Assembly (NCBI RefSeq): GCF_000003815.2
Contig: NC_049994.1
Coordinates: 9,098,469-9,162,468 of the forward strand
DNA: 64,000 bases
Direction of reading: 5' to 3'
From: Branchiostoma floridae
Taxonomy: Eukaryota; Chordata; Leptocardii; Amphioxiformes; Branchiostomatidae
The position numbers and the translations under genes were made by a program. The notes under the pieces are model-generated. The model saw nothing but the letters and a program-made list of their open reading frames with translations. It had not been told where the DNA came from and searched no databases. This document shows positions 1 to 64,000 of this stretch, piece after piece. The number at the start of each line of letters is the position of its first letter. The stretch's first letter is position 1.

Positions 1-2341
1 ATGGGACCTGATTTTAGAAATAAGTTTTGTCTGTTTGCCTCATTGACCTCTTCTTGGATCTATCATGGCCGCCGCGTGAGAAAGGTGTAGAAGGCCATGT
101 AGAGGTGATGTATTCACCTGTTTTCTTATGTAAGTTTCAAGTTATAAATCATATATTATAAGGTACTCTCTAAAATCATAATTGTAATGTTATAACAGAT
201 GCATTGGTCTGACTTGTCAGGGTTTCTTTTTAATTGTGGCTGTTTCTAAGTCTTTGTTGTAGTTTGCAGGTTTTTTCATTCTCTTCAGTCACCCAATGAT
301 TGAATTGTTTCAACAGCTTATTTAAAACACTGTGAAAACCTCTTTTTTTTTTGCACCTACTGAAAAATAACCCACTGTGAGTGTGATAGTAAACAAATTT
401 ACAGTAGTGCTGCAAGCTTTGGGCGTGCTGAAAACACGGCATGACAGCTGTGACCGGCAATGAATCACTTTGTATATGATCAATAATGTGATAACCAAGG
501 CAATCTCAGGTCAGATATGTTCATGCCTCTGTAGTTGTAGATCGCTAGCTATGCTTCATCACCCTCTAGTTTTAGATCAAGGCATGGGATCATCCAAAAA
601 CGTGTGTGTTGTTTTCTTTGTGTAATTTGATTGTTACCCGATGATATCCGTCAACTCATCTCCAAGCAGATGTTGGGTGGTAACATTTTTGAACTGCAGG
701 CTTTTCCAGCAATGCAATTTTGGGGTGGTTTTTGATTTCATAATTTTGCCCCCCAACATCTTGAAGATTTAACTACTGTAAATCTTGAAATGGTTGTGAT
801 AGTTTTTTTCGGCACTCCAAAGTCATGATACTGGGAACATGTGATTTTGTGCTACTGTATTGCTTCTCTCAAAAACACTGTGAAAACCTCCTTGCTAAGT
901 ATTTCTGCTAAAAAATCCATGCAAAAGTAAATGAATTTACAGTATACAAGACATGTACGTGCAGATGTGCTGCATAATAACTTCTAGTGTTTATACTACT
1001 GGTATTGACAGCAGACTTCCTCTTCCTGGCTTCTGCTGTTAGTAACAGTCTATATTTATCATCCTTTCAGGTAACCACAGCTACAGGCAGGCCTGTTTTT
1101 GAAGTGTGTACTTCCTCTTTCATTTTAACCAGAAGACATCATTTGTTTTCTGTCCTCGAATCCTTAAACAACAAGCAGGTCTTGTAAAATCTGCTGTGAA
1201 GTACATTTTGTCTTCCATCCTACTAGCAAGGTACTAGAGTACATGTATGTTGTCTGTCATATTTTCTTTCAATGATTGTATTTCATACCTATTTCATATA
1301 CCTGTTGCTGTATGAGCCAATTTTATTGAAATTTCTGTTTCCTTAATAATATTGTACATGCACCTTGTGTCACTATCAGAAACAGATTGTCGCAGAAGGT
1401 ATTTTTAACAATCGTTGTAGGACCGCAAACTACTTGAGAGAGTCGTGTGTTTGCCGTATAGAAATATGGTAACAGCTGTCTTTAAATTAAAGAGATTGTC
1501 TTAGATCATTGGTTCTTTTACAGCCAGCTTGAAAATCCCACAACATGAAAATCGTATGACGACCTATGATTTTCTGATTGTAAATGGCATCTTACAGCAA
1601 GAAGCTAACATTTTGTACACTAGAGACCTGTCCCTGGAGCCATTGGTGCATGTATGATATCTAAGCAGATTAATGGTCTGTGTAGGATCTGTGAAGTGAA
1701 GCAGGGTGATGTGGACCTTCAAACCCCTAGACCATTCCACTTCGGTAGCTGGGGGTGGTGAAAATTTTTCTTGGAATTTTTAGTATTAGTACTAGACGTT
1801 TTCTTCTTCTGTCAAAAGCAGCTTGATGTCTGTTGGTGCATGTACTTTTAGCTTTTGTTGAATATTTTTGCATATCCTGCTTGAAATTTGTAAGTTTTCT
1901 AAATTAATGAATGGAATGATCCATCACACCATCTATTTTGCATACCACTAAACATTGTTTAAAAGCTTATCTATATGATGCCCATAACTAAATAGATGAT
2001 TGTGATTCCTTATCTTAAGGAATAGTCAATCCAATTATTACATTAAGATTCTACATGCTGATATTGCGGTATTGTGTTTTGTTGCTATATAAGCAAATTT
2101 CCAACTTTAGTTTGAAAAAACAAATGATATTTTTGGAATTCTGTCTGGCACAACCGATGACCCACCTGTGCCATGCTTTAGCTTCTATAAGAAGGCTGTG
2201 TAGTAAAGCGTTACTGCGAATCTAACACAACCTTTGAATATAGGCCATGGTTGTCTTTACATGACATTAGACCATATCATGGTTCAGATGTTTTTGATGA
2301 CTCAGCATTAAGTGCTTTTGTAGATTTATGCCATTGTGCCT
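1..2341. other. No gene recognised; AT-rich flank
   Basis: I see no exon with a recognisable protein and no RNA gene here. Open frames are short and unrelated to known families. The stretch lies upstream of the first INO80D coding exon and may be intergenic or a 5' UTR intron of that gene. A GC-rich patch near 60-85 (ATCATGGCCGCC followed by AAAG|gtgtag) could be the end of a non-coding first exon, but that is only a guess. Confidence 0.4.
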
Positions 2342-2350
2342 GGCTAATGC

Positions 2351-5300
2351 TAGTCTCTACCAGACTCCTATAGATCGTTTTCACAATGACGTCACTATCG
2401 CGTTCGAACGTTCGAGCGGCCATGTTGGATGATAAGCTGCTCGATCTCCGTACGGCTGTGTGTTGTACGTGGTTGACTCGTTTGTGGAAAGAAGCTTTTT
2501 ATTCGGAAACGGGCTGGATGTTTGCCGTGCTAACTGCGAGTTCCACGAAAACAGGATACGGCCTACTCAACGTATCTATTTAACAACTTTCCTAGTACAG
2601 TGCATCCTCTTTTAGTTTGATTGACAACATGAGCCCCGGTGCGGAGTTATACAGACTAATGCTCTTTTAGCGGGTCGAAAGTTGGTTTCTGGCACGGGGT
2701 ATGTCATGGACGTAAAGGCATTGTCACAAAAAATGTCAGCGAGCTATAAATGATATTTCTATCAGTATGCGCCTGATATTCTGTCAATCAATTTTTAGAA
2801 ATATTTGGCGATTTTTAGGAATCTGTCTTATCTATGCTCGCTGGTAACCGAAAACTACCAAGTAACTGAAGTTCCAACGGAGATGGTCATTAAAACTTGG
2901 CTGTCTCGCCTCGTTCACACTTGTGCGCACATGAAAATGGAAATAATGCGCAGCGGCGCGCCGCAGTGTCGCACCTCCGGACACTGCGGCGCGCCACAGC
3001 GCTTGGTTGTGGTTTTTACACGGACAAAAAAAGCGCCCTAGGACATGCGGAGAATACAATTAGACAAAAATATACAAATAACATTCCAGAGAAGTTAGTT
3101 AGCTGGGTCGCAAAGCATATTCCTCGGTCACCTAACTTTGCTGATATGTTATCTGTCTAATATCTACTAAAGATCCACTACCCCGTGGTACCTAATAGAG
3201 TTTCATACGGACCACCCGTATGAACTTGAATATTATATGTACGCCCGTATGGCGACACCCTTACACAATACTATGACAGCCCAGTTCCTATAACGCATGA
3301 TTTTAGTACGTGCGAGGATTAAAAATTGTTTGGCTTGTTCACGAGGAACGAAATTCGAACTTTTTTACCGACGATTGTGTAGCTGGTAGAACAAAACAAA
3401 AATTTCTTCAGTCGCAAACTTTACCTAAGGCAAGACAAAACATGTCAATGCGGAACTTACGTGTTAACGGGCACAACACACCCCTCACGCGCATCTCAAT
3501 CGTTGTGTCAGTTTTACGCTCAGCGCGGCCCAGTGCGCTTACCTAAAAGTATGAGGTGAGGTGTGTATTGTGCATACGACTGGTATGATCATATGAAGAA
3601 AAATGTCAATACGGACCTCATGTGGACTTGATATATACGCTCGTGTGACTGCACCTGAAGGATGCGGTCACATATGCGTATACATTCAAGTCCGTATGAG
3701 GTTCGTATGAAATTCTTAGCCCCCACCGTGCTCCACAGGTCGCTGGGAAAATAAAATTGGACAAATATATACAGATAACATGCCAGAGGAGTCAGCTAGG
3801 TCGCAAACATACTCCCTCGGCCAACTAACTTCTCTAGCATGTTATATGAGTGTCTATATTTGTTTAATACCTGCTTTTTCCCAGTGAGATATGTGAAGCC
3901 TGATAGAGACAAATAGTCCATAGGGACCTCATATAAACTTTGATAGAGATTCTTTATTGAGACACGACAAAAGTACAGAGACTTTCGTAAGGTCTACATG
4001 TACAACAGATATACGCACGTGTGACGGCACCCTTACACAAAACTTTGACAGCCCCTTTCGCATCTCGCACGATTTTAGTACTGAATCGACAAAGTGTGGC
4101 GTGTCTTCCAGCGAGCTTTGCGCTTGTGGCGAGGGAAGTTTCCACAAGTCTGGTCGTTCTGTCACCTCCATGCCGCGACGGGCACTAAACGCAATTTGAC
4201 ATCTGACTAAACATGTGCTAAGCATTCTCAGAGTTTGAATTCTCAGTATTAAGTGCAACGTTACAGTCTGTCGCAATAACGTCAGCGCTAGCAGCCCTGA
4301 TTCGTATGTTTAACGTTATTTGATCAACTGAATTGTAATTTTGTAATCAGACCTTTCTAATACACATGTTGACAAAACCAAAATACGGAAAAAAGACGCG
4401 CGCACGAACTTATTTAATACCACTATCCCGCTGGCCCCCACTATCCGCTTGCCTCACGGAGTTAGGGTCGGGGAAGCGCTAAATCTTGCCCCTTGTTAGG
4501 CAAGTGGACAGTGAGGGCCAGTTCGTGCGCGCATGCGGTGGGGATTGGTAGCTAGTCCTCTGCACGCCGCCTGTCAGTAAAAAATATCACCCAGGGTAGC
4601 GGGCCAGGTACAGTGAATGATGGCGGTTTTTGCGAGGCCGCTTCACCGCGAACTCTAAACCACCGCGAACACTCCATTTCCCGCTACCGCAAAAGTAAAT
4701 CCTCGCCATCGGCACCAGCATTAGATCGTTGAAAAAATTGCCATTTTTAAAAGTATATAGATCAAGACGTATTATTGCAACTTTGTCCTGATTATTGCAA
4801 CCTTGGCTACATCACTTTTATGATTCACAGAATGGAGACAAAACAGCACACTTGAACCCGCAGGTAACTTTGCTGGTGCCGTTCTGTGTTCTAGTCATCC
4901 AGGTTATCATCCAACATGGCGCCCATGCGTGATCGAACGGTTTTCGAACGTTCTGTGAAAACGATCTATAGGTCGCTGGGAAAACCATAGAAATGGAACA
5001 AATAGAGAAGTAAGCCGGCCAGAGGAGTATGAGCCGGCTAGGGAACAGCTTGCGACCTACGGAGTCTGTGAGGAGTCGCTGACTTCTTTGAAGTCCACTA
5101 ATCGCTATCTAATAGGTGTGAATTAGTTAGATTGCCCATTTATTGCTTTCCGACTCGCCCGTGACGGGTCTTCACATTGTGACAGGAAGTGTCAGTGGTC
5201 ACGGAAGCCAAAGTTATAAGGGTCCTCTGCCGACTGTCGTGGTATTTTTCTGTTCTCTGAAGTCGTTTGTGTACTGCGATGTCAACAGAGCATGTGCGTC

Positions 5301-5989
5301 GCATTGGCAAGGACGTTTTTGGCTACAACAGCTTGCGACAAAATGATGTTTTCGTCGGACTTCCCACGGGGACCCGCAAGAAAATAAATGCTTACCGTTT
5401 GCAATTGCCGTGACCCACGGGTCGACCATTGCCTTCCAAAATTAGTCCTTTTTGCCTCCAAACTGCACTAAAAGGTAAAGTTTGGCCACACTCTCAACAG
5501 GAAAAAATGTAGTCTATTTTCACGCTGTTTGGTGCAGTTGACCGCACAGGAACGTACCCATGGCATAACCTGTTACTATGTTACATTTGATCACAAAATT
5601 AACTTAAACTTTAAACTCTCCCAAGAACACTGTTACAAAAAAAACCGAAAGATTATATTTATATATAGCAAAAAAACACTGCCCAAAGCATTGTTTGGCA
5701 AAAAAATCAATTTTTGTTTTGTTGTCGATCCCGCCTGATACACACGCCCGCCGCGCCCCACTGGGCGCTGGTCGATTTATGATTTAAATTATCTCCAGCG
5801 CTGAGTTACTTCCTTTGTACAAATAATTGGTGGATTAATTCTATATCGTTTCAAGTCAGCGACTCCTCACAGACTCCGTAGGTCGCAAGCTGTTCCCTAG
5901 CCGGCTCATACTCCTCTGGCCGGCTTACTTCTCTATTTGTTCCATTTCTATGGTTTTCCCAGCGACCTATAGGAGTCTGGTAGAGACTA
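2351..5989. mobile_element. Long-TIR DNA transposon with 9-bp target duplication (outer element)
   Basis: The ends are inverted copies starting TAGTCTCTACCAGACTCC. The right terminal repeat runs about 5856-5989. Its left partner is split in two: 2351-2373 and about 4971-5085. The element is flanked by a perfect 9-bp direct repeat GGCTAATGC at 2342-2350 and 5990-5998. Removing the inner insertion leaves an element of about 1.04 kb with terminal inverted repeats of about 140 bp. A 9-bp duplication with long inverted repeats is typical of Mutator-like elements. I see no transposase frame, so it is non-autonomous. The superfamily call is inference. Confidence 0.75.
2374..4965. mobile_element. Second DNA transposon nested in the left arm of the first
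   Basis: Its ends are inverted copies beginning ATCGTTTTCACA; the similarity continues imperfectly for about 60 bp on each side, including a CCAACATGG segment. It interrupts the left arm of the outer element at CCTATAGG, and the intact right arm shows the empty site. The flanking repeat is CTATAG at 2368-2373 and 4966-4971. Because CTATAG is palindromic, the true duplication could be 6 bp or only the inner TATA. The interior holds diverged direct repeats (about 3230-3330 and 4005-4090) and stretches resembling the outer element's arm (about 3056-3170 and 3738-3860). No transposase is visible. Confidence 0.72.
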
Positions 5990-6254
5990 GGCTAATGCCA
6001 CACAGGTCTTACATGTACTTCCTGTTTACGGGATTTTATCATCCCAGTTTCTTGGAAACGATTTACAAGAAAATCCTCCTTGTTCATAATTCATAGCACA
6101 ACTCAGTATAGGAATGATGTATATTTCAAAAAGACAAGATGTATTTTTACAGCACAGGAATAAAGCTATGGGAGTATGGCTTATGACAGTTATATATCAA
6201 ACTATATTGCAAAGACATCATTAAAAATTAACTTGAAAGTTCATCTGTGTTGGT

Positions 6255-6592
6255 ACAAGTCATTCTTAAAATAGTTGAACTGTAATTTCCAACACCAAAA
6301 TTGGACTCACCCAAATTTTCGACTGTACAGCATCAGTCTTTGTCAAGGAATGAACAATCCACTGCTGTTGTGACGTCACGTTATGTAGATAGAACACGTG
6401 ACTCAGTAAGCAGTGGATTATAGGTTGCAGGAAGTCTATGGCGCCCACCGTCTCTGTTCAGGGATGGTTGTAGAGCCCGGATGTAGATTGCTTCTTTAAT
6501 CCCTCTGGCGAAAAAGTCTGGTTCTGTGTCCAAAATTTCAACTTTGTCTAGTGACACTGAATGACCCGGCGATTCTATGTGTATATATCATT
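6255..6592 (-). mobile_element. Penelope-like retroelement 3' fragment (GIY-YIG region remnant)
   Basis: Read on the minus strand from about 6590, one frame gives a peptide containing EILDTEPDFFARGIKEAIYI then SLNRDGGRHRLP. This is the pattern of the C-terminal end of Penelope-like / GIY-YIG endonuclease retroelements (ILDRE...RRIKEAI.I......LNRD.G...LP). The frame ends shortly after, followed by a tail containing CTTGACAAAGACTGATGC, consistent with the element's 3' untranslated end. Only this 3' piece is present, so it is a dead truncated insertion. Confidence 0.6.
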
Positions 6593-7276
6593 AAAAATTA
6601 TCATAGAACTTTTCTTTTACTCAGAATTCACTGAGCAAGTATCATATGTATGATTTTAAAATTGAAGAAGATCCATTGAATATGTAATTTGAAACAGTCT
6701 CTTGTTGCAATTTTTGAATATTTGAATCTTATAAAATTGCTAAATTTTATGTGTTTTATTTCGATTTACATAATTCATTCTATGGCTGCCACGTATGTCA
6801 TTCTCTAATAAACCATTCATAGCTTTAAAAGAGGGTAAGTTAAAGTTCTGTACTTTTCTTGTCTGTGTCAGCAATTATACTTTGATACCAACCCTTGAGG
6901 CAGTATGATTTTGTTTTGAAAAGGCCACACTTTATACAAGGAACATGTGTTTTTAACCTGAATTGCTAGCTATGGAGTAGTTGTTAATGTACATGTAAAT
7001 TTCCTTTTGTACTTGGAGGCAACAGGGATAGGGGAAAATGATAGGCTGCCCTTATCACTCAGCATACAGTATCCGGTATTGCTTGAAATAGCAGCAGATG
7101 CAAGTAAAATTAGAGCTGTACAGATGCAGTTCATTCAAACCTGCATAGGAAGATAACTCAGGAGACTGCTAAAAGCTGGTTAATGTTGGAGGTATAATTA
7201 CTATAGATAGGTTTCTTAATATTTGTGTCAAAGGGAAAAATTATGTACTGTGGGTTAAGGGATCACCAAAAAAAGG

Positions 7277-7412
7277 TAGCCTCTACCAGGCTAAAGCAAA
7301 AAAACACATGTACACCCAACGGAGTTAGATGGCTGAGGAGTACAGTTTGCAACCTATTCCGTCTTATTTGGCCGATTTCTACTATTTTTTCAGCGACCTG
7401 TGGATTGTGGCT
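7277..7412. repeat. Decayed relative of the TAGNCTCTACCAGG transposon family
   Basis: It starts TAGCCTCTACCAGG, like the outer element at 2351 and the short element at 28069. It ends with a block resembling the other arm (GATTTCTA...CAGCGACCTGTGGA). The inverted terminal match is poor and I could not define a target duplication. Probably an old non-autonomous copy. Confidence 0.4.
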
Positions 7413-8467
7413 ACAAAAAAGGGCCACATTGTTGTTGTAGAGATGGCCACGTAGGGCTGTATTTTTTGCTACACGGTATCTTCCTGAATCTAACCTGACT
7501 AGTTGTAGACCAGCCACATGATTTGTTGCAGCTCAGCTACCTCATGATTTAGAATGCCAGAGTTCACACAACTTACTAGCTTCCAGCAAGAACTCCATGA
7601 CATTTCAATTGCATTTCAAGGATCACAAACTTTAATCTGAGTCGGAAGTCACCTTAAAGGAAGATGCAAGTCCATCAAAGTTCTATATTTATGATCAAAT
7701 GGTAGAACTTTCAGTGTTGGGCCAAGCAAACATACTGTAATTTTGTGTAAATTCATTTATAATTCCTGGGACTTGATTTGCAGTTACGGAAAAAGTAATG
7801 ACTTTCAAAGTTTCCACATTTGAAATATATGTAGATTAATGGTATTAAAAGACTCATGCCTTGGACATGTATGATTTTCTTTCCTTCAAGAAGATAGCCC
7901 AAGCCCTACATCATGTTGGCATATGATGGATTCCTTGGATCATGTCCATATTTTCTCTTTGGGCAGATTCTCAGACCTTGTTATGACCAAGCTTAAGTAT
8001 GAACGTAGACTCTGGAGTGAAGAAGGCCAGTAAAAGGAGTGCCATTTGCTGTGGAGAATAAATCATAGAAGCATGTTGGCAACGTTGTGCCTGATTGAAT
8101 AGCAAGGACACTAAAGCCGAGTAAAGGCCTCATCTATTTGGTGTAATGTTATGGTAGAAATCTTTGACAGTATATTCTGGTAATGGCTTGGTAAAATGTT
8201 TACACATGTGACATCTCCACTTTATGTGCTGATACATACATGTATCTTTACCATTCCTTGTCATTTTTCCAAAATAATAATGCCAATACTTGTACAAGTT
8301 GTAGGATTGGACCCGCTTTAGTATTATTTGTCTGTGAATCATGTGATGGATTTAACTCTTAATAAGAGATATGGCTGAAAAGAGATATGCTTAAAGCCAG
8401 CAGCTTGAGAATCGATTTTGCAGTAATGCTGTTTTTAGGAAAATTTGTATTTGATGTATAGCCTATA

Positions 8468-8515
8468 GGGCTCAAAATACCACCTGCATTTGCAGGTTAA
8501 ATTGGAGCTGTGTGG
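8468..8515. repeat. Single end of the CAGGGCTC-type MITE
   Basis: AGGGCTCAAAATACCACCTG followed by TGCAGGTTAAATTGGAGCTG matches, in reverse complement, the right end of the elements at 19572 and 36193. The second end is missing or too diverged to see. It probably marks a truncated copy. Confidence 0.4.
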
Positions 8516-9861
8516 TTACCTGTGTGGTTACCTGTGTGGAAAGCTATATTCACGTAACCAGCGCTAGCAATATCAATGATAAACCCAACCAGTGGCAATA
8601 GGCCCTGAAAGGTCCATTATTCTTTTTAGTAGCATTCTTGCATACAGCAGATAATACAGTTCAACTTCAACATGGTAATAAAAGAAACGTCTTGAAAAAC
8701 ATTGTTTCTTATTTATTAACCTTTTAGGCACTGCGTGATCCCATAACCAATAGAAATTTGGTGGAAAACAGTTACCTTAGTCGGAAAAAGGTTAAAGGTC
8801 AATAAGAAAGTGCAGAAAAGGGCATGCAAAAGTATCGAGCCCTGAATAGAAATGATGGGTGTTGAGATAGACCCTGAAGTGAAATCAGCGCAGTGGGTCA
8901 ATGCACAGACATTCAGAAGCATGAAAGGTCACAATTTCACGCCAGAATCCTACTTTACGACCACACTGGGCTGTTTAAAGTGTTGTGTAATGTGAGGTGC
9001 GGAAGGGCAACATTTATGGAACCATAACTGTGGAATCCATTATGTCTAATCTGCCAGTCTGTTGTGTGGTATAACTATTATTAGCTGTGACTTTGACTTT
9101 TAGATCATATATCATGTAGTGTCATTGGGATTCTTGCATAGTTTATAAACATGAGTTTCTGATTCATGTTCTGTCTTGTCACAGATAATATCTGATTAAT
9201 TTACATTGATAACTTGCTATTTGACATTCTATGACTGTCAGTCTGTCATCCATCTAAATTCTAATTTAAATTTTAATTTAAAAGAATTGACATCAGGACA
9301 TTTTAGGCTCTCTTAGATTATTTGTCCCATGAAAAAATGACTTAGTACCATTAACTATTAATACTAAGTTATGCTTGCCTATTTCAAGTTTCCTCCTTGT
9401 AAATGAAAGTTTGCTGCTTCTAACGGGATCTTTGTCCTTGAAGCCTGAACATTTTGTGATTCTTGTTAGACGTGTTTGCTGCGTGCATTTCCAGCCAATG
9501 TGACTTTTCACTTGGCAACAGGACAGCAGCATGAACTCAACATTTATATTTTGATGATGATGGATTCTCCTGTTGATTTCAACAGATGAGTAGGCAAACA
9601 GTCACTTCCCGAGGTGGGCTCAGCGACCTGTTTGCCTGACCTGCACATGACTTATATTTTATATTTCATATTGTTTCTTGTCCATCTGAACTGATCGTAT
9701 GACGGGATGAAAAGGACAAGAAAAGAGATTGTTTATTTAGGTGTTCTGTAGCAATGATCAGATGCTCAACAAAAACTAGATAAAAGATAAAAAGACTAAA
9801 CACAATTTTCTTTTGTTTTTCTTCCGCAGCATCCAGGAGTAATGAGGCCCCAGCTATTAGC

Positions 9862-12800
9862 ATGTATCAGGGTAAACACATCCACTACTCGGAGGTAGAC
9901 AACAAGCCGCTGTGTTCCTATAGCCCCAAACTCTGTAAGCAGCGCAGGCTCAACGGCTACGCCTTCTGTATCCGCCATGTCTTGGAGGACCGCTCTGCGC
10001 CCTTCAAGCAGTGCGAGTTCGTGGCCAAGTACAACAACCAGCGTTGCACCAACCCCATTCCTAAAAGTCAGGACAGAAAGTAAGTTGCTGTTTCCACGCT
10101 AGATAACCAATATCCCAATAACTGAGTAATGTGTTAGCTACATAGTTCTCTTAAAACCCTTGGATAGTTGAAACCGTATCTTAACTTTAACTAGATACTA
10201 ATAAATCAATTAGTTAAGTGCAAGTTATTGATGTTATTGAATTACCTAGTTTGTGGTCGATGTTATAGGTAGGTTAAGGTAGGTATAGATCCCATATCTT
10301 TTGAGGCTATAGGGCAGTGATTGTTAAGACATTGTGTTTTGGGAATGGTTTTGGAAAACGTCTGGCCAGAAATGCCAGGAATCAAACCTTTGATGTCTCA
10401 GTCTCAATCTTGTGTCTGCTCGCCTAGCCTTGCCAGTCAGCCATTCAACATCAAAAGTTAGTTGTAAATGATGTTAATTCTCTTGTTCATTGCTCTGTTT
10501 TTGCAGCTACTGTAACAGCCACTTACAAGTAATGGGGCTGGCTCCCAAGAAGGAACGGAGAAAAACCTCGAAAGAGAAGGTAAAAAAGGAGCCGGACAAT
10601 CTGGTGCATGTCGGTAACTTTCCTGCCTGGGACCCTGTCATGCCGTCAGTACCACCAATCACCATCAAGCAGGAGCCTCCCGACGAACCCGTGTTTCGCA
10701 AACCGGAGCCGCCCGCCAAGGGGAAATCCGTCAAGTCGCGACTGCACAACAAAATCACTCAAAACAGACTGAAAAAGGAGGACATGAACTGTCATCAGCT
10801 CCCGACTTTCTCAACTTCGCACATGACTGTACCGCCCCCCTCCCCACACCTTTCCCTGCACCCATTCCATACCGGTATGATGCCTTTCCATCCTTCGATA
10901 CCCCCCTCCCCCATGTCGTACCCCCTCCCCCCACCTTATATCCCCCCCACTGTGCCTTTCATGCCCACGCGGCCCAGGAAACCCAGAAAATGCGTGCAGA
11001 AGTACCTCCACGAAGCGCGGAGGTCAGAGGTCAGGAGACTGATGAAGTTGTTGCAATGCAGAGAAGAGGCGAGGGGAGACCTGTTTTCATGTAAGTCAGA
11101 GGTCAACGACCTTGAGTTGTATTTATCTTTTAATCTAGATTTACCACTTGATACTTGAGGGATGGCAAACCTGTTTGGACACCTGCATTTTGGTTGGTTT
11201 TAGTTAATCCCTCCATAATCTACACACATGGTTTGTGGGAAGTAGTGTATTCAAGCTAATCCTGACCACACCATGTCTTTCCTTTACAGTGATAGAGTCA
11301 TCAGACAGCGAGGACGAGTCACATGACTCGTTACCATGGCAACATTCCTGGTTCTCAGATGATTCTGAGGAAGAAGACTCATCAGAGTGAGTGTTGTTCA
11401 TTTCTGAATGTTTTCCAACACAGTTTGATTACAGGGCTTTCAGCGGCATTGGTTTGGCCATGAAATCTGTTGCTGCCTATTTTTGGCGTGTTGTGAGGTG
11501 CCAGTAAAAATGTAGTATGCTGCTCTACTCTATACAATTTAGCCATGTATATTCTTGCTATAACAGTAGACAGTACAAGTTTGTTTCAGTTGAGAAAGCT
11601 GCTTTGCTCTTATCATCTGACAAGGGTCTTGATGCACAGAATGGTGTACATGTAAATATGTCCTTGTTTTTTGTCCGTTCCAGTTCTGTGGATGCGTCGC
11701 CGGTGAGACCGCGGGACAAGCGGTTAGTCACGGTGCACCGTAGCCTGTGCAGGAAGTATGCCCAACTCCTGCAGTCCCTCAGGAGAAGTGCAGACCAACA
11801 GGCACTCAACCAGCAGGAGTCGCGGGCAGTCCTGGGGTCCTACGGCTCGGACAGGAGAGAAACTGTGGAAGTGCTAAGAGAGGAGAGCAGACACAAAGAC
11901 AGTGTGGTGGTCAGACACAGGTACGTTCTGGTCAATATACACGGTTTATACTCCTGCTTGCCTACATGGACTCAGGCCAAGTGCTGCCCCCTTGCTCCTC
12001 CTATATGTATTGCAGTTTGTCCGGCAGTGTTGTCCTTACCTACTGTTTCAGCATCATTGAGTCCTGTATCATTTGGGGGTCCTTCATCCATCATTTGGGG
12101 GTCCTTCTTGCAGTTTCGCATTGAGAGGAAGAGACGCAGGTGTTTACCTTCGTTACCATGGTAATATGTGTGTCCCTTGTTGCCATGGTAACATGTTCTA
12201 CCTTCCCTTGCAGCCACAGACCCACAGTAAGAAGAAGAGATGTGGGTGTGTCCAGGGTGTGTACCGGGGACTGGGAGGGACAGAAGTGCACCAGGAGAGC
12301 CCTCCCCCTCACAAGATTCTGTGTGCAACGTATCCTTTCATTTCCATCTATAGTTGTGCCCTTACAGATTAGAATCCTGACCTTTACCGGTATTGTGTAA
12401 AGGACATGCCCCATGCACACACATCAAGCAGTGGTGAAAGGTCATACTGAATGGTTATATGGTTTGCAACCTTGGCATTTCAGTATGATAGATACAGCTC
12501 AGAGAAAACAAATCACAGAATAAAATGATAGTTGGGAATAAGTAAAAATGGCAAATTACGAAGGAGACTTACACTTGGTCATGTTGAATGTTTAAAATGT
12601 TTCACAGATTAACATACAGAGATAGGATCACAAACGAGGAAGTGTATCGTAGGAGCAAGACAAAACCTCTTAGCACCACCATTACAGAAAGACAGGTAAA
12701 GTACACAGGACATGTGCTTAGAATGCCTGTGGATAGACATGCTAAAACAACACTGCACTGGCAACCCAACAAAAGGAAAAAGAAAACAGGGAAGACTGAA

Positions 12801-15800
12801 ATTAAACTGGAGGGACCTTTACCAACTGGAGATTAACCTTAGGGAAGCGGAAACCCTTGCCCCAAAACCGCCCTGAATGGAGACTACTTGCTGCCCAATG
12901 TGTCAGTAGACATGGGAGGATCTAAGTCTTAAAGTTTCACAGATTGGCTCCTTAACTGTAAAATTTGGCTGTCACAGGAACCAATTGCAAAGGAGATGTA
13001 CACTAGGTTGTGTTGAATCTATGATATGTTAGCACAGATTGGCCCCTTAACTGTAGTGTTAGATGTGGGAGTGAATCCCGACCAGCTGCTATACCAGAGG
13101 TGCACGGCCAGGTTTTCAGACGGGCGGCAGTGTAGCACGACTGTCTTCGACATCGCACACGAGAGACCACTCTGTCAGGAACACGCCAGGAAAAGGGTAG
13201 GCGTCCGCGGAATTTCTAGGAACTGCTGTCAGTTTGATAACTGTAAATTATCAGTGTTTAAATCTTTGCACTGATTTTAAAATAAATTATCAGTGTTTAA
13301 ATCTTTGCACTGATTTTATTTTGGCTTTGTTAGTCGTGCACCCACACATTATACAGAAAATATTTTGTTTTGGCCGAAGTCTAAAGCACTCCAGAAACCC
13401 TCTTTCTGCTCACCATTTATATTGATATTTCAGTGCCTGCCTATTGAAAACAGTTGCTTGTTTGCTTATTCGAAGATTAAACTGTTTTAATTCTTAAAAT
13501 TTATGTATTGAAAGTGTTTGACAATTTCATGGTGGTTGTAATGTTGTTTTTAATTGACACCATTATAAGACACAGCGTGTGATAAGTCAATACAGTTCAG
13601 TGATGTACATATATACATGCATGGCTGCAGATTTTTTAAACGTTTAATATTTCACTCATTTATTGTTTTCTTTCCCTCCTCAGGAACTCTCCCAAAAGAG
13701 AGAAGCCGACAGGAAAGCGGCAGCTGCCCTTGCTGCCCAGCATGGGCCTCCCCCAAAGAAGCCGCGGAAGAAGAGCAAGTCCTCTCACTCCCGCTCCTCC
13801 AAGAAGAGCAAGAGTAAAAAGAAGAGGAACAGCCGGCCGCAGAAGCCAATCCCACCGGCCAAGCCCGTGGGTAACAACGACATCTCGCTTAGTCTGGGGA
13901 TCGATACGTCTGCGTTAAGGTATGTTCGCAAAATAACAACAAAAATATCCACCTTTTTGTCCTTAAATAGCACAACTTACGGAACACTGGCTCCCAGATT
14001 CAACACTATTGTCATTCTTGCAAAGTGCCTGATTTTGGCAAGTGTTTGTCATATGCAAAAAATATAATTGATAAAGAGACTTAAATATTTCTTTCAACAA
14101 CCAAAGAAATTTACTGCTAACTTAAGTAAGCGCTACATACCATCTTCTCATTTGGATACTTGTGATGTACAAACACAAGCACAACTTGTCACAAAGAAAC
14201 ACAACACAAAAGTGGAAGTAATGGTAAGTAATTGTGTATGTTGACTATACCATATCATGGTGTTTCTGTGTTCTCTTTTGCAGCCCTGCACCTGAGGGCA
14301 TTGACCCTGATGACATCACAGAAGACCTACAGGAACTGGACGGTCATGACATTGAAAAGTCCCTTGAGCTTGACATTGATGCCACGGACCTGAATATCGA
14401 TAACGTGCAGTCGGCGCTGGAAGGGACGCATCACGCACCAGGGTTGTTAGAGTCACATGACTTTGCCGATGTCCTCCCAAAGTTGCCGGAGGACTTGGAA
14501 GGTTTTGACTTTTTCACAGGTGGGAAGCCCTGTCTTGTTGTGATCACTTATTGATTTTTCCTTTTGGCACAAGCATAAAGAGTACTTTCTGAAGTGGCAC
14601 CCAGTCAAATTTGACTTATATTTTCCAGTCCCTTTCAGTCATCACTACAAACAGGATTGATATACAAATTATTGTCAGGAAAACTGAAACTTTTTCTGTT
14701 GGTTGTATGCATGAAAATTCCACTGTTCACTCCAAACAGGTTTGACTGTACAAAACACTCGTCAGAAACATTAAAATTTTACTTTTTGCTGGTAAAAAGA
14801 ATCTGTTTGTTTCTAAGAATGCTCCAATAGTCACTCCAATCAGGTTTAACTGTACAAAAAAGTCCTAGTCAGAAACATTGATGCTGTTTGTGTTCTGCAG
14901 GTAAGAACAGGGTGTTTGTTTGTATGTAAGAAAACTCCAATAGTCACTCCAATCAAGTTTGACTGTATCAAAACTCCTAGTCAGAAATGTTGACACTGTT
15001 TGTGTTCTGCAGGTTAGAACAGGGAGTTTGTATGTAAGAAAGCTCTAATAGTAGTAATAGTCACTCCAGTCAGATTTGAATGTATAAGAACTAGTCAGAA
15101 ACCCTGACGCTATTTGTGTTCTGCAGGTAAGAACGGGGAGTTTGTTCCCACACGAGAGGAGGCTGAGGAGCTGGAGCGAGCCTTGGAGGCCGCCAACGAC
15201 GTCGTGAAGAAACTCCAGTCCAACAACGAGCTGCCGAGCCTTATCATGCAGGGAGACGGGCAGGACAATCACATGACTGGTCACATGATCAGCCAGGGCA
15301 GCGGACTCATGGATCATGGGAGTTTGTCCCAGTCTTCGCCCGCCATGGACGTGGGGTCGCTCATGAACAATGACCTTGGGAATAGCGACCTCCACATACG
15401 GGACAGCGGTCTGAACTCGTTTGACCTGGAGAACCCCGTTTCTCTGGCGCTGGTTTCGCCCAGCCTCAGCACCAATCAGGGCATGTTTCCGCCGGGGCAG
15501 CTCAACAACGGAGTGCCATCTCCAAGCGACGCCTCGCGCCGCGGGCAGGTCGACAATCAGTCCCCCATCATGATGAGCCATATTCCCACGTCCTCGCAGG
15601 GCAGTCCCTACAACAACGACCAAAGACTTCTGGGTAATAACGGTCACTACGGTAACGACCTGGCCTCTCTCCCCACCAGTACGGAGGTCGGGACGCAGAG
15701 ACCCCCGTGGAGCTCTCTCAGCCCGAGCGAACGTAACATGATACTGGGCGCGGCGGGACAGCAGATCCTGAACACGGCGGTCGGGCAGCAGCTGGTGAAC

Positions 15801-16073
15801 GCGGGGATGTTTTCGCTGCCCGTGTCGTCACAGGGAATCAGCTCCAAGTACCCGCCCGCCGTGACCTTGGGACCAACGGCCGACCCCATGATGCTGAAGC
15901 AGCAGCTGGAGGGCGAGCGGCTGCCGGAGCACCTGTACTCGCAGCTGCAGCAGGCGCTCAACATGAACATGAACATGGCTCACAACAACGCAGAGAAAAC
16001 CACGGAGCCCACAGACCCCGTCCTGAACAACTATTCCTCCTCGGGGGTGACTTTTCCTGCCAATGGACAATAA
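9862..16073 (+). CDS. INO80D: INO80 complex subunit D
   Basis: Nuclear subunit of the INO80 ATP-dependent chromatin remodeller. Coding exons: 9862-10079, 10507-11090, 11290-11386, 11684-11920, 12214-12329, 13063-13196, 13684-13919, 14284-14519, 15127-16073; all phases agree, giving 934 aa (human about 1,027). The N-terminus reads MYQGKHIHYSEVDNKPLCSY, nearly the vertebrate start, which fixes the ATG. The first C3Hc3H zinc finger (residues about 18-80) runs from LCSYSPKLC to YCNSHLQ; the second, in exons 5-6, has CTGDWEGQKC, FCVQH, CTARFSDGRQC and LCQEHA. A Lys/Arg-rich tract in exon 7 contains RPQKPIPPAKP, as in human. Exon 8 ends with DFADVLPKLPEDLEGFDFF, followed by GKNG and the EEAEELERALEA helix in exon 9. 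The C-terminal third is low-complexity Ser/Gln/Asn-rich. Intron 5 is U12-type. Introns 5 and 8 contain duplicated splice-acceptor regions. Confidence 0.93.
12330..13062 (+). other. U12-type (minor spliceosome) intron 5 of INO80D
   Basis: The donor reads GTATCCTTTC, the U12 5' splice-site consensus. The branch-point motif CCCCTTAACT is at 13043-13052, with its adenosine 12 nt before the acceptor TTAG|AT. This acceptor gives FCVQHVGVNPDQLLYQRC, the same length as the human segment, and restores the zinc-ligand histidine. An AG six bases earlier (after CTGTAG) keeps phase but sits too close to the branch point and adds two residues, so I did not use it. Confidence 0.82.
12611..12933 (+). mobile_element. 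Decayed LINE 3' fragment inside INO80D intron 5
   Basis: The plus-strand frame reads ERQVKYTGHVLRMPVDRHAK and then LHWQPNKRKKKTG, the C-terminal hallmark of LINE reverse-transcriptase proteins (GHVLRM.D.R..K..L.W.P.GKR..GRP). The frame breaks soon afterwards; later pieces resemble EAETLAQDRPEWR shifted by indels. A 12-bp direct repeat GTTTCACAGATT at 12599-12610 and 12934-12945 brackets it and looks like the target duplication. It is truncated and inactive. Confidence 0.65.
13244..13318. repeat. Two-copy direct repeat in INO80D intron 6
   Basis: AAATTATCAGTGTTTAAATC and the bases after it (CTTTGCACTGATTTTA) occur twice in immediate succession, identical over about 35 bp. This is a recent small tandem duplication with no visible function. 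Confidence 0.7.
14600..15145 (+). repeat. Tandem repeat carrying the INO80D exon 9 splice acceptor
   Basis: The unit is about 112-114 bp. It holds CACTCCAATCAGGTTT, a segment with GTCAGAAA, then TTTGTGTTCTGCAG followed by GTAAGAACAGGG. Acceptor-like junctions are at 14900/14901 and 15012/15013; the true exon 9 junction is 15126/15127. Two more degenerate units lie further left (around 14700 and 14790). The unit includes the 3' splice site and the first 10-20 bases of exon 9. Confidence 0.8.
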
Positions 16074-18625
16074 CGGCGTGTTGGTCGTCTGGGAGATGGA
16101 GATAGTACCTGGTGTAGAAGGAGACGGTTCCTGGTGGGTAGTGGACATGAGCGCCCCCTGGCAGCAGTGGAGTACAACTGTACTTAATCCCATACTGGAT
16201 ATATGGTGTCTTTCAATGTTAACAGTCTAGTCACTGTATAGATTGTCTTGGTAGTTATAGCCTACATTTACCAAGCATGCTGTCTACCCTGCTCACCCCC
16301 ACACTTCTAGTGGAGGCTACCACACCTCATGTTAACTCGCTGTAATGCAGAATCTACCATTGGGTCAAAAAGGGGGGAAAATTAACTGTAGTAATTTTCA
16401 TAAACAACACTGACTTTGGCAAGGTTCATTCTGTAACAGTAGTAGGGGTGGACAGGTTAGACTAGCAGCAGAAATATAAAAAAAAAGAGTATTCTATCTT
16501 TGATAGGCCTTGTATTGGGGCATGGATATATTTGATAGCTGTACATGTATACCTCTCTGTCAGGGATCTTTTCTTCCTTCCTTCCTCCTTTTTCGGACTC
16601 CTGCGACCACCGTGGTTGTTTCTATGTGTGTACAGTGACAGAGGTCTATTTTACTGTTATGTGTATATAATGAACCTAATAGAAAAATTTTATCGCTTCA
16701 AATGTGGTAGAAGACACAGATGTTGTTATAATGTATGTTAAACTTGTGCGCTATTTTAAGCCACAAGCGGTCTTTGATGACCAATCAGCTAATTTATTAG
16801 ATACGGCTCAGTAAGGGGAATATGGGGTTGTGTTGACATTGCTTAGTGTTGGATGCTATGCTTACACTTATGTTTGTGGGCATAAATTTGTATCTGTGTC
16901 TGTACAAATATTTTGGGCCACTACAGAATCAGTCTTGATACACAAAGGGCAAACAAGGAGGCTATTTTGGTAAAAAAAAATGATACTATGTATCTACTAG
17001 TCTTTCCAGTTTCCTCTCAAAGTGGATCCCTTTGGATTGATTTCCAGCTAATCATATTATTTGATCTATGAACGGCCAATTTTCAAAATTTACCAGGAAA
17101 TCAACATGAGTATCATGTTAACCCCCAAGGTAGCCTCCTTGTTGTACAACCCAGCATAGTGTTGTCAGGGACAATACAGGTTATATATGTGCTTCAATAC
17201 TGCCATGGAACATTTATAAGGTTTTTCTACTATATCTTTGTCAATTTTTCAACATCACAAAGCCACGGTTCCAGAGTCAGAATAGAAAGGTTTTCAGATG
17301 AGCTTGAATTTTGCCTTCTGACATGAAATACAGTTCTTTTGTGGTAAAAATTTGAATGGAAAAATATTCTATTTCAGCCAAAATACAAACATTTTTACAA
17401 GACAATGACTTCTAGTAGAGAAAAAGACAAAACTTGTGGAACTGGTGTTCTGTGAATGATACTAGATTTCTTCGTGTTTGTGGCAGCTGTGGTAAACAAG
17501 TTCATGTGCACATTTTTGTTCGGTCTGTGAATCGCTGTTGTTATATTAAGTTGTTTTGCTGTAGATTTCACCTCCTCGTTTTATTTGTTGTAGTTGCAGT
17601 ATTCTCTAAATAATGTCATGTAAACAGCCCTACATATGGAAATGTATTCAAGTCAAAATAGCAGGGAACTAGGCCGCATAAACTATAGAATTTTTTTGTT
17701 ACCTTAGAACCTTTGACCCCTGACCCTTGACCTTTGATATCACATGACTATACTGTCCTTGTTGCACGTGGTGGCATCACCACAAGGAAATGAGCAATAC
17801 AGGATGAACAGTAAGATTATGGTATGTTAATGTTTATTTTGCTGGTATCCTAGGACATGCTTTCCTAAATCATAAAGAAAAATACTATTCAGAATGACTT
17901 TCTCGCGGGAAAGTCATAGTCTGATACTACGAAAGGGTTTAGCGACAGTGTAGGCGTGTAAATTGACGCATCGCATTGGGTAGACGTATCAAAAGTTTTT
18001 TAAAAACATTCCAGCCCCTTCCTTCTAAAAAAACTTGCTGAGCTAGATTTATTTTGTGAAGAAATAACATATCTAGTACCTTAAGGCTTTCAAGTGTTTT
18101 TGCTTGTGGGGAAAACAGCCTTAGATACAACCGTTTTGTTCAGAAATTGTCTCTTTAATGGTTGAAATTCTGGAAGCAGGGTGTACAGTGTGAAAAAGGA
18201 AAGTGGACTCTTTTCCTGTTATCACAGAACACCCCATGATTGAGACATTATCAAACTCTTAACTTAAGGCTTCAGGGAGATGGTTGGAAAAAAATGTTGA
18301 TTTTTGCCAGCCTGTAGGATTTGCTTCATCTTGTTGCACATATATTGTTATGTCAACCACATAGCGTCTAGTTACCGTGGAACAGGCTATGTGGCCCTGA
18401 TGCTTGCAAATCCATGGCATCTAGGACAAAAGTCAACAAATTCCAAGAAACTCTCAAATTGTACAAGCTCTGCTGATGAAAACCTGGGGACAATTTTTCT
18501 GGTAAAAGACATGGATGAACTTGTTCTGATAGGGCTTGTACTTAGGTGGTCCATTGGTATTGTGCACCGTGGTTCTGTCTTTATAAACACTCTCCATGCA
18601 ATAAAATCTATTTTCTTATAAACTG
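16074..18625 (+). other. INO80D 3' untranslated region
   Basis: This is a 2.5-kb AT-rich stretch after the INO80D stop with no supported exon on either strand. The first clear polyadenylation signal is AATAAA near 18599-18604, so the UTR probably runs to about 18.62 kb. The convergent small gene's stop lies only about 50 bp beyond, so the two transcripts may overlap at their 3' ends. Confidence 0.6.
18599..18604 (+). terminator. INO80D polyadenylation signal
   Basis: This is a canonical AATAAA in GCAATAAAATC, about 2.5 kb after the stop codon. I noticed no earlier AATAAA in the 3' UTR. Confidence 0.55.
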
Positions 18626-18673
18626 GCCACTTGTGTTGTCTTTACTGTATGTTTATACCACAGGGTTTGTATG

Positions 18674-20043
18674 TTATACAGTACTAGCCTCAGCCCTGTC
18701 ACCACTTGCAGTTTCAGTCTCCTCTTCGATACTTGTAGCCTGGGACCTGTCATCACTAGCAGCTTCACTCTCCTCTTCCGACCTAGAAGAAATAATCACA
18801 AAAGTTAAACATTAAATAACATGACTACATGTAATACCCCGGTATGCTTATTGGACACCATCTGCTGGTACTACTATTGGCCTGAAATGGACCGTACAGA
18901 ATGCCACAAAGAAACTCACCCTAGGCCTGCTGGGTCAGACAGCAGACTTGCAGCCTCTGCCCTTTCACCACTTGCAGCGTCACGCTCCTCTTCTGACCTA
19001 GAACAAATAAAAGTCAAAAAAGATTAACATGACATGACCTTATGACATATGCTAAATGAACACCATTTGCTGGTCCTAGAGACCTCTTAATTGGACTGTA
19101 CATAGAATGATATGTATGATACAAATATATCATTCAAAAGTCAAAACTATTGAAATGGCAGTCAGATAAGCATGTCAATGTAGCAATATTTCTCAGCAGT
19201 AAGATATCAAGACAATGTAACAGAGATTACTTTTCAACTTGATTCACATCTACAACCCAATCAGAACATGTATCAGTACCACTATTCAGTAGACATGAGA
19301 TGGGGATGGTGTACCTGGTGCTGCTGACATTTGCTCGCTTTGTTGGTGACACACCACTTTCTTGAGAGCTGTTGTTTGACAACAAACAGATAATTAATTC
19401 ACAACACATAGCAGTAAAGCACCTTTATCCATTATAGGACAAAATGATACAGCATTATTGATACCTACTGCTATGAGCATTTCAGACATGCAAGATTGTC
19501 TCAAAATCAAATGTGTCTCCACCTCATCACTCTGGCTATTTTTTTTATTCAACATTCAAAATAACCAAGCCCAGGGCTCAAAATACTTTTCTCTGCATAC
19601 CTGCACTGGTGCAGGTAACATTGAAAATTACATGCACCAGACAAATTTTACGTGCACCACTCTGAATTTAGGAAGTATGAATCATACTAAAATTGTTGAG
19701 GAACAATTGCTATTTTTTCTTTTATATTTTATAGGTAAAAACATTCAATGCAGCTAATAACAATCCACATTACACTTACATCAGATGACATTTATGTATA
19801 AAACCCAGTACATGGACCAGTGCAGATTACGTGCAGGTGAGACATCAGAAATACCTGCACAGCTCCAATTTTATCTGCACTAACCTGCATATGCAGTTGG
19901 TATTTCGAGCCCTGAAGCCTATAGTAGACTGTTGTGTAAAATATTTACCCATGACCTGGTCTCTTCCGTTTTCGATCCCTCCTTCCCTTCTTGCCGAGAG
20001 TGAGCACTAAATGCCTTCTGGTTTTCTTGCGGTGACCGGGCAT
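18674..20043 (-). CDS. Unrecognised small basic-acidic protein, four exons
   Basis: I do not recognise this gene. Four minus-strand exons (20043-19949, 19368-19315, 18997-18920, 18782-18674) have canonical GT-AG sites and agreeing phases, giving 111 aa and a stop. The N-terminus is strongly basic (MPGHRKKTRRHLVLTLGKK, then RKRKRPGHG), resembling a nuclear or nucleolar targeting sequence. The rest is acidic and Ser/Ala-rich. Exons 3 and 4 open alike (SEEERDAASGERAEAAS versus SEEESEAASDDRSQATS), and exon 4 contains a third, weaker copy (EEETETASGDRAEAS). The introns before both exons are also similar, so the 3' part grew by tandem exon duplication. No enzyme motif, membrane segment or zinc finger is visible. 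It converges with INO80D and diverges from WDR37. Coding status rests on the open multi-exon phase and repeat conservation only. Confidence 0.55.
19572..19914. mobile_element. hAT-like MITE with 5-bp target duplication
   Basis: The terminal inverted repeats are CAGGGCTCAAAATAC and GTATTTCGAGCCCTG, and AAGCC directly repeats on both sides (19567-19571 and 19915-19919). The interior is built from repeats of CTGCACNNGTGCAGGT type. It lies in intron 1 of the small minus-strand gene. The same family recurs at 36193. CAGGG-type ends fit the hAT superfamily; a 5-bp duplication would fit its hAT5 group. Confidence 0.65.
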
Positions 20044-20247
20044 ATTTGACACTGCATACTAACAGTAACACTGCTCAAGATCAACGAAGGACACATATAA
20101 GTTATAACGTTAATTTGTTGGAACCGTTCAAACGGCTTAACTACAAATTTTGGTTTCTAACGTTAACGTTATATCTTTTATGACGGCTAATAAAAGTTAC
20201 TTCATTACTTGATTGATTGAGCCAATCCTTGCCAAATTGCTACATTG

Positions 20248-20275
20248 AATCAAGGAGGTTATAACCTCCTTGATT
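20248..20275. repeat. 28-bp perfect palindrome
   Basis: The left arm AATCAAGGAGGTTA is followed directly by its exact reverse complement. One mismatched pair further out it extends to 34 bp. It lies about 200 bp upstream of the small minus-strand gene. It could be a minimal foldback repeat; I see no flanking duplication. Confidence 0.7.
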
Positions 20276-20530
20276 GAATCTTATGTGATTTTTTTAACCA
20301 AGCTTGACTTGTTTCATCATGGTGTATATAAAGAAAAGTATAAGAAAATGGAGCATTATACATCTACACTGAACTCAAGAAAGTCATGATCAGCTAAACA
20401 TGCATTATTAACCACAATGTCCTTGGTTATAATGTAACGTTACATTGCCTATAAGATGTAGAACATCGCATGATCATCCCAACATGTGTCAATTCTCAGA
20501 AAAAAAAATGCTTTAACCAAATCAAATAAT

Positions 20531-20803
20531 GCTACGGCCGCGTGGCGCGTTGGTACCCCCGATCCCTCGATCTCGGAAGTTAAGCAACGCGCGGTCCGGA
20601 TAGTGCTTGGATGGGGGACCAACCAAGGACGTCCGGATTGCTGTAGCCTCACGAAGTTTTCCACGAAATCGTCTTCCGGGAGGGACGTAAAACGGGGGTC
20701 CCGTGCTCGAGGAGGTGCCTCGACCACGTTAAACAGCCTCATTACTCATACTTGGGGTACCTACTGGCTGGCAAAATACACCAGATGATTATTATTATAA
20801 TAC
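20531..20803 (+). repeat. 5S rRNA-derived SINE (or divergent 5S gene)
   Basis: Positions 20531-20648 follow the 5S rRNA plan: GCTACGGCC near the 5' end, CTCGATCTCGGAAGTTAAGC (helix III/A-box region), AGTGCTTGGATGGGGGACC (C box), and GCTGTAGCC at the end. The internal pol III promoter is close to consensus, but the outer helices differ strongly from a functional animal 5S. About 150 bp of unrelated sequence follows, ending in an ATT-rich tail (ATTATTATTATAATA). A 5S head, unrelated body and short-repeat tail are features of SINE3-type elements. It lies between the small gene and WDR37. Confidence 0.65.
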
Positions 20804-20977
20804 CTTGAGGTGAGGTGAGAACCTGTACTCTAAAGCACTGGCCATGTTCCGGATGTTGTGATTTAGATGAACCAGGAAGCGATTTGTCGGGTTAGCAGTC
20901 GATTCCACGGGCCGGCGGGGTTGTCCGAGGGACGTCCCCTTTCCCGGATAACCATACCATTTCCCGAGGAGTGTCCC

Positions 20978-20988
20978 CTTATATAAAA
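20978..20988 (+). promoter_or_regulatory. Candidate TATA box
   Basis: TATATAAAAGGG sits in a GC-rich patch with repeated GTCCCCTT blocks, about 200 bp upstream of the likely WDR37 first exon. It could serve an upstream WDR37 start or belong to a buried repeat. No transcript start can be read from sequence alone. Confidence 0.3.
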
Positions 20989-21186
20989 GGGAGGGACTGT
21001 CCCCTTCTTGAGGAGTAATGATCTCAATGAACATTTCACGGAGGTAATAACAGCAAGAGGACTAGAACATCAGACAGTGAGGAAGACTTAATATGCGTGA
21101 CTCAACATCTGCTTAAAATTGGCAACAGTGCAACAGTGCAACAGTGACGCCTAGCGAGGATCAGAATGATTGCACAAACAGTTTCC

Positions 21187-21254
21187 AAGATGGCGGCGAC
21201 TCCATCAGCTTGGCGAATTTTGCTGTGAGATTTTGATTAAAAATATCACTTAAG
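21187..21254 (+). promoter_or_regulatory. Probable WDR37 start region with YY1-type motif and 5' UTR exon
   Basis: AAGATGGCGGC at 21187-21197 is the YY1 motif commonly found at +1 to +20 of TATA-less housekeeping genes. Transcript from here runs to a good donor CTTAAG|gtacgt at 21254/21255. The next acceptor in the same orientation, CCTTCAG at 22147, opens the exon that carries the WDR37 ATG. The AUG inside the motif is short-lived, so this exon is probably non-coding. Confidence 0.55.
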
Positions 21255-22179
21255 GTACGTTTTACAGTTTTTAACTTACTTTTGAGGATGAATTACATCC
21301 TCACAAATTATATACAAGGGCTTTTTCTACAGTAACACATTCAAATCGTTTCGTTAACGTTAGAATTGTTCGTTGCTGTAGCAAAAAAAAAAAAAAAAAA
21401 TTACAGCAATCGTGAAATTAAATTCCAACACGCCCTTGCAAAAAATAACAATTGCTAATGATAACATTACAATATGAGAAAAGCAGCATATCAACCACTA
21501 ATATTGTGTTATTGTCCCGGTCCTGGATGTATTTGAATGATCATGATTATTTTATAATTTGCGAGACCTGTGGTTGTTGTTGCATGTTGGTTGTATCATG
21601 ATGATCTTGCAGGCTGAACCTGAAGTATGAATTCTGAATGTTGTTAATGTTATATTACACGTTTAAGAATGCGAAAATCTATGTAGTGATAGCCTAGACT
21701 TACAAAGTTATACATCATATTTGTATGTCGTGAAATATGCAAAAGACTTCTAATTAACAACATCAATAATAAGGACACAATTCAGACTGGAATGTAACGT
21801 TATCGTTGTGTCTTGATGGCTGTGATGTTAACGTTACCCGATTCCATTCCTGCAAATCTTTAAAAATTTCTCTGCGTTTTTTATTTTCACAATTTTACGG
21901 TGACCTTCTAATGGAGAATTCATGACGCCATAAATATGTCTCCTGTATACTAATGTTACAACTTTACTACAGAACTGTTTCAATGGAGAATTTAAATCAC
22001 CACAAAAAGCATAATTTCCCCCTACTACTAGACAAAACAACTGCAAAGCAAATTAATCTACAGTTTACATAAGGTAACGTTATGTTATTAATTCTTGATC
22101 AATGGTGCCTGCCTGAGAATTCTCTTGTCATTACAATATTCCTTCAGGTATTGCTGCGGTCGAGCGGTGAGCTATCACC

Positions 22180-25100
22180 ATGCCAACAGAAGCCGCTGCC
22201 CAAGGGTTTTCCCGCCCGAAGCCCAAGCGCGGGAAGAGCCTTTCGCTGCGCCGAACGCACAGTTCCACCGAAGCCGACCGCGAGAACCCCCGGCATGGAA
22301 GGTGAATAACATGAAAAATCAAGGGTTGGTCTGACGAAATCATGGGGACCTGCATAGGGATGGGGCTTGTATGTTGCACTGTCAACAGTACATGCAGAAT
22401 TCAGGAAGGCAGTGGCTATGTATGAAATTAGATTAAGCCAGCTGACCTTGTTTTGTGCAAAATTCAAGTAACCATTTACATGATATTATATTATCATATG
22501 TAAAATTCCCCAATCAATATCGTTTTTCTAGGCTTCTTTGATAAAACCATGTCCTGAATGTGCATGCATGTTGTATGATAAATTGATCACAATGATTTTG
22601 GAGTGATGCCTTGTTAAGAACCATACTATTTTCTGCAGTTTCACCGTGGAGGTTCAGGAGAGCGTGTTGCCGCCACACCTTCGAGCGCGACTCTGGGACC
22701 TGTTCCAGCAAATTGAGAGAGAGGTGGAGGTGGTGTACGCAGAAAACCTTGCACGTAAGCACAATGAACAACCAAACATGAAAGTCAAAGTTTCGTATTG
22801 TTAAGCGTTTGTATGAATAATGAATAGCCTCTTGCATCTATACGCAAGCACCTATGACAGACAATAAAATTAAAAGAGATAGTGAGAGAATGGGAATAAA
22901 AGACATCGTTGGAACAACAGGTCGTATGCTCTCTCACCACCGTTCAGGTAAAGGTGGGAATCTTGACAGTTTTGACGTGTTAGGTGGTCTCTCATAACAC
23001 TACAGTTCAGGTGAAGGTAGAGGTCCTGACACTTTTGACATGTGATCTAATCTCTCACTACAGTTCAAGAGAAGGTAGAAGCTCCGACAATTTTTACGTA
23101 TGATGTGGTCTCTCACTACAGTTCAGAAGAAGGTAAAACATGTGAACAGGTCTGTCACTACCATTCAGGGGATTTTAGAGGTCCTGACAATTTTGACATG
23201 TGATCTGATCTCTCACCACAGTTCAAGAGAAGGTAGAGGTCCTGACAATATTGATATGTGATGTGGTCTCTCACCACAGTTCAGGAGAAGGTAGAGGTCC
23301 TGACAATTTTGATATGTGATGTGGTCTCTCACCACAGTTCAGGAGAAGGTAGAGGTCCTGACAATTTTGATATGTGATGTGGTCTCTCACCACAGTTCAG
23401 GAGAAGGTAGAGGTCCTGACTGAGAGACTTGAGGCTGGCACCAGTGATAAAGCAATTGGGGAGGAGTCGCTGGATGGAACAGTCAAGGCTAATATTGCAA
23501 AGAACAAGTGTAAGTTCAGGACGAATGTTGCCTTATACCAGATATGGCATTTTGCTGATGACATGATTCATTATCAGAAATCTGTTAATGATAAAGATAA
23601 GGTAAAACGGCATAATTTGAATAATAATTATGCTTTTCTCTAGATTATAACCCAATATTGCTTGAGCAAGTAATGATGTATTCTTAGTTAAGTAGACAGA
23701 TTAAATTGTAGATTTTTTTATGTTGCCTTTGTTTTTACAGCATCCAGTCAACTTTCACAGAAACTGAAAACCACTTACAAGGCCTCCACTAGCAAGGTAT
23801 GGGCAGGGGGCCATTCATGTTACTCAAGGGTGGTCTGGGGTAGTATGTGCTGCAGCATTTGGAATAGATATCAGAGAGTCAAAACTTTGAAACAGCAATG
23901 GGGGCTACTGTTAAGGAATTTAGACTGTGTAACTAAGACATTAAGATTTGCCAGAATGTTTGTTAGGAAGGAGATGTAGAGCTGCTTGGAAGGACCAAAC
24001 TTTAAAGTGTGAATGTTTCAGATGTTAAGTTTTTTTAGATGATTCCCCAGCTGTATTTGACATAGCAGTGTTTAATATTTGTAACATCTAACCAGCTCAA
24101 AAGGAGTGTCAAGATTTTATTATACATATCTATGTATTTATCTCCTGTCTTCCTTAAGTTCCTATCAGGGCTCTCTCCAGCCTCCTTCCTTCAGTTCCTA
24201 AACTTTTGCTGTTTGGGATGGTCAGAAATTTGAACATTTCCAACCCCTTTGGTGGAAAAATTTTGAGGTGGAGAGAGCTCTTTTATATTATTCACATTCA
24301 CCAAGTATTAGAGACATGAGAATATAAGATGCTTTAGAAATGAACCAAGAAGTCCACATTATCCTAGCACATGATATTTTTTGTGTTTCTTGGTGCACTT
24401 TTTCACATCTGCCATTTGTATTTTGTTGATGTTTTCTGGACCATTCCATGTATAAAAGGCACTAAAAAAACAGCAACACAGAAGCAAAAAGTATCTTGAT
24501 GTAAATGTACAAAAAAAGTTTCCATGTTTCCTTAAAATCTGGCTGCCTATTTGCTGCTGTACTAACAACAACCACCTGCATTTGGTCATGTGACTAAACT
24601 GGTGCATCTGGTTGGCTGATTGGCTGGTCATGTGACCTGACCAATGCATCCTGTTTGCTGACTGGTCATGTGACTAAACTAATGCATCCTGTTGGCTGAC
24701 TGACTGGTCATGTGACTAAACCAATACATTTGATTGGCTGACTGACTGTGTTCTTTGTGGAGCCAGATGCAGCACCGCCTTCAGCAGTCCATCGCGCCGG
24801 TTCGCGCCAGGCTCGACACTGTGTCCGGTGCCTCGGTAAATGAGCATGATGTTGGGCAATGCTAGAAACGCTGCCTTTGTTCTGTGATTAATCCTGCCTC
24901 CCTGTGATTGGCTTGTGGTCACATGTCTGTTGTTGCTTAGTAACAGCTTCTTGCTAACAAGATGTAATCAGAAATTGTCAATGTTTTGTGATGTCTTGAA
25001 AGTTTGATGTGATTTGTGATAATTTTGGCTGTTGAATACTCTAATGATTATGTATAAAACAGTGTAAAACTTGTGATTAGAAAAGTGATTATTCAGAAAT

Positions 25101-28100
25101 TATCAACCTAAAATTTCCTGGTCCGTTCTCTTTGTGATGTATTTCTTTGAATACTAATTATTTTTGGCTGTCTATGCTTTCACATTTTTCACATACAATA
25201 TCCTAGATTCACAATGACCTCTAGCTTTAGCCTTTGCACATTATTTTTGGTTTTATACCATAACATATTTCCACAAACTCTGCACAGAATGCAATTTTCG
25301 ATAAACAAAATGCATTGAATGTTAATTTCTTATAAGAATACTCATCTTTGTGTTTCGAGAGTAACACAATGATGTGAAACGAAGGTTGAATGTAGAGATA
25401 TGTTTCTGAGACAAACTTTTGAATCAGAGTTCTGTAATAATTTGCTAGCATTAAAATAATGCGTTTGGTTTTCTGTGTCCAGATTGTGTCCAGCTTCAAA
25501 CCGGCCAACACCAGCCAGTGCCAGATGGTGCGAAGGTTTGTAGGTCACCGTGACGGAGTTTGGGAGGTCAACATCTCCCGTACCAAACCACACGTCCTGG
25601 GCACGGTGTCAGCTGGTAAGATTACAAATAAAAATTTCTGACAATATAGATGCACCTAAACATGAAATACATTTACTTGTATAACTATAAGGAAACTGTT
25701 AAGGTCACCAAATATTAATCTCAATTTTAAATTTGTTTGCTTCCTGCTTCTCCTAAAAGCCTAACCTGATTTTGAAAGACTAAAAAAATAAAAAATTCAC
25801 TGGTCTTAGTGGCAAGTGTGCAGATGTTAAAACACTGGCAGCACCAAATCCGTAGGTGTTTTTTGGCACCTTTTGACAGTTTAGCTGTGAGGCTCGGTGG
25901 GCTGCCAAACTCCACCGTCATGGGGGCAGGGGCATGGCGAGTTTAGAACTCAGGACCTACTGATTCTGATTTCAATGCTCTAGCCGTTGCGCCGCACAGA
26001 CACCCTACACATTTTGAAAGATAATACATAATCTATCTACTAAATCAAAAATTGCTTGTTTATTTTTTTGAATGAACAACATTTAGAACATGTTGTAACG
26101 GAAGTTCCGTTAATGTTTAATGTGCTTTTATATCTTCCCCCAGATCGTACAGCTAAGCTGTGGTGCATGGCTACAGGACAGTGTGTACTGAACTACGTCG
26201 GCCACAGTGGATCGGTCAACTCCATCAGGTTCCACCCAAATGATCAACTGGCTCTGACAGGTTAGAAATGCTGTAAAATCTTTCCTCCAAAACTTTGAAG
26301 AGGTCAAAGAATTTAACATAATAAACCCTTGTAATTAGGCTAATGGAACGCTACACCAAATACCTAGCAGCTAATGACATAAATGAAAGCTGTAGTCTAT
26401 TTGCTCAGAATTTTGTCAAATGCCAAACACACTCCAAGGCTTTCTTCACTCCTCTGGCAACTTTTGATACTATCTTATGCTAACGTAGGATCTGCTTGGA
26501 GATTACAAGAAGTGTCCGTTTGCTACCAAAAGTAAGTAAATAACTCAGTAAAGTATGTCCAAGTTAAGAGAGTCTGGCTCTTGATGGACTCACAATCTTG
26601 AATTCTTGATAATTGTGAAATCTTTCCCAGCTTCTGGTGACCACACGGCCCATGTCTGGAGATCTGCTGTAGTTCTACCTCAGGTTCCACCGGAAGGAAA
26701 TGTGAGTCTCTGAAAACTGTTTTCAAAAATTTCTCCATCATGTATGATAGGTATAGCCATATAGCCAGTATAACCGCCCTTCGAAGTAACACACCAGCTT
26801 CATAAGCACGCGGCGCGGCAGCAGCTGGTCATATTACACTGAACGACCCGTCACACCTAACTTAGACTAAGATCATGAAAATTGAAATGTCTAATTTCTT
26901 TCTACTGACACACAGTCATGACCATTATGTTCAGGATTTTGTTGTAGATGAATGGAAAATGATTAGCGTGGTATATATTGTTATCATGTTGGGTTGTTCA
27001 AGATGACTGTTAACAATCTATTAAGCAGTTGTCAGAGGAAAAAAAGAGTTGTTATAAATGCTTAAGTACTAGTAGTACATGTGTGTTTACCATGTTTTCC
27101 ATTTAACTCTATACCTCCTTTGGGCTTGTCTAGGTGAAAATGTTTGTATCAGTTGTAGCATACAATATTTTAAATCAGCAGTGCAAGAGGCCTGTATATC
27201 TTGTAACGGAGAGAGTAATCTTGCAATCATTTTAATTTGATCTAACATAGAGCTTAATTGGTGCTTTTACTGGCACCTGGCTAAAAAAAATTATATAGCC
27301 TAGAGTTTGATGGCAACCCCCTTTCAGCCCCCAGTCTTGTTTATTTCATGTTCCTCAGACTTCCAGCTATCCACAAATGGGTAAATGGTTCCTCCCTTTA
27401 CATGTCTCCACTCTACTGCTAACCCCCTACATTCTCTTCTCTCCTCTCCCTTCTCTCCTTCCCTCCTGCATCCATGGCTCAGCCTCTTTTGTTTTCTGGT
27501 GTGCAGCGCTCCTCCGATGACGACCAGATTGAGGGAGCAGAGAAAGAAGAGGGAGAAGGTAAGAAGCTTTTTCCTTGAGATTCCGAAGAAGACTTTTTAA
27601 CAAATAGTCAAAACCTGTAAATATCGTATTGTTACTCTTGCCATTGCCATTGCCGTTCTGACTTGTTTTTCTTTTGGCCATGCCAACTTGAAATTCAAAA
27701 GAAAAATATTGCTCTCTTGGTGAAGTTTCTTGGTGAAGAATGTCAGAGAACATTAAAAAATATTCAAGTGAGACATAGAGCATAGGTTTTCCTTATCATG
27801 TAGAAGGTAAAATTCAAAATATATTCTACAAAACAGCAACAGCTAAAGTTGACCATTATTGTTTCTCTCCAGCTGCATCTCATACAGAACCAGGAGACTC
27901 CTCAGACTTTGCTCCCGCAGTTGTGAGAAGTCCGCTCACAGAGTTCACAGTAAGTCTCATATCAGGTCAGACAAACTCGCTGTCATTCAGGGTCAGTCTG
28001 CTGTCCTGTGGACCCCTGTGGCCACTATCACACGTTTGGGACACTTCCCACGATTTTGCTACTGTACCTAGCCTCTACCAGGCTCCGTGGATCGGTGGTC

Positions 28101-30536
28101 TAATTGTAGAAATTGGACAAATAGAGTCAATAATACGCTAGGGGAGTCGGCCGGCTTATTTGTCCAATTTCTACGATCAGACCACCGATACATGAAGCCT
28201 AGTAGAGGCTAACTGTACCAACCACTCACCAACCATGTTCAACGCTGGGTTGGGAGTAGGCGAGAATTCATCCTGTTCTAGCTCCAGTTCATTCCTAATT
28301 GTATCCAAGCATAATACTGTGCTCCAACTTTGATTTTTCGAAACTGATTGTCGGCTGGTGTAGACAGTTGTAAATACAATTTAAAACCAGCGCCCAACCA
28401 ACCACTGGGGACCTTGCTTACAACTAACACAGAACCATGGTCTGGAGGAGGTCAGGAGCTATGCTCCACTATGTGAAAAAAATACAATTAACTCTTGTTG
28501 TAAGAAGAATATTAAACATAGCAGGAGAATGGACTGCATATGTCTTTAGATCTAGAATAACTGTACTAAGTGTCTTTCATCATGTCACTGTCTTGTACAT
28601 TGGTCAAATATTCATTCATTATGACCTTGATGCTATAGATGTACAATTTTCATCTGCATCATTTGCACATGCCGTACTTTTCACCTTTGACCTCTGCAGG
28701 GTCACACAGACGTGATCATCGCAGCTGATTGGATGGCAGATGGGAAGCAGGTGGTGACGGCATCATGGGATAGGACAGCCCAGCTGTACGACTTGGAGAC
28801 AACAGAGCTGGTGCACTCACTCACAGGTGGGCTCTAAAAGGGGTTACCAGGTTACCTGTCAAGGTGGAGAATGGGCATAGAAACACTGGTCACCAAAAAT
28901 GCATGCTGTGTAATTTGACTCGGGCCTAGCCTAGGTGACGGGCTGATCAACTGCTCCACCTATCAACTTAGATAAGTATGGCAGCTGTTTTCACTGTCTA
29001 CAATGTATGATTTCTGCTCCACCAGGCCATGACCAGGAGTTGACCAACTGCTCGACCCACCCCACCCAGCGTCTGGTCGTGACCTCCTCCAAGGACAGCA
29101 CCTTCCGTTTGTGGGACTTTCGTGACCCATCCATCCATTCTGTCAACGTGTTTCAGGGGCACACTGAGTAAGTGTTGCAGTCTTGGAATTCCCTGTTTGT
29201 TTGTATGTATGAGGTACTGCCCTATGCACCATGTATGGTGTGGCAAGGGCTTTTTAAGCTTTATACCAAACCAAGCCATTTTTGAGATAATGCAGCATTT
29301 TACATTGATACCATTTTGAAATGCTATTCCATGTACTTTTTCCTATCATCTTAACACTCTAACCAGTATAGCTCTATACATTTGTATTTGCAGTACTGTG
29401 AACTCTGTGACCTTTACGAGTGGCGACAATGTTGTGAGTGGGAGCGACGACCGGACCGTGAAGGTCTGGGACCTGAAAAACATGCGGTCTCCCCTAGCAA
29501 CCATCAGAACTGACTCTGCCATCAACCGGTAGGAACCAGTTCTGGTCTTCTCATAGTGTGATGTCAATGTTTACTTACATCAGCTTATGAACTTGCCTGC
29601 CCAAGTGCTCTTCTTATAATCATCAGATACTGTTTGTTTGTTTGTTTGTTTGAGTCTTTTATTTATGAGAAGCTCAAATAATCCTGCAGGACGCTTTTCA
29701 TTGAGATGATGTGGGGTCAGACAAAATTCCAGCATCTTCTAATACAAACCCTGTGTCATCTTTTATCCTAAGTTACTAGCGTCATATTTATAGTTTTTTG
29801 TAGCTAACCCACATGATGCCTCCTTTGTTACCAGAATCTCAGTGTCCGCTCTGCACAAGGTCATTGCCATCCCCCATGACAACCGCCACATCCGCCTGTT
29901 TGATCTGCAGGGCGTCCGTCTGGCCAGACTGCCACGCAGCAACAGAACGGTAGGGGGCTCTTCTGTTTTCATGTTCAATCTGTAGCTTGTGGTCTAGCTT
30001 TCTCTGGCCTCTATATATAGAAGTGCAAATTCCTGTCAACTGGCAAACATGCTACTGGAAAGCTTAACTCAAAGGCATCATTCGATGCCTTGGCTCTTTT
30101 CGAGGCTGTAATAGGGGCACATAGAAAAGTTGAGTCACGGCATTGAGTCACAGAAGTGTCCAATGATTATTGACCCAGCCTCTGGACAAAGACTTTGCAT
30201 CAATGCTGGCTATTGTTGCTCACCTGACATGTATACTACTAGAGGGTCCCACTGTGAGAGGCAGGAGAAGGTTCACTGTGAGAGGTAGGAGAATTGATCT
30301 GACACAACGAACAATAAAGACTGTGTCTGTCTTCTCTGGCATGATCAGCGGAAGATTAGCTCTTCGGTAAAATAAACTTTTACTTTTTCTCAGAACACTG
30401 TTTTTCTCTCCATCAGGGTCATCACCGGATGGTGTGTGGCACGGCGTGGTACGACGAGAACCCCATGTGTAACCTCTTCTCCTGTGGGTTCGACAGACAG
30501 GTGATCGGATGGCAGATCATAACAGCGGTAGCGTAA
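22180..30536 (+). CDS. WDR37: WD repeat-containing protein 37
   Basis: WD40 scaffold; in vertebrates it pairs with PACS proteins. Coding exons: 22180-22301, 22639-22754, 23396-23509, 23741-23796, 25483-25615, 26144-26260, 26631-26701, 27507-27558, 27873-27949, 28700-28826, 29026-29167, 29394-29528, 29835-29949, 30417-30536; phases all agree, 498 aa (human 494). It starts [10 protein letters not shown] like human MPTES, which decides the ATG. Residues about 55-100 form the coiled-coil region ([27 protein letters not shown]), then [15 protein letters not shown] as in vertebrates. WD repeats are anchored by [53 protein letters not shown] and [11 protein letters not shown], with [22 protein letters not shown] and [19 protein letters not shown] between. 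An acidic linker ([16 protein letters not shown]) in exons 7-9 splits the propeller, as in human. The final exon ends [12 protein letters not shown]. An extra in-frame candidate exon lies at 24767-24835. Confidence 0.95.
22920..23395 (+). repeat. 58-bp tandem repeat carrying the WDR37 exon 3 splice acceptor
   Basis: About nine units of about 58 bp end exactly at exon 3. The consensus unit is CTCTCACCACAG, then TTCAGGAGAAGG, TAGAGGTCCTGAC, and AATTTTGATATGTGATGTGG. The real acceptor is 23395/23396, and identical junctions occur at 23221/23222, 23279/23280 and 23337/23338. Older units further left are diverged, and one near 23163 has lost the AG. Each unit contains a full acceptor plus the first 25 bases of exon 3. 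The last three units are almost identical, so expansion is recent. Confidence 0.88.
24584..24716 (+). repeat. Four-copy repeat with GGTCATGTGAC E-boxes and CCAAT-like blocks
   Basis: GGTCATGTGAC occurs at 24584, 24626, 24664 and 24706 (spacings 42, 38 and 42 bp). Between copies are TTGGCTGA blocks (reverse CCAAT) and AATGCATCCTG. TCATGTGAC is the asymmetric E-box (M-box) bound by MiT/TFE bHLH-zip factors in animals. The array lies in WDR37 intron 4, directly before the candidate cassette exon. A regulatory role is inference; it may simply be a minisatellite. Confidence 0.5.
24767..24835 (+). CDS. Candidate cassette exon of WDR37 (69 nt, phase 0-0)
   Basis: It is flanked by AG (GAGCCAG|ATG) and GT (CCTCG|gtaaat). 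The 69 nt stay open in the WDR37 frame and would insert 23 residues ([17 protein letters not shown], then TVSGAS) between TYKASTSK and IVSSFK. The block is much more GC-rich than the intron around it, as coding exons here are. Human WDR37 has nothing at this point. The acceptor pyrimidine tract is weak, so inclusion may be regulated. It could also be chance. Confidence 0.45.
25745..26010 (-). repeat. tRNA-derived SINE in WDR37 intron 5
   Basis: Read on the minus strand, GCGGCGCAACGGCTAGAGC looks like a pol III A box. About 35 bp later, GAGTTCTAAACTC looks like a B box. Downstream is a non-tRNA body ending in an A/T-rich tail near 25770. Anticodon-stem pairing is not preserved, so this is a SINE head and not a tRNA gene. 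Confidence 0.55.
28069..28211. mobile_element. 143-bp foldback MITE with 8-bp target duplication
   Basis: The ends are TAGCCTCTACCAGGCTCC and its near-complement. Inner arms (GGTGGTCTAATTGTAGAAAT and the inverse near 28160) make it almost fully self-complementary. ACTGTACC repeats directly at 28061-28068 and 28212-28219. The termini match the 3.6-kb element at 2351, so this is a deleted relative. It lies in WDR37 intron 9. Confidence 0.72.
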
Positions 30537-31830
30537 ACAGCGCGAGAAGGATCTCCAGTCAGCAGAATGACTTTTCTGGTAGCCCAACGTAACTTTGTTA
30601 GGGTTTGAGCAAGAAATTACAGTTTGGTAAGTTGTGGAAATATTGTAAAAAGGCATTGCAAAAAACAGGGTTTGCAAACACCGTTTTTCATGAAAAATTG
30701 AAGAAAGTTCTGGTGAAGACAACTTGGAAGAATTTAAGTCGAAAAGAGTTCTCTGGTAGCTCACCCTTAGTTTGTTGGGTTTGAGGCAGAAGTGAGAGTT
30801 GTGGAACTGTATAAGTGAAAAGTCATCCACATTTGAAAGCTTTCATGAAGTGAGGAAAATTCTGAAAATGGACAGGAAGGAATATCGAATTCTACAATGC
30901 AGAGTGCAGCTACAAAACTTGTCATGTGGTAAAAAATTTGAAACTTGCCCTGCTACAAAAGGGGAGAAAATAAAAGAATGATTCAAATGGATTTCAATGA
31001 CTTGCACTAGAAGTGTGGCAAATTTGGACACTGGTAAAGAAAGGACTAACAAGGAGAAAAAGAGATAAAAAGTTGTATATATATCCTTAGTTGTCTCTCA
31101 TTAGACTTTTGTGAGATCCCATTGTCCTTCACATGTATGTAAATGATGTAAAGTGTGAAAAAATCAGCAACCTAATAGTTGTTACCTAATAAAAACTGTT
31201 CCATTTGTGTTGAATGGAGGGTAGTCAAGAATTTCTTGTGAAAATGAAGAAGTGGGCAAGTTGATAAGAGCTGACATAGACAATTGTATTATAGAAATTA
31301 CAAGAAAGTTGTTGCACTACTGTAATGAAAAGTTCCTCAAAAATTGTCATTGTGTCTGTACAGTACTGTTGGTGTATCACTTAGGCATGTGCAACATAGT
31401 GAGATGAACCTGTTCAAGTCCTTAGACTCATATCAATGTAGCTAATTTCAATGTTCTTGTTCAGTAGGGACACTGTAGATTCCAACATGGACTACTAACA
31501 ATATAACGCTGGTATGCTATATTTGTTAAGTTAAGTTATGTACATGTATACTTGTTGCATTGGTCATTTTATGCCCATCATGCAAAGAATGAGGAAAATG
31601 CTGATTATTTGGCTGTAGAAAGTCCTTTGTCATGTGTAATGTGGTAAATAAATGTTGATGTATTCAATAGGGCAAAATTTTGCTACAGGAAACTACAAGT
31701 TTCACGTAACTCATGCACAGCATAAGGCTCAACTTAACCTTGCTTCACAGTTATTTGTTTGTTTGCAAACTAGAACGTATTACTGAATATATATATATTG
31801 ATTTGAATAAACATGTACGATATGATATGT
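30537..31830 (+). other. WDR37 3' untranslated region
   Basis: AT-rich sequence without supported exons after the WDR37 stop. Candidate polyadenylation signals (AATAAA) lie near 31188, 31647 and 31806. The convergent METAP1D transcript probably ends near 32.05 kb, leaving only a few hundred bases between the two genes. An internal repeat shares GGTAGCYCAACGTAACTTTG / GGTAGCTCACCCTTAGTTTG-like blocks near 30578 and 30755, hinting at an old local duplication. Confidence 0.5.
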
Positions 31831-32073
31831 ACGAGAAAGCTGTGTAGTACTTGTCTCAATTTTTGGCTAACGTCTCTTTCTGCAAGTGTGTAATTATATT
31901 TTACTCCTATGGCAGAAAGCTTTACTTAGTGTAAATTGAGCATAACAAAATGACTAAAGGATTTTTAAAAATTAAATCAGTCATGATTAAATGTATAGGT
32001 GGAATATTTTGTCATGAATATGACTTTTGGTCTTCACAAGAAATACATAGGCTAGCTGATAAATTTCCATTTT

Positions 32074-32079
32074 AATGTA
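32074..32079 (-). terminator. Candidate METAP1D polyadenylation signal
   Basis: On the minus strand this reads ATTAAA, about 240 bases after the METAP1D stop codon. No AATAAA was noticed between the two. Confidence 0.4.
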
Positions 32080-32317
32080 CATACATCTACACCTAGCAAC
32101 AGATGAGGATCTTTGTGTTGTAAAGGCACATTGATGTTACAAAACAGTTAAGATCCTTTGATAGAAACCCCCCAATTGAATGAAAAATTGTTTCACCAAC
32201 AACAAAATGTATATCCCACTATCAAACAAAGCCATAACTTCTCATCTATACCTCTGCTTTGTAAAAGCATTCTTTGATTGCATATCAGTACCATTCCTGA
32301 GTCTGTGTTGATAAAAC

Positions 32318-35300
32318 CTAAGCGGTAAGGATTTCCACTCCTTCCTCTGTGATGAGAACGGTGTGTTCAAATTGGGCAGACCTGAAAAGCAAAGAGATGA
32401 CAGTTCAAATAGCTACAAAATCACTGTCTACAGTCCAAACACATGCAGCAAATCAACTTTTGTCTGGCCTAACGAATCTTCTATGGACATGCAAGGTGTT
32501 TGAAAATTTATTTTTCTTCGAGAGGGACTGATTGTCTGAAGTATGGTAAGAGCATCAAGCATTAAATACCACTTGGAGTTAGATGTGCAAGGGTTAGGTG
32601 TGGCAGGTCTTTCGATGTGATATAGCCAGCTGACATTGTGAAACTGGTGTGTTACTCTGAGGGGCAGTATACCTGACTAATATTTTTATGACAGCTATCC
32701 AAATAAACAATATGCAAATACAATTCAATATCTACATCTGGATAAAAAGGGAGATTTCCAGGCTGAGTGACATCCATCAATCTTCTCTAGCAACACTAGA
32801 ATGTACTGGCAGAAACAATTCAATACAAGTACATGAAATTTAAAAAAAAAGGTTTGAACCTTTAAGGATCGTATGCAATTGTCACTCATATGTACTGTGA
32901 ATGCATTTAAGTTCGCAGGAATATACTTTCGTGGTAGTGGGGGAACGGAGTATTCACTGTGGCTTTAGGTTCACGGTAGAGCCATAGACTGTAGTCAAAA
33001 ACTATAATGGAAAAATGTTTGAGGTGGTTTTAAGTCCAATGACATGGCCACCACTTAAACCGCGAACATAAACCCACCACAAACATTTCTACATTTACAT
33101 TTACAATGTATACTGTGAAAATTCATTTAATCTGCAGTTGTTCTGTCTAACGTTGGCAGCAGGACGAAAAGTGATGAAAACCGCGAACATTTCTGCATTT
33201 ACAGGATACTGGCTGTACACAACAGAATACAGATGACCCATACATGTTGTTTATTGACAAAAGATGCTCCCCTACTCACCTGCCATTGTCCACAGACACG
33301 GCCGTCCATCCGTCCTCAAGAATAGTTATCTTGTGCGACCCCTCCATGATGATGGGCTCTGAGAAATCACAAAAGTTGGATAACCATGAACCTCAGACAA
33401 AAACTAAAAATACAAGCCACTGGTAGTGATGTGTGTTCAACTATACCATGCACTTTGCTGAGTACTAAGCAGAGCCAGACAAAATACTACACAAATTAAT
33501 ATTTTCAAAACGCCAGACAAAGTACTTTAAAATTGGTGAAACTAGGCCAGGCCAGGGATTGAACTCGCAAGCCTACTGAAAGCAAGGTGAAAAATCTACT
33601 CACTACCAGATGTCATAAAAACTGTCATGTTCACTTACCAATAGTGAATGCCATCCCTCTCTCCATGGTGCCAGGAAGACTGTTCTCTAAATAAAATAAA
33701 ATACAGCAGAAATAAAATACAGCAAATCACATTCTGACAATGACCACAATCATTAAGTAATTAGTATACTGTAAATAAATACTGATGTGTACAAACATGG
33801 TACATTGTACAGACACGCTGTGAACCCATTTATTTTTGTGGGGACTTTATTTCGTGGTAGGATGGGAAACTTGTTTTTTCAAAAACACATTTTAATGTTG
33901 TCATGTCTCTCTGCTCAGAGACCACTATAAAAACAAAACTGCAGTGAACATTTCAAGATTCTTAATATACACACCTATATGATTGATCTCTGGTGGTCCA
34001 TGGAAGAAAGCTCCAATCCCGTGTCCAATGAAGTTTGGGCTCACTGTCAAACCTGCTTCCTTTACAACAGAGCTGGAAAATACCATGTAGGATTTTACGA
34101 TCCACATTAAACATCCTTCCATACTTATAAGTATAAGGTCTATTATGGTGTGAGTGGATCAAATCTTACAGTTTGGTCTTAAGCAGATTAAACATACCAC
34201 ACAAAACTGGTGTGTTGCTACTAAGAACAGTTTATACAAAACAAACAAAAGTCTCAGAAAAATAAAGAAATGTGCCTGTTCTTAAGGATAAATATAAATC
34301 CGACCCTCACACAGTTGCCCATACCTGATAGTCCTGCCAATCTCACAGAACTGTGCTCCCGGCCTGCAGGTGGTGATAGCCTTGTCTCTGCACCTTGGAT
34401 TAAACCATCAGAGTTACCAGATACAATATATAGAGTTTGATGTACATACATGTTATATTCTTTCATTTCTTCAGGCACTTTGTCTAGTCTGATTTCAATT
34501 CTATTGTAGCTTTGTTCACTCCATTGATTGTTTCCCTGCAAAATTAAAAAAAAAAAACAGCACTTAGAGTGGACCATAACTATAACAGGATATACTTTGC
34601 CCATACGAGCAGTATACAGAGATCACAGACAGACTAAAAGTACATGTACATTTGTATACATTATGATAAGTTGTTTTGATATTACTCCACATTTGCATTG
34701 AATGTACATGTATTTCATGTGAGATCACTGCTTTTTATCTCAAACAAACAAACAAACAAACAAACAAACAAACAAACAAACAAACAAACCTCTTTGCCAC
34801 ATCTACAAGTGTGCAGCCCGCTTCATCAACATTTCCCACTAAGAACGTCTCTGATGTGTCACCATGGAAACCATTTAAGTACACCTGTATGAAAAATAAA
34901 AACAGATGATCTTTACTAATCTTCAAGCAGGTAGCAGCATTTCTCACATTAATCCACCAATTTCTGTTGACATGCAGTCAGAAAACAACAATGGAAGATC
35001 AAGGTTTGGCAGAGGAGTTGACAGCATCACCATGAAAATAATTACAAAGTACTGTGAAACAATAACAACATATTTGGCTTCTTCTAGCTTTCTTGTGCAT
35101 GCAAAAATGAAAGTACAAGTACATTCTACAATGCACATGGGGAAAGTGAATCTATCAGTGTTACTTAAGTCTGGAAATTCAGCTTGAATAAACCTACAAT
35201 ATATTGACACAATTTGACAGTTAACTTCACCATGCTACTGGAAAGTTCACATGGGTACCGGTTTATATAGATACACATGACTTTCTTAAAATCTGTCTGG

Positions 35301-38300
35301 TTGATTTTAGTTTATGCTGAATAGAAAAAAATCATTATGGGACTACTTACAGTGACATCTATGTTGATGATATCACCATTCTGTAAGGGTCGACTGAAAA
35401 AAATGAAATAAAAGGAAAGTGCTGAAACTTACTGCTGAAACTAGTAAAGTAAGTAAGTAAGTAACTGAGAAACCCATATGGTTTCAGAAATGTTTAGAAT
35501 GTTTTCTTCACACATAAGATCGGACTTGTCAAATGGATTTTCAGCTTTGCATCAATAAACTGAAAATCTATTGCTTCCTTCTGGTAGTCACAGTCTTTTT
35601 GCATCTCCACTCAATTCTTACTAAAAATAAACAAATAACGTTAAACATACAAACCTGTCTGGTATTCCATGACAGGCCACGTTATTGACCGATGTGCAGA
35701 CAGACTTGGGGTAGCCGCCATAGTTCAGTGGGGAGGGGTAGGCTCCATGGCTGACGGTTGACTCATGGACCAACGTGTCAATCTCATCTGTTTTCATGCC
35801 AACCTGAAATGCCAAAAGGTAAGTAAGGTGAAGGAGTCATTGTCAACTCAGGTGAAAGATGATACTTTTCAAGCAGCTAGGGGTAGTGCAATGCAGCTTC
35901 ACTTCTGCTCACATTTTTATCCAAGCACATTGGGACACTCCTACTCTTTTTGATAAGTGCGCTGCTTTCTATTGTGTTTAGACTGCAGAAGTTTGAGGCT
36001 TCCCCATCCATATACAGGCATGCCAGCTTTACGTCCCACCTGAAATAATCAAACAGGTGCTGAAGTTACAGTGAAAAGGACAGCATACACAGGACATGGC
36101 ATTTTTTGGTGATCTGTAACAAAATCAAATGCATTTATCTTGCGGGGTTTTAAATTTGTGCTAATCAAATCTTAAAAATTAAATTTTACAGTCAGGGCTC
36201 GAGATACTTTTTTTCTGCATACCTGCACTCTAAACTTAGGAAGTATGGATCATACTAAAATTGTTCAGGAATCATTAGTTTATACTCTATACATGGTAAC
36301 AGGCAATGCAGCTAATAACAATCCACATGCACCTACACCATAGCATTTTTATGTATAAAACCCAGTACATGCACCAGTGCAGGTTAGGTGCATGTAGACA
36401 CCAGAAATACCTGCACAGCTCCAGTTTTACCTGCACTAACCTGCATATGCAGGTGGTATTTTGAGCCCTGACAGTGGAGAGGCACTGTGAGAATAGGACC
36501 ACCACAAACATTAGAAGATTTACAGTATGACATTCACCTGTAGACTCTGTCCTGCCAGTACCAGGATCTTTCTGGCCAGTTTCCCAGCTGCCCTCATCCC
36601 TTGTATTGTTTCCTCATCTTTAATCTCAATGTCCTCTCTCCATAATGGTGCAATTCCACTCTCTGCATAGGGAGGTTTCTGGAAAAAAAATGTAAAATCA
36701 TTAAACAATGAGGAAAGTTCAAAATGTGCAGGATAACCCTTGCTGTTCAATGGCTTTGTCGAGTAGTATATAGATTTGGCAAAGGTATCAGATTGTGGAA
36801 ATCTTAGTATTAAACTATCTTCAAGCAGAGGTTCACATTTTCCTGCATTTTATCAGGTTTCTATTTTGTATCGTTTTGTCATGGCGACACAAAAAGAAAA
36901 CAGTACAAAACAGAAAGCCCCATAATAGTCCATGGGCCAGCACCCCAAATTTCACATATCGGTACCCTCCGGGGTGGCAAATTCTCCTTGTTATTTTTGA
37001 ATAGTAGAAGGCCTGTGGCATATATTTTGACGTGATAGCCATTCTGGTATGGTAGCTTTCTACCGGCTATCACCCTTCAAACCTATCACCACCTAAATGA
37101 TCTGGAAATTTCGTGTCTTCAATAAGGGGGAGGGGCAAAAAATTAAACATCAATATTTTTCCACGAAAATTCACAGGCTGGTAGAACCTGCTAAGAGGAT
37201 CATAAAAATATCAATTGATTTTTGATATTGTGATTCAACACGAAATTATGACCGCTTAAAATCATATTTTTTGGTGATTTTCTGGTGAAAAATATATACT
37301 TTACTTTCCAATATCGTTCATTTATTCACATTACCTATGGGGCCTTGCCTGATGAATTAGACATTTGTTACATCTGTTACATGTTAAACATTTTAACACG
37401 ATTCCTTGTGCTTCTACTGATGTAATCAGAGTAAAATGCTACAGAAAAGTAAGTTCTTTGCATCAGTTTTGTTGTGGAGTACGATCTGAAACCTCCTTAA
37501 CAACAGCCTTAGCAATGGCCTTAGCAACGACATTGTCACTATAAGCTGGCAGATGTGTCATTCTTCACACATTCATATCTCCGGATTTCATTGATGGATT
37601 TCGATCATTTAAAGCTTAATATGCAGAAAAGGACACGTACGGTAAGTCTAATTCATCAGGCAAGGCCCCATAGGTAATGTGAATAAATGAACGATATTGG
37701 AAAGTAAAGTATATATTTTTCACCAGAAAATCACCAAAAAATATGATTTTAGGCAGTCATAATTTCGTGTTGAATCACAATATCAAAAATCAATTGATAT
37801 TTTTATGATCCTCTTAGCAGGTTCTACCAGCCTGTGAATTTTCGTGGAAAAATATTGATGTTTAATTTTTTGCCCCTCCCCCTTGTTGAAGACACGAAAT
37901 TTCCAGATCATTTAGGTGGTGATAGGTTTGAAGGGTGATAGCCGGTAGAAAGCTACCATACCAGAATGGCTATCACGTCAAAATATATGCCACAGGCCTT
38001 CTACTATTCAAAAATAACAAGGAGAATTTGCCACCTCGGAGGTACCGATTTTTCCTCTGGCCCATGGACTATAAAAACACTTTAAAAACTGCAAAAACAG
38101 TTCGAGCCTAACCTCTGCTTGGAGAGTAGAACTCTGGTTGAGATGTAAAATTGTGACCAAAACGTTGACGTCGCGTCGAAAGCTACGTACTTCTTCTTAT
38201 GGCAATGTAACCCCTAAAACTAAACTCTGTCCCTGACAGAAGTCCCACCCCACCTGGATATGTTCCGGCACTTCTCTCCGCGGGGAAACCTCCGCCGGTC

Positions 38301-38418
38301 GTACGACGTCGTACGACAGCTTGGCCGGGCTTCTCCAGAAGAACGTCCTCCTCTGCAGACGGCAACACGACCGGCACCTGACCGCAAGGCTCGCCAGGAA
38401 AGACGGGCCGCCCAACAT
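32318..38418 (-). CDS. METAP1D: Methionine aminopeptidase 1D, mitochondrial
   Basis: Removes initiator methionine from proteins made or imported in mitochondria (type I MetAP, dinuclear metal hydrolase, M24A). Exons: 38418-38254, 36678-36538, 35803-35655, 35393-35351, 34884-34790, 34393-34325, 34072-33975, 33686-33639, 33358-33280, 32381-32318; 316 aa (human 335), phases consistent. Exon 1 encodes [19 protein letters not shown] and then RRTFFWRSP, Arg-rich without acidic residues, a mitochondrial targeting peptide; it aligns with human RRNFFFRR, which supports this ATG. All five metal ligands are visible: Asp of NIDVT (about 164), Asp of [15 protein letters not shown] (about 175), His of [14 protein letters not shown] (about 238), Glu of FTIEPII (about 270) and Glu of [11 protein letters not shown] (about 301). 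The substrate-pocket His is in [10 protein letters not shown]. The exon 5 donor sits inside a GTTT microsatellite. Intron 1 holds a 1.3-kb foldback element. Confidence 0.95.
32893..33204. repeat. TACTGTAAATGC-family MITE, composite copy
   Basis: The left end is TACTGTGAATGCATTTAAG, and the interior contains GGTGGTTTTAAGT and repeated CCGCGAACAT blocks. An internal end (TACATTTACATTTAC) near 33090-33115 suggests two overlapping copies. Same family as 44029 and 46269. It lies in METAP1D intron 9, between exons 9 and 10. Confidence 0.55.
34741..34789. repeat. (AAAC)n microsatellite overlapping a splice donor
   Basis: There are about 12 units of AAAC on the plus strand (GTTT on the transcribed strand). 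The METAP1D exon 5 donor, AAAGAG|gtttgtttg, is formed by the first repeat units, so the 5' splice site depends on the repeat. Confidence 0.85.
36193..36470. mobile_element. hAT-like MITE, second copy
   Basis: The ends are CAGGGCTCGAGATAC and GGTATTTTGAGCCCTG, flanked by ACAGT on both sides (36188-36192 and 36471-36475). The interior resembles 19572-19914 but is about 65 bp shorter. It lies in METAP1D intron 2. Confidence 0.68.
36822..38118. mobile_element. 1.3-kb foldback transposon in METAP1D intron 1
   Basis: The inner arms 36926-37362 and 37646-38072 are inverted copies of each other, about 430 bp and nearly identical, separated by a unique 283-bp loop. Weaker inverted similarity continues outward to CAAGCAGAGGTT and AACCTCTGCTTGG at the ends. 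No transposase is present. The ends match a shorter relative near 61016-61150. In the pre-mRNA it could form a very long hairpin. Confidence 0.82.
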
Positions 38419-39739
38419 GGCCTATCTTCCGTGTCAGCTCATCTCTAGACTTCCGAACCCTGTCTGGAAAATACATCGGCAATAGCTGCGATATGTGCTG
38501 GTTTGAAATTATGGAACATGCCAATCTGCACGTAATACACGTCGTAAGGAAAGCGTACGTACGGGGGAGGGGGGACACACAAAAGTACCTCATTTTGCCG
38601 TGTAAACCTTACAGATACACTTATATCGAAATCGGACGAGAGAAAATAACTTCTTCAACACTTCCTGAGGATTATGACCAACAAAACTGACGAAATATGC
38701 GTTTAAAACCGTAAAAACGTGCGGCATACTTTGCAACAGGTCACTTCCGTCGCCATGTTGTCCTCGACCTTTGACCTACCCTCATACCAGCCATGGCGGG
38801 AATATCAAATTATGGTAGCAAAACACAGTATTAATGGGCGAACCCCGGGGTGTATGAAGCGGGTACATAAAATAGTACGGATAAACTTGTCGAAGGAGAG
38901 GTAAAAAGCCTTATTTGAGGGAGAGCCAGATATAAACTGTGCTGCGTGGTCACGGAAGGTGTCGACTCTGAGACTGCATGGTGGTGAGTTTTCTATTTCG
39001 CCGACAGAATTTTTTTTTTTTTAATATTTTGTGGCTTGTACCTTCAACCCAAACATATCCGTTTTTGGTATTCCAAAAGTGAACCCTACTGTATTTTTTA
39101 ATGCATCGAAGCCAGTCACCTTGTGGCCCTTAATTCAACTATAGAAATCCCCATAGGCCGAAAACTGTGTTCTGCTACCCTATCGGCATAATAGAATGAA
39201 ATGAATGGGATGTTGCAGATCTATTCGCAATTTCACTTTTATGAGTAACATAAAGAACTACACCCGCACAGGGTTATCATCTCTACTGTATGCCACCCAC
39301 ACCAGGTTCCCTCCATCACTTAAGTTCTGTCCTACATCTGGGTGATCTGGGTCGCTTGAAAGAGGTATATCCAAGGACCGTGGATTGATGAACTCCACAG
39401 CTGTGGATTTCATCGGTAGAAGGATGATGAACTCCACAGCTGATATTCGCCAAATAATCATGTCTTTATTTAAGACTTTAAGGTCTTGTTCATGTATTAC
39501 TAAATAGCAAATGACTGCATGAACTATGTTCCTCACAAACACACAGATATTACAGAAAACCAGACTGTGACCTGACAGATGACCTGGTAGCATCCCTGGT
39601 CAATCAGAATTTCATGCTTGTCAAAGACTTTGTCCCAGTGTAAGGGCGTCCAGCTCCAGCAAAACATCTGTATAACAGCTGTGTCCATAGATATAGGTCA
39701 AAATGAGATATATATAGAGCACAGTTTATTTCTGTTAAT
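38419..39739. other. METAP1D promoter side and spacer
   Basis: No supported gene. The first few hundred bases upstream of the METAP1D ATG are GC-richer and probably hold its promoter and 5' UTR. An open minus-strand stretch near 39258-39593 contains an 18-bp tandem duplication (TGATGAACTCCACAGCTG) but matches no family I know. Confidence 0.4.
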
Positions 39740-40980
39740 AATTTCAAACATAATGTGCGTTACTTTCAACACTTGAATATCAAAGTAAAACCCGTGGGCA
39801 AAAGGTAAAAAGGGATTTGAGTACCCAAAATTACTTTGTAACTTTTCTACATACGAATGAAGGCTCACCTGGGGGATAACCGCTAACCGCTAAGCGAACC
39901 CTTCGGTAACCGCAAAAAAGCGACCCCTTACGATCGGACTTCCGAAATTTCAAACAAAATGTGCGTTACTTTCAACACTTGAATATCATAGTAAAACCCG
40001 TGGGCAAAAGGTAAAAAGTGATTTGAGTACCCAAAATTACTTTGTAACTTTTCTACATACGAATGAAGGCTCACCTGGGGGATAACCGCTAACCGCTAAG
40101 CGAACCCTTCGGTAACCGCAAAAAAGCGACCCTTTACGATCGGACTTCCGAAATTTCAAACAAAATGTGCGTTACTTTCAACACTTGAATATCATAGTAA
40201 AACCCGTGGGCAAAAGGTAAAAAGTGATTTGAGTACCCAAAATTACTTTGTAACTTTTCTACATACGAATGAAGGCTCACCTGGGGGATAACCGCTAACC
40301 GCTAAGCGAACCCTTCGGTAACCGCAAAAAAGCGACCCCTTACGATCGGACTTCCGAAATTTCAAACATAATGTGCGTTACTTTCAACACTTGAATATCA
40401 AAGTAAAACCCGTGGGCTAAAGGTAAAAAGTGATTTGAGTACCCAAAATTACTTTGTAACTTTTCTACATACGAATGAAGGCTCACCTGGGGGATAACCG
40501 CTAACCGCTAAGCGAACCCTTCGGTAACCGCAGAAAAGCGACCCCTTACGATCGGACTTCCGAAATTTCAAACATAATGTGCGTTACTTTCGACACTTTA
40601 CTTTCACACTTGAATATCAAAGGCAAAAGGTAAAAAGTGATTAAAAGTGATTTGAGTACCCAAAATTACTTTGTAACTTTTCTACATACGAATGAAGGCT
40701 CACCTGGGAGATAACCGCTAAGCGAACCCTTCGGTAACCGCAAAAAAGCGACCCCTTACGATCGGACTTCCGAAATTTCAAACATAATGTGCGTTACTTT
40801 CAACACTTGAATATCATAGTAAAACCCGTGGGCAAAAGGTAAAAAGTGATTTGAGTACCCAAAATTACTTTGTAACTTTTCTACATACGAATGAAGGCTC
40901 ACCTGGGGGATAACCGCTAACCGCTAAGCGAACCCTTCGGTAACCGCAAAAAAGCGACCCCTTACGATCGGACTTCCGAA
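39740..40980. repeat. 206-bp tandem repeat array, six units
   Basis: Units start with AATTTCAAACA at 39740, 39946, 40152, 40358, 40564 and 40774; the period is exactly 206 except unit 5 (210). Units are almost identical. Unit 5 carries a small duplication (TTCGACACTTTACTTTCACA) and deletions. Each unit contains TAACCGCTAACCGCTAAGCG and a GCGAACCCTTCGGTAACCGC block. No open frame crosses units, and no tRNA, rRNA or promoter motif is visible. It looks like a small satellite between METAP1D and KANSL2. Confidence 0.9.
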
Positions 40981-41763
40981 AGTTAGTTTTTAAGAACTGT
41001 AAACCAAGGAGCTTTTATCCTTGTGTAAACTAGCTATCATTAAGACAGTGAAGTCTGCCAAACGCAAATAAAGTTCTTTGACTCTGGTTGCGAAACAATA
41101 CGGCTATTTTCAAAATAGCCCAGACTGATTCCCATTGTCCTTCACAAATATCTGGCCCTACCGTGAAAACTGGCCCCCTTACAATCTTCAAAATGGGTGG
41201 ATCTATATGATGAAAATCAGCCTCATTATCTACGACATCTCTAAGTGAATCTTGACATTGCAATTCAAGATGTTTCAGAAGTGGTTGGGGAACCGGCGAT
41301 GCTATGATTTTCAGGAGGGTGGACACAACCATTCTAAAATGTTTGACTTGACTTTCTCCAGATCCACAATTATAGCTTGTCAACATATATTGTAGTTACC
41401 CTTCCTGTGGTCTTTATTGCCTCATTCATGTATTACTCCGTTTACCACTCCAGTAATTTGCAGAGAAGGCTACCCTTTCATTAGTCGGGCCCCTAAAGGG
41501 GAAGAAGGCCCAATCAGAGACTGTGTTACGCAAGCTAACAGACTACTAGTAAACTCTACTTTGGGTCGTAGACTTCTAGTGGTAATTTTGTCCCTTTTGG
41601 GCCTTGCAAGCTTATGAAAATTATCAGATGACTACTATTAACAAACAAGCTAGCCATTGATCCCACTTGTACATCTATGTATCTGTTCTCTCTTCAGTTG
41701 GTAGTTCCCTATTCTTCAAATACCAGACCACAATGACAACAAAAAATACTTCATACAAAGTTT
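40981..41763. other. Spacer between satellite and KANSL2 3' end
   Basis: No gene supported. A 118-codon open stretch on the minus strand (41030-41386) has an ordinary amino-acid mix but no recognisable motif and no splice partners I could assign. It may be a transposon remnant. Confidence 0.35.
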
Positions 41764-41769
41764 TTTATT
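41764..41769 (-). terminator. Candidate KANSL2 polyadenylation signal
   Basis: On the minus strand this reads AATAAA, about 230 bases after the KANSL2 stop. The predicted 3' UTR between them includes the 17-bp tandem repeat. Confidence 0.5.
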
Positions 41770-41793
41770 TGTAAATACAAAATGTATTGTCAT

Positions 41794-41895
41794 TGAACAC
41801 AATATTTTCATGAACACAATATTTTCATGAACACAACATTTTCATGAACACAATATTTTCATGTACACAATATTTTCATGAACATAATATTTTCA
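41794..41895. repeat. 17-bp minisatellite, six units
   Basis: The unit GAACACAATATTTTCAT is repeated about six times with a few substitutions. It falls inside the predicted 3' UTR of KANSL2. Confidence 0.85.
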
Positions 41896-41999
41896 ACACA
41901 GGTGTATGGTCTTTATGTGATAATAAAATAATATAGTACTTGGGTTCTTTTAAGTTTACTTGTTAGTTTACGCCCATATACATATGATCTTCTGTACAT

Positions 42000-44900
42000 T
42001 TATGATGACACAGCTGTTGATGTTTCACCATTTGTATCCATGGACTCCTGGAATAAGACAAACAAATAATATTTCAGCATATCAAACAACTTCTACAAGC
42101 AATTAATAAAGAGCACTGTTAGTAATAATCAAAACATAGGTAAAATATAATCATATCTTCAAGTTGTAAGTAGTGAAGTGAAGGAACTTAGATTACTTTG
42201 TATAATGCAGTATATCATTTGGTTTGTGAAAGAAAGGAAAGCTCTTGTGCAAACACATTTCATTTGTATATAACAATGTATAATAATTAAGTTTTGTGAG
42301 GACTTCATTTTACAAAAGGAGGTTAAAGTGCTGTTTCAGGTTATGGGTTGCAGCAGGTTCTGTAGCACAATAGCAATACAATGGAAATGCATACAGACTA
42401 AATGAAAATAATATATAATAATAAAACCACTCATTTAAGAATTACATTATACAGAGATATGCTCACTTGTTGAGAAGCCGGCTGGGCGGAGGTAGCTGGT
42501 GTTTCATCTACCAGGGCTGTTGTTTCCTGGTTCCTCGAGGATTCTTCCTTGGTCCCCTCTTCACCACTTTTGGTGTCAGCTTCTGCCAGGTCTTGTCTTT
42601 GACTCTTGCCCCCTGAAGCTGTGACCTCCATGGGCTTGCTGTCATCTTCTTCCACATCTACCTGCATAACGTCTGGCTTCACCTCCTGGCATAAAGAAGT
42701 CTCATTAATGACACTGTGATAAATTAAATGAAGGTACTAAAGTGAGAGTTTGTTAAGTGGGGATTTTAAAACCGTGATACATGTACAAGAAAATAAGTCT
42801 CTCATATTGGCTCATATTGTATGTAGTCCTTTTTCAAACAACAAGCAAGGTATAACAGCCAGGAAGCTACAATTATCATGGAAGCTCATCTGTCTTGGTA
42901 ATGATCATAGTACAAAATTAAACTTTCTTCAACACAAAAGTACAATATACACACAGGAAGCTACAATGTGCCAACACTGCCAACACTGACTTATAACACT
43001 TCCTGCTCCTCTACACCTATAACCAGGTATACAAGTTATTATCATGAAAGAAGTATCTTAAATACCCTTGTTGTGCTTTAGAATTTACAACCTTAAATAA
43101 AAAGGTGTCTAAATAACAATGCTGACAGTAATTCTGAAGAGTAAACGTACAGTTCCCAAGAACATGTTTTGTCTTCCTACCTCCACTATCATCTCCTCCT
43201 CTTTCTCAGGCAGTTTGAACCTCTGCGGAGGGAGGGGTGAGTGTAGAACACAGGTGGTTCTGTCCATCCCCATGGCGACAGGCTTGTCACAGATCTCGAT
43301 CCCTCCTGTGGAATGAGAGCAGTGCTGGAACAGGACCTGGTGAGGGTCGTGAAGGATGTCTGGGGTTAGGGGTCAAGGTTCACACAAATGTTAATCTGTT
43401 ATCCAATCAACATTGTCAAGACAAAACAACATTATCTGTGTCAGGCACTCTTCTCCCCCTCTCACTGTAGTACTGTAAATTCATATCTTTTTCTGGGAAC
43501 TTCAAGGATGCAAGAGAATGGGAGTTGAACACACATCACTACCAGTGGACCAGCACCCTGCTGTAGTGGCATGTGTAGCCCTTTGGCAATTGAAATGGAG
43601 ACGAGCACCATTACTTTCAACAAAAGGTGTGGGAAGGATTTTCAACCTTCAAATTTGATAAAAAAAGGATACGTTGAAGACAGAATCTTGACATGGGCAC
43701 CACATTGTGACTACATCTCTCCCCGTCTATAATGATGTTACAGCGAGGGGGAGGGGTGGGCTTGGTGACAAGGTGGCTCTCTGATGCAGCGATTCTCCTC
43801 TCGTTGGACCTGCTCTGCAGAAGGGCCTCGGCTCCGTGACGCTTACGATATCGCTTGGTAGCGCGGAGGGTGCGGAGTTTCTCCTTGTCAGAGCTGTCTA
43901 AGTCTTCATCAGTAGAAGGAATCACAGAGCCTAGGAAAAAAGAAAAGTAACACTACTCAAACTTTTTACAACATGGTTGTTTTGATAATTACTACACAGT
44001 TGTTGAAGACAGGTACTTTTGCTATAAGTACTGTAAATGCAATTAAGTTCGCGGGGATTTAATTTCACGTTAGCGGGAAAAAGGACTGTTCGCTGTGGTC
44101 TTAAGTTTGCGGTAGCACTGTGCCATGGAAGAATGTTTGTGGTGGTTTTAAGTTCGCGGCGAATTGGTAATGCGAAAACCGTGAACACAAAACCTCCGCG
44201 AAAATTTCTGCATTTGCAGTAACCTCCCAACTGCTGAGGTAGCCCTTTGAACCAGATTTGCAAGGGTTAGAGGTTTAGGCAGCAGGGAGGAGGTTAAGAC
44301 TTAAATATGCTTCAATATTAACTGTTTTGGCCAGATTTTTTCTTCAAAAACAAAGCCCCTGGATGCCATCCAATATCTTCAGATAGGGAGAGACAATGGC
44401 ACATCCTAATCGCCTAGCAAAACATACCCTGGTCATCCTAACTTAAAGATAGGGGTGTTTCACACTCACCAAGAATGTCCTGCTCCATTTTCTTGGCGGT
44501 GAGGTACTTGCGTCTCTTTTCCTTCAAGAGATGCTGCAACCTCTTGAACTGATCTATGTACAGGGACTGCAACCTGATCAGTTTCTCCCGGGTGATCAGG
44601 GCAACCTCCTCTGCAGTGTATACTCCAGCATGCCTGGGGAGAAAACAGGCTCATCAAAGGTTCAAGATCTCTCGAGAGCATTTTTCTCTGTGTCTGCCAT
44701 ATTGGTGATGCCATTTGCATTTCAGGGAACAAATCATAGTTTCAAAGCAGCTCAAAAAAAGGCAATAGCAACAAAATGCTTGAAAATGTACAAGGAAAAC
44801 ACCAGATGCCATGTATGTTTCAGCTAAAATCCACCAAATGCAAATAGGCACACCAACATGGCATCAAAAACCTGCTTGCTCAATAGATATGGAAAGTCTT

Positions 44901-47330
44901 GGAAAACACTCAGAACGACTAAGTGACACACCTTTCTGCAGTGTACGCATTCACAAGAAGTTATTCATTATAAGTATAATTTACGAAAAGCAGTACTATA
45001 AGTCCTACAGTCTTAACCAGGTTACCTGGAAATGATCTTGGAGTTTCTTCTTCACTTTATATTACACCTTTAGAAAAATACTGCAATTTCTCCACTGCAA
45101 GTATTTCATGACTGACATTTGTATGTGAACTGATGTTGAGTTGTGTACTTACTTGAGAGGGTCCTCTTGTTCACTGTCAATGCTCTCAGCATCGCTGTCC
45201 CCATCTCCTCTCCATGCCTGGTCCACCTGGATAGGCTCCTGGTCACTCTCACTTGAGTAGTCATAATCTGGAGCAGATACATTAGAAATATAAGCTGGCT
45301 TCCACATTTAATCAGGGCATAATCGGTGATTGATTGGCTACTTTCCTTTTCTAAAAAAGATACAAGAAAGTGGGGAAACCAAGCAGTATACAGTTTTAAA
45401 ACTTCAACATGAAAATAGGGCATTCGAACTCTGAGGCTTCCTGGTGCAAAATTACATACATACCCGTTATAGCTTTAAACCCAGTGTTTGGTTGGTGTTT
45501 GTAATTTCTGCAAGGTTTTTACATCAGCCTAATTTCTAGCTAAATGTAACACAAGCCCTGATTGGCTGCCACTAACCTAAGACCCTGCTTGGTTGGTTGG
45601 ATGAGGAGATGACATTAGCTTGTGGCAGGGCCCTCCCCAGACTTTTCTCCAGCTCCGGGCTGTAGTGAAGCAGGTGTTCCAGAAGGGGGCCTGAATTGTC
45701 CACCGGTCGCTTCCTTCTGTTAGCCCGCTGGCGCCACATGGCTGCTCGAGCCGCATGCTCGCTGCAGTAACTGTACGCAGATGGATTGTACATTTAAACA
45801 AATGATATTTGGCCCCCTAACAAATCAATTTCAACATACATGTACTAGTTACATGAAGGATATGTAATGTATTTTCAATTGCTGTATGTAAAATAAACAT
45901 TGTGGATTGACAAACAACACAAAAAACACTTGGAAATGTTGACCAGAGACATGAAAGATCAATATGCAAAGAAACAAGCTTGTACTTATGTGAATTGTGA
46001 TTTACTAACTTTCAGGGAGACTTTGACATAAGAAGGTAAAGGAGGTTTTTGCTGGTTTTTAGTTGAAGGTTGAAAGAATGCTGTAATTTGTGAAAAAACA
46101 AAAACATTGTTGACATTTCAAGATTTATCCTGAGTAATGGAGTGGAAGACAGAAATTATGCTTGTAGTGTGATGATTCTCTTCATTGTACCCAGATTCAA
46201 CACTCAACTTCACCTATCATCTTACTTTCCATGGGCTAGTAGGCTTTGAAATGTTCACTTGATGGTAATACTGTAAATGTATTTAATTTTGCGGTAGTGG
46301 GGAAAAGGACTTTTCACGGTGGTTTTAATATCGCGGTAACACCATAGACTGCAGTCTAATACCATAATAGAAAATGTTTGCGGTGGTTTTAAGTTCGCGA
46401 TGAAGTGGTCATTGCAAAAACCGTGAACATTAATCGACTGCGAATATTTCTGCATTTATAGTACTATGGATCACATTAATGTAACGTTCGAGACTTCGGC
46501 TGTAACGTGACGTACCATTTTTTTTCCTTTTTTCTAATGTTGTAATATCAGTATGATTGGAATTATTTGTATGGGCTGCATATCATCTGTAATGATGCAA
46601 ATACATGTATACAGCTTTTTTTGTACTTGATTAAAAATATAAATAAAAAAATACCAGAGATTTCACAATCAACAGTATTCATCCAAGACCTAAGACTTAC
46701 CCATCCCTGTTGGCTGCTTTGGGTGCTGCGTTGGAGCACCGTTTGCCAGACTTCCCTGACACGTAGTTACACTGACGGTACGGCCCTGCCTTATCCTCCA
46801 ACACGTGCCGGATACAATATTCCGAACCTTCTGCTCGTGGCTGGAGGCAGCTACGGTGGATGTAGTTACAGAACTGTTCCTGCAACAAAATTAAAATGTT
46901 AAATATTCAAGCATCAGCCATAAGGGCAAAAACAAAATATTCTCCAGCAACCTATAAGTAAGGTTGTATCTTGAGGTCAGGGTTATTGACTTAGGCACAA
47001 GCACACAACATTTGAAGATTCTGAGACTGCTATGCAGAAAAAGTCCTGCCATTTGGCAAGCTACAATAAATATAGAATGGTAGACAGGATACGCCTAAAG
47101 AAGATAAACCAACAATACACATGGCTTTCTTTAAAATCGAGCAGTAGTATCTGCAAAACATCTCCAAATTTACAGTGAGCCATGGACATCTCAAAGGCAT
47201 CCCTTGTGACTAGGAGTTTACTACTGAAGGTCACCCTTGACAACCATTTAACAAACAAGCATGAATATACAAGTACCTGTTGTAGTGTAGCCTTGACTCG
47301 AGTAAAGGTTGCTGTTCTGTGTTTCAACAT
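42000..47330 (-). CDS. KANSL2: KAT8 regulatory NSL complex subunit 2
   Basis: Subunit of the NSL complex that carries the MOF/KAT8 H4 acetyltransferase in the nucleus. Exons: 47330-47277, 46879-46701, 45770-45577, 45267-45153, 44633-44470, 43930-43673, 43359-43181, 42685-42467, 42047-42000; phases agree, 469 aa (human 492). The first C3Hc3H finger has [42 protein letters not shown] and YCSEHA. The central part reads [20 protein letters not shown] and [20 protein letters not shown], near-identical to human. The second finger has [41 protein letters not shown] and [10 protein letters not shown]. The C-terminus is acidic and low-complexity. The short start exon ([18 protein letters not shown]) matches human poorly, so the ATG is less certain. 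It shares intron sites with INO80D and is head-to-head with cyclin T. Confidence 0.93.
43360..43672 (-). other. U12-type intron of KANSL2
   Basis: Read on the minus strand, the donor is CAAC|GTATCCTTTT, a perfect U12 5' splice site. A CCTTGAC branch-point motif (43372-43378) places its adenosine 13 nt before the acceptor CCCCAG|ACATCC. The intron splits a His codon after phase 1 in FCLQ|HILHD, exactly the place used by the U12-type intron of INO80D. Confidence 0.8.
44029..44221. mobile_element. TACTGTAAATGC-family MITE
   Basis: The inverted ends are TACTGTAAATGCA and TGCATTTGCAGTA. The interior has repeated TTAAGTTYGCGG and GAACA blocks in both orientations. Size 193 bp. It lies in a KANSL2 intron. 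Copies are also at 46269-46463, 32893-33204 and, in reverse, about 4609-4700. Confidence 0.7.
46269..46463. mobile_element. TACTGTAAATGC-family MITE, second full copy
   Basis: It starts TACTGTAAATGTATTTAA and ends TGCATTTATAGTA, with the same interior order as the copy at 44029 (GCGGTGGTTTTAAGTTCGCG). Size about 195 bp; KANSL2 intron 2. Confidence 0.7.
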
Positions 47331-48588
47331 TATGTCTGCTTTCCAAAGCTTCACAGGAGAAACTGTAATAAATTGAAGAAACATGACCAATCAATACATA
47401 TCACAACAAAACAACTACAAATCATGTAGATATGAAATAACAAAATTAATAAGAATTTGCGTAATGTCCATGTCCACTTTTGCTTTAAAAAAAATCAATT
47501 TTGTCAAATAAAAGGCAAGGTACTGAAGTAGCCAGTGTAGCTGGTTGACTATTTATCTGTCACGTTGAAAGTAAAGCTACCAAACATTCTGATAAGTCTC
47601 TTGGAGATGATGACATGATGGCACATGATGACATGAACTAGTAACAGTAACAATGCCAAAATAAAACTGACAAAAGATTTTCAGGAACATAATCTGTACA
47701 TTGTTTGCTTCTTTGGGATGTACTGTTGTATGTGTACAGCACAATTTAAGGTTCCTACCCATCTAAAATGCAATTCTGTTCATTTCAAACCACCAACTTC
47801 GATACTGATACATCAAGTCAAGGTCTCATACGAAACTTACTGATGAACAACTTGTTTCTCCCAACTGCTACCAGCCTTTCAATATGTTCAGCTATGTTTT
47901 CAAACTTTCAACAGCCTGAAAGCGACAAATTTCCAAAAAAAATAATATTGACACAAGTTGACGTAGATTGAATACCGGTGAAAGTTAACTTTTGGCCTAA
48001 ATAGTTCTGTTTTTTAGTTGTAATTCTATAAAGTTCGCCTCTGCTGTGTTACGCATGATGCCAGGTGGTGTGTTGTCCCGCCATTGCTATCCCTAAGCTC
48101 ATTTGCATATCATTGCCGCTGCCGAATTTCCCCGGAATTCACGAAAAATAAGTCGACACAACTGGAAATTCACTCCGTCCAAGAAATAAGAGCATCACTT
48201 CTACATCACCTACCTGAAAAAAATTTAAAAAGTCGTCGTCAATTCCTGTAAATCCAAATGGAAGCGAAGCTGGAACAAGGGCTTTCTTCCTTTCAGCTCT
48301 GTCGCCATTATTCCACAACCATTGCACCGCATCACAACCCTGTGGGAGAAGACCGGGATAAAAATAATGTCATCAAACAAAATATGATATTGATTTCGTC
48401 ACTGTCGTTGATTCTTTTCATACGAGTGAAGTTTTATTTTCGTACCAAAATTTAAAAATATAGGTGAAAATATTATTTTTGGAGATAAAATGTGTAAATG
48501 CAGTGTTGGTCTGCTGCGTTGCGGCCGTCCCGTGATGCCTTCGTGGGCATGCGCAGTAATTGGTTGTCTGTTCGTCGCGGTGCGGGTA
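47331..48588. promoter_or_regulatory. Head-to-head intergenic region KANSL2 / cyclin T
   Basis: 1.26 kb separates the two start codons, so a shared bidirectional promoter is likely, together with untranslated KANSL2 5' sequence. It contains an octamer ATTTGCAT at 48101-48108 (POU-factor site) and GC-richer sequence close to the cyclin T ATG, including ATGCGCAGTAATTGG. The transcription starts cannot be placed from sequence alone. Confidence 0.5.
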
Positions 48589-51500
48589 ATGGCGGCGGTG
48601 GAACGATGGCATTTCACACCACAACAACTCATGGACACTCCTACACGCAAGTGTGGCGTAGACGCCGACAAAGAACTTTCCTATAGACAACAGGCTGCTA
48701 ACTTGATCCAGGACATGGGACAACGCCTCACCGTGTATCCTATCATGGGTTAAAACGAGCCACTTTGTGGCGCAGTCATCTGAGTCATGGCGTCATGAGT
48801 GCCCGGCGCCGGTCTCGTGTGGTAAACCTGTATTTTCACAGTATTTTCAGCAAACCCCTTTACTAGTAATAGTCCTGTATGATCAGTGGTAATGAAAGAT
48901 TGATATTATGACAAAAATTTGCCGAGATGTGGCGATTTTGATGAGATTTTATATCATCACGTGCCTGTGACATGAGTCACACCATTGTAAGACAAATTCT
49001 CCCAACTGCTCATTTACATAAGGGCAAGCCTTTCTGGTGGCCTTCTGGGAACACGTGAACTCAGGCCTGTGTATTGTCAACTATTAGTACGATTCTTTTC
49101 AGATGTAATCACGTATTCACACGTGTTTTTATCACACAAAAAATCACAAATGAATAAAATAATCCTTCCTTAAGACCGAATTTACCAATTTACACCTTGT
49201 CTACAGAAACAGTTGAAAATTATTCAATATTACTAGTAGAACGATCAAACACATGAAACTGACATTTAATTTATTTGTTAAGATGAAACAATAACTTTTA
49301 ATCTTAAACAAGAAGGATGCACTTGATATGGCAATTGTATATTCCTGAAATGAGATTTGTAGATTTTTTAGATACTATTTTGATTATTATTATATATAAT
49401 ATAATGATCATACAGGTATCCATACCAAAAGCTGATTGCTAACTCTATACGATGCAAGTTTTCCTTAACCAGTCTCCACAGTAACCAACTATGTATCATC
49501 ACTGCCATTGTATATATGCATCGGTTATACATGTACCATTCCTTCACCAAGATTCCACAAAAATGTAAGTACATGTACCTTTAGCCATTTATTTGTGGTG
49601 CCTTAACACTACATAATCTTTATCAATTTTAGCTATACTAATGTATCTATTTTACATTGTATGTCATGATTTATAATTAATATTTCTAGACTAGACTTTC
49701 TTAGTTATTTCAATTTTTTTAATTTGTGGAAGTAGAACACCACTGGCAAGCCATAAAGAATGAGAGATGTCTTCAACTGTAACCTATTACCCACAGTGCA
49801 CCATACTGCACATGGTCATTTCAAACTGTTGAAGTGTGAAGTAGCTTGTTTCTAAACTGTGACTATGTGAGGTTATATCTTTATGTGCGATGTTTTGTTA
49901 GGCCCTGGCTGCTGCCTGTTTGTTCCTGGCTGCCAAAGTGGAAGAACAGCCTCGCAAGCTGGAGCATGTGATCCGCGTGGCCCACGTATGTCTGCACAGG
50001 GACTCCCCCAACCTGGACACGAAAAGCGAGGTGAGCGGAGATTGTGTAAAGATTCAGGGTCCAAATCACTAGCAAGTCCCAATGTTGTGCACCTGTAAAA
50101 GGCACTTGATACCTATTTCCTAACTATTCACAAGAAGAACCAAGATTATTTTACATAGTGCTGCAAAATGATAGTTCAACTTGTGTCAGTTCTTACAAAA
50201 GTTGTCTGTCTAAGAATGTTTTGATTTGTTGCAGAATGGCTTCTGAAGAAGAAAAGAATGTATTTTGATGAAAATATTTATTGTTGCCTTCTGTCCACAG
50301 ACATATCTTCAACAAGCCCAAGATTTAGTGATCAATGAGAGTATACTGTTGCAAACTTTAGGTAAGTTAGATGTCATTATTGTCACAATGTGTTGCCTGT
50401 AACCACGTTAAAGCTTCCTTTGTCAGCAATAGGATATACCATACTCTGGTCAGTAGACAATGGCCAAAATCTGTAATTGTGTAAGTTATACTCAATTTCA
50501 AAGCGTCACATTTCTCTGTGTTTTATAGAATTATGTTTTCCATCAATGTAATTACACAGAGCTGTTTTTGTGTTCCGTTTATCCAGGCTTTGAGGTTGCC
50601 ATAGACCATCCTCACACCCATGTGGTCAAAACTACCCAACTTATCCGAGGTGAGTGTAAGTACACCAAGATAAAACATTTACTCACTTCTCAACTTTCTG
50701 AACAGCTTTGACCCCGTCTGTTTCAATTTGCAGGTTTTCAGAACAGGGCGCAGAGAGGCCAGGAGATGGCCAAGTCTTGTCTCACAAATGGTGATGGTGT
50801 GTCCGTTTGCTCTGCTGTGTTCTTCTTGCATCAGTGTAGACAATACAGCTTGTTCTTTTCAATTAGAAATGTTTGAATTTATTGTGAATGTTCCATAAGT
50901 TGCCAATAGCTCATAGGAATGTTCGCAGTTGCCAGCTATATGATATATGTCGACCGTATAGCCATGCATCAAAACTCAAGAATGCATTTAGCAAAAATGT
51001 ACAAATGCAAAACTTCAATAGACATGTATATGTTCTCTTATCGGTTGAAATGTTTTTTTTTATTGTTCGCTGGATCAGTCATAGACTATGCCAGTAGTTA
51101 ATTCAGTTTTGTCTGTAAATTTGACTTCCATTGACAAAACAATTTCGAGAGTTGAAAGTTTGAAAATTTTCAAAACAGCTGTATTGTGTGCATTTGCATA
51201 GAGCTTTGTGCTTTGCTTGTGAGTGTGATAAGTGTTGAAACTGCAATGATCGTCAAATGGAGCCATTCATTATCTTTATTAACCAAAAATGTGGCCTGCA
51301 AGTAAATATTTCAGGTGTAAGAAGTAATTAAGACATATATATCTGATTCTAGCTGCTTTGCGTTTTATGATCATTGCAGTTTTGACCACATGCTGGAGAA
51401 GTTGTTGTTATTCCATACTTTTATTCTAGTCTATTCAGTAATTTGAAGTAATGATAAGTGTCTAGAAAAACAGAAACGTCGTAAAGAGTAACAAGTAACA

Positions 51501-54500
51501 GAAATGTTTCAGTTTTGAGTCTGTAAGCAGACTTTAGAAATTCAATAGCTTATTTCTCAACCTTCAAATCCAAAGGATTCTTAGTGACTGTCTTACTGTC
51601 AACTTTATTTTAGAACATCTCCCTTGCTTGCAAATTTTCCTGAACAAAACATCTTGGATTTCATGTAGAGTAGAAGATTTTAAGCTGGTAGCATAGAAAG
51701 TACTGTGCTTAAATTTGATTGGCTTGGTGGCCTGAGAAGTTTGTGAAAATGGAAAATGTGCAAGCTTGGTAGATGGTTTGACATGTACATTTCTATAGAG
51801 TGTGACACTGTCCATTGATAAGGGGCTTGTACTTGTCTGCTGACAATGCGTACACCGCTAATCAGTGTTCTTTTGTTTCCTCTGGTGACCTTTCACCCAT
51901 CACCTTTGCGGTACGCCATCCTGGTTATGTGCTGTCGTGCCGACACTGCGGGTGTGCTCTGCCCCATCGACCAATCACAGCCCCCAAGGATTTGGCGCAG
52001 ACCGCATATTTCATGGCGACCAACAGGTGGTTGCACACCTCCTTCTGACAAGCGCGGCAGTGTTACGCCCCTCCGCGACCCCTCCACCACCCCTACAGAA
52101 GGCATGGTATAGTCCATGTGATTGGCATCACCTGCCAAAACCTCGGAGAAACCATTTCTCCAGAGGGGTGGGGAGGGAGTGGTCAGGGTGTAACACTGGC
52201 TGCTGATTCTTGAGCAGACTGTTGGACTTGCCATGCATACATGTGTACGATAGCCAGTAGTGGGTTGGAGGTGTACGTCACAAAGAGTCGCAGAGAAATC
52301 TGTTAAAATGTTTGGAGATTGTTAAAGACTATATTTGTCTATTCTATGTCTAATTGATTTTTATGTATTGTGGATGCAGTGTCCTTGGTTTGACCCAACA
52401 TAATGGTCATAACCATTGGAACACAAAGAGAAAGGGAGGACTCTTCAGAACCATGCATGTAATCTAAGTTGTTATTGTGAAAAGCATTTGTTTCCTGCAG
52501 CAAAAGAGTGGAATATTTCATCAACTACATCCTTTGGACTGGAAGTAGCCTTTTTTTATCTGAAGAGTCCTCTTTTTCCCTAAAAATGGATTTTTTTTGC
52601 TCAGGAGTGACCCAAAAGGAAAATGCCTACTGTAAGTTGGGCTACAGCTTCAAGCCAGTGATGAAAACCTTGCGAGATTCCGTAGCCGTAAGACTCAGAC
52701 AGACCAAACTAACATTCCTATCATTTGTTCTTCTGTACAGATGTAAAACTGGGGTGATGGTTTCCACTGCTGGCTTGAAAGAGAGGATATTTGTGAAAGG
52801 CGATGATTCATACCTCATGGTGGTATCTCGGTGTAGAGTTGTGAAAAATTCAGTGTTACAGTTATAACTACTGATCTTGCTGCAAGTCTGGAAATTGTTT
52901 GAATCGTTTTGCTGACTTGTGTTTTCCCTTCTCTTTCTTGTGTTTGTGTTTGTATGTGTGTGTGTAGTCTGCACCTGACAGCCTTCAGTCTTCAGTACAA
53001 GCCTACCGTGGTGGCCTGCATGTGCATCCACCTCGCCTGCAAGTGGGCAAGTTGGGAGGTCAGTTCTTTCAATCGAAACTCGGGGCTTGGTATCTTGTCA
53101 TATTCCAGCTCCATTAGATCCTTTGATAGTTTGACCCTGCAGAATCGTCTGGTATTCGTTGATGGAGAAATGATCAGCATTTGAACATTCCCATAAGATA
53201 TGGATAAGGCTTATGATTAGCTCCGAGTTCAGTTTCTTTTCATACCTCATTTAGCTTAGTATAGTAAAGACAGCATTTTGGAAATGTTAGCAAAAAAATA
53301 ATTTTTTTTAAATGCCTTCCAAAATGTAGTGATGTTTCTGTTAGAATGAAGGTTTTCTCTTTGCTAAAGTATTTGCCAACAAATGTAGATGATACCCAAT
53401 TACCCATCATAAAGGGATGGTAAACCATTATGTAAGCCGAACAATACGGATTTAATAGGATTCTAAAGATTTTACTTTACTCCGCAGATCCCACGGTCGA
53501 ACGATGGGAAGTACTGGTGGGAGTATGTTGACCCCAATGTTACACTGGACCTACTTGACAGTAAGTTACAAGGAGAGCTCTTCTCCCTTTTGTGATTTCA
53601 TTATATTTTTCTTACCAGTGATTTTGGTAGTCTTCTGTAAAATGTTGTTTAATAGTCTTATATGATTAAACCATTGTTAGGAAGTTGAAGTGTCAAATAC
53701 TTGTGGTTTCTTTTTAGGTCTTACCACAGAGTTTCTGCATATTATGGACAAGACCCCAAGTAGACTGAAGAGGAAAATTAGCAATTACAAAGTAAGTATC
53801 ACAACCTTCATCGGGTCCTTCAGAAAGGTCTGTTGTAAATGTATAGAAGGGTAATTCAAATCTTCATGAAAACCGATCTGGTAGTATGATTTGCCTGCAA
53901 GTTTTTGCTAATTCAGGTGGTTTCACCCAGGCAAAGTATGATGAATTTTTACATTTTTTTGCAAATATTGTATAGAACTAAGGACGAATAGATAAAGCGG
54001 CTTACATTTTACATTTGTCTTCTTGTTGCAGATGGCAGGGGATTCCCCTATGTCCTCCATCTTTAATGCTGCTCACACCTCAGGAAAAATGGTACGACCC
54101 ATGTTTAAGATATTCCTGATATGTAGAGTCATTTCTCATCATAGTAAGAAAATAAAGAATTGCTTTATTTTCCCATTAGAGGGGAGTACGTTACTTAAGA
54201 TCAGAGCTTTATGAAATCGTTGTGCAGAATTGACTTATGACAGATACCGGTGACATATAAATGTTGTGATGAGTCAATGATTGTAAGGCAAAAAGAAACC
54301 GAAGCCTGACTAACAGCTGTTTCTTGTCCATTCTAGATGCATTAAAGTTAAGTCATCAACATCACATTCTAACATGGTATGTTTGTTTCCCCACAGAGGC
54401 CAAAGCCAGAGGCCACATCCACTGTTTCCACGGCGACTGCCTCCGGTAGTTCTGCCACTACGGGCCAGCCCCAGCCTGGGTCCTCCTCCAATTATTCAGG

Positions 54501-56157
54501 TACAGGGCACTGCATATACTACTACTATTACTACTAGGAAATCTTAAGTCCTGGTCTAAACATCCACACTAAAGTTGTCTGTATTTTGGTAGTGTGTAAT
54601 ACATTAAATCTGTTCAAGTGAAGACTCCAACATACTTTGTGGGGTCAGCCTGATGTTCCTGACTGAAAATGCATAATGTAGCAAAGCAGCATTGTATACT
54701 ACCAGCCACGTATACATCATACTTCACATCAGTAGAAGATGATTGCTCTAGCTTTTTTCCATAAGTATGGGAATTGTAAGGGTCAGAAGTTTGAGTTTCC
54801 ATAAGTATGGGAATTGTAAGGGTCAGAAGTTTGAGTTTGAATATGTATTTTTCTCTTGACAGCCCCTACAGAATACACCAACCATGACAGGCAAGGGAAG
54901 GACTCTGCACACCACAAAGCAGGCCTGCAGTCAGCGAGTTCCAGTTCTGTAAATACCTCCACTAGCGTGGACCTGAAATCTCATCCTGACCTCCCCACCC
55001 TGCCCCCGCTGGTTCCCCCGGCAACAAAGTCCCCGCCCAAGCTCTTCATCAACCAGGATGCCCTGCGGAAGATGGAGGAGAAGAGGGAGGGTACTCCGAC
55101 CGCGCACGGCGCCCACCACTCACAGCGTCCCAGCACGCACAGAGACAAGTACGGCAGGCCGGTGCAATCTAAGGCGGACAGAGGGGAGCGAGAGCACGGC
55201 TTGGGAGGCGTCACGAAACATCACCCCAGCCAGATGAATGCTCACAGGGAAAGACACCACCACCAGGGACACCATCCTGCGTCCCACAAGGATCAGCAGA
55301 GACATCATGAGAAGACTGTAGTCCCAGGGCACGAGAAAATGTCCACAGTACACCACCATCCCAGAGAGAAGGTGCCCCCCAACAGTAAAGACAAGCATCG
55401 CCACGAGCACCACCACAGGCACTCGGCGAGCGCGGCATCCCGACATCATTCCCGTGGCACCCAGCCATCTCAGGGCAGCCTGCCACACCCACACAAGCAC
55501 CAGGGTCCGGGCGACGTCCCCGACTCCAAGTCCAGGAAGCGGGCTCACGCAGGAAGCCCCGACATGGCCGTGCTTCACGGTGCAACGAGGATGGCCACCG
55601 ACGGCGCTGCAGGGCTCATGCACCCCTCCCCTGCCAAAAAGCACCAGCGAGATCACCCCGGACAGCTCCACGCTCCTGCCCCGGGGTCGCTAGAGAGCTC
55701 CAGCCTGCTGAAGCTGCCCGATGCCACCCCCTGCCCCCCACCACCCGTCTGGCCAGCACCCCCCCTCAGCCCCATCCCCCTNNNNNNNNNNNNNNNNNNN
55801 NNNNNNNNNNNNNNNNNNNNNNNNNNNNNNNNNNNNNNNNNNNNNNNNNNNNNNNNNNNNNNNNNNNNNNNNNNNNNNNNNGAAAACGGAAAGGAGGGTG
55901 ACGACATGGACATTGTGACAGACGAAAACTCAGGCGATGACCCCCTTCTCCAGTTATTGGGCCAAACTTCCGACCAATCGATGTCTGGTCATTCTTTCTT
56001 CCAGGACCCTACGTTGGGAGAATACCCCTTGTTTGGCATGGATGTATTCGGAATGTCCGCCATGTCATATCCTTCCTTATCCCAGCCTCCACTTCCTCAA
56101 CACCCCCCACCCCCTCCCAACGAACCGCCACCCCCTCCTCCCCCGCCCCCAGAATAA
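48589..56157 (+). CDS. CCNT: Cyclin T (P-TEFb regulatory subunit)
   Basis: Pairs with CDK9 to phosphorylate the RNA polymerase II tail and release paused polymerase. Exons: 48589-48734, 49482-49564, 49902-50030, 50301-50361, 50587-50649, 51981-52026, 52968-53058, 53488-53560, 53718-53791, 54032-54091, 54397-54499, 54863-56157; about 740 aa including a 100-N gap (human CCNT1 726, CCNT2 730). The first cyclin box has [31 protein letters not shown] and [17 protein letters not shown]; the second has [45 protein letters not shown] and [15 protein letters not shown]. The last exon has a His-rich region ([16 protein letters not shown]), which in vertebrate cyclin T1 promotes condensates, and ends in a proline tail ([12 protein letters not shown]) like human CCNT1. 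Exon 2 has one extra base, and intron 1 is U12-type. It appears to be the single pre-duplication orthologue of CCNT1/CCNT2. Confidence 0.94.
48735..49481 (+). other. U12-type intron 1 of cyclin T
   Basis: The donor GTATCCTATC matches the U12 consensus except at +8. The branch site TTCCTTAAC at 49461-49469 is a perfect U12 match, with its adenosine 13 nt before the acceptor CCACAG|TAACC. The junction gives [16 protein letters not shown], matching human RLNVSQLTINTAIVYM. Confidence 0.78.
50734..50790 (+). CDS. Candidate cassette exon of cyclin T (57 nt, phase 1-1)
   Basis: It is bounded by TTTGCAG and AAATG|gtgatg. It stays open in frame and would insert 19 residues ([15 protein letters not shown], then LTN) between QLIR and the DLAQTAYF helix of the second cyclin fold. 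GC content is higher than in its surroundings. Human cyclins T lack it. If used, it would probably disturb the fold or mark a regulated isoform. It may also be chance. Confidence 0.4.
55782..55881. other. Assembly gap (100 N) in cyclin T exon 12
   Basis: Exactly 100 N interrupt a proline-coding, C-rich tract (LSPIP before, [10 protein letters not shown] after). A round 100 usually marks a gap of unknown size, so both length and frame across it are uncertain. The known frames on the two sides happen to agree with a 100-base spacing. Confidence 0.95.
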
Positions 56158-57240
56158 AAGGTGCTGTTTATATATTCCTCTTTATGAAAATACAAAAAAT
56201 ACATAGAGCAAGTATTGCAATCTGTCAGTGTGGATAAGTCCTATCTATAGTATCTTTTGTTACATGTACATATTATTGCTTCTAATAGACAAAAAGCACA
56301 ATGAAGACATGAGTTGTCTAACAAAAAAGATGACTGTACATTACTTTTGTATTTGTTGTAAAACTGCAAATTTAGGACTAGTTGACTCTTCAAGAATCTT
56401 GTACTGTAGTTGCCATGTGTGCTCGAGCCAAGACAACCTTGTTCTTGGTCGACTCGACTTTTCTCGCCAAGGTTGTTCCAAACATTCTAAATTGAGCCAA
56501 GCTGTAAAATGCTTTCGTAGAATTCTCTGGGACAAGGAAGACCGAATATTGCTTCCTCAAGCACCACTAAGTATTACGTTTTCCATAGGGCTGAAGTCCG
56601 TTATAAACTAATTAAGGCATGCCGTGTGCTTTGCTGTAGGGTCTCAATTGTGCAAAATGATTTCCTTGTTCCGTTGATGAATGTAAGCTAATTTATTGAT
56701 ATCCAACATAATCTTATAAGACCATATGTGTTGTACTTGCAAAGTAAGGTGTTGAAGTGCACATTTTAAGAGAAACGTGGAAAAAAAAAGATGAGAAGAT
56801 ACCTTTTCTACCAAGATTATACTAGTGTTTTGCTTGAAAGAAAAAAAAAGTGCAGCCCTTGTGAGTTTATTATTATAACACATCGCAGGATGGAAGGATT
56901 GTTGTGTGGACCAATAGCAACAAGGCTGCTTGAATGTATGATGGTTAGGTCCTGTTTGTAGCAGCACTGTTCTAGGTGCACAAGTAAACTGACTCAGGAG
57001 TAAAGTACTGTTAGCGTTAGCGGAAACCTAAGCTGTCACACGAGTAGCACAAGACGTAGACTGAAGATCTTAAGAAGAAAAGATGAAAGCAAATGCAAAG
57101 ACTTAAAGAAAGCATATTGTAAATTTTATTTCATACCTTTACATCTTTGTTTATTGATAAAAGCATGACAAGGTATAAGAGCTGACATTTTGTACTTGTT
57201 TTTTTGATCACAAGAGATGCCTTTTTTTAGATAGTGGGAC

Positions 57241-57246
57241 AATAAA
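57241..57246 (+). terminator. Cyclin T polyadenylation signal
   Basis: This is an AATAAA in GACAATAAACC, 1.08 kb after the stop codon. Confidence 0.6.
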
Positions 57247-57355
57247 CCTTTAAATGTTGCATTGACATTTGAGAATGTTTATTTGGTAGTCACTCATCAA
57301 TACTGGGGACTTGAGTTTGTAGCTTTTCATACTGCCCTGCCACATGATTTCAGAC

Positions 57356-57381
57356 TATATATATATATATATATATATATA
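57356..57381. repeat. (TA)n microsatellite
   Basis: Thirteen uninterrupted TA units about 110 bp after the cyclin T polyadenylation signal. Confidence 0.9.
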
Positions 57382-57975
57382 GGAGTTGTGTGAAGGACAA
57401 AAATTCCCAACCATTTGGCCCTGTTTAACAATAGACTGATCCAATTGCCCCGCCACCTCTGTCAAAATCTAGAAATGTAAAATAAAAACATATGACAAAC
57501 ATGCAGTTGCTCTCCCATTGGTTTAACTGCTAGTTTCGTTGCTTGAATTGTGATGGACTGTCAGGATCAGTTCATATCAAACCGGACCAGAAAAAAAGTT
57601 TGCTCTTGCCTAGAATGTGCTTACCAACTTCTAATGGAAAAATTGAAATTAGCTAATAGCTATACACATGCACCAATATTTCTATACCACTTGATTCAGA
57701 CACTGTTCTCTGAAATCTGTGATTGATTTGGAGTGGTTGGTGTGAACAACCACAATAGGTGAGCCATAAAATCACAAAGTAGTCTTGTCTAACATTACGT
57801 ACAGTCGCTACTATCTCAACTTGCTATGGTCTTTAAAACAAAATTTAACATTTGATATTACTTTGGAAGCTCGATTTAAGAATTACGTACCTCTAGCGTC
57901 ATGGCTTAACTAATACAGAGAAATCTTTTATGTAACATCTAAAATCTCCAGCTTACTGCATTAAAAAAAGTCTGT

Positions 57976-57981
57976 TTTAAT
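57976..57981 (-). terminator. Candidate UPP polyadenylation signal
   Basis: This is ATTAAA on the minus strand, about 65-70 bases after the UPP stop codon. The spacing is short but possible. No AATAAA was seen nearer. Confidence 0.35.
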
Positions 57982-58045
57982 CCTAACAGCATAAGTAGCC
58001 CTTGAAAAGAAGCAGAATTCTTCTATTTGTTTCATTTCAAACTAC

Positions 58046-62285
<4,240 letters not shown>

Positions 62286-63007
62286 ATAGTTTCGGTAATA
62301 TGAGAACAAAAACACAACAGCAGCAAATACGGACACACACACACGGTGTATACGTGAATAACACTGAACTTAAACGTTACGATGTCAACGTTACAGTCTT
62401 GTTTGTTTCTCTGTGCTTTTATGTGTGTTTTTGTCTCAGTGGAGGGCAATGGAACACCATAAAACAGTGTTTTAAATCACTATTTGACTGTGCCAGATGT
62501 CAGTGCAATGGGTACTGTAAATAAACTCGATCAGCTGATGGAAGGTCACATGATTTACGAAGATTCTATTTTGATATTGGGGATTTAGTTAATGATGATA
62601 CATAAATGTCGAAAAATATACAATGCTGATATTAACGATAATATCTTTTATTTAATTCGGACATGATAAATCTATGTTACTCCAAAAATAGATACGGAAT
62701 CAATTTTATTAGCAATTTGAATGTATTTTATATAAATTACACAACATTTCAATACCTGCTACAATATTGGAATATTCTTGGGGAAAGACCAATAAATTAT
62801 GAAAAGGGCTTTAGGGAACACTTTTTGTTCCTCATACCTTCATAAAAGTATAAATACCTTACAAAATAGAATCATGAACAAAAGTAGTAAATACAACACC
62901 ATATTAAGATGCATTTCTTGATCATAAGTAATCAAAACGTTCGACTTTCTCGATGGAATATTTGGCTGAGATCAATGGTTCACCCCTAAAGGGCACTTAA
63001 ATCCAAG
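62286..63007. promoter_or_regulatory. Head-to-head intergenic region UPP / ATP6V1F
   Basis: 722 bp separates the two start codons and probably acts as a bidirectional promoter. An (AC)n-like run (ACACACACAC) sits near 62335. A YY1-type AAGATGGCG overlaps the ATP6V1F start codon, the same motif type as at the WDR37 start. No TATA box is evident. Confidence 0.4.
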
Positions 63008-63937
63008 ATGGCGCGGATGATGAAAGCCGGAAAGCTGATCTCTGTGATCGGCGATGAAGTGAGTGGTTTCTGTAAATACCTTCACCTCCTTATGGTCGGT
63101 GTTTGAATCTTAAAGACTCGAAGAAGGTTTTGTAGTAATTTTTGGCGGGATTATTGTTCAGGGGACATCAAATTTCCGTGTTGAACATGATGTTAACGTT
63201 ACCAAATTTTTGGTGGTTTTCTATACACGCCTTTTTTTTCTCCCAAACCTTTTATCCACAAGTTATTGCCATGGTAAGAATTTAAGGTGTATTTAGCATT
63301 AGAATTGTATAGTCTTCATCATCGTATTGACAGAAATAGATCTCAGCAAATCTTGTTTTGTTTTTTCCCTTCAGCTTCCCATGCATAAATTTTGCCTGTC
63401 ACATGATAAATGACATCATCACTTTTTATTGTGCCTTGGCCAATAATTTAAGAGTACACGATGTCAAACTTGTACGTCGTATATGAATTCGGTGGAGGAA
63501 AGATTGATAACATTCGTAACATTTTAATGTGTATGTGTCATAAGATCATCCCTCCCAACATCTGCTTGGAGATTAAATCAACCCCCAACCCCCATAACTT
63601 ATCTCTTGACCACTACCCTACCAAGGTTATCATAGGTTTGGGGGTAGCCGGAATCCATCCTCTGATCCCATCCAAGCAGAATATGCGTGTTGCGACTTTT
63701 TTTTACAAACTCAGTGCAGATCCTTGCCAACCACAGGTTAGGTCACGACAGACTCTCAACCACAAAGAAGGTCGGAAATCCATAATCAGATTTGTTTGAC
63801 ATGGGCTTTTATAACATTTAGATGAAATGTGTATTGTTTTCTCCCCATAACATAGGACACCTGTACTGGGTTTCTGCTGGGAGGTATCGGGGAGATGAAC
63901 AAGGAAAGAAAGCCCAACTTCCTGGTTGTGGAAAAAG
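63008..63937 (+). CDS. ATP6V1F: V-type proton ATPase subunit F, 5' part
   Basis: Central-stalk subunit of the V1 sector of the vacuolar H+-ATPase. Only two coding exons lie in the window: 63008-63058 and 63856-63937; the gene continues beyond the right edge. They read [17 protein letters not shown] and [20 protein letters not shown] then NFLVVEK, close to human AGRGKLIAVIGDEDTVTGFL and [19 protein letters not shown]. Both splice junctions are canonical and in phase. The ATG overlaps a YY1-type motif, which fits a TATA-less housekeeping promoter. Confidence 0.92.
63550..63685. repeat. Inverted-repeat MITE in ATP6V1F intron 1
   Basis: TCTGCTTGGAGATTAAATCA and AACCCCCA on the left pair with TGGGGGTAGCCGGAAT and CCATCCAAGCAGA on the right. 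The CTGCTTGGA ends resemble those of the foldback family at 36822. A lone similar end occurs near 26492. No clear target duplication. Confidence 0.5.
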
Positions 63938-64000
63938 GTAGGCTAAAACTAAAAGTCAAGTCTAAATGTATAAAGTCAGAACATTTTATATTACAACTAC

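What the first reader, a model, noticed from the sequence alone, without database searches (positions are those of the whole stretch)
9862..47330. INO80D and KANSL2 look like ancient duplicates still in the same neighbourhood, with matching introns
Both proteins carry two C3Hc3H fingers. In both, a phase-2 intron falls just before the YC of finger 1 (AA|C TAC TGT in INO80D, GG|T TAC TGC in KANSL2), and a phase-1 U12-type intron splits the CVQ|H / CLQ|H site of finger 2. The shared domain is established; the matched intron sites and the proximity (about 38 kb) are seen here. This suggests that subunits of two different chromatin complexes arose from one gene by local duplication.
Basis: partly seen in the sequence, partly recalled or inferred. 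Interest (0 to 1): 0.82.

Follow-up and report, generated by a model that had tools for sequence, protein, structure and literature searches.

The report
Linked sister genes with matching introns
Two neighbouring lancelet genes for parts of two different chromatin machines, INO80D and KANSL2, look like ancient copies of one gene, because they share zinc fingers and introns at the same places, including a rare type of intron; when the copying happened is still open.

Summary
Spliced models show two zf-C3Hc3H fingers per gene, a phase-2 intron one base before the Tyr codon of the YC pair of finger 1, and a phase-1 intron with the U12-type donor GTATCCTTT at CVQ|H / CLQ|H in finger 2. New here: between these two introns both genes have three more; the first two have phases 1 and 2 in both genes and flank an acidic exon. 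The genes lie tail to tail, 37.5 kb start to start, with a WD40 gene between. A family search of the 513-Mb genome matched only these two genes. A Hox-like homeobox array is on the same contig, 1.14 Mb away. Human INO80D is at 2q33.3 and the KANSL2 locus at 12q13.11, on HOXD- and HOXC-bearing chromosomes, but neighbour tests are mixed (2 of 5 families on this contig). Descent from one intron-bearing gene is well supported. Local duplication is the likeliest cause of the linkage but untested: no other animal genome was available, and a listed Arabidopsis counterpart hints that the family predates animals. No paper in the library holds both names.

The parts
9862..16073 (+). INO80D coding region, 9 exons: 9862-10079, 10507-11090, 11290-11386, 11684-11920, 12214-12329, 13063-13196, 13684-13919, 14284-14519, 15127-16073; intron phases 2,1,2,2,1(U12-type donor),0,2,1
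42000..47330 (-). KANSL2 coding region, 9 exons: 47330-47277, 46879-46701, 45770-45577, 45267-45153, 44633-44470, 43930-43673, 43359-43181, 42685-42467, 42047-42000; intron phases 0,2,1,2,1,1(U12-type donor),0,0
10080..10506 (+). INO80D finger-1 intron, phase 2, one base before TAC TGT
45771..46700 (-). KANSL2 finger-1 intron, phase 2, one base before TAC TGC
11290..11386 (+). INO80D acidic exon 3, phase-1 intron before and phase-2 intron after
   Evidence: matches KANSL2 exon 4 by order and phase, not by residue alignment
45153..45267 (-). KANSL2 acidic exon 4, phase-1 intron before and phase-2 intron after
12330..13062 (+). INO80D finger-2 intron, phase 1, CVQ|H, U12-type donor GTATCCTTTC, CCTTAAC near the acceptor TTAG
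   Evidence: full branch box has 2 mismatches, not listed
43360..43672 (-). KANSL2 finger-2 intron, phase 1, CLQ|H, U12-type donor GTATCCTTTT, CCTTGAC near the acceptor CCAG
   Evidence: full branch box has 2 mismatches, not listed
22189..29949 (+). WD40-repeat gene between the pair (approximate limits). WD40 is shown for exons at 28691-28834 and 29031-29168; the exons at 22.2-24.8 kb are added, and the name WDR37-like given, from recall
   Evidence: coding scan; WD40 28.7 and 26.0 bits (cut-off 27)
49902..56154 (+). cyclin T gene, head to head with KANSL2; shown by one exon (49902-50036), the 54.9-56.2 kb reading frame is assigned to it by inference, other exons not modelled
   Evidence: Cyclin-T1 chains E 7.1e-13; Cyclin_N 22.1 bits, just under its cut-off of 23
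59067..61408 (-). uridine phosphorylase gene; shown by one exon (61310-61408), two further exons assigned by recall
   Evidence: uridine phosphorylase chains E 4.6e-10; no Pfam match for the two exons tested

Best explanation
INO80D and KANSL2 descend from one two-fingered (C3Hc3H) gene that already carried the finger-1 phase-2 intron and the finger-2 U12-type intron, and probably the two introns round the acidic exon. The gene was duplicated as genomic DNA, not through mRNA, before lancelets and vertebrates parted, most likely as neighbours, with one copy later inverted and a WD40 gene between. After the genome duplications of vertebrates one member stayed on the HOXD-bearing chromosome and the other on the HOXC-bearing one. 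Functionally each copy is inferred to be the adaptor that ties its complex together around shared partners: MCRS1 is in both the INO80 and the NSL complex, and the C3Hc3H subunit is what differs. Shown: fingers, introns, order, linkage, family matches. Inferred: local duplication, its date, the vertebrate sorting, the adaptor role.
For: Two fingers each; BLASTP between the two E 6e-17, plus a second segment 1e-8 that reaches the start of finger 2 in the part printed; identity 27 of 61 in finger 1 and 19 of 64 in finger 2. Introns matching in site, phase and donor class. Phase series from finger 1 to finger 2: INO80D 2-1-2-2-1(U12), KANSL2 2-1-2-1-1(U12). Only these two genes matched by the family search in 513 Mb (4 matches, 16 of 16 candidates scored). 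[quoted passage not shown] whether it is this intron was not seen. Same contig as a Hox-like array, 12 of 43 homeodomain matches, all on one strand, at C16:10.30-10.64 Mb; a fibrillar-collagen gene (4 of 18 matches) and one of two STAT matches also on C16. Human INO80D 2q33.3 (PMC12546167, table passage), C12orf41 (= KANSL2, recalled synonym) 12q13.11 (PMC3766210). MCRS1 with NSL and INO80 members (PMC6607013); MCRS1 and FLJ20309 (INO80D by recall) both in the human INO80 list (PMC6770637, flattened table).
Against: Tail-to-tail orientation with a gene between is not a simple tandem. The last intron before the U12-type one differs in phase (2 versus 1). The acidic exons match by order and phase only; the aligners did not put them together. 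KANSL2 has a phase-0 intron before finger 1 that INO80D lacks, and the introns after finger 2 do not line up residue by residue. Both U12-type calls rest on the donor; the branch boxes have 2 mismatches each to TTCCTTRAY. Of five families tried (chosen from recall as human 2q/12q families), three are not on C16: pKID only on C10, 0 of 47 Wnt matches, the NDUFS1 domain only on C19; the two that are on C16, collagen and STAT, were chosen after pKID and Wnt had come back negative. So those human bands are mosaics and the Hox-linkage argument is only moderate. A comparison of ORFs left against right of base 36,000 found no trace of a larger duplicated block (2 of 8 rows are the fingers, 6 look like repeats). 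No other animal genome examined.
Confidence: 0.62

Rival explanations
1. The two genes are true paralogues with inherited introns, but the duplication is very old (before animals), the copies separated, and their present 38-kb closeness in this lancelet is secondary or accidental.
For: Arabidopsis counterpart of KANSL2 listed as INO80 complex subunit D-like (PMC6607013, passages). Inverted orientation and an intervening gene.
Against: Two random sites fall within 37.5 kb with probability about 1.5e-4 genome-wide, or 0.4% given the same chromosome.
Confidence: 0.28
2. The matched introns are parallel insertions at similar sequences, so they say nothing about descent.
For: Introns can recur at preferred sites (general knowledge); the last intron before the U12-type one differs in phase.
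Against: Two of two domain introns coincide in site and phase, chance about 1.4e-5 on a simple model, and one has the U12-type donor in both genes, a class under 0.5% of human introns (abstract start of PMC6865273 in the listing).
Confidence: 0.03
3. INO80D and KANSL2 are a pair left by the vertebrate genome duplications (ohnologues).
For: Human locations on HOXD- and HOXC-bearing chromosomes (PMC12546167; PMC3766210; Hox-linked families of these bands in PMC2235844, passages).
Against: Both genes are already separate in this lancelet genome, which shows one large Hox-like array.
Confidence: 0.02

Closest known systems
zf-C3Hc3H family (PF13891): INO80D of the INO80 remodelling complex
   Same: Two fingers, over the curated cut-off; N-terminal 84 residues match a remembered human INO80D fragment at 74 sites (from memory)
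   Different: No defined difference tested; exon structure of the human gene not seen
zf-C3Hc3H family (PF13891): KANSL2/NSL2/Dgt1/SUMV-1 of the NSL complex
   Same: Two fingers; middle region matches a remembered human KANSL2 fragment at 68 of 83 sites (from memory); a predicted U12-type 3' splice site is reported for human KANSL2 (PMC10853781, one passage)
   Different: The human locus C12orf41 hosts SNORA2B (PMC3766210); no snoRNA family reached its cut-off in the window and none up to E 1 on the gene's strand in 41900-47500
Minor-intron-rich paralogue families
   Same: A single ancestral U12-type intron passed to duplicates, the pattern described in PMC6865273 (passages)
   Different: The passages seen name CRTC, PROX and ERICH among others; INO80D and C12orf41 do not occur in that paper's main text

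Membership tests
zf-C3Hc3H (PF13891) | domain score above the curated cut-off of 27 bits | tested here: met
   110.8 and 100.9 bits, two stretches each
Paralogues of one intron-bearing gene | introns at the same aligned site and phase | tested here: met
   finger-1 phase 2 and finger-2 phase 1; finger-1 exactness is relative to YC
Paralogues of one intron-bearing gene | residue-level alignment of the acidic and following exons between the fingers | tested here: inconclusive
   order and phases 1,2 agree; aligners do not join the exons
U12-type introns | RTATCCTT donor | tested here: met
   GTATCCTT at 12330 (+) and 43672 (-)
U12-type introns | TTCCTTRAY branch site near the acceptor | tested here: inconclusive
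   core CCTTAAC and CCTTGAC present, full box with 2 mismatches each, not among the sites with at most 1 mismatch
Local (tandem) duplicates | same orientation and direct adjacency | tested here: not met
   tail to tail, WD40 gene between
Local (tandem) duplicates | linkage shared by other invertebrates | not testable with these tools
   no other animal genome held; viral contigs scanned with the INO80D finger and genome contigs with the KANSL2 finger gave no relatives
KANSL2 orthologues | WDR5-binding motif (human L411, V413) | not tested
   a VMQVDVEED stretch lies in exon 8; human residues from PMC6607013
2R ohnologues | single pre-duplicate gene in lancelet | tested here: not met
   two genes in the lancelet

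The most novel reading that the evidence does not exclude
The pair is a surviving local duplication older than bilaterians on the Hox-bearing chromosome. In vertebrates reciprocal losses after the genome duplications left INO80D on the HOXD chromosome and KANSL2 on the HOXC chromosome, so that they imitate an ohnologue pair. The duplication gave the INO80 and NSL complexes sister adaptor subunits around shared MCRS1.
Probability: 0.3. Interest if true: 0.65.

Novelty: new member of a known kind. Interest (0 to 1): 0.5.

Why it matters
INO80D and KANSL2 are subunits of two chromatin complexes, and the passages I read place MCRS1 with both (PMC6607013; PMC6770637). A shared origin with the same introns would fit the plant counterpart of KANSL2 being named after INO80D, and would make it testable whether the C3Hc3H subunit is the MCRS1-holding adaptor in each. 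It also gives a case where human chromosome positions alone would suggest a genome-duplication pair but the lancelet shows an older duplication.

Tried and rejected
Solved structures: no chain matched by sequence up to E 0.1, for KANSL2 whole (469 aa) and for the first 669 of 934 residues of INO80D, so no structural comparison; chains under 20 residues are not in that file. Scans of viral contigs with 90 residues of INO80D and of genome contigs with 86 residues of KANSL2 found no relatives. A larger duplicated block: blastp of window ORFs of 30 aa or more, left against right of base 36,000, gave 8 rows, 2 of them the two genes' fingers and 6 that look like repeats; pairs within one half were not compared. 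snoRNA in KANSL2 introns, as in human: none (one search gave one sR42 match far below its cut-off, on the other strand, E 0.45). Literature: no paper with both KANSL2 and INO80D, none with three of INO80D, KANSL2, paralog, zf-C3Hc3H, NSL2; in the 20 listed of 116 papers on U12-type or minor introns KANSL2 occurs in one and INO80D in none. KANSL2 with CCNT1 and synteny terms: none. Pfam also gave zf-primase for INO80D at 20.6 bits, under its cut-off of 28.8; disregarded. An acceptor GTAG|TG for the INO80D U12-type intron was considered and rejected: it loses the zinc-binding His and lies closer to the presumed branch site than usual (recalled).
Full report
What was checked. The window is C16:9098469-9162468 of a 513-Mb assembly in 431 contigs, a lancelet by content (inference from the Hox-like array, the gene content and the genome size). 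I built spliced models of both genes by hand and tested frames, phases and splice sites. INO80D has nine coding exons on the + strand (9862-16073, 934 aa); KANSL2 has nine on the - strand (47330-42000, 469 aa). Pfam finds zf-C3Hc3H twice in each; the only other match up to E 0.001, zf-primase in INO80D, is under its cut-off.

The introns. Finger 1: phase 2, one base before TAC TGT (INO80D) and TAC TGC (KANSL2). Relative to the cysteines before it, KANSL2 carries one extra residue, so the match is exact to YC. Finger 2: phase 1, CVQ|H and CLQ|H, donors GTATCCTTTC and GTATCCTTTT. These are the only two GTATCCTT sites in the window; three further RTATCCTT sites are ATATCCTT, and the total of 5 is what chance gives (4.46), so the motif counts only because of where it sits. 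Of 16 introns in the two genes, 2 have this donor, one per gene, at the same place. Near the acceptors are CCTTAAC and CCTTGAC, which fit the core of the U12-type branch site, but the full box TTCCTTRAY has two mismatches in each and neither is in the list of sites with at most one. The U12-type label therefore rests on the donor.

Beyond the finding. Between the finger-1 intron and the U12-type intron both genes have three introns. Phases are 1,2,2 in INO80D and 1,2,1 in KANSL2; in both an acidic exon lies between the phase-1 and the phase-2 intron, and the exon after it is charged and, by eye, helix-like. This order supports a common gene structure, but the sequence aligners do not join these exons, and agreement of two phases by chance is not rare (inference). 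After finger 2 both have a phase-0 intron, 4 residues beyond the last His in INO80D and 20 in KANSL2, not aligned with each other. KANSL2 alone has a phase-0 intron just before finger 1.

Neighbourhood. Order: INO80D (+), a WD40 gene (+; WD40 in two exons tested, the WDR37 resemblance recalled), KANSL2 (-), cyclin T (+, one exon), uridine phosphorylase (-, one exon). Start to start 37,468 bases, stop to stop 25.9 kb. The whole-genome family search gives four matches, a piece of each finger of each of the two genes, and nothing else at E 0.001 (16 of 16 candidates scored; a diverged or finely split relative could be missed). Tests of families placed on human 2q/12q, by recall: pKID only on C10, Wnt 0 of 47 matches on C16, the NDUFS1 domain only on C19; fibrillar collagen, 4 of 18 matches on C16 including the best, and STAT, 1 of 2. 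The last two were chosen after pKID and Wnt were negative. So 2 of 5 families support it and C16 shares part, not all, of the human neighbourhood. Human positions: INO80D 2q33.3 (PMC12546167, one table passage); C12orf41, the older name of KANSL2 by recall, 12q13.11 (PMC3766210, passages); HOX-linked families in these bands (PMC2235844, passages); HoxD on an alpha and HoxC on a beta segment of CLGB (PMC7269912, passages). From recall, CCNT1 is the neighbour of KANSL2 in human too; no call shows it (one search found no paper).

Reading. Shared fingers, intron sites, phases and a rare donor class leave little doubt that both genes descend from one intron-bearing gene and that the duplication was of genomic DNA. 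The finger identity between them is low (27 of 61, 19 of 64), so the split is old or was followed by fast change. A review lists an Arabidopsis 'INO80 complex subunit D-like' protein as the KANSL2 counterpart (PMC6607013, passages), while another paper speaks of six metazoan-specific INO80 subunits on the N-terminal module, not named in the passage I saw (PMC10341740). Both fit a single older gene that gave INO80D in animals, but they do not prove it. Linkage by chance has probability about 1.5e-4 genome-wide, or 0.4% on one chromosome; this favours a local origin, without excluding later approach.

Function. From the papers: MCRS1 co-immunoprecipitates NSL and INO80 members, KANSL2 has been identified only in NSL and binds WDR5 (PMC6607013, passages); FLJ20309 (INO80D by recall) and MCRS1 both stand in the human INO80 list (PMC6770637, flattened table). 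My inference is that the C3Hc3H subunit is the adaptor by which each complex holds common partners, and that the duplication let one adaptor specialise for each complex. No structure was found by sequence for KANSL2 or for the first 669 residues of INO80D, so this is untested.

Literature. No paper of the library holds both KANSL2 and INO80D. Searches (25 of 76 listed; 20 of 116 listed) listed none that treats them as paralogues, as far as titles, abstract starts and the passages I read show. I saw passages of 14 papers and the whole text of none. Subscription papers are not covered, and databases of paralogues may list the pair.

Noticed in passing
14699-15146: A 112-bp minisatellite in the last intron of INO80D is built of copies of the exon-9 acceptor plus exon start; three near-identical TTCTGCAGGT.AGAAC.GGG copies start at 14893, 15005 and 15119, the last holding the splice site of my model.
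   Followed up: partly
22998-23420: A similar pattern in the WD40 gene: a 58-bp array whose units look like acceptor plus exon start, the last copy (23388) running into a predicted exon. Two genes in one window with such arrays may mean a common process.
   Followed up: partly
39740-40981: 206-bp tandem repeat, 6 copies, 92% matches, beyond the KANSL2 3' end.
   Followed up: no
20530-20649: 5S rRNA match, 51.7 bits over a cut-off of 38, between INO80D and the WD40 gene; may be a 5S-derived repeat.
   Followed up: no
L006-L015 (C16:8998469-9098468): Left flank holds several RING/B-box/NHL (TRIM-like) coding stretches, apparently a local expansion (family by eye).
   Followed up: no
L016-L025 (C16:9162469-9262468): Right flank shows coding stretches resembling methionine synthase reductase, phosphopantothenoylcysteine synthetase, fatty-acid hydroxylases and repeated tyrosinase-like genes (names by eye).
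   Followed up: no
55782-55881: A run of 100 N lies between two predicted coding stretches that I assign to the cyclin T gene.
   Followed up: no
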